DNA of 64,000 bases from Holothuria scabra. Its lineage: Eukaryota > Echinodermata > Holothuroidea > Aspidochirotida > Holothuriidae. The position numbers and the translations under genes were made by a program. The stretch is taken from the NCBI GenBank assembly GCA_037179385.1, contig CM074179.1, positions 37,437,224 through 37,501,223 of the forward strand. The letters are read 5' to 3'. The notes beneath the pieces are model-generated. The model was not told where the DNA came from. It searched no databases and worked only from the letters and a program-made list of their open reading frames with translations. This document shows positions 1 through 64,000 of the stretch, piece by piece (the first letter of the stretch is position 1; each line of letters starts with the position of its first letter).

Positions 1-1171
1 TCGTTTCTTATCAGGTGTACGTTATTAATTCGTTCTTGTGTTTACAAATTTGCTGATAAGAACACTTCTAGTTACATAATGTTTGATTTACAGAATGTAA
101 ATTGAAAAACAACAAATGAAAATTAATGGAAAAGTTAATCCATTTTATGAAACCGACAAATGCATGTGGAATTTCTCAGCCAAATTGACACAGAAAAAGT
201 GATCAGGAAGCATCACAATTCACTGGAAGCCAACCAAATATATTTCCGTGAAATTTCTTCCAATCAATCCATTTGCTTTGAGATTAAATTTAATGAAACA
301 TTTTGAGAAAAAAATTATACATTGAATAAATTTTATTTCCACCCTTTGCAAAACATATTTAATCCAGAAGAACACATGTCATTGTTAAACTCCATAAAAA
401 CCTAAATGCTTCAAGATCTTTAGGTACGATACATATCATCATCTCCAGGGTCCAAGGAACCTCTCACTTCTGCTGCTAAGTTACCTCAGACTCACCTTGA
501 TTCTTTTTTTACTGAACCCAAGTGACATGTTTATAATGTACATGTTCTGATGATTAACATGCTGCGCAATCAGCTTCACGTGTAAATATCACCAAAAATA
601 GCTGCAATTTGCACCACAACCTATCAAAATTCACCAATTCACAAGTTAAATTATTTTCACTGTACTATAAATAAGCATGGCCTAAATATGCAAATTTATG
701 AGTTTGAAATTCAACTCTGCAAAGGCTAACATCCCTCTCTTACCCTCATTCAATTTTAGTAAATTTCATTGGTATGCCTTGCAGATGTTTGTGTTAAAAA
801 TTTGCTTGGTCTATTTTATTCATACCACTGCTTTACAGTGTAGCCTCACATTCAGTAATAGTACTGTAGGTAGGAGCAATGTATTACTCAAGATACAGTA
901 ACACCCGATTAAATTTTACAGCATTAAAAATACTGTATTACAATATTCAAATACTTCAAACAAGTGTGTAATGTTAAAACAAACACTGGTACAACAACAC
1001 TCTTTCTTCAGAGTTAAAAAACAAGGACTGGTTTGATTGTTCAGTCTAGCCCAGTACTATTTGGTAGTTTCATGCAGTACACCTTTCCCCTTAATTTTAC
1101 TGTACTACACATTTCAAGTATTTCTGTTTTACACACCGTACAACAAACACGACTTCCCTATACTCTAAAAT
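1..1171. other. No gene recognised
   Basis: AT-rich sequence with only short chance open frames. I see no homology, splice-bounded exon or repeat structure that I can support. It lies just past the C-terminal end of the transposase relic encoded on the minus strand. Confidence 0.4.
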
Positions 1172-3224
1172 CTAACATATGTGTCCAGCATTTGCTCCGG
1201 TTTGTTGATCATTTCCAAAGTTGACTCTCTGCACCCTTCTCTTGGAAATCAAAAACACAACTCTGTGTGTCGTGGCAGTTTGTACTCTGAGAACAACACT
1301 TAAAACTCTTATGCAGGTACCATCAAATGATATATAGCAGTTCCATCTCCTTCCTGTCAAGTTTGGTGTACTGAATTTCCTACCATTCACCAAAACACAT
1401 GAAAATTTGTAGATTATAAGGTGCTCTGCAGCCATTCTCCTCAGTGGTCTTGCAGCATTTCTTTGACTCTTAGAGGGGCATCATAGTTTTGGGTACTTCC
1501 AATTAACAGTACCTGCATATCACCAAGATTCGAGTTCGAAGCCTTAACGGTAATTGGGGAGCCTCTCAACAGATCCTGTATGCATTGCAGAATCACTGGT
1601 GACGTATCCACAGTCTTTCAACCTTTATACGTAAAGGTCTCATAACAATCAAATTCTGAGCAATCTGAGCCTGCACATACCTAGTGCCATGGAACAAACT
1701 TTTGATTTTTCTATTGTAACCTCCAAAAGGAGAGCGTGAGTTACTCCAAAGATGACACCAACGCTGAACCATCTTGCCCAAATGTAGCATAAGCTGTACA
1801 TTGTAAGTCATGTGTTCAATTCCATACAAATTTTGCATTCCAATGACAAATTTTGTGAGAATAATTTCACACATAGAAATTTCATCCAACGTAACCTTGT
1901 CTTAGTTGTATCCACAGGGCATGAACAAGAAGTAGAATGTGAGACAGAAATGATGCTGAATGTATGCCTTTGAGAATAGGGAGGCAATAGAAAAGGATCC
2001 ATGATCTAAACTCCGAGGCTTTCCAATGTGCTTTCTCTCAGGGTGACCGAGGAAGGCAAGTAATGTCACTCTGAGGAACAACTGAAGCCATTCTCTCATC
2101 AATTTCTGTCATATGGTTTCCAATGTACCATGCCTGATTATGATTTCCTTTGTCTGTCAATAAATCTCGTAATTGTTCAGCCACACCCTCACAAGCAGCG
2201 TGCATGTAATCTACGGGGAGGTATTGCACAGTATTAAATTCTGGGAGAAGTAGTAAGGGAGATATTGATTAAACACCTTCCCCTGCCTATAAATCAGAGT
2301 GCAACCGGATTGCTTGTTCCTTCATACCCCTTTGTGTCCTGGGCTCGGGAGTAGCAGGGTACTCAAAGGGATATGCCATGACATGCCTTCGTCCCTTTGG
2401 TACGACTTGTCTTTTATGAATACACCACGAACATCCAAGAGTCCACTGAACTGGACAAAACCCTGCAACTGGCATATTGCCAGAGAGTCACATGAACATG
2501 ACCTTGCAAACACCTTTGTCTGGTCGAGAGTTCCTGTTATGCGTTCAGTCCATTCAATGACATTATTTGCCAATTGCTTAAATTCTTCGATAAAAGGCTT
2601 CAGAAAACTTGCGAAGAGATGTTTACTTTCTCCAAATCATTGGCCTTGAATAAGTATGTGCTCCTGTTGAATACTAGGGGAAGCTTTTAAACAATGATTT
2701 GTATAGGCCACAAACTTCCTTTGCTTGTCTGAAAGGCTGGCATACCACCACAATTCCAGTTCACTTCAAGACTGTCAGCAAAATCACCAACAAAGTACTT
2801 TTGAAGGGACGGAGTTTCCAAGAGATCTTTCAACTGGGCCTTGAGTGACAATGTGATAAAGGAAGACCCTCTCTTCATTGCTTCTGCTCGGGATATGTTG
2901 TCCCCATTGCAGATTCTGCAAGCCATTAAATCATCTGTTCCAAGGTAACTCTGACACTGCACACAGTATACATGAAATATGATTTCTTTTGACCTTTCAT
3001 CAAATTTTTGGCTAAAGAGAAAAATAGTTTCAGGTAAACGGCTGACTGGTAAATGAATGTTGATGAGCTTCAAAATCTCTTGTAGAGCAGTTTTTGTTAA
3101 ACTGTGTAGGAGAGCATAGGACATGATGGCAATTCCACTCAGAGATTCTGAAATAGATGTTCCATCATACAAAGGAGGATCATCATCTGGTTCTTCCCGG
3201 TCTTGGAGTTGCCTGTTGCCATTC
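1172..3224 (-). pseudogene. TNP2/CACTA(EnSpm)-like transposase relic
   Basis: Successive minus-strand fragments in different frames keep the order of the TNP2-like transposase family common in invertebrate genomes. From the N-terminal side these are: an acidic lead followed by a stretch with a CxxC...CxxC cluster (CVQC, CRIC; about 2,687-3,224); the region containing PVDYMHAACEGV and IGNHMTEID (about 2,038-2,229); the block MTYNVQLMLHLGKMV followed by LFHGT and QIAQN (about 1,593-1,889); and a C-terminal piece with VLVNGRKFSTPN (about 1,172-1,435). The 5' edge at 3,224 is set by a strong acceptor on the minus strand (T-rich tract then ACAG), giving an exon that starts NGNRQLQDREEPDDDPP. Frame changes and stops between blocks mean it cannot encode an intact transposase. 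Family assignment is from remembered motif order; CACTA membership is inference because no terminal repeats were identified. Confidence 0.7.
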
Positions 3225-3584
3225 TGTAAAAAAATAAGAACGATGCATAATGTTCATTTTATACCAGTAGGCTTATAAATGCAATATTCACTGCTTTAAC
3301 CTTTTAAGTGGGACGAAAAAGCAACCCCTTCGCTTTGCTCTTTGACAGCGAAATATTTTTAAACTTGAAAGAGAGTACTTTTATAGCAAAACAGTGCCCT
3401 GAATCACAAGCATGTGAAAAGTCAAACTGCAATTCCCATCAATCATTACGTCTTCAACTGTGTGCAGAGAAAGGAGAACTGTCTGCAGATTGGAAACAAA
3501 GTAGGCCTATCATGAATGAATTTGCAGTAGGTTCCATTGTTGTGAGTTGTGGTTTCGATGAAAGAGAAACCTTTGCATTCATGA
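3225..3584. other. Spacer upstream of the transposase exon
   Basis: Immediately upstream (minus-strand sense) of the acceptor at 3,224, so it would be intronic if the relic was spliced. No coding homology was recognised on either strand. Confidence 0.3.
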
Positions 3585-3659
3585 TGGCGTGTGTGTACTT
3601 TTGTATGTGTGTAGGTGCGTGCGTGTGGGTGTGTGTATGTATGTGTGTGTGTTTGTGAC
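3585..3659. repeat. (TG)n microsatellite
   Basis: Imperfect TG/GT run with interruptions. It directly abuts the first satellite array; the second array at 12.7-14.2 kb likewise ends in a CA run, so the two arrays share the same edge type in mirrored order. Confidence 0.9.
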
Positions 3660-4440
3660 ACTACTCGTTATCACTATATCTCAAGAAGGAAAGGTCTGAC
3701 AGATCTCAAGCTTGGTACACAGGTGCCCAATATAGAGAGAAAGAATCCTATTGTTTTTGGTGGAGGTCAAAGATCACCTGGGGTAACGGGGGTCAAACTC
3801 TAAAAACCTCGTTAACACGGTATCTTGAGGTAGAAATCTTGGTTGAATGTCATACTTGGTATATAGGTGCGTTATTGTTAGAGAAAGAACGCTACTGTTT
3901 TTGGTGGAGTTCAAAGGTCATTTGGAGTCACCAGGGGTCAGAACCCCAAAACCTTGTTAACACGATATCTTGAGATTGGAAACTTGGATGAATGTAATAC
4001 TTGGTACATATTTGCTCCACAGTAAGAGAAAGAATCCTATTGTTTTTGGTAAGGGTCAAGGGTTATTTCGGGTCACCAGGGGTCAAAATCACAAAAGCTT
4101 GTTAACGCGAATTCTTGAGGTAGAAATCTTGGAGGAATGTCATACTCGGTATGTAGATGCGTTAATGTCAGAGGAAGAACCCTAATTTCTTTTGGTGGGG
4201 TCAAAGGTCATATGGGGTCACCGGGGACAAAATCCCAAAAGGTCTTTATCACTATTTCTTGAGATAGAAAACTTGGATGAATGCCATACTTTGTATGTAG
4301 ATGCAATATGGTCAAGGGAAGAATCATATAACTTTTGGTGGGGGTCAAAGTTCATGTGGGGTCCCCAGTGGTCAAAGTCCGAAAACCTTATTATTACGAG
4401 TTATTGAGATAGGGAACTTGGAATGAATGTCATTCTTAGG
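3660..4440 (+). repeat. ~145-bp satellite array, copy 1 (about 5 monomers)
   Basis: The anchor TTTTGGTGG recurs near 3,750, 3,895, 4,040, 4,188 and 4,333, a period of 144-148 bp. Each monomer contains GGTCAAAGGTCA-like direct repeats, then GGGGTCAC, then a TTGTTAACACGATATCTTGAG block. The reverse complement of the 12.7-14.2 kb array matches this monomer (TTTTGGTGGAGGTCAAAGG and AACACGATATCT blocks), so both arrays are one family in opposite orientations. Divergence between monomers is visibly high. Confidence 0.85.
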
Positions 4441-5339
4441 TAATAGTGTTCTCCACTAGCTATTTTTGACTGCGGTGCACCACCATGATAAAATGTGGGA
4501 AGCGTTGCATTAGTTCCCACCTTTACGCCCCCTCCCCCACAAAAACATTTGCCGGCCCGACAAAAAGTCTCCTGCACTAAGCATAAAGCTAAAATAAGCA
4601 GTTTGAACACATGTGGACGGCATAAAATTTGAGCAGATGCATGCTGAAATATAGGTTGCTTAACGGACGTGCTTGGCAACTGCTTCACTATTTTTCACGA
4701 CGTAATAACGAAGGAGAAGTTTACATTCGACACCTGCCAAGGAGACAAGGTGAACTTCAACAGGACATCTCTTTTAAAAATCTTGTGATGATCAAATGAT
4801 CACGTACTTAAAGCCAGTCACAACTCTCGACACATTCAGTGCTACTTCAGTGTGTACAGCATAGCTAGAGGATCTCGCAATTTTCGACAATGGAATCTCG
4901 GAAAAAAAGTTCACCATTATATATGACTGAAAAGGTAAATAAGTTAACGATATTCTACAGTGGCAATTCTTGGCTTTTGGAAAAATTGAAAACACAAAGT
5001 GTGTAGCTCCCTTAGCAGAGAAATTTATGCCCAAAATGTGCGGTTTGATTTATCAAGTGAGCTAACGTCAGTACTTTCTGCATACGTTTGTGCAAGTCAG
5101 CAGTAGCCTACATCCCTTTCACAAAGCAGGATCGAGTACTAAAAAGGGTCAACAAAATCCATGTGGCCAAGAACATCTAAAATATTTACAAAGCGTGTGT
5201 AATAGTCCCTCATACATTAATGTGCAATACTTTTGTGAGCTTTAAATACAAAGTTTTTCTCTACGAAGTAATTTTTCAGCATGTCTTGGCACTTTTGCCA
5301 TTGTCTAACGTATAGCACATAGGCCTAGGCCTAGCCTAG
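4441..5339. other. Spacer between satellite and DIRS-like element
   Basis: No convincing gene. A short palindromic GGCCTAGGCCTAGCCTAGG tract lies near 5,322-5,340, just before the first recognisable DIRS-type codons; it could lie near the element boundary, but no terminal repeat could be demonstrated. Confidence 0.3.
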
Positions 5340-5346
5340 GGACTTT

Positions 5347-6170
5347 TAACAAGGCCGTCGAGGTTATCAAGAAAACCTTAGGCTTCCAGCCTCATGAAGT
5401 TCCCCAGTCTACGGAGGAAACGAGGCGGTCAAGACTTTTCTTGAATAAACCCAAGCAGGCTCCCCTCTCTAGTCTTTCAGTGGACTATAAATGCTTTGAG
5501 ATGTTCACAGCCATCGCTAACATGAAGACCTGGACAACATTCCCGTCCAAGGATGCCTCTGTGTTCAGAGTGGATGAATCTGACTGGGAGAAGTTATTTC
5601 GTGCTCCTGTAATGCCTCAAGCCGCCAAGGATAAGCTAGCAACAGAGCAGGCTATGGACTAGAAGGGGAGATTTCTTGCCAAGGACAAGAAACTCCTGGT
5701 AACGGAACTGGTTAAGATCGATACAGCAGCCAGAATGGGCCTGAAGTTTTCTTCCTCACTCTTGCTTTTGGAAGAAGTTATCAATATGGCCTTAAATCAA
5801 CCACAGTATAGGACTATCTCAAGGGAAGATATAGGAACGCTGGTGAAGCTCCTGGGTCCCGTTTCTCGCTTATTGTTTGACCAGTTGGTTAGGATCGCCA
5901 TCCGGTCCGTCCGTTACAGGAGGGCCTCTGCACTAGACTGTGTGCCGTAGCCTACGGACTCCATTAAGGACAAGTTTCAGATTCTTCCGTCTTCGTCCGC
6001 GGACCTCTTCAACAACCGGTTCGAATCTCTCCTGCAGTCGGAGGTGGAGAAGCACAAGGATTTCAAAGACGCCGACTTCAGGCCGACACAATGCTCCTCT
6101 TCACGTTCTTTTAGAGACATTCGTGCCTCTGGATCGGAAAGAGCCCATTTCCGAAGCCATTAGTTTGTAG
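5347..6170 (+). pseudogene. DIRS-like gag-type ORF remnant
   Basis: Reading from about 5,347 gives KAVEVIKKTLGFQPHEVPQ and continues through LSVDYKCFEMFTAIANMKTW and AAKDKLATEQAMD to a TAG at about 5,660. A second fragment (about 5,735-5,950) contains MGLKFSSSLLLLEEVINMAL and a region around GPVSRLLFDQLVRIA. This is the sort of helical, weakly conserved ORF found upstream of reverse transcriptase in DIRS elements. At least one stop and one frame change separate the pieces. Assignment rests mainly on position relative to the polymerase. Confidence 0.55.
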
Positions 6171-6302
6171 ATCGACCTCGCCGAGGTAGCTAGTCGGTTC
6201 CCTTCCAGGATCGTCGGGTCGTCGTGACCCTGCGGTGCGCACTCGCCCCTCCCGGCCCGCTGATAGAAGTCAATCTGGTTTTCGCCGACTGCCACGTAGA
6301 GG

Positions 6303-7535
6303 ATGGGTTCCGAAGCCCTAGGGATGCCCACCTCTACGTCTTGTTCCCGGCGGTGGGGGCATTTAGAAAGGTTCGCTGGACTAGAACTATCGGAACCACC
6401 TCCAGTAAGGCATCTCTTCCGGTCAACTCCAGTTCCAGCCCTACAGGACCAAAAGAACGCCTTGGAAAAGAAACTGTCGCATCTGTTGGCTAGGGAGGCA
6501 ATTCGTTCGGCCTCACTTCCGGATGAAAACACTAGCGTCTATCCTTGCATCCCTCTCCAAATGTCTCTGGGCCACGTCAGTGGATCCCGATTCCACAAGG
6601 ACGATCAGCACTTTCTGGCTTTCAATTTCAAGGGCGCAGACTACGTCTATCAGGCCATGTTCTTTGGTATTTCCACGGCCAAGAGGGTCTTCACAAGGCT
6701 CACCAGAGCAATCACAACTTTCTCAGACGCAGGGGTGTGTAGGTCGTCGCGTATCTGGACGATTGGCTCATCGTCGCCTAGTCAGAAACGGCCGTTGCGG
6801 AGCACACCCGAATCGTGACTCAGCTCCTGAGGAACCTCGGGTGGATCATCAACCTTCAGAAGTCCTCTCTCACCCCTTCTAAGCAGAAGGGAGACCATAT
6901 CGACGGAAGCGTCCCTGTCCGGCTGGGGAGCCTCGTGGAAATTATCGCCAGTCTCAGGGAACTGGTCTAGCGAAGGGTCTATCTTGCGTATCAACTTCCT
7001 GGAGATGGAGGCGGTTCACAGAGCGATTCTCCATTAAGGCGAATATCTCAGGGCTTCTCCGGTAACGGTCCTGTCGGACAGCTCCATCATAGCGTCTTAC
7101 ATAAACAAGCAAGGCCGCCGTCTCTGTGCCTACGAGCCATCAACATGATCTTGGAGACCGAAAGCCTAGACATTCATTTGCGAGTCTCTCACCTGGCAGG
7201 GAAGGACAATGAAGTCGCGGACGCTCTCTCAGGGGGTGGTCCGTGGATCAGAAGGAGTGGTCCCTTTCCAGCGTGAGGGCCAACCACATCTTCTCGCTGT
7301 GCGGGCGTCCTCACGTCGACCTTTTAGCCGCCCCGGGCAACGCACAGCTGGAGGTCTTTTGCACCGTTCTAAGATCCTTGAGCTTGGGGGACGGACGCTG
7401 TATCCTTCGATTGGAACGGCATGTTCGCCTACGCCTTTCCTCCCTTCAGCATGATCCATCAAGTGATAGCGAAGGTCCGAGAGACGCACATGTTCATTCT
7501 GCTGATAGCGCCATCTTGACCAAACCAGCCTAGGT
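6303..7535 (+). pseudogene. DIRS-like reverse transcriptase/RNase H remnant
   Basis: The fragment with DQHFLAFNFKGADYVYQAM and FGISTAKRVFTRLTRAI is the reverse transcriptase palm. The catalytic motif YLDD is present in another frame, codons 6,752-6,763, followed by WLIVA, so a frameshift lies just upstream. An RNase H-like block reads STEASLSGWGA near 6,899-6,932, where the usual D of TDAS is E. Downstream come VTVLSDSSIIASYINKQG (about 7,060-7,115), SHLAGKDNEVADALS and GRPHVDLLAAPGNAQLEVFC (about 7,300-7,365), all standard for DIRS polymerases. Multiple frame changes rule out activity. Confidence 0.8.
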
Positions 7536-7618
7536 TTTCACTTCTTCTACAACTACTGGTCGACAACCCTTTCAAGTTCCCTCCAAGAACGACCCTCCTT
7601 TCCCAACTTAGGGGGAAG

Positions 7619-8670
7619 GTGCTACATCCGGACGTGGGTCCCCTACGCCTAACTGCTTGGCCACTGTCATGCGATCTATCCAGGCAGAAGGCCTTTTACA
7701 AGCGGCTACTAACATCGCGCCCAGAGAAAGGAAATCTTCCACACTGGCTGTTTACAATGCCCGTATCAAAAGGCACAGGTCATGGGCACCAGCCTGAGAT
7801 ACCGATCCCTTGCAAGCTTCAGTAGCAGAGGTAGCCGAGTTCCTGACTTCTCTCTTTAAGGAGGGAAAGCAGGTCAGAACAGTACGCAGCTACCGGGCGG
7901 CGATAGCGTCATCCACAAGGGCTTTTTTTTTTTTTTTCGACGGGAGCTCAGTGTTTAACAACGTCACTATCCTGCAATTGATCAGAGGGATGTTTCAATT
8001 CAGACCTCCGGTGAAGAAGCTTCCTCCATCCTGGTCAATCAACCAAGTTCTGGAGCTCCTGCGCCGTCCTCCTTACGAACCGCTGGAGTCGGCCTCGTTG
8101 CGACACCTCACGGAGAAGACGCTGTTTCTCGTAGCTGCAGCTTCGGCAAGGAGAAGGAGTGGTATTCAGGCCCTGTCAGTTAAGGACGGGTTCATTAGGT
8201 TCCGCAGAGAGGGAGTTCACCTCTTACCTCATCCGGGTTTCTTGGCTAAGAACCAGTCGATCGTTCTTCCCGGAGCCGATTTTCTTATCAACCATAGAGT
8301 CCATATCTTCAGTGGAAGACCGGTTGCTATGTCCGGTCAGGGCCCTCAAGAAGTACGTACGAAGACGCTGTTTCTCGTAGCTGCAGCTTCGGCAAGGAGA
8401 AGGAGTGGTATTCAGGCCCTGTCAGTTAAGGACGGGTTCATTAGGTTCCGCAGAGAGGGAGTTCACCTCTTACCTCATCCGGGTTTCTTGGCTAAGAACC
8501 AGTCGATCGTTCTTCCCGGAGCCGATTTTCTTATCAACCATAGAGTCCATATCTTCAGTGGAAGACCGGTTGCTATGTCCGGTCAGGGCCCTCAAGAAGT
8601 ACGTACGTTGCACCAAACCACTGAGGACGTCTTCGCAACTGTCCATACTCCCCCAAGACCCGTATTCTAG
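7619..8670 (+). pseudogene. DIRS-like tyrosine recombinase remnant with internal duplication
   Basis: LHPDVGPLRLTAWPLS begins the linker, followed from about 7,810 by VRTVRSYRAAIASS, RGMFQFRPPVKKLPPSWSIN and KTLFLVAAASARRRSGIQAL, the core of the recombinase that mobilises DIRS-like circles. The arginine in ARRRS fits the first catalytic Arg region. Three lesions are visible. (1) A 15-T run at 7,922-7,936 adds phenylalanines where relatives read RGF-DG. (2) A frameshift separates the LINHRVH frame from the correct VEDRLLCPVRALKKYV frame. (3) A perfect 246-bp tandem duplication repeats residues from KTLFLVAAA onward. The C-terminal catalytic His/Tyr region is not recognisable. Confidence 0.8.
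8115..8607 (+). repeat. Perfect 246-bp tandem duplication
   Basis: 8,115-8,361 and 8,361-8,607 are identical base for base by eye, offset exactly 246 bp (82 codons). The unit lies wholly inside the recombinase remnant and keeps frame. Both copies contain the same frameshift before the VEDRLLCP segment, so the duplication came after that lesion, or is an assembly artefact. Confidence 0.95.
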
Positions 8671-8746
8671 TCCAAGTCCAAGAAACTAGTCCAAGCACTA
8701 AATGTTAATCAAATGAAGCATTGAAACTGTACAAAGTCAAACAAAC

Positions 8747-8828
8747 CTGTTCAAACTGCTCAATTGATTTTGCCTTCAAGCGGTATAATGTCCCCTCGGG
8801 TACTTCAAAAGCATCATCTTCTAAATAC
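8747..8828 (-). other. Candidate short exon, function unknown
   Basis: On the minus strand an acceptor-like TTCACTCAG precedes an 82-bp open segment reading YLEDDAFEVPEGTLYRLKAKS and then IEQFEQ, followed by CAG|GTTTGT. The protein looks ordinary and soluble but I do not recognise it. It lies upstream, same strand, of the transposase relic, with the DIRS element between them. It may be a chance open stretch. Confidence 0.2.
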
Positions 8829-10668
8829 CTGAGTGAACGAAAGAATAAATATTTCATTATTAAATCAATGGCTTCTTCAACTAATGCAACATTGAAAAAC
8901 TTAAAAAAATGGACACTTGGGGCACAACAGGCACCCGTGGGCAAACTTGCAAGAAATTATTTGTTGGAAAATTTGTCAATGCAGGGCTCCATTAAACTTG
9001 AAGGGTATTCTCCCAGGGCAGGTTATTCCACTTAACGTTAGTCCTAAGTAAAGTACCTTTAAGTTCGGGGTAAAAAATTCTTACATTTTTGTTTTGGAGC
9101 AATCTGTCTGTTGCATACAGTACAGAATCCACAAGTATTCTTTACAAGATAAGCTTCAGTGCATTCAGAGGAGTCAGGCTCGTTTCAAAAGTTGTGAATT
9201 ATCTTGATAGCCTGTGTTGATGAAACCTATTTTGAAGGAAATTTATCCCCCTACCCTAGAGGAGCATCACAGGCAAAACAGACTTGAGCCTAGTTCTCTT
9301 CTCCAAAAGCTACATTGGTAAGGCTAACAATAACATTTCCATGGACAGATACTCCTAGACCTAAGCCCCAAAACTTGCAGGATTAACAACCTCCACTTTT
9401 TGTTGTAGGCTAACCTACGCCTAAATTTAGTTGACTATCCAATATATTGCCAGTGTACTTTGATTGATGATTTACATAGGCCTAAGCCTAACTTTAGGCT
9501 AAATTAAATAGGCTCGCTACAAAGACCCCGCTCAGGAAATTCAACATTTTATTAGGGTTAAAGGCATCCCTGATGCATATGATTATGAGGCATAAGCATA
9601 GCAATGTCAACTGAAAGTGTCACCGTGCTTCGAAAGATGAAGGAGAACAGACTGTGGTTGATCACTAACCTCACTAACATTATATAGGGAGCAATTGTGC
9701 GACTGTGTACGTTAGGCCCAGTTAACGTTATATTTTTAGGCCTTGGCTACTTAGCCTAACAACTAAATAAGGGCCCCGGGCCCATTATCGTCATTTTAAA
9801 ATTTAAGGCAGAAAATTACCCACCGTTTGTACTGTCTCCGTGCCCTTCCATTTTCCATTGTTGGGAAACTTTTACAAAAACACATTTTTGGAAAAGTGAA
9901 ATGAAGCCATTAACTGTAGGCTAGTGTTGCTTTTAGTTACTTCGTTGAACATGTTCGTGCTTTTTTCATTGCATATCATGTATTGCATGCAGAGGCTGAA
10001 GTTGTCAGATAAAAACGACCGTCACAAATCATAATAAGTTTTGAAACAATGAGACCAAAATTCCTGTTAATATTAAAAAAAAATATGATAGTTTCTAATA
10101 CTTAAATACTAATAACTTCAGTTTTTTATTTTTTTTCATTGTTATAAAAAAAAGGTAATGTACGAATATATGAATACATTAAAACTTCGGACAGTTTTTA
10201 CTTGGTTTAATTTTGCCAATACTTTGGCACAGCTCACTTTTAAAAGGGGTTAACATAACACTTTTAGGAGGGGTTAAACTGCTGCAATTGTTTCTTGTAA
10301 CATTAAATTCATTTCAAAACGACATTTTAAATTTTTTTTAGGACTTCATTTTGAAATTTGATTGATTTGGTTTAAAAGATCATAAATAAAAAAATAACAC
10401 TTTAAAGTTTTTTTAAATCATCACTCTTCTTCTACTTCTACTTTTGACGTGAAGGGTCGCAGCTACGTCACAAAGCTGTATCGATCTTGATATCACTTGG
10501 GTACGCGTCAGATTTGAAAAGCTGATCAACTGGTTATACTTAGCCCAACCGACGTTACGGTTTTTTTTTTTTTAAATAAAACTATTTCAAAAATTAGACA
10601 TGGCTTCCAAATACTTCAGTGGCAGTGTGATAAAAGTTTAAGCCTAGTAACTTCATCAAATGTTTTAG
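8829..10668. other. No gene recognised
   Basis: AT-rich spacer with scattered TAGGCCTA-type words and short A/T runs. No coding homology, terminal repeat or tandem array seen. Confidence 0.35.
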
Positions 10669-10745
10669 GACTGAATGAGAAGCACCATCCAGGTGACAAA
10701 GTTACAACAGCAGATTGCTGCCAGAAATCATTTCGTAACTTAGAG
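10669..10745 (+). other. Candidate short exon with strong donor
   Basis: TGTTTTAG|GACTGAATG acceptor and TTAGAG|GTAAGT donor bound a 77-bp open segment reading LNEKHHPGDKVTTADCCQKS and then FRNLE. The donor is consensus. It is on the same strand as the exon-like pieces at 15.1-17.1 kb and could be an upstream exon of that locus. Not recognised as any family. Confidence 0.25.
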
Positions 10746-12660
10746 GTAAGTTTATATTAGCCTAACGTTCGACCCATTGCCCCCTACCCCTCTAGCCTTG
10801 CCTAAGTTGAGCTAAAGATATTTGTATATGACTGTATCCTAGCTATCTCGAGTCGGTCACGTACTGCCTACAAAAAGCACACGTACCATTGGGGTTCTTT
10901 GGCTTTGTAATAAACAAATCTTAATACAAGAAACACCAAAATAAACTGACAACAGCATAAAATATTTTAACAACAACCTTTTAATTAACTTCTTTGTCAC
11001 CTATATTGGCGTATGCTTCATAATTTTGTGGTGACTGACTAAAAGAGACAAGAAGGTTATACTTCTTGAATTGAAGGCATCTGAAACATCTTTTTCTTTA
11101 TAGCCTGTTGCTAATTTGGAAAATGGGATTGCATTAGATTCGCCCCTCGTTACTTCCCGCCCCTCAAAAACGGTGTTTTCCACACCCCTTTGGTTTTAAG
11201 CAGAAAACATCTTTTTTTGGAGGCGGGGAGTAATGGAATGCATAGTGATGTCAGTAAAACTTGTGTGAAATGAAGATGTTATTAACTTTTCCTTTCCGTT
11301 TTAAACATCAATGATGTATTTTGCTATTCAATTGGACACTCGTTACTGTCATGCTTACCTTTTTCAAGCAGCATTCTCACTGTTTGCGTATAGGCGTAGA
11401 CACACAGACTGTTTAAATACGTAAAAAACTAGATGTCTAAAAAGATTATTCAATTCATTCTTTTCGAGGAGGATTCTGAAAAAAAAAATGGGGCTTGTAT
11501 TGGAGTCTTAGGAGCCAATGCTTTAACTATATAAGACTGAAATATGCAGTATTTGTGCTCCTTCCACTAGCATTAGCATGGGAATATTTTAAATGGTACA
11601 TAGGAAACAGAACAGTTATTTCCTGCAGACAATTAAAAATTTTCTTTGTGGAAAATGTGAAGTGAGCAGCTTGAGATTACCGGAGTGGCACATGTAAGAA
11701 TTATGTATTGTTTGTAATTTTTGGGGTGACAGAAAAAGAGGAAATATAACAAAATTTAAAGACATTCAACCTCATCCATCAGACTCAACCGACTCCCCTA
11801 AAGGCAGGGGCCATCGTACCCTGAAGAGGAAGCAGTTGCCAAATGACTGATGAAGATATAGTGACTCCCCGAAGAAGGTGAGGCCCACTTTGAATCTAAC
11901 AGGTTATAGGGGTTCCACCACAAAACACAACATCAGGGAATTTCTCACGGCTTAGCCCCAAGTCAACATTGATGCACAAGAGAAATTGAAGGTGGTAGAA
12001 TATTGGTCTTGGAGTCTTTATTTGCTGTCAAGTATTCGATCTCCTGGTACATCTATGGAATCAAAGATGACATGAGTAAGGTTCAGAGTTGTTTCGTCAT
12101 TCAATGAAATGTCTGTTATTTGCCAATTTAGGATAACATCAATTTCAGCAAACTAAATTTTTCTTCGAAGAGAAATGCTGAATCCACGGATAGTGACAAG
12201 TCACCCATACAAATGTCTAACAGAAACATTATTAATCAATAAGCAGGTTCGGTAATTTGTTGCCGCATGGAATTGTGGGTCACGGCGTAGAATATAACCA
12301 GAAAGCCGAAAGGCTTAGTGAATCCTTGCCGCTGAAATGTAAGGCCTTTTTTCATTGACATTGCTTTGCAATGTTTTTCAATTAACAGGGCTCCATAATG
12401 TGCCCAAAAATTACACATGCAAGGCATCCAGTCTTCCTACATTAAGATCCCCCTTGCCCGTTGTGAACCCAAATAACATTTGACCTCCACCAAAAACTTC
12501 TGGGACCATTTATTCACTGTGTGCGATCTACATGATAAGTTACAGGACCCTACAAGTGACCTTTCTTGAAAGACTGTGCAGGAAAGCTTGTCAGGCTTTG
12601 AACATGCTGACAAATGAACTTTGACCTTTGGAAAAATCAATAGGGATCATCTACTCAATA
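10746..12660. other. Spacer, possible intron
   Basis: No supported gene. A short Ser/Pro/Lys-rich open stretch near 11,766-11,850 (PHPSDSTDSPKGRGHRTLKR) ends in two stops before a GTGAGG donor-like site, so it was not called as an exon. Confidence 0.3.
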
Positions 12661-12689
12661 AAGCCAATCCACACTATGAATATGAGCAC

Positions 12690-14200
12690 AGTCACATGTA
12701 CCGTTCTTGAGATATAGTGTTTACGAAGTTTTGACCATTTGACTACTCATGACCCCAAATGACCTTTGACCTCCACGAAAATCGGTAGGCATTATCTAAT
12801 CAATATACCCAACCCACACACCAAATATGAGCACAGTCACATGTACCGTTCTTGAGATATCGTGTTTACGAAGTTTTGACCTTTTCACTTTTCATGACCC
12901 CAAATGACCATTGACCTCCACGAAAATCGATAGAGGTCATCTACATAATATGTACAACCCACACATCGAATATGAGCATAGTCACATGTACCGTTCTTGA
13001 GATATCGTGTTTACCAAGTTTTGACCTTTTGACCTCTCGTGACCCCAAATGACCTTTGATCTCCACGAAAAACAATAGGGATCATCTACTCAATATGGCC
13101 AATGCAGACACCAAATATGAGATTAGTCACACTTACTCTTCTTGAGATACGGTGTTTACAAGCAATTTCTAAGTAATGTACCTATTGACCTCTCGTGACC
13201 CCAAATGACCTTTGACCCCCATGAAAGTCAATAGGGATCATCTACTTAATATCATCAACCCACAAACCGAATATGAGCAAAGTCACATGTACCGTTCTCG
13301 AGATATCATGTTTACCAAGCTTTGACCTTTTGACCTCTCGTGACCTTAAATGACCTTTGATCTCCACTAAAAATAATAGGGGTAGTTTACTCAATATGGT
13401 CAATTCACACACCAAATATGAGATAAGTTACACTTACTCTTCTTGAGATACCGTGTTTACAAGCAATTCCTAAGGAATTACCCTATTGACCTCTCGTGAC
13501 CCCAAATGACCTTTGACCTCCGCGAAAATCGATAGGGATCATTTACTCAATATGACCAACCCGCACACCGAATACCAGCATAGTCTCAAGATATCATATT
13601 TACGAAGTTTTGAGCTTTTGACCTCTCTTGTCCCCAAATGACCTTTGACCTCCACCAAAAGCAATAGTGATCATCTACTCAATATGACCAACCCACATAC
13701 CAAATATGGGCATAGCCACATGTACCGTTCTCGAGATATCGTGTTTACCAAGTTTTGACCTTTTGACCTCATGTAAACTTAAATGACCTTTGATCTCCAC
13801 CAAAAGCACTAGGGATCAACTACTCAATATGGCCAATGCACACACCAAATATGAGATTAGTCACACTTACTCTTCTTGAGATACCGTGTATACAAGCAAT
13901 TCCTAAGGAATTTACCTATTGACCTCTCGTGACCCCAAATGACCTTTGACTTCCATCAAAAAACAATAACCATCATCTACTCAATATTACCAACCCACAC
14001 ACCAAATATGAACATAGTCACATGTACCGTTCTTGAGATATCGTGTTTACAAAGTTTTCACCTTTTGACCTCTCGTGACCCCAAATGACCTTTGATCTCC
14101 ACGAAAAACAATACTGATCATTTACTGAATATTTCCAACTAACACACCAAATATGAGGTTAGCCACCCTTAACCTCATTGAGATATCGTGTTTACAAGCC
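12690..14200 (-). repeat. ~145-bp satellite array, copy 2 (about 10-11 monomers)
   Basis: The GAGATATCGTGTTTAC anchor, with small changes, recurs near 12,711, 12,855, 13,000, 13,145, 13,300, 13,445, 13,590, 13,733, 13,878, 14,034 and 14,180. Two monomer variants are visible. Type A carries CACATGTACCGTTCTTGAG and AAGTTTTGACC; type B carries CACACTTACTCTTCTTGAG and CAAGCAATTCCTAAGGAAT. The order is roughly AAABABAABAB, a hint of higher-order structure. Each unit has a cluster of TGACCT-like hexamers (see findings). Orientation is opposite to the 3.7-4.4 kb array. Confidence 0.95.
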
Positions 14201-14205
14201 AAAGC

Positions 14206-14265
14206 GTCACACACGCACACACACACACACACACACACCTATACCCACACACACACATACACACG
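14206..14265. repeat. (CA)n microsatellite
   Basis: CA run with a few interruptions directly abutting the end of the satellite array, mirroring the TG run that begins the first array. Confidence 0.95.
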
Positions 14266-15081
14266 ACATCACCATCGCATAGATTCCTTGCCTGCCTTCC
14301 TCAAGGAATCAAAAATGAAGCCCAGCACGAAAGGTACAGGGTTCCCTTGTTTTAGTCAGTGCATGCATACAACAGTACCTAATTGTCTAGCCAACTCGAA
14401 CGAAAATAGGGGTCTCGGTGCTACTTTATGGAAGGTAAAATGCAAATTTTTATAACAAAGAGACGATTTAGACACAATCACTGCACAAAACCAAATTTGA
14501 GATCCCTCCTTATGTTATGGATGGATTAAGAAAGAATGATTTCATCAATTTTTCATTAAAACTCAAGTTAAGTTTGGGAATACGTGTTGTAGGTGCAGGA
14601 TTGGTTTGTTTATCCCCACAGTTTGGAAGATGCGTGCAAGTGCAGGGCCAACAAAACGAATTACCCGACTGGCTTACTCCACCTTGCCTGATAGCGATGC
14701 TTTCAAAAAAGTTTTTGAAGGGGTCAAGTTAGTAAGTATATCCTAGGTTTTGATTTGGATGCTGTGGTGTTTGGTAGAAGAGTCAGCAACAATGCCGTAC
14801 AATATAGAAAAGCCATTTCATTTGCAATAAAAATCAAAAGGGATGGTGACTTAAAAAAAGCAAGTATGCTTTTTTAGAGATTAGACACTGTTTTCAAGAG
14901 TGGCTGATTTATTATTTCAAACATGAAGGGAAAGTTGAATTAAGTGTACATTTTGCCCAGATGTACCCTAGAATTCCATCAGAAACTGAAACAAGCTGGG
15001 AAATTTACATTAAAACTGCATAAACCAAGACCCAAAATTGATGCAGCCATTGGCTAAAGTCACAGGTGGGTTCGGGGGAAG
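14266..15081. other. Spacer with decayed coding-like stretch
   Basis: A segment near 14,741-14,870 reads GFDLDAVVFGRRVSNNAVQY and continues to KKASMLF before stops. It looks like decayed coding sequence on the plus strand but matches no family I recognise. Confidence 0.25.
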
Positions 15082-15262
15082 GTGGGCAAAAGCTTGCCTC
15101 AAAGCGAGGCCGCAGTGCGAAAGGTTTTAAATGCTGTTTATTTATGTAAGTACAGCATTACTGCAAAGATGTCCTCTCAAAAAAATCTGGAGATGTCACC
15201 TTCTTCTAAAGGTTCTGAACAGAGGGTCAACTCGCCATTTGCCCCCTCCTTGGTAACCCAGG
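15082..15262 (+). other. Candidate exon of the BEN-like locus
   Basis: Open stretch including MSSQKNLEMSPSSKGSEQRV and ending ACCCAGG|GTAAGT, a consensus donor. The sequence is polar and Ser-rich, as in linkers. Splicing to the next candidate exon at 15,438 would run into a stop in that phase, so either the exon pairing is wrong or the locus is a pseudogene. Confidence 0.25.
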
Positions 15263-15437
15263 GTAAGTCTGGCCTATCCCATTCAATTTTATTCTGTACT
15301 TGTGTTACACATATCATGGATGTGTGAGCAGAATCTTGTTGTAGCCTTGGGAAATAGTGATTGCAGCATCCCCAAGACTCTTCCGTGTGCTTCACGTACT
15401 GCCCTTATAATACTTGAAAAGTATATCCCTTTTATAG

Positions 15438-15713
15438 GTCCCTACTAATACAAGTCACCTACAGAAGCAGGCAAAATCAGCTGCCGGACATCATATCATT
15501 CAGCAGTTGCGTGAGCAACGGACAGAAACCAGCACTTCAGACCATGTAGATGACGATGAAAATGATGAGGAATCCAGTAACGATCCGAAAGTTTCAGAGG
15601 TCATAAGTTCAGAAGAACATGGCATGTGACAAGAGTTGAAAAAGTTTAAAAGAGAACTGCATGAAGCTCACAAAAGAATTGAACAGTTGGAGACTTTAAC
15701 CAGTGTATTTTAA
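15438..15713 (+). pseudogene. Acidic/coiled-coil exon remnant of the BEN-like locus
   Basis: After a TTTTATAG acceptor the frame reads VPTNTSHLQKQAKSAAGHHI, a strongly acidic run around DHVDDDENDEESSND, then a TGA, then QELKKFKRELHEAHKRIEQL, which has a heptad-like coiled-coil pattern, before a second stop at 15,711-15,713. An acidic linker plus a coiled coil ahead of a BEN domain is a common arrangement in BEN proteins. The two in-frame stops argue that this copy is dead. Confidence 0.35.
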
Positions 15714-16919
15714 AAGTTAGAAGATCTAACTGTTCTAATTCAGGCCTGAAGTTTCATAAAATAACATGGTGTTCAACGTAGCCGTCATTCCACTATTTTT
15801 TGCACATTTTGACATTTGATTGTTTTGGAAGTACTCATTGTGCTGTTTGTTGCTTGACTAAAATTATTGGGACTAGTGGAACATCTATATTTTTAAACAA
15901 TAGGAACTTACACATAATGTGTGTTTTGATAAGGACAAATAGTAAAAACTTCTCCAAAAAAGGAATTTAGGTATCTTTTTTTTTGATGGGGGGGGGGGAT
16001 ACTGCAAGTGTTTCTTCTGCCCTCCTTTTTTCTTTAGCTTTAGTCATGTGGTAAGCCAACCTCCTCACCGAACACTCTTAAGTTACCCATAAATATTACA
16101 CATACCAGCAGGGCCGGAATTAATCTTAAAATTTAAAAACCTCAAAATTCAAAGGCTCTTATCCTCATTTTTAAGCTTTTTGGGGTTCAACCGAATATCT
16201 ACAGTATAATTCAAAAGACTTAAGGGAAATAAAAACTTCGAAAGTTATCATGATGATGAAATGTGAAAGGTGTAATCAAGTAAAAACTAGAATTCTAACA
16301 CTTCAATTCTGCCTGACTAAAAAAATGTTGAGGAAATCCCCCCCATGAAAATGAAATGGAGACTTGAAGTGATCACTTTATTTAAGTTGCTTAAAGCTGC
16401 AGATGACAGAAAGACTGGACTGTCCCTCTGTTAACATGCTGTGACGTCGCTTCTTGGAAAAGCAACATAGACACCCCAGTACATCAAAGGCGGTATGGGG
16501 TGTAAATATTATCTGAGTTTGTTACATGATATGTGACCTCAAATGAGCCATGCTTTCATTGTGTTCACACTGCGTGAAAAGCAGCTAACACATGCTAACT
16601 GACCTGTTAGCTAACCCCAAATGTTAGGTAACTTTTTGACTTTTTGTGTATTGAAACACATCTTTTACAGTCAATCAATAAATCATATAAGTCTGCATGT
16701 GGTGAGCTTCTTTTCCTCCCTGAAGCGATAAGAGTTAATCAGGTAGAGAGGAAGAATGTAACAAAAAGTAAGAGGGAACGTTTCATCATGAATATTCAGT
16801 GGTTTGAATATGTTATGGTTGAAAAAGCTAGAAACTACAATAGAGATAATACTTAAAGGTATTTATTTTCATTTTTTTAACTTGACATCTGATATCTTGG
16901 ACTCTGCGATTGTTAGCAG

Positions 16920-17074
16920 GACCATGGCTGGAAAAACAGTGGGGAAGGTTGTTCGCAGCCTAATGCGGTGTATGTTAACCAGAGAAGAAATGGCGATGGC
17001 TCCAGTAACTGGCAAATCGGGTGGAAATAAAGCGCGGGTGAAGCTAGATGATGACAAAGTTGAAAAAGTGATAG
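16920..17074 (+). other. Candidate BEN-domain C-terminal exon
   Basis: Bounded by GTTAGCAG (acceptor) and GTGATAG|GTAGGT (good donor). The reading frame gives GKTVGKVVRSLMRCMLTREE, then AMAPVTGKSGGNKARVKLDD and KVEKVIG. This fits the BEN pattern of a hydrophobic helix, an F/LT-x-EEL-like segment, a TG(K) turn and a final LD-x-x-K helix. BEN domains bind DNA and act in chromatin-linked transcription control. This is a motif-level reading only; the N-terminal half of the domain was not located, and the upstream exon pieces contain stops. Confidence 0.4.
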
Positions 17075-17599
17075 GTAGGTACATTTATTTGCAGTTATAT
17101 ACGGGTAGAAAAAAAAAGAATGGAAAGCAAATGAGAACGAGATCATTCCCATAAAATGTGGCCATCCAGAGGGAAATTTTGGCTGTTGAGAGAAACTACC
17201 CTTCCAAGGAAAAGATTTTACTCCGTTCCTGGGAAATAATACCTTTCTAGTCAATTGGTATGTATGCAGGATGATATGCATTTCTTAGAACAATCCAATT
17301 AAGTGGTAACACCCATTTATTTCATTTGCAAAACTTCTGTTGTTTCGATTTGCATTGTTCCTCTACAGTTTCTCCTGATATTTTCCTGTGTCAACTGCTA
17401 TGACGCCATGCAAGAGCACTGACTCTATTTGGAACTGAGTAGGGAGGGGGGTATGCTTGGTGGTTGAATGCATGGGTGCAAATTGCCCATTCCAGTGGAA
17501 CTTATTACTTGAAAGACTCCCATCAGAAAAAAAATGATTTGATTTTCATCACTAGCCAGTGTGATGACAGACAACAAGTAAGGTTTTCAGGTGACTTTC

Positions 17600-17960
17600 A
17601 CAGAGCCGTTACCTGTAAAGGAGCGCGCTGAACGCGCCGAAAATATGAAGTTTTACTTCATCTCAACAGTTAAATTGAAATAAAATTAGACAAAGAGTGG
17701 CCCTTTTCACTACAGCTGAATAAGGGTGACCCTTAAGGATATTTGTACCCGCACTAAGCAAAAACGTACCGTTGGTTTCCTACAGAGTCCTTTTCATAAG
17801 ATTTTTATAGAGTCCTTATCTGTGATGGAACGCACAGAACACGCCGAAAAATGGACTTTTGAGACATCTCAATAGAGAAATTAATGGAAATTAGAGAAAG
17901 AGCGGGCCCCTTTTCTATTCAGCCGAAAAAAGGAGAGCTCCAGATAATTAAGGTCAAATA
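17600..17960 (+). repeat. Two-copy ~210-bp degenerate tandem repeat
   Basis: Blocks around GCTGAACGCGCCGAAAA (about 17,626) and ACAGAACACGCCGAAAA (about 17,835) share the following CATCTCAA, AAATTAGA-AAAGAG and GGCCC-TTTTC segments. It ends just before the short hAT-like element. Confidence 0.65.
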
Positions 17961-17995
17961 ACATCATGGTCCTTTCAGAAAACTTGGGGGTACTT

Positions 17996-18698
17996 CAGTG
18001 GCGTAGCCAGGATGCGATTTTTTGGGGGGCCTAGGTAACAAGTGGGGGGGTCCGGTACCTCCGAGGGTCAGACACGGCAAGACTATCTAAGCGGAGCGCC
18101 ACCATCAGTTGGCGCGGAGCGTACAAGAAAATTTTGGACTTTAAATCCCCTTCAGATGGCCGGAAACGGCACTTCCCATGTGTTTTAAGCTGGATGTATC
18201 CAGCCTTGAAATACGAATCTCATGTCTGCGACTTCTCAAATAATGAGAATAAAAATCAATCTATGAAAAATGGTAATACGTACACTTTTTAGGGCCCCCG
18301 AAACTGGGCACTTCTGATCTGTGGCCTGGGGGATGAGACTGAAAGGAACCGGTATCTTACTTTCCCTTGGGAAAATTGTAAATTTTAGGACGTAGATCGC
18401 AAATGCAGCAATATTTGAATCTAAGCGGAGCGCCACCATCGGTTGGCGCGGAGCGTACAAGAAAATTTCATACGTGCGCACAAAATGTGTTTTACACACA
18501 TTCATCCATGTTTTTTTTTTAATTTTTACACATTTTATTTATTTACTGTTTTGAAGGATATACTTCAAAGTTTATTTCCGTTCAAACATTTTATTTTTTT
18601 CAATTACTTTATCAGGACGCAAAAAATCTGGGGGGGGGGGGGGGCTGAAGAAAATCTGGGGCCTAGGCCCCCCGGGCCCCCCCGTGGCTACGCCACTC
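17996..18698. mobile_element. 703-bp non-autonomous hAT-like element with 8-bp TSD
   Basis: The left end CAGTGGCGTAGCC and right end GGCTACGCCACT(C) are inverted. An identical 8-bp direct repeat GGGTACTT lies at 17,988-17,995 and 18,699-18,706. CAGTGGCG-type ends plus 8-bp duplications are typical of hAT transposons. The interior has no coding capacity but carries two copies of a GC-rich module (18,091-18,121 and 18,425-18,455) and long G and C runs near the ends. Confidence 0.85.
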
Positions 18699-18706
18699 GG
18701 GTACTT

Positions 18707-20294
18707 GGTCAGAGAAGGGGACCAGAAGACCACCGCCTCCCTGCCTCCCTCTTTCGCCAGTTACAGTAAACCTTCAGCTGAGTACGGCTTGGGCACTGGT
18801 GATAAGTTTCAGTGACAATGGAAGAGGTGTTCTACAAGAAGGAACCCTGAATCCTGACATATTTAACACGGGTGCACGGGAAATGTGTCGAAAAACAGCG
18901 TTGAGACATCTATTGGAAGAATATTATTTTTATTTAGTTTTCAATGCAGTATATGACCTGTTAAAACACTATAGAACTTGATTAAATATCACTCGCGTAG
19001 CTTTTTCAGTTCCAGTTTGTATTTTTGTAACAAAAGCAACCAGACAAAGGCGTAAAAAAGTTCTACACCCCCCCCCCCCCCCTAATCCCGCCTATGGCTT
19101 CCAGTGTTGGTATATTGTATAAAATAGGGGTGTGTAAAGGTTTGAAGTCAGGTTTGTTCCCATCCTTGAGTTAGATAGGTCCATCCTGACAAACATGTAT
19201 GTTTTTCAACTATATTTCAGCATGCACTTCCAATACTGATTGTTGACATACATTGCCTCCGTTTGTTCATACCTTCATTGCGTCTATGAAAATGTCAGTT
19301 CAGATATAGCTTACTCTTTTTACTCAGTTTTAGTTTCGAGACATGATATGCTTCATGCGAAAATACAAAAATAGCATTTGAGGGTCGAAAATGGGCTAGA
19401 CGAAAACGTTTTGCGAGCCACAGAGAAGAGGGTCGGGTGTCTTATTCGGCAATGAAGTATTGTAATTTGTAGAGCATGGCACGAATGGACAGCGATTAGA
19501 AACAATCCTGGCGGAAGCTAGTTAAACATATCTCAGGCCTACATTTTTATTTCGATCGGTCACGAGGAAAGAAAGTAAAAAAAAAAATATTTTCTTAGGG
19601 CTTATTTATCTTAATATCGTTTGGAGCACAACATTTAAACAAGCAATATAGCGACATTCTTAAACAAATGAATTAAGAAATTCATATCTCTGATGAAGTG
19701 AAAAGCGTGAATTCACTCCCGGATTAGAGTGTAAGGGCAATCTTAGAATGGTGGAATTTACACCAATCATTGTAAGAAGAGCGAAAGTGTCTGTTTAAGG
19801 AGACTGCCCGCATTGCGTGAAGAGTGAAACCTTGCATTTTGAAGTAAATTGTACTCTAATTTTCTCTTCTTTTATTTTTCAAGTTCGTGTCACAGAAAAT
19901 AATCCTAAGGTGTAGATCTTCAAAATAATTACTTTTCTTTATGTTGTTCGTGATTCCAGAAGGTAAGACACTGCAGTTGTTTCTTTTGTTTCATGGAAAA
20001 TAATGTTTGCAACTCGTTCAAAAATACAAACGAATCTGTTGCTTTTTCCATTAATATCATCAATATTTATTATCTTAAAACAAATATGGGCAAGGCAATC
20101 ACCTCTCGTCTTGCGTCCTTAGAAATAGTAATCCTCTTTAATCACATTGTAAACATGCGGACAAGGTAAATACGTTAGGTCCGATACTGATAAAAGCACA
20201 TTTACAAATGAACAATTATACTCAGCAATATATATTACTCAAAATTAACAACTGTGAGATAGTTGACTTTGAGCTAGTAATGATTAAAGCAGGC
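18707..20294. other. No gene recognised
   Basis: AT-rich spacer. A C run with CCTAATCCCGCCTATGGC near 19,068-19,098 resembles a decayed element end. Nothing else supportable. Confidence 0.35.
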
Positions 20295-20747
20295 TAATCA
20301 ATCACTACGAAATACATCCCAACCCACCGCATTCATCGCAGAAATATCGGTTGAGTGTACAAAAGCAGGGAGGGGTGCACCCTTCATATCACCATGACAG
20401 TAGCCGATAAGCCATTCGATATTGATCCCACCCCCCCCCCCCCACACACACACACACACACATGCATAGCTGGAATATAGTTTGAGTGTACAATAGAAAG
20501 AACGGAGGCGGTGCACAGTTCATATATGCATGGCAGTAGCTGATATACCAAACGAAATACATCCCAACCAATTACATTCATCGCTAAAATATCGGTTCAG
20601 GTGGACAATAGAAAAGAGGGGGTACACTTAATATTCGCATGACAGTAGCCGAAATACAATGCGAAATACATCCTAACCCACCACAAACATCGCTGAAATA
20701 TTGGTCGAGTTTACAATAGAAAGCACACTTCGCATATGCATGACAGT
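20295..20747 (+). repeat. ~110-bp tandem array, left part
   Basis: About four monomers with the anchors CGAAATACATCC, ATCGCTGAAATATCGGTTGAG and GCATGACAGTAGCCGATA. One monomer is disrupted by a C run and a short CA run at 20,432-20,463. The array resumes at 22,318 after a transposon insertion. Confidence 0.85.
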
Positions 20748-22317
20748 CAGTGGCGGAGCTGCCATATGGTCGGAGGGGGCGGTCGCCCCCCCCCCCCCCT
20801 GACGGACCAAAATCGTCTGCCCGCGCCTTTTTTATAGGTTTTTAACATACTTTACTCTTGCACCATTTTGGCAACAAACATAATTTAATAGCGTTGTTTT
20901 AAGGCCCAGATAACATAATGCTCAAACAGCCACCAGTAACTGTACTATCTGCACTTTATTCTGATGAAAAGGGTCATCTTCTGTGATATAGGGATAGGTT
21001 TTGCCGAAACGGATCTTCATGCTTTATAAGCACTAATGAATGTTGTCGCTGTGCTAAGTTCATTGCTTCCACACCAATCGTGATTATAAGCTTACAAAAT
21101 ACACAGACTTACATTAAATTAACCCTCCCGGCCAATAAAAGATGTTGCAAAGGGCGCAACAAATAATTGTTGCACAAATAGCCCTCTTGTTGTCGGGGAT
21201 TAATGTCAGCATAGACAATAAAAAGAGTTTATAAGGATACCAAAAAAGCTTCCACAACATTTTTTCAAAATAATTTAAAGAGAACATTCAGGTCAGCAGT
21301 TTTCATTTTGCTTTTCTTCAAGTGACCGTTCTCATGATAAATGGCTATTTCTGACACTGCACGATAAACCCATGAAAATGCTTATTTCTCTACTTCCGTG
21401 GGTTTCAAAATTCAGAAAATTGCATCAAATAAGCTTAAGTTTAGGCTACTTTTATTTATTATGAATTCTGTATTAACAGAGCCAAGCAGACCACTTGTCT
21501 TGGCTATTTCTTTAAATTTACTTCATTAATGGCTATTTCAGGGTAGTCACATGACTTAAATTACATTAATTAATGTTTTTTTCGTGCACTTATCTTGATT
21601 TCCAGATGCCAAAAATGTATAACTAACGGTGGTTAATTTCCATAAATTTTTCCCTCTGTAAGACTGCTTGCTATTTAGTTCTAGCAGGTTTAATCTTTAT
21701 CTTCACAAAATAGCCTTCTTTTACATTAAAATCTTAATGACTTAATGAATATTATAACTGCCTTCATACTAGAATGTGGAAGAGAGGAATAGAAACATGT
21801 GCTTCCGCATGGAGGGGCAAGGGGGGGGGGGCGAAACTTGCCCTCCCCTGGAAAATAAAAACCTGAAATAACGAAGAAAACATAAAAAAAGAAGAAGAAA
21901 AATTGACATCAATATTTCTTAACAGTTCACTAGGTGCTTTCCTACTTATATGCGGTAAATAGGCTTTAGAAATGTCATTTCCAGCAAACTGAGAGACATT
22001 TTGGGCTAAAAATTTTCTTGCGCTCCGCGCCAACTCATGGTGGCGCCGAGCTTTTCCCCCAAAGAAATTACCCCCCCTCCCCCGAATTTCCTTTCGCGGA
22101 GGCACATGGATAGAAAATTTAAACATGTTTTAATAGAAAAACTTGCTGGGGAGAAATGTCAGAATAGTCTTCTACCAGGTGCGGAAAATCAAATGGAAAA
22201 TCTGAAAAGCCGTGGCTTCGATTGTGCTGAGGCTTAGGGTAAGGGTATTTACTCTTTCGAGGCGCCCCTGTAGACCAGTTTCGCCCCCTCTGACAGAAAA
22301 CCGCAGCTCCGCCACTG
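20748..22317. mobile_element. 1.57-kb hAT-like element inside the tandem array
   Basis: Ends are CAGTGGCGGAGCTG and CAGCTCCGCCACTG, flanked on both sides by ATGACAGT (20,740-20,747 and 22,318-22,325), an exact 8-bp target duplication. Removing the element and one duplicate restores the normal monomer junction ATGACAGTAGTCGATA. It has no coding capacity, so it is non-autonomous. A reverse-orientation relative lies at about 44,505-45,389. The right part holds a minus-orientation copy of the GC-rich module at 22,021-22,052 and a further G-rich insertion near 21,780-21,850. Confidence 0.93.
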
Positions 22318-22690
22318 ATGACAGTAGTCGATATACCATACGAAATACATCCCAACCAACCACATTCATCGCTGAAATATCGGTTGAGAGTTAGAACGGA
22401 GGGAGTGCACACTTCATATTTGCACGGCAGTAACCGATATACCATACGAAATACATCCTATTCCACCACATGCATCGCTAAAATAGCTGTTTCCAGAGTA
22501 TACAATTGAAGTGAGGTGGAGCACAATTCATATTCGCATGACAGTAGCCGCCAGTTACCTACCACATGCATCGTTGAAATATCTGTTGTGTATACAATAG
22601 AAGGGAGGGGATGCACGCTTCCTATTCGCATTACAATAGCCTATATACCATACGAAATAAATTCTAACCCACCACATAAGTAATTAAAAT
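22318..22690 (+). repeat. ~110-bp tandem array, right part
   Basis: Continuation of the array split by the hAT-like element, with anchors near 22,340, 22,447, 22,555 and 22,655. Monomers decay towards the right edge. Confidence 0.85.
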
Positions 22691-22950
22691 TAACCAGTGG
22701 GGGAAATTCAGTGTAGAGTTTTCAATCACTTTCATTTACTGCAATGAACTGTTAATAACCTCCATGAAAATTATAATGCATTCTCAAAGCACTAATGATC
22801 AATTTGACCATTGGTTTGATGAACAATGACCAAAGCTCAGGTCAATCTCTGACCCTAAACTTTAAGAAACATTTAATATTATATCTAGGACTTATACATA
22901 TATAATCGTTACACTAAGTGAATAATTAAACCAAAGAAAGTTTCACTTAC

Positions 22951-24437
22951 GTTATGTTTTGAAGCAATTTCGAGGAGTTGAATTGTAGATCTATGTAGCA
23001 ATGAACTCTCTCCATGCTTAAATACTACTCGGCGACTGCAAAGATCATTCACGGTGTGTAAGATATCTTCAACCCGACCACCCCTTTCCAGAATGCATAG
23101 TACTGCGAACTTATCGCCTCCTTCGTGCTGTTTCACACATTCAATAACTGTACCAGCAGCATTGGGTTTCAGACCGCAGGCAAAACGATAACAATACTGC
23201 AGATCCAAAGGGTCCATGTAACGTAGACCTTCCTGTAATTTTGCTGAATCACTCAACGCAATTGCGTACCTTGCTAAGCAATGTGCCGCGTACCACTCAC
23301 AGAATACTTTATGATAAAACCTTACTTCTCGTTGATATTGATCATTGGAATCACTGTCAGATCGATAGATATCATCAATAACCTCTTCTTCTACTAATAT
23401 ACCAATACGTATGTACTGATCATAAAATTCCTGTCCTAGTTTCTCAATCAGTTCACGTTTCTTCCAAACGATTTGTTGATCCTTCTTACTTAGCCCCTCA
23501 AAAGCGACTTTATCAAGTTCAATATGCTCTTTTTCAAAGATGTAACATCTCTGTACATTAATGTCATCCATTTTGTTTCTCATGTGACTGTGGAAACACT
23601 GTATCATGTACTGAAAGAAACTCGTGACAGTCTTGAATGTCTGGAAGTCTTTGTTTTCATGACTCATGTGAGCAAACATAACAAAGAACAAAGGAACCTG
23701 GCAGAGATCCCCTAGGATGGGGTTTTCCTGTAATCGTTGTTTTATTCTGTTAGCTGCAACTACGTCATCGCCTACTACAGCCTTTCGAATGTACTCATCT
23801 CGCGCTTTGTCGTCAAACCCAATCAATCGCAACCTTTTTGTGCCTGGTGCAAAATGTTTCGGCAAATACCTAGTGGTGAGGAACACTTCAAAGTATTGAA
23901 ACATTTGGGACAGGATAATTTTGATGACGTCAGTCCTGGGCAAATGATCCTCATCCGGGTATTCGTCAAATCCGTCTAGTATCACAAGTACAGATTTACT
24001 GTCGTGTAATATATTTTCAATGTCATGCTCAGTCAGTTGTGACCGCGATGACAGTATAAATCGTTTAATCGCGGTGTAGATTGAGGTTACTCCTCCTAAC
24101 TGTCTCAGTCGAAGTACTATCAGTATTTCTACATTCTTGAGGTACGATTCCTGTACACTGTTACACCAGTCATATGCGTATTGAAGTGTGAGGGTTGATT
24201 TTCCGTACCCTGGTTCCCCGATCAAGAATTTCCTGTTAGATTGAATACGTGCTTCACAGAAAACAAGGTGGTAGGAACCTAATGTCAACCACGATTCTGC
24301 CAAATATTCAATACCTCCTTCTACAAATACCCTATCCACACAGTACAGTCGATCCCGTATGTAAGGAATAGGTTGAACAGCGTCATAAAGTTGCTTGTAT
24401 CTGGCTTTCAGTTCTCTAAGGAAAAGTTGTTTATTAG
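22951..24437 (-). CDS. NACHT-domain (NLR-type) exon
   Basis: A large minus-strand exon with a clear acceptor (poly-T then TTTTCTTCCAG, exon begins at 24,437) and donor (CATAAC|GTAAGT, exon ends at 22,951); the open frame runs a few codons into the intron. NACHT proteins are STAND NTPases of innate immunity that oligomerise on sensing a trigger. Visible motifs are LYCVDRVFVEGG upstream, Walker A GEPGYGKSTLTLQYAYDW, sensor/strand EILIVLRLRQL, Walker B LVILDGFDEYPD, VFLTTRY (sensor 1), VPLFFVMFAHM, and a helical region with FYHKVFCEWYAAHCLARY typical of the winged-helix/HD2 side. No stop or frameshift falls within about 495 codons, so it looks intact. No effector domain or leucine-rich repeats were found nearby, so N- and C-terminal exons are missing, distant or lost. 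Confidence 0.92.
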
Positions 24438-25664
24438 CTGGAAGAAAATAAAAAAACAAAAGTTTACACACATGAGCGAAGATCAGGATCAGGGGAACTT
24501 ACCCCCCTCCGATATTTTCGAGGAGGGACATACTGTCTCATATCCCGCCGCCACCAATATTTCAGGTGTGAATGAAAATATATGGGGAGATTCATATTTT
24601 GTAATTATAAGTAGGATAATCCTCACAATTTGCGATTGATGGTAAAAAAAGTCTTCTAGTTCCGGGAGATTTTTCTTCTTCAAGTACAAATTTGGTAAGA
24701 AAATTGGTTTAAAACGGAATAGCAAGCCCCTCAGAATAATTTTTTAAACATTTCAACTGGGTTTGCATCTGCACAAGAACGATCTACAGACTTTTCTTCG
24801 GGGGTGGGGGCACGTACAAGTTAGTTGGGAAAATTAGAACTTGGTATGAAAATTGGACATTTTTTCCATTTCCTCAAGATGAGGCAAATATTTTCAGTAT
24901 TTCCTGAGCTCAACCCCATTTTTTCTGTTTCTTCCCGGCCGGAAAATATTTCGAAAAACGGCTTCTTCTGACAAAGAGTCAGGCTGCTGGATCATTGACG
25001 GGACAAAGGTGTCGTTTCTTGTCATGTGTATCCTTTCATGGCCTTTGGGTGAGTCCGCGTAATTTTTACTACGGCAACAAATTTCTTGCAAAATGTGAGC
25101 ATTCCTCGAGTGTAGAATTCCCAGTCGAAGCTGAACTACTCAACCAGCACTAACTTATCGAGTGGAAATTCAAAGTGGATTTTCGTGCACCCCATCACCC
25201 TTTGGGGTTTCATGTAGCAGCCTCCTTGTCTGTACAGACTATCACTTCTAACGTAATGACTGGATACTCGTTTTTTAACTCGTACTCGGACCACCAATTT
25301 ATTTCGAAACTTACCTGTTCTCTTCATCGGGGGAAAAATAAAAGGAGTGTAAAGTAAAAACACCATTACACTAACAATCTTTATGGAAATCTTTTTCTAC
25401 AATTTGATTTTCGACTCATTTCGAGGACCGAACGCCCCGTGCTTAATTGCGAAAGGAGAAGAAGAGCGCAGATGTAGAGAGAAACCTTCGTGCGTTTACC
25501 CCGTATCAACACACCACGGGCCACATCGACACCGCGGAGCTGTCCAAGACAACCCTGAGATATCAAGTGGTTCCCATAAATCGCTTTGCACCCCTAAATG
25601 AGGATTCGAGTTTGGATGACCATTGTAAACTGGCCCTATCTTAAAACATGCAGCCAAACTGGTC
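24438..25664. other. Upstream flank of the NACHT exon
   Basis: This is the 5' intron or flank of the NACHT exon (minus-strand sense). Pyrimidine-rich sequence adjoins the acceptor. No exon, TATA-like promoter or domain was recognised. Confidence 0.35.
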
Positions 25665-28452
25665 CACTTGGCGTAGCTACTGGGGGGGGGCAGGGGAAAG
25701 TCGCCCCTGGAAAATGATTTGGGGAAATTAGAGGAAATTGGGGAAATTTGATGAGTTTTCTTATTCTCACAAAAAATTTTCACAATTTTTGTTAGAGTAA
25801 GAATTTGTGTGACATATCTCATACATAATTCGTATTTCCATGCAACAAGTTAACACAAATTTCGTCAATGTGGCATGAAACGGCCCGACACGCGTTCCAC
25901 AGAAATGTTTTCTCGTCTCGCAGCAGATTGAGTGTTGTCTTGTATACGCGCGGATGTTTTGATCAGTGCATTCCAGAGCAAGAACCTGTTATTCAGGAAT
26001 TTAACAAAAGCTAATACAGTACAACCAGGGAGGTGTTACTAGATAACACCTCCCTGGTACAACCATAGTCATTATACCTTTCCTTGGTTGGGAGACTCCT
26101 AACGTACACTGTGTACGCACAGACGTAGAAGCTGTATGTACGTTCGTAGTTTTTGTAAGGTGCGTCCCTACCTGTACATAAAAGCATGTTGAGCTCTTCA
26201 AAAAAATTCGTCACGTGACTTTGAAGATGCACATGATCGATCAGTAGCGATATGGCTCCATTAAGTGATGTACTGTTCCTGCTGGGAGGTGAAATTAAAG
26301 TTGGCCCAAGGGCCAAAAGAGAACTGCAAACGACCTCATAATCAGTAAGTTTTTAAGATTTTTGAATAGATGAAGAAGTTCTATGTTCTCGGGTTTCATT
26401 TTCAAAATACTGGTTCAGAGGCCTGCCGTTTGGAGGACTTCCCTGAGGACATTCAGTAGGCCCTACAGGCTTATCATACCGCAGTCAGTGTGCGGTAAGG
26501 GTGAAGTAGACCTACTTCATTACGCTAGGTGGGCTACTTAAAATTTTGTAAGACCATAGTTGCTATCACCCATGCTGTCACCAATCTTTACTGTTTCACG
26601 CGGAGCTCGAAACTGCGAGAAGCTTACCCGAAAATTCGGCCACAACAACGAGAGAGACAATAGTTTAAGGTCACGGGGTCAATAGCCTACGGAAGCCGAT
26701 GAGGGGCGTGCTACGTCCGCTTTTCCGCCCACTCCCGAGGCGCGCAAATATGCCCCGATTGGAGCACAACGGTAAAGGGTTAAGGATATGATCACCTTGT
26801 TCACAGTCCCTGCGGTGTACAAATGTTGAAAGGAAGGAAAAAGTGAAAGGATGTGAACACTGACAAGTAACTAACGTAGACCCCCGAGGTTATATTGTAC
26901 TACTAGCTAGCGCGGGAGGGGTTTAAACTATACCGATTTTACGTTGTGTACATAACCATGGATGGGGCTGAAAAAATCCTTGCCTTACGAAAAACTTAAA
27001 GTTAATCTAGAAATTAAAATAAACGGGATCCGTTAGCATAGCCTTATTCTTGGAGGCTTACAGACTAGTTGGGGAAAATATCTTTCTGCTCACTTGGGGT
27101 GTAACAACAAACAGATCCATAAATACCTTGCAGCCTTTTGCACTTAAAATACTGCTGTTCTAACAGGCTATCCTCCGCTATCGAGACACTCCTAGACCTC
27201 CCTCCTGTGGCGTACGAAGAGGGGGGGGGGGCATTGCATCATGCCCATGCGTCATGGACATGCCATTTTTTGTTACGATACTTTGGTAACACAGATTGTA
27301 CTTCAAAAGATAGCATATAAGGATACTCAATTTTCAAAAATATCCAAAGGGAAGGATTGTCTCTGCAAGGTCCTTCAGTGATGCCACTTTTTTTATTCCT
27401 ACAAATAGGCAAATTCTGTCAAATTCCAATTTTTACTTTAAAAAGGTGTATCCCACTGGTAGCACCGACTGATTAAAATAAAAAAAAAACTGCATGTGTA
27501 GATTCTCTTTACAAGCATAAATACGCAATTTTGGGCTATCTGAGGGGTCTGATTATGAAATTTTCTCTGCGCTCCGCACCAACCAATGGTGACGCTTCGC
27601 TCAGTTTTTTGGGCATAATTTTCATTTTTGGGGTCAAAGTAGCTCTTAACTCTCTGATCACTTTGCAGATTGTGAACATACTTTGAAGTGAGCATGTCAT
27701 TGCAAACGACAAAAAAAGATAGGGGCTCTGTAGAATATTCTTATCAGTCTGGAAAATGCTATTTCTGTCCACCTTAGGGGTCTGATTTTGGAAATTTTCC
27801 CTACATTCCGTGCCAACCAATGGTGGCGCTCCGCTTATACAATCTTCATGACAAAATAGCGTTTTGTGGCCAGGAAAAATCCCAAATCGTAAACCGATCA
27901 ATGCTCTTTGATTTTGAGTCCTAGGAGTATGCAAATTTATTTAATGACAAGTTTTACCTCGTAAGGTAGCGTAAATGCCATAAGAATGCATGTAAAGACA
28001 CGAAATTTTCAGTTTTATCTTCACGAACCACCAGGCTCAACTTTTAACACTCTTCCCGTCAAAGTTGAAAATCTCGCACAGTTTTGCATCTAGGCTCCTT
28101 GAAAACGTCAAAAAATTTCAAAGGGGATGGAGACACCTCCCCTAGGCTGGCGATCACTCAACATACTGCGTGCCCCCTTCAGAGAACTCCTGCGTACGTC
28201 ACTGCTTAAGTATACAAATAAACCAGATATTGTTGACCAATATAAATATACTAAGAGTTGTTCTTTCCAGTTGCTGTAGGCTATGTTATACATTAAGATT
28301 AAAGTACAGGTAAATTACATAATGACGAGGTAATGTTGTTAAACTTGTAAATTGGCATATTTTACATGAAAAGCATATACAGTGACCGGGAAAAGTTTTG
28401 GGGAAATTTCATACCTTTGTACCTTCTGGAAAATATCCTAGCTACGCCACTG
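25665..28452. mobile_element. CAGTGGCGTAGC-type element, copy 1 (2.79 kb)
   Basis: The left end reads CACTTGGCGTAGCTACTGGG and the right end CCTAGCTACGCCACTG, inverted. It aligns along most of its length with 38,480-40,601 (copy 2), including GCAGCAGATTGAGTGTTGTC, TATACGCGCGG, AACGGGATCCGTTAG and the 27.2-28.4 kb part with two GC-rich modules (27,570-27,600 and 27,804-27,834). Copy 1 has about 740 bp (26,064-26,800) absent from copy 2. A second internal GTGGCGTACGAAG-GGGG start at about 27,209 suggests nesting that predates the two copies. No coding capacity. Confidence 0.75.
26026..26056. mobile_element. Micro-hairpin insertion A (31 bp, 7-bp TSD)
   Basis: Perfect 13-bp arms CAGGGAGGTGTTA and TAACACCTCCCTG around a 5-base loop. 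Flanked by GTACAAC at 26,019-26,025 and 26,057-26,063. The paralogous position in element copy 2 (38,838-38,844) has a single GTACAAC and no hairpin, which is the predicted empty site. Confidence 0.75.
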
Positions 28453-30556
28453 CACTGAACCGCTGTGAGTTGAAATCATCCTTAACAAACAACAACTTTA
28501 TTACAACCGTACATGAAGTACCGCTTAAGATTATCCACTGGGTGAAAGATTTTATGGAAGTATTGCTCAACGGTGTGATCAGCTTAATTAGACTCGATTA
28601 CGAAATGATAAATTTGATCTCCACATACGTTTCACTGAATATTAATACATAATATAATACAATATAATACATACCCATACTGACATCGTAACGATCGCCC
28701 CAAGTAAAAGTTTAGTGAAGTATACTGTCATTGCACGGAGGTACTGGTGTGAATTACTTCATTGCCAACGCCTCGCCTTGTAACATATATAATGCATTTA
28801 CTGTTTTATACTGTATGTTTCGTCCCCTACAATACGCTTTTTGTGCATTGCTAGACTTATAACTCACGAGTCTAAAGGTCGGCAGGATAAAGGGTAAATA
28901 ATTTATTCAATCGAAATATTACAAAGTAAATACATACCACATGATATAGCTTCAAGTGGAATACCAACAATGAGTCAGTCTAAAGTCTTCACTTTGATGT
29001 ATGTGTACTGTTGCAGTGTTCTACTTGTAAGCATATCTATGCAAAATAAGTAGGGCCAGTACGTGACATTTCTACTTTGCGTTGATCAGGTTCACAATTT
29101 CACTCGAGACAGGGTGAGTTGTCTGCATGTCGGGAAAAGTAAATAAAGGTAAACTGAATATCTACGATAAAACCAATTGCTAGAGAAATCAAACGGTGTG
29201 ACTGGATGAAAAGGGGAAGGAAAAATTATTTGCTTCGATACTTAGATTAAGTTCAGTTTTAAACCTTTTGACTTTTTTTCCAGTTTTGGAACACTGGTTT
29301 GTTTTCCCTACTCTATTGCTTATATTGGACGCTACGCAAAAAACGAGAAGGTTCCACTCAATCTTACCTGGAGAAGCTAAAAATGCACGGTACTCTTCCA
29401 ATACCACGTTTGACAATGCTTTGAGTACCAATCCACGAACAAATTTTTGAAACGTACTGGTCAATAAAGCTCCTTTTAGGACATGGTAAAAAAGTACTAC
29501 GTACGTATGTTAAAGTTTTACCTACTTACCTAATTATTTTCACGTACGGGGAGGGGGGGGGGGCACGGCTTGGACCAAATTTCTAAGCGGCGCGTCAACG
29601 GATGTTGACGAGGAGCGTATCTAGAAAATGTTTGCTCTTCATACCTTCTAAATGACCGTAACTGACCCTTCCCATGCTTGTTTGACAGTGGTCCCTTTTA
29701 CGGTCAGATGTTCCCTTAACAGCTTTATATGCAGAAACAGAAAAGTCAAACGATTTTATCACTTATTTTATCCTTTGGTCGTTTAAAGGCGTAGTTAGAT
29801 TTTTCGACTAGGATAAGGGGTTGGAGGGGGGGGGGGGTATGACTGACGGTTGGTTTTGACCGCGGTCCTATGGAGGAGCTTAAGGAGAGGGGTGTTCACT
29901 CTTTTGAAAATTGTTTGAATATTTTAGGATTTCATGACGCCATTTCGTAAATTTTTGGCAAATTTTAAGGATCTACTTTTGCTCTTTTCACTTTTCCGTC
30001 GATCGCTCCCGTTATACATGTAGGCAGACAAATGACCCACTTTTTTCTCCTTTCTTCTGTTCAATCAAAACGGAGGGAACGCCCAAGTTTCTGAATAAAT
30101 ATTTAGACTACGTATATTTGTTTCATAAATTAAATGGGTGAAACACTTGTTACCTACACAACTGTCATTTGTGTAATAATGGCAAAAAATGTGCAACAAC
30201 GCGTTATTTCCACTGGCAATGCTCAGAGCATATTGTCAGATGCGCCCCAGTTGATCACAACGTCATCTGCTATACACCAGTATTCTTGTAGGATGGTACA
30301 TTTTCTCAATGAAACTTGCTAACCCACATGATCCGCATTTAGATTGTCGTTGTTAATTATCGTCCTTTCTTGTAAGTAATCTTTCTGAGCGAGACGCACC
30401 TAGCAATACCACAACATGTCATATGGCTTGTTACTTCATAAGTTAACAAGAAAGAACATTTTAGTTCAAAGTGTACCTCAAGTCAAAAACTGCAATAATA
30501 TTTATTAAAGCGCATGAAAAATGAATTCCAACAGTCCAACTCCCATCTTCATAGGA
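28453..30556. other. Spacer with a solitary GC-rich module
   Basis: Mostly AT-rich. One plus-orientation GC-rich module with inner inverted repeat lies at 29,586-29,617 next to a G run (29,550), and another G run at about 29,826-29,838, suggesting decayed element fragments. A candidate exon is listed separately. Confidence 0.35.
29368..29472 (-). other. Candidate exon upstream of the NACHT exon
   Basis: Minus strand: TCCTAAAAG acceptor, then an open 105 bp reading TSTFQKFVRGLVLKALSNVV and LEEYRAFLASP, ending CTCCAG|GTAAGAT, a strong donor. The helical, basic segment is compatible with part of an N-terminal domain but is not recognised. It is on the same strand and 4.9 kb upstream of the NACHT exon, so it may belong to that gene; this link is inference. 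Confidence 0.25.
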
Positions 30557-30561
30557 CTTTC

Positions 30562-33093
30562 CATAGGCGGCGGAAGCGGGGGGCCAGGGGGCCTGCCCCC
30601 CCCCAAAGTTTTTGATGAGATTTGGGAGAGGCATCCCCCCCCCCCATAACTGAATGTCGCAAAATAAAATTTTCAAAGTAATTAAACCAATTTAAGTTGC
30701 TTTTATTACATTTCGGCTATTCTTCGGCTCAAATATTACTTTTCAGAGTGCAAAAGTTGTAGAGCTTCCGGGGGCTTCGCACCCTGGACCCGACATTAAC
30801 GATAACTTGTAGGAGAGTTTATTTTCGCCCTTCAAAGAGTTGCAGGGTATGCTGCAATTGTGCGTCACTCTGAATTTCGGAATAAATTCAGGTAGACTGT
30901 GACAAGCTTCATATCTTCGGAATCTCTTGACTTTTTACTCGTCGGGTTTCAGGATGGATAATTTTCTAACAGATTTGGAGTGGCTAAAACTGGCTACGTT
31001 GGTGTGAATTAAAGTGTGCTCCCAGCATCTGGCATGTTTCTACCTCATGTAGGGATTTTTTTTTTTTTTTTTTTTCATTTCCTTGGGATGCACAAAATCT
31101 TTCCAAAAACATACTTGGTGTGGTGGGTAGCCTATTAGGGTCTAATAGCTCAAAAAGCTATGACCGTTACTTCACAAATAATCACAACACAATGCCCTAA
31201 ATTGTCGATTATCCAAATTCTTTCGAGCATTTGTCCGAAAATGAAAAAGTATCATAGAAAGGGTAACATAGTTACGAAAGGTTGAGAGATAAAAAATCGG
31301 GACACATTTGGGAAGCCTGTGGCTTAAAAGAAACAATTATTTTTGAGACTGTTTTTAAATCCTGTGTAACACAATTTTCGAAATGGCCGATAATTTTAAT
31401 AGCTTCAAATCTTGCTGCAAAACAGAAGACGCTGTATTTAAAGTAAAATTTCCATGGAAAATAAAAAAAAAAATCTGCGACACATTTGGGTAAAATGTTG
31501 AAAAAGGTTTTCATCATCCCAACGTCACACTGTAGTCTTGCAAATATTGCCCGAAATGGTCAAATATTCGGGCAAAGGTTAAAAAAATGCTGGGATGTTT
31601 TCAATTGCCAAATTAATTAACGGATAGACAGGAGGGTATTCAGGTCTACTTTTTCAAAAGTAAAATCACATACAGTCGGAAGTTCGGGTACACAATTATT
31701 TTTATATATATTGAATATAGCCAAGAGTCGCAATAGAGTAAAATTCATCGACATGTTTTCAATTCCGGTTTGTAGTTTCTCCCGAAAATATGCAGGACCA
31801 TTTCATCGATTGGTAGCGATACATTTTATATATAGTAATTTTGTGATCAAATAGCGACTGCTTAGATCCCCCTATAAGCCTGGGAAATGTCATTTTCGAC
31901 TGTCTCAGGCTGTCAGGGGTTATATTTTTCAAAATTTTCTGTTCGCTTCTCGCCAACCAGTAGTGAAGCTCCGCGCAGATAGTCTTCCTAGCAGCATTTT
32001 AGTTTCAAGTGAACGTTTTTGTGCAAACAGAACTTCGAATTAGCGACTTCTAAGACCTCCTATAAGGGTAGGAAATGACATTTTTGACTGTCTGAAGTGA
32101 TCAGATTTTTTAAAATTTCCTGTACGTTTCTCCCCAACTTATGGTGGTGCTCCAATTAGATCGCTTCATATCAGAATTTAAGTTTCAAGTCATTTTTTAC
32201 AAAAAGAAACTCAAAATAGCGACTACTTAGATCCCCATATAAGCCCGAGAAATGCCACTTTCAACTGTCTGAGGGGTCGGATATTTAAAAATGTTTTATA
32301 CGCTTCGCGCCAACCAATGGTGGCTCTCCGCTTAGTCTTTCTGGCTGAATTTTAGTGTGGAACGAACGTACGTTTATCTGCAATTGAAACTTAAAAAATA
32401 AACGACTGATTGGATCCCCTTTACAAGAATGGGAAATGTCATTTTTGACTGTCTGAGAGGTACGGATTTTCAAATTTTCTGGACGCTCCCCGCCAACCAG
32501 TGGTGGCGCTCCGCTTTGATTGTCTTTCGGGCAGAATTACATTCTTCGGTCAAAAATCTTCTACCTCAAAACTGAAATGCTTCCCTGCGCCTCTGGAAAT
32601 ACCTTATTCAGGTGTGCACTGGAACAGCTGCTTGAAACATTCAGCAGGATTCCGGATTTGCGATCCTATGACACATAGTCCAGTGGAGTAATGAACTGAG
32701 CTAATCAGTATCTCAAAAGTGTTTTAATGTTACAGCAGAAAAATCACAAATTTTTCTCACCAGAATTCTCGACGAATATACCTGGCAAATGCCATTTCCA
32801 GCCATCTGGGAGGTTTAAACTCCAAAATTTTCTTTGTACGCTCCGCGCCTACCGAAGGTGGCGATACACTTAGAAAGTAAAATCCAGCCACCCCTTACAA
32901 AAGTTTCCATTCCCCCATTTACCCCTACCAGGGCTTTGCACCCTGAAACAAAAACATTGGCCCTTAAGCCGTTCCCTGGACCCCACACCGATGGGGTTTT
33001 GTGCTTCGCGTAAAACCGACCGCCTTACGGCGTCACTGTTTTGTCGGCTGCCGAAAACTTGTGCCCCAATAAAAACAGCTTCCGCCGCCTATG
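30562..33093. mobile_element. 2.53-kb element with CATAGGCGGCGG termini
   Basis: The 16-bp ends CATAGGCGGCGGAAGC and GCTTCCGCCGCCTATG match exactly and are inverted. A short CTTTC direct repeat flanks it (30,557-30,561 and 33,094-33,098). The flanks resemble 61.24-61.42 kb, which lacks the element (see findings). The interior has five or so ~180-200-bp tandem units, each with a GC-rich module (31,944; 32,124; 32,301; 32,484; 32,839). No coding capacity, so non-autonomous. Confidence 0.8.
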
Positions 33094-33106
33094 CTTTCTA
33101 GAGCCG

Positions 33107-33440
33107 AGACACAAAATGTTGACATTTATTCACTTAAAACAAATTGATCCATTGCGCAATAATCTGCGACTTTCTTGTTGTATAACTCACATTAGCCTAC
33201 CTGCTTTGTTTTACTTTAAACCTAGAAATGTTTTATGACCTTGAACACTTGCTTGTTAAGCATGTTGTGCAAAGGGGGCTTAATTAATAACATCACCCTA
33301 TAAGAGTAATAGTGGTATCAAACTCAGGTAAATGATCCGGTTAAGTTCGGAAAAACAAAGAAATACAAAGATTGTAATCTGAGTAGTACAAAATTGACAT
33401 CAAAAATTATTACTCAATGTACCGTTTTAAGTTGAGTAAA
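33107..33440. repeat. Imperfect fold-back repeat
   Basis: 33,107-33,180 matches 61,335-61,405 in direct orientation, while 33,265-33,430 matches roughly 61,370-61,500 as the reverse complement (GGGCTTAATTA, CATCACCC, AAGATTGTAAT, CAATGTACC blocks). The two halves therefore form a diverged inverted repeat of one family. Confidence 0.6.
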
Positions 33441-35397
33441 AAAGAGTAAAAGAATTTATTTTTCGTGGTCTTTAATGTATTCCGAACATATCTCGTATGT
33501 GAAAAGTTTTTGGAGTGTTTCCCCTATTGCTTTTATTTTACTTTAGGTACACTTTAAACTCGTACATGAACAGTTTTTGGAGACCCCCCCCCCCCTTTTT
33601 TTTTCAAAGCTAATATATGCTAAGATATATGAGCTTTCCGAGTTATGTTCTCTAATTTTACATGAAATGACCTTAGGCATGGCTCGTCTTCCTTTTCTTT
33701 GTGACGTGTCTGTTCGTCGTATTCGTCAGAACTACTGAATATTATTACGACGTGTACGTAATAATTATCACGTACGTAAGTTAATAATTACCATGTACGT
33801 ACGTAAGTTAATAATTACCATGTACGTACGTAATTATTTTCTTTTTTACCATGTCAAAAATAGAATTTCGTACATATCCCTGGACCCATCAGTAACCCTA
33901 ATAATTGCTCCTGGAACGAACACTGTCAACATTCGGGTTTCAATTGTCAATCACGTCTTAGCTGCATTAGATTGTGTTGCCTTCCACAGGGTCCTACTTT
34001 GCCCTGTTTGTTCTGATAGTTTGATAACCAATTCAAACATTTTTGTTGATTGTAAGGTTGGACTCTATTAAGTTCATTGCGACAGGTGAGTTTAGGAATT
34101 TGCTGCTTCGTGGAAGTGTGAGTAAAAGGCTGTAATATAAAAAACGAACTGAGTTTCCGCGCATATAACACTTAACATAAATCTCAGGGTCTAGACCAAC
34201 CAAGCCTTAATTGGGTCCAGCCAAACCTCTATTAACATATGTATGACTGGATAAAAATTGATTTACGGACTTTTCAAGTAAACTAAAAATTGAAAAAAGT
34301 GTTGCAGGTTTTGGAGCACATGATCTTGACTATCCAGAGGATTCATGCATTAACATAACACCGAACCGTCTTTAAGTGTCAACTGGAAATGTGCATTTCA
34401 TCCTTAGCAAACACCGGGTGTCCTATTTGAAAAGGACTATTATATACTTTGCCATTCATTACGGTGTACCAGGTAGCCGTAACAGCTTCCTGGATGTACG
34501 TGCTAAAAACAGAGTGATGCATCCAAAGACCAGCCAGACGAGTTTTCCTCCAGAGCGTTAGGCAGACACCCCCCCCCCCCCCCCCCGTACTCGACGTGAT
34601 ACTCTGAATTCCTCCAATTTTATTTTAGGTGACAGTGGCGCACGCAAATAGTCTGTGGCTGCACATTCTGTACATTCAATGATCTATTAATACCTCTGTC
34701 CCAAGAAATGTTCATGTGTCATTTAAACTTCTGCCTTGAGTTGCTTGCTTCATCACGTGTTTTCATTAAAGTGTGCCATAACTATTATGTAAAAAGTAAG
34801 TTACAAAGCATAGACAAAGATACCAATTTGGTTCATATCCTTTCTCCACACTTCGGACTTCTGAATTGAGGGTACCAAAGCTGAACTTAAGTTGTCCTCA
34901 AAAGAAGGTGCTAAATTTCGCAAAAATATGTGATGTGAGATTTGTAATACGCAAATTGCAGTTATGGGTCTTCTTTGATTTGTAATTGATATTTTTTTCA
35001 TCTGCTTCTGCAACCCTTGCCAAAATAACTTGCATACTGGTATATGGAGTACTTAACGAAAAAAAAAAAGAAAAAAAAAAAAAGAAGAAGAAGATCGCTT
35101 TAGAAAATCGTTACCTATCAGCTGGGATACAAAAAAAGAAGAAAATAATGTAAGCTACCTATAAACCACTGAATATAAAATAAGGGGATAAATGCGAGGG
35201 TGCCCTGTCTTAAATGTGGTCCGCTGCCTCTGTGATGACGGCATCGGAGGTTTTAAATCACATTTAAGACCGGGGTACCCTGCTTTTATCCCCATTCATA
35301 AATACTTTGAGAAAAATTGGTAAAAAACATGAAAAAATTTTAAAAAATGGTCAAATTTTAGAGATCAACTTTTAATTCTCCTCAGTTTTTTAGCCCC
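33441..35397. other. No gene recognised
   Basis: Contains a two-copy 27-bp repeat with ACGTACGT cores at 33,771-33,824 and an 18-C run at 34,569-34,586. A minus-strand open stretch at 34,801-35,013 is unrecognised. An A-rich tract lies near 35,059-35,093. Confidence 0.35.
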
Positions 35398-37079
35398 TAC
35401 ACTCTTTAAAAAAATTGGGCAAATTTTGCCCAACTTTTCGACCAACACTGGGCATCTATTCAACAACCTAAACAGTTGGGCAAAACTTTACCAACCAAAT
35501 TTGGTAATGTTTGAACCCAACTGCTGGGCAGGAGATTACCCAACTGTTTGGTAAATTAGCATTTTAAAACATACCCACTTGTTGGGCACTTCTTTTATTA
35601 AGCTGTTGGGCAAATGCATTAACCAAATGTTGGTTATATATGTTAATCATCTTTTCCTTAAACGTTGGTGCTTTCTTTACATGTTCGGTTGTAGGTTATA
35701 GCAGGGAGCTGCCACTGCAGCTCCCTGGTTATGGCAACCCATCGGTCCCGGTTAAAAAACCCTGGCTTAATAACCTATTTGGTTTGTTACTGAGTTTCGT
35801 ATAGGTACGTCCAAAACTATCATTTTTAAAAGGCACTGTATTTTTAAAAGGCACTGTAAAATGATGTGTGTTAATGATGTGATGAAGTCTTGTAGTTTCA
35901 TCAATGCATAAATGTGAACACAAGGGCAGCATGAGAATTAGCTGGTCCGTAGCTCTCATGCACTGTTATCATGGTTATGAGACAGGCTTCTTGTTATGCC
36001 GAAATGTTTCAAATAGTAATATATAAACGCTCATTCGGACGTGAAAGAGAATATCCCAGATCCTGACCTCTCATTGGATAGCAGTTTTGCGCCAAATACG
36101 AATCATGGAATCTCATACAAATGTGTTCTAGTTCGTAGAACTGTTTAAAGAATTTTATGGAAATAGAGGTCGATTTCATGGTCTAAAGTAATGTACGAGT
36201 TTAGCTGTTTGGCCAATATAAAAGATGCCAAAGAGAATTTTCAGATTATGGTACCATGGTCTGATTATGAGAAGAATTGTGAAACAAATCAGGTCAAGTG
36301 CACTGTTGTTTGGTGACAACACTGCAACCAACAATATACCCAACAAATTGGCAAAAAGTTACCCAACAAGTGGGTAAAGGGAAAATATGCTCAACTGTAG
36401 AATAAAATCTTATCGTCATTTTGACCAGTCAGTTGGGTATAACACATGCCAAGTCGCTTCCACGTTCTGAGATGCGTTACATTTTTGGACTTTTCGTAAC
36501 ATATTTGGACTCTTGTCAACAAACTCAGCCAGCACGAGGTACTCCCCTATTGGCTACCCAAATGCTCTTCTGTGTTACATACTCCCTACAGAAAAAAGGA
36601 ATTTTCTAGGATTGTCTGAATTGCACTGCCTAGTATGCGAGCAAGTGTCGATATTCATATTTATGTACAGGTAACATCAATGTAGACTCGCTATTTCAGC
36701 ATATTTTACAGAGTACTCAACGGAAGCCATTGCATGCAAGTGGCGCTTTTTGGGAGGGTGTTTCGAATCAGAAGAGCGGAAAGTTTCAGAGATCAGTTAC
36801 TGCTTTGCCCACATTTCATCGGCATTCGACATTGTTTGGCCATTCGACTTAGTATTGTGCATCACCTTTTCATGAGTATACGCGTGCATGGAAGGGGAAA
36901 TTTAACCATTATGTGAGCAAAGATTGACCAACACTTAAGCAATTACTTTTACTCAACAAAAACTTTGCCCAGCGTTTAAACATTGCACCAATTAGCCCCA
37001 AAGTTGGGCAAAGTTTAACCAACACATTTCATAAACTTCTTTAACCAACGGATATTTTACCCAACGTTTTAAGAGTGTA
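35398..37079. mobile_element. GTTGGGTAAA-motif element, 1.68 kb
   Basis: Ends are TACACTCTTTAAAAA at the left and TTTTAAGAGTGTA at the right, inverted. Both subterminal regions are built of TTGGGCAAA / TTTACCCAAC words in both orientations (about 35,415-35,640 and 36,305-37,065). The same architecture recurs at 50,508-50,821. No coding capacity. Micro-hairpin B sits inside it. Confidence 0.7.
35702..35727. mobile_element. Micro-hairpin insertion B (26 bp, 7-bp TSD)
   Basis: Perfect 11-bp arms CAGGGAGCTGC and GCAGCTCCCTG around the loop CACT. Flanks are GTTATAG (35,695-35,701) and GTTATGG (35,728-35,734), six of seven matching. Confidence 0.7.
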
Positions 37080-38479
37080 TTGTGACGTATCGATATCTTG
37101 AACTTTGATGCTAGCAAGACGAATATTCTGAACTGCATGTCGCGACCGATACGCTCAGTATCATCTTTAATTTGCTTCATTTTCGAGAACTATATCGGCT
37201 ATTTTACAAGCAAATGTTGTTAACAGAAAAACACTGATCACAGTATCGCATCGTTTTGGAGATGAGGTTGAGCGAAAAGTCAAGGAAAGTTACTAACTTC
37301 TCGTTATCTGTGTTTACAGTTGTGCGAAGAGCTAACGTTACATACTATAGGCCTATATGCAGTAAGAGTGAGTGACTGTGCACCTAGCGCTGTGTGTGGT
37401 TAGCAGATCATACTCTAGCCTTTAAAGACTGAGGTTACAGGTAAACTATACCAGGCTTCCTTAGGGAATTGCCACTCAGGCTACTGAACTTGAAGATTAC
37501 TTTGCCAGCCTGTGGGCCAAACGAGTAACGTTACTGTTGTAGACAGTCTTAGCGGAATTAGTAACCACAGCACTGTCACTGTACGTGCCAAAGTCTGTGT
37601 TTATTGTCGCTAACCTTAGACACCTTAGTAGGCGTAACAACAATGTAGTTATAGGCACGTTTTATTTTTAATTTAGGAGTGGATTAACACGTTAACAACA
37701 GTGCCAGTCATCGAAGCTCAGTCAGCATGCAGTTCTAGCCTAGGCCTAGGCCCTAACTTGTTAGACCTATAAAACAATATGAGTGGGATCAAAATACCCA
37801 TTTGTGGGGCGCAACAATTCCTAAGCTTAGGCTAACCTATGTCTTTATCACCGCCAGTTATTATTCTTTGGAATGGTAACTCTGAAGACTAGGGTATCAA
37901 CTTGACACAGTGTACAGTGTCTCAGTGTTACCATTTGTCTTGCTAACATGTACTTGGCTACTGTATGACATTACAGTAGGCCTACATGTGCTGTGCAAAA
38001 CTATGGGGTGAATATAGTATGTTGCTATGGCAACCTAGCATGGGCTTAAAATATTTTACACAGTTAGTACAGTGATCACATTCAATTCAATCCTCCTTAC
38101 CTCTTGAAAACCATTCGATACTGGTTTCGAATGGCATTCGAGACCGGTCTCGAATGGTTTTCAGCCAATCAGAATGCAGGAAATCAATACAAGTATTTAT
38201 GAATAATTACTTACATACTCGCATCTTTCATCATAAAGCTTTCATCGGGTTACAGCAGGCACTGCCCGGGCAACAAGCAATGTTTTCTTTGAGGAGAGGG
38301 ATCACTGCCCTTGTCAAACCTTCTCTTTCCCCTTTCGCAAAGTTTAGGCCTATATGTCTTTTACTCACGTAGCTTTACTACATGGATAAAAAGAAAAATT
38401 GACCCACGCAGCCATTCACTGCATTTGAAGATCAACATAGTTGTCATTTTCTCCTAAAGGTTTCCTAAAAAGCACGCGT
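37080..38479. other. No gene recognised
   Basis: Spacer with several TAGGCCTA words. A 59-bp palindrome at 38,105-38,163 is listed separately. No coding homology. Confidence 0.35.
38105..38163. repeat. 59-bp imperfect palindrome
   Basis: Perfect 14-bp outer arms TGAAAACCATTCGA and TCGAATGGTTTTCA, with further TTCGA/TCGAA and ACTGGT/ACCGGT inner pairing. It could be a terminal-hairpin element or a cruciform-forming site; no flanking duplication was found. Confidence 0.75.
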
Positions 38480-40601
38480 CAGCGGTGTAGCTACTGGGGG
38501 GCAGGGGGGAGGGAAGTTGCCCCCCCCCCCCCGTCTCCGGAAAATAATTTGGGAAATTTGATGAATTTTCCTACTCTAACAAAAATTTCTTAAAATTTTT
38601 GTTTAGAATAAAAAAATTCTGAGACATTTCTCATACATAATTCGCATTTTCATGCAACAAATAAACCCAAATTTGAGATTTCGTCAGTGTCGCATGAACC
38701 GGCCCTACTTGTGTTCCACAGAAATGTCCTCGGCGCGTAGCAGATTGAATGTTCTCTTGTATACGCGCGGTTTTTATGATCAGTGCATTTCAGTGCACTT
38801 GAAGCTGTTATTGAGGAATTTAACAACAGCTGATACAGTACAACTAACACTGAAAGGCTGTAAACCCGTACTTATCCCCTTGCACCAGGGAGGTGTGATC
38901 TAGTTACACCTCCCCGCTTGTACACAGTTTCTGCGTTGTACACTTTGGGAATTCAGTAAAAGGATGTGAAAACTGACAAGTCACTAACGAAGACCCCCTC
39001 CCCCCGTGTTCATAATATTGTCCTGCAAGCTAGTAGCAGCTATGCCGATTTTACTCTGTGTACATAACGATGGATGGGCTGAAACAATCCATGGCCAACG
39101 ATTAACCCAAAGTTAGTCTAGAAATTAGAATGAACGGGATCCATTGGGATACTTAGATTTTGTTACTTAGCTTAATCCTTGGAGGCTTACAGGCTAGTTC
39201 GGGAAAAAAGCTTTTTTGCTCACTTGGGAGGTAACAGTTAACGGGTCCATGAGTACCTTGTAGCCTTCTTTACTTAACAGACTGCTGTTCTAACAGGATA
39301 TCCTGCAGTGTGATCGAGCCACTATTTGGCCTCCTTTTAGTGGCGTACGAAGGGGGGGGGGGGGTTGGGCCATGCCCCCTTCACAAATGCCATTTTTTCT
39401 TTGTTCTTAAAAATAACTAGTTAAACTTTAGTAACACAGTTTTTACTTCAAAAGATAGCATATGTGACACCAGGTTGCATATAAGGACACTTAATTTTTC
39501 AGAAATTTTCAAAGGAGAAGGATTGTCTCTGCAAGTACGTCCATCAGTGATGCCAATTTTTTTAATTCCTACAAATAGGCAAATTCTGTCAAATTCTAAT
39601 TTTACCTTTAAAAGGTAGAGTCTGTTTCCCACTGGTGGCATCGATAAAAATAAAGAATACATGTTTAGATTCTCTTTAAAAGCATTAATACGCTATTTTT
39701 GGCCATCTAAGGAGTCTGATTTTTCGAATTTTTTTTTTACGATCCGCGGCAACCAATGGTGGAGTTTCGCTCAGTCTTTTGGGCAAAATTACATTTTTGG
39801 GTCAGATTAACCCTTACCTCTCTGATCACTTTGCAGTTTGCGAGCATATTTTGAAGAAAGGATTTTATTTGCAAACGACAAAAGAAGATAGTGACTGGGT
39901 AGATTCTTCGTATAAGTCTGGAAATGTTGTTTCCAGCCACCTGAGGGCTCTGATTTTTCGAAATTTTTTCTACGATCCTCGCCAACCAATGGTGGCGCTC
40001 CGCTTAGATAGTCTTTATGATAAAGTAACGTTCTGTGGCCAAGAAATACCACAAATCCTATACCGATCAATGCTCTTTTTATTTTGACTCCTAAAAGTGT
40101 GCAAATTTAATGACAAGTTTTACTTCGTAAGGTAGCATAAATGGCATAAGAATGCATGTGAAGACCCAAAAGTTTCAGTTTTATCCTCATGAACCACCAC
40201 GATTCAACTTTTTACAATGTTCCTGTCAAAGTCAAAATCTTGCACCATTTTGCATGTAGGCTCCTTGAAAACGTCAAAAAATTTCCGGACACCCCTCCCC
40301 TTAAACCATAGTGCATGCCCCCCCCCTTCAGAGAAATCCTGGGTACGCCACTGCGTTAGTGCAAACAAATAAACCAGATATTGTTGACCAAAGTAATATA
40401 CTAAGAGCTATTATTTCCAATTGCTCTTTGTTATTCTTTAAGATTAAAAATGCAGGTAATATTACATAATGACATGGTAATGTTTTTATACTTGTGCATT
40501 TTTTTTATATGAAGTACATTCACATTGACCGGAAAAAACTTTGGGGAAATTTCATACCTTTGCCCCCCCCCCCCCCGGGGGAAATCCTAGCTACGCCACT
40601 A
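38480..40601. mobile_element. CAGTGGCGTAGC-type element, copy 2 (2.12 kb)
   Basis: Left CAGCGGTGTAGCTACTGGGG and right CCTAGCTACGCCACTA. Collinear relative of 25,665-28,452 lacking its extra ~740 bp. It carries two GC-rich modules (39,740-39,770 and 39,973-40,003), long C runs near both ends (38,519 and 40,563) and micro-hairpin C. No clean target duplication seen. No coding capacity. Confidence 0.75.
38886..38916. mobile_element. Micro-hairpin insertion C (31 bp, 7-bp TSD)
   Basis: Arms CAGGGAGGTGTGA and TTACACCTCCCCG around TCTAG, one mismatch and one G-T pair. Flanks CTTGCAC (38,879-38,885) and CTTGTAC (38,917-38,923), six of seven matching. Same length and nearly the same arms as hairpin A but at a different site. 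Confidence 0.65.
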
Positions 40602-40659
40602 ACGCGCATACCATAAAAATACCGTCAGTTTACCCAACGTGGTATACCGTATGATGTTA

Positions 40660-40832
40660 CAACCGATAATGTAAAAATTAAAAATAAACCGATCATGTTT
40701 AAAGGACCGATAATGTAAAAATATCGATAATGTAAAAAAAAAAATACCGATAATGTAGAAAAATAATACCGATAATGTTAAAACTTCTTTGAGCCGATAA
40801 TGTAAAAAAGGGTACCTATAATGTAAAAACTG
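40660..40832. repeat. CCGATAATGTAAAAA short repeat cluster
   Basis: Eight near-copies of CCGATAATGTAAAAA at irregular 18-35-bp spacing, starting about 60 bp after the right end of the 38.5-40.6 kb element. Confidence 0.8.
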
Positions 40833-41016
40833 TTCGAACAAGGGTTTTAAGTGCAAACTTATAGGTACATATGAGTGCGAGATTATGAAGGTAGGAAGGT
40901 AAGCTGGCAGGCGACTGGCGGGCTGGGCGAGAATGAAAATACCAGGCTCGTGGGTGGGTTCGTGTATGCATGCGTATGTGAGCTTGTACCCTGCATGTGT
41001 GAATTTATTGGGTTAT

Positions 41017-44000
41017 ATTGACTATGTTGTGTCTGAGTGAAGCCCTCATCACGGGAGTAGTGGAATTTTTATTGGGAGGCAGGGGTGGTGCCAGCGGGGA
41101 AGGGGAGGGTTACGTCGGGGAGACTTACGTCGAGGAGGCCTAAAATAGTAAAAGAAAAATGATAAAAAAAAAAATCTACAAGAACTGACGTTAGTGGATA
41201 AGTGATCTTTAACATATTTTTTGTTTTGAAATATTATTTTAATACATATCGGAAAAAATTTTCAATCGCTTTTTCATAGCCATGTTTAAATTCATTCCAT
41301 GTACCTTGTCTTATCTCCTCCCCTGTCGGAGGAGAATGGCAATCTCCTTCGGGGAGGCCTAAAATGAAAAAGCGTAAACGACTGAAGTTACTGCATGGAT
41401 GATTACGAACCATTTATGTCTTTATATCGCTATTTTAATGGATATCTTAATCGGTCCAATCATTCATTACAAGCTCTGCTATCCCTCATTCCATCCTCAA
41501 TCTTCAAGGTCATTTCGCCGTCGGGGAGGGTTGCCCCGCCTCTTGTTGAGAACATCGGGGAGCCTTCATCTGGAAGCCCACAATAAAAGATGTGGGCTTG
41601 AAAAACTTCAGTAAACCGGGCGGTTTTCTTGACTTTGCTTAATAGAATACCGCATTCTTCAATGAAACTCACAATTCTCAATTTTCCATACAAAAAGGGC
41701 GAAAGTTTTTTCAATGATGCAATACCCAAATGGCCTGCCATCTGGCCTGCCCCGGCAGTCGACTACTAGCAACGGTAATGAAATCGACTAGGCCGTTTTC
41801 AACTAATACATAATGATAAACAGCAATGTGGGACTATCTCTCAATAAGTTTGACTGAAAATTCATTTGAAGCAACCTTGTAATGGGACATATTTTCAAAT
41901 ACGTTGGAATTAAGATTATTTATATTCTGGAGTTGGGGCAGTCACGTAGAAAATCTTACTTATTTGGTGGTCCTTAAAATTGAATGCAAAGAAGTTTCTT
42001 AATAGAGCCAAAACACTAATAGTCCGGCTTCAGATTGCGTGATGTGCCACCTGGAATGATGCCACCTTGTTTTTTCGATTCCCTGACATGTCTATAAACG
42101 GGAAAATTCAATTATATGGGTATATTCGGGGTGGGCAGGGAAAAAAAGCGGGGTTATCTGCCAGGAGTCGGGGTGCTGAAAAATAAAAAAATAAGGGGTA
42201 GGGGAAAGTAAAATGGTTATTATTTTTCAGCCAGAACTCGAGAGTAACAAACGGCTATTTATAAGTAGCAACTGTCTGGAAAAGTATTTCTTACGGATTA
42301 TTTTCTCTATTATTATAATATATTGAAATTTTTAACATTAGCGGCCATTTGCTATATCCTCCATCTTGGTTGACGTGGATTCTAAAAGAAATGTCCAGAA
42401 AAATACTCTGTGAATATTTACCACAGAAAGTGGACACAGGTTAGGTTATCCTGTGCCAAAAGTACTTTCAATTATTATTTTCCTATCTTCATGATATATC
42501 AACATAATTACAACATTGGCGCCATTTTGCTTTTTCGCCATTTTGATTGATCTGAGTTCCAAAAGAAATATTTCGAAAGGTAAATTTAGATTTTTTGTCA
42601 TAAAATCTGGCAAGAAATTAAGGGCAACTGTGTCAAAAGTACTTTAAGTGAATATTTTCCATATTATTTTTTATACATATGATCGTTTTATTTGCGGCCG
42701 TTTTGTTGTTTTGGTCATCTTGGCTAGTACGAGGTCCTGCATAAAATACCAGAAATAATGCTTTGAGAATTATATAGAATTTGTCATAAAGATATCAGAA
42801 ATTTCTAATCAAAATATATTTTTAGTGATTATTTTCGGACATTTATTAACTTTTTTGATTATTTTCTTATTTTTGTGGGTAATTTTTACTGTATTGTTTT
42901 AACTTCTTTAGTGCATTTCCGACATATTGGCTGATAAAGTACTCTTGTATCTAAGATTGTCAGGTTCCGCCCTTAATTTGAAAACACTATTTTACATCAT
43001 TGTGATTGAGGAATGTGGAAACTTGCAATATTTTTTCACATTTTGGGGGGAATATTTCAATTAGTTTGGTGGCCATTTTGTTGTTTTTCCGCCATCTTGG
43101 TTAACCTGAATCTCATCAAAACAATCCCAAAACATAATTTTGGAATATTTGTCACAAAGTATGAGAAAACTTTTAGAGTCGATACCTCAGAAATATTTTA
43201 ATGAATATTTTCTTTATTATTATTGAATACAAAATGTTCATAATGTTAACAACCAATTTGTTTTTGGCAGCCATTTTGAACGAGCGAGACCCAATACATT
43301 TAGTGTTACCACTTGATTTCGTGTTCAGCGAACCAAAGGGTTTTCTAAAAAATATTGCGTCGGAGAGTTGTCGGATTGCCCGTGAGATTCCTCTGGCCAT
43401 GGCCTATTACGACTCCTTCAGATGGCACTTGCGGTACCTCAATCTCCTGCCCAATTTGAGGCTCTTAGTACTGATATTTCATTGGATTGTTTTGCCCCTT
43501 TTTTATGTATTAAAAAGGGACAGGGGTATCGATATGGACATGAAGATATGCAATTAATAAATTTGCTTTAACAGGGAAAGCTCAAATAGATATAAAAATG
43601 ATTTCGAGATGGTGCACAACTTGTAACGATCATTAAATATGAAAAGATTGGCATTTCCGGTCTGGAAAAGTTCTAATTCATCGTCTTTTTTAAGGCCTTG
43701 AAATGCCGTCCCCCTGTTCGAGAGCTCGGTCTCCTGTCAGGCAAATCTTGGCGCCACCCTGTGTGGAGGGGGATGGACAACTACAGGAATTGATCACCGT
43801 CAGCGGAATTGTTGATTTTTTTTATTTATTTATTTTTTTTTTTGGTTATTCTTTTTGTACCATTACAAAACCACTAATATACTTAAACCACTTAGGACAT
43901 TGGCGTAGCTGTGGTCAGGGGGTCATGCTCTTAACCAAAGCTTAAAAAATATTTTGAAAAGGTACAAAAAGAATAACATACTTATGCTGTTATTAATGCA

Positions 44001-44248
44001 AATTATATTAGCGTCACTCGGATTAGCCTTTATCTTAGGTACTTTATTATTAAAAAAAGAATGAAATCAGATGATGCTAATGATACAAATGATATTAGCA
44101 CAAGATTAGCCTTTATCTTAGGTACATCGTTATTCAAAAAATTCCCTCGGATGGCGATCAGTCCCTGTAGTTGGATGACACACTCACCTCATAAAAAGTC
44201 TTGGCTACTCCCGTGATGAAGACTTCACTCAGATACAACGTAGTCAAT
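41017..44248. mobile_element. 3.23-kb element with 44-bp terminal inverted repeats
   Basis: Left 41,017-41,060 and right 44,205-44,248 are inverted with 40 of 44 positions matching (ATTGACTA, TCTGAGTGAAG and TCATCACGGGAGTAG shared). The interior contains ~180-bp tandem units (42,340-43,280) and no transposase. The family is not recognised; target duplication unclear. Confidence 0.7.
42340..43280 (+). repeat. ~180-bp tandem units with GCGGCCATTTTG cores
   Basis: GCGGCCATTTTGTTGTTT-like cores followed by GCCATCTTGGTTGA-like words occur near 42,340, 42,520, 42,698, 43,068 and 43,262, with a decayed unit near 42,880. Confidence 0.75.
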
Positions 44249-44504
44249 TATGCACTCGAAGAAAAGATGGGCAAAAATTACCAAATGTTGGGGAAACATA
44301 GCTCATGGAACAATTTTTAAAAAACTTTGTTAAACTTATTGGACAAAATTTATGCAATAATAAGGCAAAACAGTGAGGCTTCCCCCAACCTCTAGCAATT
44401 TTCCTCTCCAACGACGTAACATGTGCTTTGTTTGCCCAACTGTGTTTAATTAATCACCGTAAGGAGTACATTTTTGGTATTCTGAAATCAATACAAGTAC
44501 AAGA

Positions 44505-45389
44505 AGAAACATTAATTGACGTAATTTACATCATGTGACCACTCGGAAATAGACATTAACTACATTGCAAGAAATAGCCAAGACAAAAGGTCTCTTAGGC
44601 TCTCTAGATACCGAATTCACAATAAATGATTAAATGTAGCCTAATCCTAAACTTATTGGATGCAATTTTCTGGCTTTTGAGACCACGAAAGTACAGAAAT
44701 AAGTATTTTCATGGGATTATCGTTTAGTGTCAGAAATAGCCATTTAAATGAGAATGATCACTTGAAGAAAAGCAAAATGGAAACTGCTCATCAAAACTCT
44801 TAAGCCATTACCACTATGATAACAGTTTCATTTTAGTTTAACCCTAATGTTCTCTTCAAATGATTTTGAAAAATTGCTTGGAAAAAGTTTTGGAAGCTAT
44901 TTTGGTATCTTTATAAACTCTTTTTAATGTCTATGTTGACAATTATCCCCGACAATAAGAGGGCTCTTTGCGCTACAATTATTGTTGCGCCCTTTAAAAC
45001 ATTTGTTATAGGCCCAGGAGTGTGAATTTAATGTCAGTCTGTGTATTTTGTAAGGTAATAATCACGCTTGGTGTGGAAGCAATCAACTTAGCACAGCGAC
45101 AACATTAGTGTGTATAAAGCATGAAACATAAGTCTCGACAAAACCTATCCCCATATTACAGAAAATGACCCTTTTCATCAAAATAAAGGGCAGAATTAGT
45201 ACAGTTACTGGTGGCTGTTTGAGCATTTCGTTATCTGGGCCTTAAAACAACGCTATTAAATTATGTCCTTTTCCAATAATGGTGCAAGACTAAAGTATGT
45301 TAAAAACCTAAAAAGGGCGCCGACAGCGACTTTGGTCCGTCAGGGGGGGGGGGGGGGCGCCCCCTGACCATTTGGCAGCTCCGCCACTG
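44505..45389 (-). mobile_element. hAT-like element fragment, relative of 20.7-22.3 kb
   Basis: The right edge GGCAGCTCCGCCACTG matches the CAGTGGCGGAGCTGCC end of the element at 20,748 in reverse orientation. Collinear blocks continue leftward (AAACAACGCTATTAAATTATG, GGTGGCTGTTTGAGCAT, CCTCTTGTTGTCGGGGAT equivalents) to about 44,505. The other end is missing or truncated. Confidence 0.75.
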
Positions 45390-47563
45390 CATCAACCAAT
45401 CGCACGATGACATTGTTTTAAACTTAAAGGCAGACTTCACCTTCCCAAATAACATTTTTCTGGTTGGAAGCAAGAAATTATCACTTACCTTAATGACCTC
45501 TGGTTCAACAAAAAGTCAAAAGACCTGCACAGAGAAACTCACTTTAAAACGTGGGTTCCGGTGTTCTTTCTGATTACATGTAACGGTCATGTTGTGCCTC
45601 TCAAAATTTGGGAGCTGGAAAAATAGGTATCAGTGAGGGACGGTTGCTGCATTCCACCGACTATGTCTTAGCTGTATTTGTTAGAAAAGATAAGCGAAAA
45701 TATACGGGTAGGACGTTAAACTGCATCCGGTTGTGGAGTTTGTTTAAACGTGGGATTAATGAGGTTACCCTTTGTCACAACTGCCTCCGGGGCACCCTTG
45801 GGCAAGGTGTACCTGTATATTTGCTCTGTGCTTTTTCAGTGCTGTTGCCTTCGGGCGTGTTGTGCCTACGGGCGTGTTGTTGCCTACGGGCGTGTTGTTG
45901 CCTTCGGGCGTGTTGTTGCCTTCGGGCGTGTTGTTGCCTTCGGGCGCGTTGTTCTGCGTTTCGTTGTTTGGGGGTTTCATGTGGGGCGGTGGTTGTTGTA
46001 GGGGGCGGTTGGGGTTGAGTTGACGGGTTGTTCGGGTGTTGGTGTGGGGTTGATGTGTCGTTTCCGTTTATGACAAACTTTTTTGTCCCATGTTTTGTGT
46101 GATGGTTACCGTTTCTTTTTTCGTCCGGCCGGGTTGAGTTAGGTCTATTAGTTCATACGTGCCTGTTTCTATGTACGTTTTAAAATGAAGATAAGCGAAA
46201 ATATACGGGGTACTAAACAGATATCAGTCTATGTTATGTAGTGTTATTGGACATTGAGGTAGGAACACAGGCTAAAATATCGAGTGTTTGAAAAGCAAAA
46301 GGGTTTTAAAGCGAAATCTTTGGACATCAGATTTGCGCGGCATGTTTAAAAACGAAACATGTTTGCAAAGTGTTGGCAAACTATACTGTTTAGAAATGCG
46401 TTTAACTCACAAAAACCTTTATAAGAGCGCACTCAGATATGTTGATTCTTAGTAAACTAGTAACTCTTCCATACTTTGAGACATTATTTCCCAATAGATA
46501 TGACTCTGAATTTTATGTAATTATATTTAACGATAAAAGGAAGATATACATAATATAGGCTTCAATCTTTGCAAGTGCACCATCACGCCAATTTACAACA
46601 AACAGTCCTTGTAACAAATTAACCTTAGAAGAAAACATATTGCGACTTATGGCGTACCAAATTTTTTTTCAAGGGATTGCTGGATTTGTTCAGCATGCGG
46701 CCTATGGGAGAGTCTAAGGGACGTACTTTTCGAAAACATGGCATCGGTAGGACTGGTTACCGGACAACTCCCACCCTGACAATTAACATCCAGACAATGT
46801 ATGACCTCGACGATTGGCATACAGGGCCGTTGTTACCCTAGGCAGTTATCACAGTTGTATGAGCGGTAATATGTGGATCAAAGAATACTAGTCAACACGA
46901 ATTTTTAGTAGGATATTTCAATGAAAAAAAAGGGGATTCAGAACTTACCGATAAGAAATTTAGTATGCAGTGTGGGTGGCCAAGCACAGTGCAAGCCTCG
47001 GCGAAACCACAGTAAGCGTATGAGGGAATCCTTGCTATTTTAGGGGATAAGATATATTTCATATTTTACAAACAGAAAACAGCCTCCATCAACTTCCTTA
47101 AATACACTTTTGTTCCATGTTGTATTAAATATGAAGTTAATGGACTATTACGGGTCCGAATGTTCTGGCCCTTTCAAAGTACTGGCTTCCTCATTAGCCG
47201 TGTGCAGTACATTAAGGTAGAGTGACTAGTTCACTTGCCCCATTTCTCCTTCTCATGGACGAGAGGTGTTCTTCACGCTTCGAGTTACAAATGTTCAAGA
47301 ACTACTGGAGACCCTGAAGAGGGCCGGTGAATAGCTTCCTGTAAGGGGTAGATGCGCACTGTTTAGCAAGGTGTTTCTTGATTGGCCTAATTTGTCTCTG
47401 TATTGTATGGATGGTATTCTTTGTTCAGGTTAGGGATTAGGTTAGGGATTAGGGGTATCGTTAACCAGTTAGGAAATTTCTTGTTTGACAGTCTCGGCCT
47501 CCTGAAAGGGGTACTCAAATTAATTAATCTTCTTGCACTCAACGCGTGGTTTGTCTAATCCCC
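45390..47563. other. Spacer with an 18-bp minisatellite
   Basis: Apart from the minisatellite and a GT-rich stretch to about 46,150, I see no gene. An open frame of 136 codons from 45,608 covers the minisatellite but its upstream codons show no homology. Confidence 0.35.
45847..45953 (+). repeat. 18-bp minisatellite, about six units
   Basis: GCCTTCGGGCGTGTTGTT units, the first one base short. Because 18 is divisible by three, every frame stays open and yields a six-residue repeat, CLRACC on the plus strand and PEGNNT on the minus strand. No independent evidence for translation. Confidence 0.9.
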
Positions 47564-47850
47564 GGTAAAAATTCCAGTTGAACCCAGTTGACCAATTCAA
47601 CTGGGTTCAGCCGGGACCCAGTTGAACCCAGCTGGTCTTGTTCCAAATCCCATCTAAAACCAACTGGGTTGAACTGGGTAACCAGCTTTCAACTGGATTG
47701 ACTACATTCAACCCAGTTGAATTTGTTTAAATTAACATATTAGATTAACTTGGTTTAACTGGTTTTCGACTGGTTTCTAACTAGGTTCTAACTGGATCCA
47801 GTTGAACCCATTTGAACCCAGTTTAGCTGGGTTCAGCTGGAATTTTGACC
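47564..47850. mobile_element. 287-bp MITE-like element built from CAGTTGAACCCAG
   Basis: 24-bp ends, GGTAAAAATTCCAGTTGAAC at the left and the complement of GGTCAAAATTCCAGCTGAAC at the right, are inverted with 22 of 24 matching. The interior is a succession of AACCCAGTTGAA / TTCAACTGGGTT words in both orientations, so much of it can fold on itself. No coding capacity; no clear target duplication. Confidence 0.7.
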
Positions 47851-47919
47851 AAGGATACCACGCTTTCGGCGGGCATTTTCACCCGGTCACATTTATGGAA
47901 CGCATTTCATACAAATCTC

Positions 47920-48250
47920 GTTAATAACGGCGTGATTGGTAGTAACGGCGTTGTACATTGAGTTAACAACGGCGTGATTATCATTAACAGCGTAGTAAAT
48001 ATTAATAACCACGGCGAAATGTTAAGTATTCACGTGCTAAATTTCGTTAACAGCGGTGTGATCAGAAGTAACTACGCTACGTATCACAAGAGGTTAACAA
48101 TGGCTTATTCGGTTTCAACAGCCAGCTAAAAGTTGGTAACGTCCTTGTCGCGATCAACCGCCGGTGAAGGAAACCATGTAATTTCAATCAACAACGTGTA
48201 AACAAGAGGTAGTGGCGCTGTTCCAGTTAACACAAACACGACGGTGTAAA
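47920..48250. repeat. Short GTTAACAACGGCGTGAT repeat cluster
   Basis: Repeated TTAACAACGGCGTGATTA-like words at roughly 30-40-bp intervals, decaying to the right. Irregular spacing. Confidence 0.65.
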
Positions 48251-49760
48251 CGGTAGTGACCATGTAAACGTAAATGGTTCTTGTTGTCTATGGCGCCATT
48301 AAGATAGAAAGGTGCTGGGTGGGGGCGTGGCGAGGGGTTTACCACTACTTCATTTATGGTTCGAAAACAAAAAATCAAAGCAAAAGTGGAAATAATGGTA
48401 AACACTTTGCCAAGTCCCCACCCAGCAGCTCGCTGTTCATCTTACAAAAGTTGGAAAAATAGCTGTCATTTTATGCAGGTCACTTGAATTGAGATGATAA
48501 AGAAAACCTTTGAAAATGTTTGGGGTATAAGGACCTTTTCCTCCGTTGCATGCGACTTAAAGCATTGGTGGTGACAGTGATATAGTATAAATTTATGTGA
48601 TATGCGAGATGATGTACGAGAAGCAAATAAAACCCGATTCATGAGACAGTATTTAAAAGTGGTGCGCGCGAAGGAAAACAACGTTGGGACCAGAGAGTTG
48701 CTAGACAGTCTCTAGCAACTCCCTGTTGGGACAGCGTTTGAGCCTGTAGTTTTGGTTTCACGAAAGGGATTCGTATGCAGTCGCGCGGACAAGAACTTTG
48801 CAAAATTATTGTAGGTTTGCGCATTTTAGTAATGGTCAATACTATGGTTAGTTTTTTGGTTATTTTGTTAGCTTTTGCAAACTAAGTCATGCCTGAACGA
48901 CTACAGAGGTATTTCCTGTCGAGAAACCAGACTCCATTTTCCCAAGTGCCTGTTCTTTCCATATGGGACATGATATAGAACACTACATTCTGTTCTATGG
49001 TTTTCCTTTCAAGTTTATCTTTTGCCGATGTTCTCGGACAAGCCCCTACAATTTTTATATCAGTGTGAAGAATACGGTAGTGTAGTTTTGAAGGTTGCGA
49101 AGTGTACGATTTTGAAAAAAAGTCAAATGTTTTGTGCCGGTTTTTAAGAGGGCGTTACCAAAGGCATTGCCCGTTTAAGTGGCAGGGGGGTAATTTTTAA
49201 TGGTGACTGCCACTGGAGAAATTGAGTTGGAAATTTTTAACCCCGGCCTAGCGGGGGAATCGCTAAGCCAAAGCCTCGGGGAACTGATTTTGCCTTCAAG
49301 CTATTTGTTTTTAATATGCCATTGATTCGGCGTAATTCAGGGCCATCTTTTGGGGAAATCCTGCTTACTCCAGCGATTAAAACATTTTTTATCAGTTCAT
49401 AATGATTACAAATTTAAGTTAAAAGTATAAACATCAGTCAATTTGCTGAGGATCATAAGCGGCGATCCGTCTTTCAAAGTGTGTGTGAGGGGATGTAGTT
49501 GGTGTCGTAATAAATGAGTGTAGCGCCACCATTACTTGGCGCGGAACGTAAAAAGAAAATTTCTCCCAAAAATACCCACGAGATCACCGAAAGTGGCTAT
49601 CTAACGTGGTTATCTAACGTGATATCATAGCAACTGCCAGAAGCGTATTTCATCAAAAGGTAAAAAGGACTATCGTAAAAAGAATATTAAAGTTAAATTT
49701 GTCTGATTGAAAAAAAAGGGGGATTAATTTTCCGAATCGAGTGAAAAGAACATCATTGGG
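48251..49760. other. Spacer with a solitary GC-rich module
   Basis: No gene recognised. A plus-orientation GC-rich module lies at 49,521-49,548 outside any element whose ends I could find. Micro-hairpin D lies at 48,691. Confidence 0.35.
48691..48725. mobile_element. Micro-hairpin insertion D (35 bp, 7-bp TSD)
   Basis: 15-bp arms CAGAGAGTTGCTAGA and TCTAGCAACTCCCTG with one mismatch, loop CAGTC. Flanks TTGGGAC at 48,684-48,690 and 48,726-48,732 are identical. Confidence 0.75.
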
Positions 49761-50475
49761 CATCGGTGTAGCTAGACTTTTCCGGTTGGGTTGGGGTGGG
49801 GTAAAAGCACCCACATTTACCGAATTTTTATTTCATCGTGTGAGCCATTTCTATGGGGTCGTGATTTGGGGCGCGCGAAGCGTTATCCAGGAAAATTTTG
49901 AAAATGTGAAACTTGTACTGGGGAAAATTTTGGGTTCTTGGTTCTCTTTACAAGAAAATGTGAAAAGCTCGGGGTAACTGAAGAATCTGTATTTCTTATT
50001 GGCAAGTTTGAGATTGAACAGCGACCAAAGATCGTTGTTGTTACACAGTGTTATCTATTTAAGACCTACAAATTGAGGCTGTACATCGACAGTTTAAGGG
50101 TCAAGAGCTTATATGAGGGAAAATTGGAAATTTAATGATAGAGCATTCATGAAGAAAGCATTATTTGTCGATATCACTTGATGAACTGTTTATTTCGTCA
50201 TTTCCAGAGTTCGGAAAAGTTTACCAAACTGATTTACGACGGAGCACGACTACAAGGAGTCTAATGAGAATTTTTGCGCGCGAAGGTCTTGCATATTTTA
50301 AACAAATAAATACATTCTTTGACTCAGAGCTTTTATTGAAGAGAATTAGATGTTTCATTGAAGGAAAAGATTGGGAAACCATAATATAGTTGACTGATAT
50401 CACATTTTCGAATTTTTTCCCTTTATATAGAGCCAGGGAGGCAATTGCCCCCTGTCCCCCGTAGCTTCACCACTG
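49761..50475. mobile_element. 715-bp hAT-like element with 8-bp TSD
   Basis: Left CATCGGTGTAGC, right GCTTCACCACTG, inverted with mismatches and of the CAGTGGCGTAGC type. Flanks TCATTGGG (49,753-49,760) and TCATTGAG (50,476-50,483) match at seven of eight positions. Two modest open frames (about 49,741-49,977 and 50,165-50,389) show no homology. Confidence 0.7.
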
Positions 50476-50507
50476 TCATTGAGTATCATTCATTTCTTTA
50501 TATTACA

Positions 50508-50821
50508 TACACTCTAAAACAGTTGGGTAAAACTTTGCCCAACCTGGGCACTTTTTTAACGAAGTGCTGGGCACACATGCCTCCTACTCCCAATTTGGTA
50601 AAAGATTACCCAACCTAGTTGGTTAAAATATTTTGCCCAGCAGTTGGTCAAACTTTTTACCCAACAAAACATTACCCAACCTGGCTGGTTAAATGTTTTT
50701 TCCCAGAGATTGTCAAACATTTTACCCAACAAAATAGTACCAAACTTGGCTGGTTAACTGTTTTTCTCAGAAGTTGGTCAAAATTTTTACCCAACTATTT
50801 GGCCCATGTTTTTAGAGTGTA
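50508..50821. mobile_element. GTTGGGTAAA-motif element, short copy (314 bp)
   Basis: Left TACACTCTAAAACAGTTGGG and right TTTTTAGAGTGTA. Inside are about three ~65-bp units of the form ACCCAACCTGGCTGGTTAAA plus a CAGTTGGTCAAACTTTTT-like segment. Related in ends and words to 35,398-37,079. Confidence 0.75.
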
Positions 50822-51176
50822 TATGATTTTGGAAAGAATAATACCCTAAAACTTACACCGTTTGCCCTCCAAGAGTGGTTGGGGGCACCAGCGACGATGC
50901 ACTTGGTTAATAAACAGTGAAGTATGTAGTTTGAAATAACAAACTCAATCGTGCACTTTGTATTTTTTCGCCCGTTGATTACGTGGTAGTGAAAACTTTT
51001 CTTTTCTATACGACCATTGATCTTAAAGTAATTTCGTCCAGATTTTTACTGCTATTCTACCGCTAGCTTTTTATTTACCAGATCCAACCTTATTCAACCA
51101 TGAGATCTTATAATACCCACTTTTATTACAAAAATTATATGTAAAGCTTAACTGATCTTTTACTAATCATCTGATT

Positions 51177-51376
51177 GGTCAACTACATTTTACCCAACTG
51201 TTGGGTACTTTAAAACTTATACCCAACACCTTTTACCAATACCTGGGTTTCACTCAACTTTAATTTGCCCAACAATATGGGTAAGGTTGTTTACCCATTT
51301 GCTAGGTAATAGTTTGCCCAAGTTGGGCATTTTGAATTTTGCTCAACGCTTTTTACCCAACTGTTTTTAGAGTGTA
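51177..51376. mobile_element. GTTGGGTAAA-motif element fragment
   Basis: Right end TTTTTAGAGTGTA with TTTACCCAACTGTTGGG-type words upstream. The left terminus is missing, so this is truncated, or is the outer end of a larger element starting at 50,508. Confidence 0.6.
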
Positions 51377-51737
51377 TCTTCCATTCCCATAGTATTTTTT
51401 ACCTTTTTTTCAGGGCGTGTCGGTGCATATCACAGCATTTCAAGTTTCTTGTCAACACTCCTCGGGCTCTTTATAGTTGTATAATCAATAAATTTTTATT
51501 TTTCAAAGTAAAAATCACTGTTAGAACCTCCATGGGAGGGTGTGCAAAACTGTCAAGCCACATTCATACGTTGTCTTCTGTTTTTAGAGAAACGGTTAAA
51601 TGTTAAATTTTAAGGTGTGGATTTTGTAATCTTTTAGTTTCCGTTCTATTAAAGACGTTTTCATAATATCATACTTAATCTTTTACATAGTCCCGAATAT
51701 GAAGGTTGGTTTTCCTGGGAAGAATATAATGCGCATT

Positions 51738-51763
51738 ATCCCCCATCCAATATCATGGGGGAT
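51738..51763. repeat. Small perfect stem-loop
   Basis: ATCCCCCAT and ATGGGGGAT form 9-bp arms around an 8-base loop. No flanking duplication; function unknown. Confidence 0.5.
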
Positions 51764-52061
51764 ATATCCCCGATCCATATCCCAGGATCGCCGCACATGG
51801 TGAGCATAATGGTAGTGTATGGGGCCTGAAACAGCAAGAGGTTTGGTGAAGTTTGATATAGTTGAGTGAGTGATTTAGTCCAGCTGTCCTACAGGAATTA
51901 GGGCCATGTCCGCTTCTTTCGCTGAAGGCCCGATCTCGATTCCCAGGTCGAGTCATACCAAGGACTCTACAAATTGGAATCTACTGCCGCTGTGCGTGAT
52001 GTTCCGCATAAACATTGGAGTAGGGTAAACAAGCCAGTGAGCCATATTTTACAAGATCCCA

Positions 52062-52430
52062 TTGGCTCCAGTTTTATATAGAATTCGTTTTAAGGTTATT
52101 ATTTTGGTTTATAAAGCTCTTAACGATTTGGCTCCCAACTATTTGTCTGGTTTTTTGTCAAAGAGAGTGGGATTAAATTACCACCTGCGCCCGGGTTCTC
52201 GTATTCATTTAATTGTCCCGCGATTTAATACTTCTTTTGGTGAACGTGCTTTTACAGTGGCTGGTCCTCGCCTTTGGAATTCTCTTCCACATGAACTTAT
52301 ACTGTGTCCCTCCAAAGATATTCATAAAAAGTATCTGATCGCGCTGGAATATGCTTATTTTATAGTCATATTTATTTTTAAAATAAGCTTCACGAATGGA
52401 CAACAAGCGCCTATATCGCACCTTTCACGC
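52062..52430 (+). pseudogene. Non-LTR retrotransposon 3' relic (reverse transcriptase C-terminus)
   Basis: The frame reads YRIRFKVIILVYKALNDLAP, then NYLSGFLSKR, PRFNTSFGERAFTVAGPRLW and NSLPHEL. This is the conserved C-terminal end of CR1/L2/Jockey-group reverse transcriptase proteins. The preceding LHWLPV motif is disrupted at 52,061-52,073 by what looks like a one-base loss. Only the 3' part is present, as expected for 5'-truncated LINE copies. The 5.55-kb inverted-repeat element begins about 60 bp downstream. Confidence 0.85.
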
Positions 52431-52609
52431 AATCCTGGTTATCAACATATTCACAGTCCTCTGTCTCATACTCCAACATGCCATAATAGGGTGGCTTAGC
52501 AGATTTAACGTTACCGGCCGGACAAAAGTACCAAATTTGGCGTGGAGTTTCCTTTTGACCTATCTATTGATTTTATCCGTGGAACCCACGTGATGGGTTC
52601 CGATTTTCC

Positions 52610-53095
52610 AAGATGGCGGCCAAAATCCAAGATGGCCGCCAGAAAACAGGAAATATCATATATCTGCCCGCAAAAATCGGAGATGAACAATTGAGGGGTC
52701 AATTTAGGTGTTTTCGGGGTCACTTAAACTGATGCTTGGCATGGCGTTTTGCTCGGGTAACCCACTCTCAAGATGGCGGCAAGAATCCAAGATGGCCGCC
52801 AAAAAACAGGAAATGGCAAAAATCTGCCTTTAAAAATCGGAGAAGAAGAAATGAGGAGTCAATTCGGGTGTTTCAGGGGTTACTGAATTAGATGCTGGTC
52901 GTGGCATGTTGCTCGGATAGCCCACTTCCAAGATGGCGGCCAAATTGAAGATGGCCATATATCTGCCGTGTACAAAACAGAGATGGGCAAATGTGAGGTC
53001 AGCTCAGGTGTTTCAGGAGTCACTGAATTAGATGTGGGACATGTTATGTTGCTCGGGTAACCCTCTTCACAGATGGCAGCCAATGTAACTGAAAT
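52610..53095 (+). repeat. ~165-bp subrepeats in the left terminal inverted repeat
   Basis: About three units, each starting with CCAAGATGGCGGCC and AAGATGGCCGCC, then AACAGGAAAT, AAAATCGGAGATGAA, GGGGTCAATT, GGTGTTT and TTGCTCGGGTAACCCACT. The right terminal repeat (57,720-57,950) contains about one and a half units in reverse. Confidence 0.85.
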
Positions 53096-53754
53096 ACAGC
53101 TGTTGTTATTGTTAAAGGTCAGTAGAAGTTTAAATTTTAACTTAAAAGATTGATTTCTTCTGATTAGTATTGAAAATCCAACCGTCATACTGACTTTAAC
53201 TCGATGCAGTGTGAAATGAGACAGACCTACTCTTTTCCAAACTTTTTGTGATGTCGAGGGAAGGCTAACGACCTGTCCTATGTAAAGTCAATGCAAAATT
53301 CACATTTTCAACTTTGCCACATGATAATGGCGAATTTCATTTCAATGAAAAGTCACAGAATTTTGAAGAATTTACATATGCAATCATTCATTTACTTTTA
53401 AGAAAACATTAGCTTACACTTTTCGCCTATGTAGAATAAAAAATCATCAGTAATTAGACCTACTTTGTAAACCCAGTAAAGACATTCATTTCGTTCCTCT
53501 CCCTTGACGTCAATGGACCCGGTTACTGGATTAAGATAACACAAATGTAAAATGAGTTTTCATATTTGGGATTATGAAATAAACTCTTTTCATCTAGGGA
53601 ATTTCAAAGCAATTTACTGCACGTTAACTGACGTTCAAAAATGTAAGTTTACACTTTAACTGACCTCAGGCTTCAAGTACATCTAGTAGTAGTATTCAGG
53701 AATTCTGTCTACAATGTTTCAATACGTTTCTCTACAAGAAAGTCTACAATTAAT

Positions 53755-55706
53755 TTATGTACCTTTTTTTGTTGAACATCTGCACCGACAAAGAGATGTT
53801 CGAGGCAGATTTGCTTTTCTGCATTTGCACACTGTACAGGCCCTGGGGCAGCCACATGTCACGAATTCTCTGCACGCTTTAGACGCCTCTGGAGTGGTAG
53901 ACCAGACAGGTTCCCATTTTTCACCCAAGCATAGTCGGTTGGACATGAATTCGTTTTGTTGAGATAACATGCATGTTGTCCAAATGCCAACCTGGTACAC
54001 TGCCCTCCTAGTGTGCTGGAGTAGTGCATTTTGAGTAGGTGGTATCTTGTCAATAGCTTGCCCTTTCTGGCTGAATAGCTTCATCCGCCCACTGTTAACA
54101 TTCATGAGGTTACTTGTTTTGTCATAAACTGCGACAACTAGTCTTTCGATTCTTTTAAATGATTCAGAATGTAAGTCAAGATGCTCAAACGGGTGTGCGG
54201 CTAGATGAACGAAGGCATCAGTAACTTCCTCATAGGCATTCCATGCTTGCCAAAATGATTCTTCCCTTTCCCTCTAAATGCTGATGTCGTGTCACATCCT
54301 TACAAGGAGTGGAAAACGGGCAAGGCACGTTATTTATGTTCTCCAAGACTGGCACAAATTGCGTGGATGCTGTAATGAGTGTAGTTTTTGCCAGTTCCAA
54401 ATACTACCCACAGATCAGCATCAGCCTTTACCTGGGAGAGGTCATGGAACAGACCGACAAGAATAACGACGACGTCTGTAGTCACAGTTCGCACCTGGAT
54501 GGATTTTACTCCATTCCGCAAAGCATGTTTCACATGGACCACAATCCTAGCGTCTGCCTCTTCCTGATTGCAGCTGGGCATTTCGATTTGAGTTCCAACA
54601 CATGTAACATGCTCTCCAGCTGTTGATGTATATCGAACACTCAGGAGAGATACGGCAATCCTCAGCCTTTGACGACAGTAATTCGAAGAGTTCCTTCTTA
54701 TTAACTGAATCACAGAGGAAGTCATTCCAGTTGCGTGGTAGCTCGGTGTCACCTGGTACTTTCCTACGTACACCTATGCCTCGTTTCTCCCTGGTCCTCT
54801 CCTTCATACTATCTGGACGGTAATTATCCCACACAACACCCACTCGCTTTGCGTCACGCAGCTGATGATCCAGATGGGGTATAAACACGTCGTCAGCATA
54901 TTCTTGGAATGTCGAGACATTTGTTACAAGCAATGAATGTACTGTCACCGCACCATCCAGAACTTTGTAGTCATATGATACAGGTGCCGCTGTCTGGTTT
55001 GGTTCTTCTATACATTGTAACAGTTGACTATTGGTACCGGACAGATGGAGCTTTCCAAACTCAGACAGGAATGGATGATACGAATGAACTTCGTGTTCAA
55101 AGAATTCCCTAATGTCACCATCTCTGTTTTGAAGGGAGATGCATAACTGGCCAAAAAGTGCCACATTGTTCTCAAGTACCTTCACTTTCTTCCAATCCTT
55201 CGATGTAACTTTGAGCTTTGTTGAAAATAGTGGTAGTGAGTTCTTTGCTCTCCTATCATGTATAGAGTGACTACGATCCACGAGCGCAGTCGTAACATAC
55301 TCTTGATACTTCTTTATGTCTATGTCTTCCAGTGTACGGATTGTGTTCACTACCGCCTCATTCGCGCAGTTACGACTGTCAAGAGTTACCAACTCTGCGA
55401 AGTCATCCAAGAAGGAGTTTTCCATGTGGTGCATTGTATTAGAAAGGTTAACGACCTGTCGCTGGAAGGTTCTCTGTGCAGCAAGTCCTTGCTAATGGTG
55501 TTCAAAGTTAGTGGGGTTTTCCCGATCACGTCATAAAAATGTACATTCTCGTACTGTCTGAGAAGTCTGGCAAGCTCGGGTCCAGCTGTCATCCAGCGGA
55601 GGAAGGCGACTGGATTCTCAGTGAAACCTACTGCACCACCAGATGCCTTCACCACTTTATTCTCCTGCTCATGAGCTTGGTCTATTGGAATCGCAGAGTA
55701 CTGGTT
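53755..55706 (-). pseudogene. C-terminal half of an unnamed repetitive family (PIN/XPG-like core)
   Basis: Minus-strand pieces keep the family order: AIPIDQAHEQENKVVKASGG and AVGFTENPVAFLRWMTAGPE (55.5-55.7 kb); a helical region; FIPHLDHQLRDAKRVGVVWD with RTREKRGIGVRRKVPGDTEL and PRNWNDFLC (54.6-54.9 kb); QEEADARIVVHVKHALRNGV, RTVTTDVVVILVGLFHDLSQ and DLWVVFGTGKNY (54.4-54.6 kb); ALPVFHSL*GCDTTSAFRGK with an internal stop (about 54.3 kb); and a cysteine-rich tail CGCPRACTVCKCRK (about 53.8 kb). I know this family as an abundant, mostly uncharacterised set in marine invertebrates. The EADAR and TTDV motifs resemble acidic metal-binding positions of PIN/FEN nucleases; that similarity is inference. 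Several frameshifts and stops show a dead copy. Confidence 0.8.
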
Positions 55707-56955
55707 TTGTCTTCAATTTATTAGAGTTACACGTCCTGTATGCTAAACGGCTTAAGGAACTGAACATAATAAAGACTATCAACAAAACCAGACTTAAGGA
55801 GCAGTTGCTTAAATGGTTCTCCGATGCACAAGCACAACATGATGGCCGGATCATCGTTATAATACTCAAGATGTAATGAAAAACATGATTAAAGATGCCC
55901 TGAAAAAACGTGACTTTACTGAGGATGCCCAGGTACTAGCACAAGCAGCAACAATCATTAGAAAGGATATATTTAATCATGAAGGATTCCAGTTCACCGG
56001 TCAGTTTTCACCTGGTTGTCAGGAGAAATCATAACCATCAAGTCTACGGTGTCTCGTCTCCATGATTCTTAATGGTCCAAATCTGATAGAGAGTGACGAT
56101 TCACAAGTGTGCCTAACTGTTGGACAAAACATCGTCCACAACTTGAAGAAACGTAAACCTAATTCGACTGCGAAAGTCCGGCACACTCTGGACAGCAAAC
56201 CTCCACTAACAATTTACATTGGCCTAAATATACACCCGCTGACCAGAAGTAAGGAGATAATCCAACAGTTACACCAGATGGATATCAGTGTTTCATACGA
56301 CAGAGTGATGCGGATTGAAGAGTGGCTCGCTACAGCAGTATGTGAGAGGTTTGAAGATGACGGTGTAGTAGCTACTACTATTCTGCGAAAAGGACTCTTC
56401 ACAATGGGCGCTCTTGACAACCTCTATCACAATCCAAGCGCAACAACAGCCACGGCATCTTTTCATGGGACTGGAATTATTGCATTCCAGTTTTTAAGCA
56501 CGAGGGAACCTGGTGTCATAAGAGAACCTGTCTCATTACCGCCATCAAGGGCATATGTTCACTTGCTCCCAGACCATCGTGCTTCTGTTCCTGTATTTTG
56601 GTTAAAATCTACAGATGTTGAGAACGTACCAGAGAGTATTAGTGAACCTGTTACGCTTGATCTGGTAGATGCAAAACGTGAAGAATATGATTGGATTGAA
56701 CATAGTCTTCAACATATCAGTGATGTGGAACTGTGCAAGACAACTTCTCTTACATGTTCTGCTTATCACGTCACTCGACATCAGCCAACAACAGAGCTAA
56801 CGGCAATATGTGCACTGCAGCCTCTCTTCTATGAAAAATCAGACACACCAGCAATGATTTAACATGGCATGGATGTACTTCGGCAGGCAAGAGAGTATCT
56901 CAACCCAGGACAAATCCCAGTGATAACTTTTGACTGACATTTCGACATAGCGAGC
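55707..56955 (+). pseudogene. N-terminal half of the same family, opposite strand
   Basis: Begins with STGFVFNLLELHVLYAKRLK and INKTRLKEQLLKWFSDAQAQ, then DAQVLAQAATIIRKDIFNHE and FSPGCQEKS*PSSLRCLV with a stop. A 266-codon open frame from 56,062 follows: MILNGPNLI, PPLTIYIGLNIHPLTRSKEI, ISVSYDRVMRIEEWLATAVC, ALDNLYHNPSATTATASFHG and TGI. After a stop at 56,860 the frame continues HGMDVLRQAREYLNPGQIPV and ITFD before homology ends. In relatives known to me this segment precedes, on the same strand, the TENP/EADAR half; here it is inverted against it, and the intervening middle part is not seen. Confidence 0.8.
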
Positions 56956-57715
56956 AAGTTCAACAAATGTTCTCGCTTCATTCATAATATCGTCACTGTT
57001 TATTGTTGCCTTCTGTAAACCTTTGCATCGAAAAACCTCCACATAGGTTCAATGAATAATCGTCAAGAAACGTTCGCCTTGCTATCACATAGCATGTGAT
57101 GTTCTCAGAATATACGTTGTGTTTATGTAGGGTCCACAATCTTGCAAATCAGGTAGGTATTCACAGCGGGTTTGGTTACCCTAATAACAGAGCTGACTCA
57201 CGATGATCAGTCGTACTCATAGCTGCCATTAGTATTAAGGGTTTGCAACTGTGTTCTATCACGATCGATCACACCTTAAAGTTCCCCCAACTTCTAGAAA
57301 AGGCTTTCTGAGACAATGCTACCATGTACAATTAGAATACCAGCAACAACAAAGGCCTATAGCATGGGCCCCTTAACCAGCTTTACAGGAAAAATGGGAG
57401 GGGGATGGGTGGGAAGGCGAGTGTTCTGATTGGGGTAGCAATTGTTTCGACTGGGGCTGGGGCATAAAATTTTCTTCAAATATCAGGTTTTCAAGTTTCA
57501 GTTTTCATCTGGTGGAGCAGAAATATTTTGGGGGTGGGATATTTGACCCCAAATGCTATCTTCCCCATATTGGGGCATTGCCCCGAAATTCCCCTTCCCC
57601 CGTAGCTACGGGCTAACTATAGTCAGGGAGCTAGCCCAGTTTCATTAACACGTTTGAGAAAGTAAGATTTGATTGTCCAAATCGGTGAAGGGAATGAATA
57701 TATACGAAATTTTCT
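56956..57715. other. Element interior without recognised coding
   Basis: Between the N-terminal half and the right terminal repeat. If the simple inversion model is right, the middle of the gene should lie here on the plus strand, but it is deleted or beyond recognition. The G-rich to C-rich stretch 57,395-57,612 resembles decayed element ends. Confidence 0.3.
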
Positions 57716-58044
57716 TTTTTGCATGCGGCCATCTTGGATTCTGGCAGCCATTTTGGAAGTGAGTTGTCCGAGCAACATGCCATGGCCTGCAACTGTTTCA
57801 GTGACCCCCAAAACACCTACATTGACCCCTCAATTGTTCATCTCCGATTTTTGCACGCTGATATATGACATTCCCTGTTTTCTGGCGGCCATCTTGGATT
57901 TTGGCCGCCATTTTGGAAAATGGAAGCCCATCACGTGGGTTCCACGGATAGAATCAATAGATAGGTCGAAAAGGAACCCCATGCAAAATTTGGTACTTTT
58001 GTCCAGCCGGTAACGTTATTGCTAAAATTTGTCGCTAAGCCACC

Positions 58045-58620
58045 TGACTACCAGGACCAAAACGCCAAAAGTTTTATGTTACGGTTGCCGTCGTAATCTA
58101 TAAGGTACCCGTATTCCCTTCCCAATTTGTGGGCTGAAACAATATCGTTATTGGGTGCTAATATGCAGTTTGGTGACATTTTCTACATTGCAAGAAAAAA
58201 GATTACATAATTTTTGTTTCGGTATGTACACTGAATATAACTTTTCTCAACTCTTGGAAAGCTAACCATCCATTTTTAAATGACTTGGCCACAACGAACG
58301 GTTTGCTAAATCAAACGACGGTTGCAAAAATTCATGGTTCTTGCCATCATTTGCGATACATCACACCGACGGTAGCTAAGATAATTTTTTCCAGGCAATC
58401 AGTGGTAAAATCCTACTGCCTCCCGACGCAACTGAACACGGGTTACTTTATCCCGTCACAGCAGTCAAGGTGAGTTGAACCACATTATAAAAGTCTTGAA
58501 TATTACGGTGAGGCTAATTAATTCCATTGCAATGCAATTCCATTTTCAGACAGCCTGGATTTCGACAAAAGATAATGTCTTCCATAGGCAGAAATCACAT
58601 GACGTGGAAACTTGTCATGT
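58045..58620. other. No gene recognised
   Basis: AT-rich spacer between the long-TIR element and the 65-bp inverted repeat; no homology or repeat seen. Confidence 0.35.
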
Positions 58621-59039
58621 GTCTTTTCTAGAAATATGTACCGTAACACTGCATGAAAAACGATAGTTTCTCAATGCGGGTTCATCTGGAAGGGCTTTCC
58701 ATGCCAGGAGTGGCTTCAGGATTTCCCCGGCAGGGGGGCCAAGCTCCCCGACAGGGGTGCCAGCATTTCAAGGCCCCGACAAAGGCTTTGCACTAGTCCC
58801 TGTGTGACGTAAATAAGCAGATTTTTAGGCGCGCCCAGCGTGCGAAATTTGTTGCCTTTTTCCAACAAATACTAAAAAAATCTTGGGTTTATTTTGAAGA
58901 CAAAATTTAAAATGTTTGAAAGAAATTAGGTTTTTGTGAGGACCATTAGGCATTGGGGGTTGGCGTGTTTAAACATGAACCCGCATTGGGAAACTATCGT
59001 TTTTCATGCAGTGTTACGGTACATATTTCTAGAAAAGAC
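58621..59039. repeat. 65-bp near-perfect inverted repeat with ~290-bp spacer
   Basis: 58,621-58,685 and 58,975-59,039 are reverse complements with 64 of 65 positions matching (one T/C difference). The spacer has GGCAGGGG / CCCCGACAGGGG words. Near identity in such a diverged neighbourhood implies recent formation, gene conversion or a young fold-back element. Confidence 0.95.
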
Positions 59040-60560
59040 GAAAAGTGAAAAAACAAAACACGTACATGAGGTATGGCAGTATGGGGAAGGAACCAGATTG
59101 TTTTATCCGGGAAAGTTCCCCTGAGGTTTTTGAAGTATCACCGAAAGGGCAGCAAAATGGACTGTACAGTTATCATGCTGGTTAACCAGATGTGTTTTAT
59201 TTATGTCGTTTGTAGCAAACCTGTAAAAGAATAATTGCTACGTCCGTATCTCATATTAATTAAGTTCCGTTATGGCCTGATTAACAGTTTAGTCGTCAAC
59301 GGTAATACCCCTACCTCAACCACAGAAGTAATTTAACAACACTTTGATGCACACATGCAACTTAATATTTTAACATTAGTAACTTATTGACGTGACATGT
59401 TCTATACTGAAAATATATTTGAAAGGTTTTTCAAAGGTTAGAGAAAGACAAACCATGTAGATTGGAATATACACCTCCAGTATCAGAGTGAAGGAGGTAA
59501 CGCTGGTTTGTATCCCTCCTCCTTCCCAGAAATGAGATGGTAAAATCTCCCCCTTTTCATAATTCATAAACGTGAAAAAATGTCAGGATCTGTATTCCTT
59601 TGAGAGGATACCTCACTTTGCAGAAGTAAAACCTGAAAATCGGGCCTATGACAGATTCAGTTTGGACATGGGGGTTGAACGTAATAATCCCCCTCCCATT
59701 ATAATTATTATTATTATTTTTGTACTTCCTGGCTGAAGCTCTGCCTTAGTTCTTAGATTATCTTCCTGTTATTATAATTTTCTTAATTGTTTTCACAATA
59801 TAAATGTATACGAGCAGTGAATGTGGATTAACGGTAACACGTCAGTACAACTACTAAACCAAATACTTGGCATGCTCTACTTACAGTGGGTTGGCCGACG
59901 AAGCCGTGTTACAGGATTGATGACAGATGATGACTACCAAAAGGAGGTAAGATTACACGTGTAGCGTTTACCGGTAATATAACCATTGTTCTATTGTTTC
60001 ATTTGAAATTCTACAGTCAAGGGGAATTTGAAATATCTAATGAAGGGAGGGCTATCGACTAACCCGGGTAACAGCAGGGACCGCGGAGACGGGGGGGGGG
60101 GGCTAGGGGCTTCAGCCCGCACTTTTTTTTGCTGTGGACATTTTGGGCCGCCTTTAACTGCATTTATTTTATTGGACATATTGTGCCGCTTCGATGATTA
60201 GCCCCCGCACTTCAAAATTGGATCCGCGTTCTCTGAACAGGGCAAAAGAATTTTCAGACTGAATGAATGAGTTAAGTAAGGTAAACGATTATCTAATGAT
60301 TTTGTGAAGTCACAATATCAAAGGAAGGTCTTCATTTAGAGTAGAACTGTTCTACACTTTTAAAGAATTCGTTGAGACGTTTGTACTTTTCACTTTCTCT
60401 CTTGTGTAGGCTAAAGAGAGGAATGTGTTAACTGTAGGTTTGCATATATGCGTTCTTGGAGGAACGTAAAAAGACATTTGAATGCCAATGAGACCCTTCT
60501 CATATACATGCGTGGAGTTGTGACATTTGTCGTTGAAAAATTGAGACTGAGAGGTGTAAG
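59040..60560. other. No gene recognised
   Basis: AT-rich spacer with a TTA-type microsatellite near 59,700-59,720 and a G run at about 60,090-60,102 followed by GGGCTTCAGCCCGCACTTTT, which resembles a decayed element end. Confidence 0.35.
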
Positions 60561-60685
60561 ATAATTTAGGTTAAGTCCTTCTATGCGGTAAATAAAATTA
60601 CCGAGGTTTAACATAATTTAGATTAAGCTCTTGTATACGGTATATAAATTTACCGAGGTTTAATATAATTTACATAAAGTCAATA
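60561..60685 (+). repeat. ~52-bp tandem repeat, about 2.4 copies
   Basis: ATAATTTAG-TTAAG and GGTA-ATAAA-TTACCGAGGTTTA blocks start at 60,561, 60,613 and 60,664. Confidence 0.8.
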
Positions 60686-62639
60686 TATATATAAAGCTAC
60701 CTTAGGGAATCGTTGACTATCGTTTGACACGAAGCAGGCTATGAATATTATCAAAATGCCTTCACCACTTCGGTAGATAATGGTTTTCGGGGGGAATCGA
60801 TTTTCTCCCAGTCGTGGAAACATTGTGCCATTTGTGGTGCCAGTTTCAAATAACTCCCATAATGTACTGCGATTCTGCGAAAATTCAAATCAAACTTGCA
60901 ATTATTTATAGATTTTAGGGAAGAGAAATTCGGGAATATTTAAAAGGTTTGTTGATACGGAAGTAAAGAAAAGACTTTGTAGTATTTTGTTGTTTGCCGC
61001 ATTGATTTTGAGATTTCGAGCAATTTGCTACGTTCTTTGTCCTGATCTTGATTTATAGACTAAACACAACCGCAAGTTTTGTGCAGTATTGTCCGCCTTA
61101 ATGTGTGCAAGTGGATCGTGACAGCACTTTTGTTTGTAAATACGTTGCTGAAACCCCTTTGTGGTTTCGTTTTTTTTTTTTTTTCTTAACTATGATCTCA
61201 CATTTAAGTACATACTCCTTTATTGTAGTATACAAGTAAAAAGTTCAAAAATATATACAAAACAGCATGAAAAATAAATTTTAACAGACCATATTTACCA
61301 TCTTTATAGGACATACTTAGGCCGAAATATAAAATGTTGAAGTTAATTCACTCAAATTAAATTGGTACATTGCGCAATCATTTGTGATGTGTTTGTTGTA
61401 CTGTACAAATTACAATCTTCGTACTTTTTGCACTTTCTGCACCTTGTACTAAGGGGTGATGGCACTCTTACTCTCATGGGGTGATGCAAATAATTAAGCC
61501 CTCTCTGTGCAAAATGCTGTGCAAGAGAACAGGAAGTTTTGAAGGCCATTAAAACATTATTAATTTTAAAGGAAAAAAATAGCAGGTAATATGAGTTGCA
61601 CTGCAACAAAGTCACCAATTATTGCAAAATGGATGAATCTGTTTCAAGTCAATAAATTTCAACATTTTACATCTCTGCTAAAGAATGTCCTGGAAAGATG
61701 AAAGTTGGACTGCTAGAATTCATTTCCCATGTTGTTTTATGTTATTTTTTATTTTTTTCCCTTTAGGTGCACCTTAAATAGATCCACAACTGTGGAGAAG
61801 CAGACACCATTGTACTCATAAATATTCATAACGTAAGTCAGGCAAATTTATGTGAAGACTCATTTTTCCCCCGAAAGCGGTTCTCTCCCGAAGTGGAACG
61901 AAGAATTCAGTGGCACATCCGACTTATTGTTTATGACTTCTGTGAAAACTAATCTATCTGTTGTTCCTGATCTGAGTAACACATGAGTTACTTGCAGACT
62001 AACACAATCTTGATATTTTACTGAGATACCAACATGTGTCAAGTTATGCTATTTTTAAAGGTTTGTGTGAATTTATAACCACTGGGGAAAATGAGAGGGT
62101 GTAGGGTACCCTTCATAAAAGCATTGTGTTGATGTTTTAACGCAAAATGACATTTATAGATTCCACGCATGCAGTTGATCCAAATTGGTCAAAATTTGCA
62201 ACATTCTGGACTTCGAAGGAAAATAAAATAAAAATAAATGTAGTATTCTGCACTTATCATTTACTAATCTGTAAAATAAGAAATGTTACGGTATACCTTT
62301 TATGCATTTTATTTTATTTTCCTTTTTTTACTATTTTTTTTTATCTGTATCATACTGAGACTGTGACTCCTAATATTACCATAAAACCCTCTTTTGGAGT
62401 CTTGGCCATCCTTATTTTTTTAAATAGTTCGTACTTGAATAATCGACTGCATCATTTTTCAAGTAACGACACATGGTCGAATCAATGGTTTTTTTTTTTT
62501 TCTGGGAAGTCGCTGATGTGCCTTGAAAGAAATTTGGTGCAAGCGAGCGTATTCAAAATATATAACTTTTTGCAATCATGGAAACAGATTGGCATTTAGC
62601 AAAATTTAGCCAGGATACACACAACTTTTTTTTTTAGCT
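60686..62639. other. Spacer including an empty paralogue of the 30.6-33.1 kb insertion site
   Basis: 61,240-61,500 is homologous to the flanks of the CATAGGCGGCGG element but lacks it. Remaining open frames, including a 150-codon hydrophobic one at 62,147-62,599, look like chance reading through T-rich sequence. Confidence 0.4.
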
Positions 62640-64000
62640 CAGTGGTCCGGTGATACTTCCGCAGCCGCTGGCGTGGAAACACCCATTGGCTACCCCCACC
62701 ACTTTACTTCAAAAGGTAGCGTGTTGCAGCAGATTGCAAGTACGAACACCCAAATTTTATAATTTTTTAAATGGGGGGGGGGAGATCGTTTTACCCCCCT
62801 CAGTGAAGCCATTTTTTGTTTTTAAATTAAAAAGATACACAGATTTGTCTGATACCAAGTTTACCTTAAAAGGTAGCATCTGTTTATGGCACCAGGTTGC
62901 ATTTAAAGACACCTTTTTTAAAATATTCATTACATATATTTAGTAACTCCCTGTCGGCATAGACATAAGAGACGGGAGCAGGGGTGGTGTCAGGTGCGGA
63001 GGAAAATATTTTGCCATTTTTCAAGAAAATATGTGAGAATTTAAATTATTTCTGTTTGAGGTTTCTTTAATCCAGCGGATTTAGACTTTAGCAAAAAGTC
63101 ACAGTAGAGGAACATTAGCAACTTTTCAGTTCTGTTGTACTTAGTTCTCCCGAAAAGATTCAAGACCGTTTTATCTAATAGTACTGGTACAACTTAGGTG
63201 GAAATTTTCTAAACACTTTGCGTCTTTAATACTGCAAAGGAAAGCTTAAACAAAGATCGTTTAAATTCTCTTTACCATCATGAAACACCATTTTGGCCAT
63301 CTGAGGGGCCGCGATTTTTTTGAAATTTTCTGTAGCCTCCACGCCAATGAATTGTGACTCTCCGCACAGATAGTAGTCTTTCGGTCAAAATAACACTTTT
63401 TGAGTCAAATAATTTTTTAATAAACTTCTGAAAACTTTGCACTTTACCAACTTATTTTCAAGTGAGCATTCTTTTTTTTTTGGCCAACATTAGAAAGCTA
63501 GCGACTGCTTAGATTTTACGTATAAGTCTGGCAAATGAGATCTGCGGCCGTCAGAGGAGCCGAGTTTTTGTTTTTTTTATTCTTATGTTATTAATGTTTT
63601 TACTTTTTATCTCCGTGCGACACTGATGGTGGCGTTCCGCTGGATTTTTATGGCAGAATCACGTTTTTCGGGCAAGAAAAACTACACAGCGAAAGGCTCC
63701 AGTACGCCTATGGCTCCCTGTGATCCTTTTTTTATGTTGACTCCCAAAAGCAGGCCTACACATGTTTAGAAACAAAGTTTACTTAAATAAAAATCGTGCA
63801 ATTCATTAACTTACATGACATTGAAAAGTCTGAAATTTTCAGTTTAACTTGAGACTATTCCTGTCAAACTCGAAAGTCTTGCACTATATTTCAGTTAGGC
63901 TCCTTTAGAAGGCACAACGTGTCAAAGGGTAGGGGGACACCCCCTCTTCTGTCACCCCTTCCCCGAGCCAGCGATTACCCGCAAAACCGCATACCCCCCT
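62640..64000. mobile_element. Member of the 27-kb/39-kb element family, cut by window end
   Basis: Shares ACCTTAAAAGGTAGCATCTG, GCACCAGGTTGCAT-TAA-GACAC, the GAAATTTTCTGTA-module blocks (63,335-63,365 and 63,610-63,641) and the AGGCTCCTT...GTCAAA segment near 63,895 with the elements at 27.2-28.2 kb and 39.4-40.3 kb. The right terminus lies beyond the window. Confidence 0.7.

What the first reader, a model, noticed from the sequence alone, without database searches (positions are those of the whole stretch)
26019..48732. Four 26-35-bp hairpin units, each flanked by a 7-bp direct repeat: a possible ultra-small mobile element
At 26,026-26,056, 35,702-35,727, 38,886-38,916 and 48,691-48,725 there is a stem-loop whose arms begin CAGGGAGNTG (once CAGAGAGTTG) and end in the complement, with 4-5-base loops. 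Every one abuts a direct repeat: GTACAAC/GTACAAC, GTTATAG/GTTATGG, CTTGCAC/CTTGTAC and TTGGGAC/TTGGGAC. With equal base use, a match of at least six of seven has a chance of about 22/16,384 per site, so four of four is not accidental. Sites differ, so these are separate insertions. The units have no room for anything but terminal repeats. They could be end-to-end terminal repeats of a cut-and-paste transposon after total internal deletion, or a hairpin-DNA inserting process. Shared arm ends, different inner arms and perfect pairing suggest either compensated change or that the second arm is copied from the first during insertion.
Basis: seen in the sequence. Interest (0 to 1): 0.88.

Follow-up and report, generated by a model that had tools for sequence, protein, structure and literature searches.

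The report
Hairpin scars of a departed transposon
The four little hairpins are most likely not tiny mobile elements but scars: when a cut-and-paste transposon of this sea cucumber leaves a site it seems to leave about 18 bases of each of its ends behind, and the genome appears to hold thousands of such scars, a natural record of past jumps and of how the breaks were mended.

Summary
In detail: four hairpins with 7-bp direct repeats as stated, plus a fifth, decayed one at 34470-34492. The host is a holothurian. Genome-wide, CAGGGAGN{5,25}CTCCCTG occurs 7399 times against 519 for the reversed pattern; of 49 copies fetched, 35 have a 7-bp direct repeat matching at 6 or 7 of 7 (chance 0.2% each). 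I read the units not as an ultra-small mobile element but as excision scars, unequal joins of two transposon ends: arms shared between unrelated sites reach 20 nt at most, with microhomology or short inserts between them; joins of 18+18, 18+2+18 and 18+14+18 nt occur. Two end sequences read from the scars were then found facing each other on ~702-bp elements: 7 of 7 checked have perfect 7-bp duplications and inverted repeats running on past base 18. Drosophila P excision leaves such scars, from 17-nt tails and 8-bp duplications. P-type transposase domains exist in this genome, but none was tied to these ends.

The parts
26019..26025 (.). left 7-bp target-site duplication of unit 1 (GTACAAC)
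26026..26056 (+). unit 1: excision scar, read as 18 nt of one end (CAGGGAGGTGTTACTAGA, one base off the known parent's end) joined to 13 nt of another
   Evidence: same 18-mer in L084 at an unrelated site; the reading is mine
26057..26063 (.). right duplication of unit 1 (GTACAAC)
34463..34469 (.). left duplication of unit 5 (GGTGTAC)
34470..34492 (+). unit 5, not in the finding: decayed 23-bp scar
34493..34499 (.). right duplication of unit 5 (GATGTAC)
35695..35701 (.). left duplication of unit 2 (GTTATAG)
35702..35727 (+). unit 2: 26-bp scar, carried inside a dispersed repeat (40 scored copies, the window's own included, at 97-100%)
35728..35734 (.). right duplication of unit 2 (GTTATGG)
38879..38885 (.). 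left duplication of unit 3 (CTTGCAC)
38886..38916 (+). unit 3: scar, reads as 14 nt of the parent's end CAGGGAGGTGTGATTAGA + 18 nt of its other end CAGGGAGGTGTAACTAGA (one substitution), overlapping by 1 nt
   Evidence: read by eye against the ends
38917..38923 (.). right duplication of unit 3 (CTTGTAC)
48684..48690 (.). left duplication of unit 4 (TTGGGAC)
48691..48725 (+). unit 4: 35-bp scar (read as about 17 + 18 nt; its parent was not found)
   Evidence: same site family as L070
48726..48732 (.). right duplication of unit 4 (TTGGGAC)
25736..28451 (+). segment A of an old duplication (two matched blocks, 25736-26025 and 26842-28451): carries unit 1; has no unit at the place of unit 3 (about 26800)
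38546..40600 (+). segment B of the duplication (38546-38844 and 38955-40600): carries unit 3; its left block ends with a single GTACAAC, the site of unit 1, without a unit

Best explanation
The units are excision scars of a family of cut-and-paste transposons, of which a ~702-bp non-autonomous element is one living form. Insertion makes a 7-bp duplication at a GTnnnAC-like site. On excision the enzyme cuts one strand at the element's edge and the other about 18 nt inside it, so each side of the gap keeps an 18-nt 3' tail of the terminal repeat. The tails are joined by microhomology, blunt, or with a short insert. That leaves duplication - up to 18 nt of one end - up to 18 nt of the other, inverted - duplication: a near-palindrome of 20-38 bp in the sample, now and then longer. 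Shown: the scars, the duplications, the shared arms, intact elements with the same two ends. Inferred: the stagger, the order of events, and that the enzyme is a P-superfamily (THAP9-like) transposase.
For: Exact 7-bp duplication at 36 of 47 flank-distinct units (30 of 41 if the eight units of the window and L052, noticed because they have one, are left out); all but one base matching at length 6 in 1 of 47, at length 8 in 0, in shifted registers 0-1. Palindromic target consensus GTtnaAC. The longest arm sequence shared by different units at unrelated sites is 20 nt. Ends read off the scars were then found 333 and 256 times, 0 in reversed controls. In the first 100 listed places of each they face each other 694-726 bp apart at 7 places (and once at 46 bp, a scar); all 7 have 7/7 duplications, and both repeats go on past base 18 with TGGAGATCCATyGA. 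Of 11 scars wholly accounted for by these ends 10 stop at base 18. Special joins: 18+18 blunt (L101), 18+GG+18 (L025), 18+14 nt copied from the other arm+18 (L084). 22 of 40 scored parent copies are at least 99% identical, which suggests recent activity. Same scar anatomy after P excision in Rad51-deficient Drosophila: 8-bp duplication, 17-nt tails, microhomology or inserts (PMC2895639 section 7; 17-nt stagger PMC7776569, passages). P-superfamily Galileo makes 7-bp GTANTAC duplications (PMC4168063, passages). P-type transposase domains in this genome: 11, 31 and 5 matches for three families, 0 in 14 control genomes.
Against: No transposase locus was shown to carry these ends. The direct parent was found for one end pair only (it fits unit 3); the parents of the arms of units 2 and 4 were not found, and unit 1's long arm differs from the parent by one base. 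14 of 49 unselected strict units lack a 6-of-7 duplication, 4 of them at 1-2 of 7. One scar, L102 (46 bp, duplication 5/7), runs past base 18 on both sides. The search pattern admits only 19-39 bp, so the upper limit of scar length is partly set by the pattern; the counts that would test it were asked for and never answered (CAGGGAGNTGN{30,60}CANCTCCCTG; CAGGGAGGTGTGATTAGAN{0,30}CTCCCTG; intact ends). The 49 units all come from the first 11 Mb of one contig.
Confidence: 0.88

Rival explanations
1. A true ultra-small mobile element: the 20-38-bp unit itself is cut and pasted by a transposase supplied elsewhere.
For: The same 30-mer stands at three unrelated sites with three different duplications (L021, L022, L059), and three other units recur at two flank groups each. 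One scar type can recur without mobility, though: two P junction types were isolated 14 times each in Drosophila.
Against: Most units in the sample differ in the middle while sharing arms; arms fit two different ends of a ~702-bp parent; the pieces missing are from the middle. Two transposase-bound ends can hardly pair across 20 bp (general knowledge, not tested).
Confidence: 0.06
2. Excision scars of an element whose transposase is not of the P superfamily, for instance a hAT with 7-bp duplications (hAT7).
For: Fungal hAT7 makes 7-bp duplications (PMC12730594, passages); a preference for T second and A second to last in the target is also known for hAT elements (recalled).
Against: hAT excision is not known (recalled) to leave 17-18 nt of each end; P excision is. 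hAT transposases were not searched for here.
Confidence: 0.15
3. Internal deletion derivatives made by interrupted gap repair after excision, keeping only the ends.
For: Would also leave both ends between the duplications; L102 could be one.
Against: Such deletions should end at varied depths; here the readable arms stop at about 18 nt while the terminal repeat goes on to 32-33 nt. Longer CAGGGAG pairs with duplications are few: 4 of 833 pairs above 45 bp in the twenty 10-kb stretches against 1.65 expected, two of the 4 being the L052 complex scar and the L042 element, and 2 in the window.
Confidence: 0.06
4. Chance hairpins or structured RNA genes.
For: None beyond the hairpin shape; Rfam gave 0 matches at gathering scores for the window.
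Against: 7399 against 519 in the reversed control; duplications.
Confidence: 0.01

Closest known systems
Drosophila melanogaster P-element excision junctions (Chan, Yu, McVey 2010, PMC2895639; section 7 with Table 1 read)
   Same: Target duplication on both sides, remnants of both terminal repeats in between, joined by microhomology, blunt or with inserts, some templated.
   Different: 8-bp duplication and 17-nt tails there; 7-bp and about 18 nt here. There from an induced assay in Rad51-deficient flies; here standing in an animal genome.
Galileo (P superfamily, Drosophila; PMC4168063, passages read, one from the abstract)
   Same: 7-bp duplications with a palindromic GTANTAC target.
   Different: Galileo is known for long, variable terminal repeats; here 32-33-bp repeats with 2-3 mismatches on a ~702-bp element. 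No protein relation shown.
Zebrafish Pdre2 / THAP9 (PMC10983969, passages read)
   Same: P-like element of a deuterostome; THAP9-type genes are also reported in the holothurian H. glaberrima (PMC13228809, passages).
   Different: Ends CATACCTGTCAAC, 8-bp duplication.
hAT7 of rust fungi (PMC12730594, passages read)
   Same: 7-bp duplications.
   Different: hAT transposase; the passages seen say nothing of 18-nt scars.
Double-hairpin elements of mitochondrial genomes (search listing only)
   Same: Small repeated hairpins in many places (recalled).
   Different: Organelle DNA; I did not examine them for duplications or a longer parent.

Membership tests
P superfamily of cut-and-paste transposons | 7- or 8-bp target duplication at a palindromic target | tested here: met
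   7 of 7 intact elements 7/7; 36 of 47 scars at 6 or 7 of 7, consensus GTtnaAC
P superfamily of cut-and-paste transposons | terminal inverted repeats | tested here: met
   32-33 bp with 2-3 mismatches at both ends of 7 of 7 elements
P superfamily of cut-and-paste transposons | long stagger: 5' cut about 17 nt inside the element, leaving 17-nt tails | tested here: inconclusive
   supported indirectly by scars: 10 of 11 readable ones stop at base 18; joins 18+18, 18+2+18, 18+14+18; no cleavage was measured and L102 is an exception
P superfamily of cut-and-paste transposons | P/THAP9-type transposase encoded by an element with these ends | tested here: inconclusive
   transposase domains present; none tied to the ends; in the 622 inner bases of one ~702-bp element the longest open frame is 95 aa
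P superfamily of cut-and-paste transposons | GTP dependence | not testable with these tools
   biochemical
hAT (hAT7) | hAT transposase | not tested
hAT (hAT7) | 7-bp duplication | tested here: met
MITE (non-autonomous DNA transposon), for the ~702-bp parent | short, non-coding, terminal inverted repeats, duplications, many near-identical copies | tested here: met
   (open frames looked at in one copy)
self-mobile ultra-small element (the finding's claim) | the unit moves as such, with fixed ends and a fixed middle | tested here: not met
   unequal, truncated middles; readable ones are built from a parent's two ends; a few units do recur unchanged

The most novel reading that the evidence does not exclude
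A deuterostome transposon lineage cuts with an 18-nt stagger and a 7-bp duplication, and its scars outnumber its living copies so far that the genome is a readable archive of thousands of natural germline excisions and of the end-joining that closed them. The enzyme may be a P relative with a shifted cut, or an unrelated transposase that reached the long stagger on its own.
Probability: 0.3. Interest if true: 0.75.

Novelty: new variant of a known kind. Interest (0 to 1): 0.62.

Why it matters
P-type cleavage with its very long stagger is known in detail from one insect. Scars of the same anatomy in a sea cucumber suggest the cut is an old trait of the superfamily, and let its position (about 18, not 17) be read from sequence alone. 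Thousands of scars with known starting ends would be a natural collection of germline break-repair junctions, so the balance of microhomology, blunt and templated joining could be measured in a wild animal. They also warn annotators: short palindromes flanked by direct repeats can be what a transposon left, not an element.

Tried and rejected
Ultra-small mobile element: set aside (see rivals). Second arm copied from the first during insertion: set aside, since readable units join two different parent ends. RNA gene: Rfam gave 0 matches in the window. Longer CAGGGAG pairs with duplications: 2 in the window, and 4 of 833 pairs above 45 bp against 1.65 expected in twenty 10-kb stretches taken at 5.0 Mb of C1-C20, two of the 4 being the L052 complex scar and the L042 element; not followed to a parent. 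One-armed scars: L037 at 8273 looks like one, but 16 hits at 42 motif occurrences (most of them the known units seen from both sides) stand against 72 hits at 954 control occurrences, so the class is not shown. Single ends in 315 kb of fetched sequence: seven printed unpaired CAGGGAGNTG, three of them one repeat, none led to an intact element. A P-transposase fragment in L033 is decayed and lacks CAGGGAG ends. The viral-contig scan gave 17 stretches, which I did not inspect; I draw nothing from them. Coral MITEs (PMC2872659, abstract and outline) were looked at and are not similar. Three counts were asked for repeatedly and never answered (listed in the Against line).

Rows dropped: of the 50 distinct places printed, one (C1:5786145) was not fetched; in L052 the complex scar near 3098-3148 was left out of the counts; L084 was counted as 31 bp and read as 50 bp. 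L101 and L102 were picked from the lists because their ends lie close together, so they are not a random sample.

On re-reading I mended, among others, the statement that 58 of 59 scars stop at base 18: only 11 of the 59 can be read against the known parent. My odds did not change, since the reading rested on the shared arms, the duplications and the parent.
Full report
OBSERVATION. Between random positions of the window a 7-bp match of at least 6 of 7 has frequency 0.0020, so four of four is about 1.5e-11. The same scan showed a fifth, decayed unit at 34470-34492. The window is animal DNA: the NACHT open frame at 22909-24471 is at best 84% identical to proteins of Holothuria leucospilota. The assembly has no name here, so I say holothurian and no more. 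It has 1.19 Gb in 31 contigs, with the window at C1:37437224-37501223.

GENOME-WIDE. CAGGGAGN{5,25}CTCCCTG occurs 7399 times per strand (the pattern is its own reverse complement), against 519 for the same pattern read backwards. One search printed 50 distinct places, all in the first 11.1 Mb of C1; I fetched 49. The 7-bp flanking repeat matches 7/7 in 15, 6/7 in 20, 5/7 in 7, 4/7 in 3, 2/7 in 2 and 1/7 in 2. With the window's five units and three from L052 (these eight were noticed because they have duplications) there are 57 units in 47 groups of distinct flanks. 36 of 47 match at 6 or 7 of 7 for length 7; with at most one mismatch it is 1 for length 6, 0 for length 8, and 0-1 for shifted registers. 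Without the eight it is 30 of 41. The target is a weak palindrome, GTtnaAC: T2/A6 in 55 of 72 symmetrised counts, G1/C7 in 41 of 72. I take these as target-site duplications. Not every strict hit is a separate event: unit 2 lies inside a repeat of which 40 copies (of 864 candidates; the window's own included) were scored at full or nearly full length, at 97-100%, and three other shared-flank families occur among the 57 units.

PAIRED SEGMENTS IN THE WINDOW. 25736-26025 matches 38546-38844 (81%) and 26842-28451 matches 38955-40600 (76%). The first match stops at the base before unit 1, and segment B there has one GTACAAC and no unit. Segment A has no unit 3; aligning A with B after removing unit 3 and one duplication scores 70, against 61 with the unit. 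Both sites thus look empty in the other segment. The left flank of unit 3 is only weakly conserved, and a ~700-bp stretch present only in A follows unit 1, so I rest little on unit 1's right side.

ANATOMY. The hairpins are not generally perfect: 29 of 47 have perfect arms of 9 nt or less. They form series: one arm long, the other cut back, the middle differing, as in CAGGGAGGTGTGATTAG|TTACACCTCCCTG...GATTAGA|CACCTCCCTG...GATTAGA|CCTCCCTG. The exact arm sequence that different units at unrelated sites share ranges from 1 to 20 nt; 15 of 94 arms share 17-20 and none more. The pattern limits units to 19-39 bp, so this ceiling is not wholly independent of the search. The 38-mer of L025 is 18 + GG + 18 nt. 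L084 is 18 nt + 14 nt that repeat part of the other arm + 18 nt, inside a 7/7 duplication. From this I proposed scars of an element cut about 18 nt inside its ends and read off a pair of ends, CAGGGAGGTGTAACTAGA and CAGGGAGGTGTGATTAGA.

PARENT. The second end occurs 333 times exactly (reversed control 0), the first 256 times (control 0). Only the first 100 places of each are listed. Among these, the two ends face each other at seven places 694-726 bp apart: five at 702 bp (C1:25515509, C2:24399487, C2:24406673 reversed, C2:45230535, C5:28780270), one at 694 (C3:10809971) and one at 726 (C5:4350665); an eighth facing pair, 46 bp long, is a scar (L102). I fetched 60 bases at each end of all seven: 7 of 7 have 7/7 duplications, and in all both repeats go on past base 18 with TGGAGATCCATyGA. 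Set against these two ends, 11 of 59 scars are wholly accounted for: ten use at most 18 nt of an end (in L101 a 19th base agrees by chance), one (L102) runs past base 18 on both sides. The other 48 have arms of other, unknown parents or inserts, or are mutated, and do not test the limit. L101, picked because its two ends abut, is the second end joined blunt to itself, with TTGGAAC on both sides. Unit 3 of the window reads by eye as 14 nt of one end and 18 of the other with a 1-nt overlap, given one substitution. The inner 622 bases of the C1 element have no open frame above 95 aa. Of 40 scored copies (766 candidates) 12 are 100% and 10 are 99% identical after rounding, the rest 93-98%: a family that looks young and non-autonomous. 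By hand, at least 11 of the 100 listed places of the second end belong to such intact copies; the five listed on C1 that I had fetched before are scars; most of the rest were not examined.

MECHANISM. Excision of Drosophila P elements cuts 17 nt inside each end and leaves 17-nt 3' tails at the donor (PMC7776569 and PMC2895639, passages). Table 1 of PMC2895639 (section 7 read) lists junctions from Rad51-deficient flies: 8-bp duplication, part of one tail, microhomology or insert, part of the other tail, duplication; some inserts are templated. The holothurian units have the same anatomy with 7 in place of 8 and about 18 in place of 17. Galileo, of the P superfamily, has 7-bp duplications with consensus GTANTAC (PMC4168063, passages). 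The genome has P-type transposase domains: PF21789 11 matches, PF21787 31, PF12017 5, none in 14 control genomes; a preprint on H. glaberrima reports THAP9-like genes there (PMC13228809, passages). That such an enzyme moves the ~702-bp element is inference: no transposase was found between these ends.

LIMITS. Parents of the arms of units 2 and 4 were not found; unit 1's long arm is one base off the known parent. Some strict units have no duplication (4 of 49 at 1-2 of 7). Counts beyond 39 bp and counts of intact ends were asked for but did not complete. The number of independent excisions is lowered from 7399 by chance hits (519 in the control) and by scars that travel in repeats, and raised by decayed scars and one-armed joins, which the strict pattern misses.

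NOVELTY. The kind (P-type excision scars) is known from experiments. My searches of the paper library (listings, of which I opened seven papers in part) listed no report of such scars standing by the thousand in a genome, nor of this family; that is a statement about those searches only.

Noticed in passing
window 26064-26763 (approx.): A ~700-bp stretch present in segment A only, between GTACAAC (right duplication of unit 1) and GCACAAC; no terminal repeats seen by eye. Possibly a second insertion at the same place, or a deletion in B.
   Followed up: partly
L052:3091-3155: A complex scar with four copies of ATyTAAC and partial end sequences between them, as if repair had copied the flank repeatedly.
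   Followed up: partly
L037:8273: ATTGAAC-CAGGGAGCTGCCACTG-ATTGAAA: looks like a one-armed scar with the other end lost up to the duplication; the class is not above chance in the sample.
   Followed up: partly
L042:2062-2277: 216-bp stretch with similar inverted ends (CATGGAGCTGGAAGAG / CTGGGAGCTGGAAGAG) and a perfect 7-bp direct repeat GTTTCAG; perhaps another short element family.
   Followed up: no
G000 C12:38314804, C11:35960604 and 35983517, C1:24526135, 27921387, 30034245, C11:50367837, C15:30515256: P-type transposase matches with open frames of 294-669 aa and a small PF21789 match 3.4-4.8 kb downstream: perhaps a multi-copy, spliced clade; candidate autonomous elements.
   Followed up: no
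G000 C2:24399487/24406673 and C14:36241852/36246790: Pairs of near-identical ~702-bp elements in opposite orientation 5-7 kb apart, which may reflect local hops or an inverted duplication.
   Followed up: no
G000 C2:15188518, 15189772, 15191024: Three copies of the 18-base end CAGGGAGGTGTAACTAGA in one orientation at steps of about 1.25 kb: an end or scar caught in a tandem repeat.
   Followed up: no
L069 against L020, L028, L073 and window unit 2: Same repeat and duplication as unit 2, but a different middle (24 instead of 26 bp): a mutated scar, or a second excision from a copy of the repeat that still held the element.
   Followed up: no
window 22909-24471: NACHT-domain (NLR-like) open frame, 84% identical to Holothuria leucospilota proteins.
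   Followed up: partly
window 8115-8606: Two exact tandem copies of 246 bp.
   Followed up: no
window 12560-14199 and 3703-4456: Tandem arrays of a ~145-bp unit, in opposite orientation to each other.
   Followed up: no
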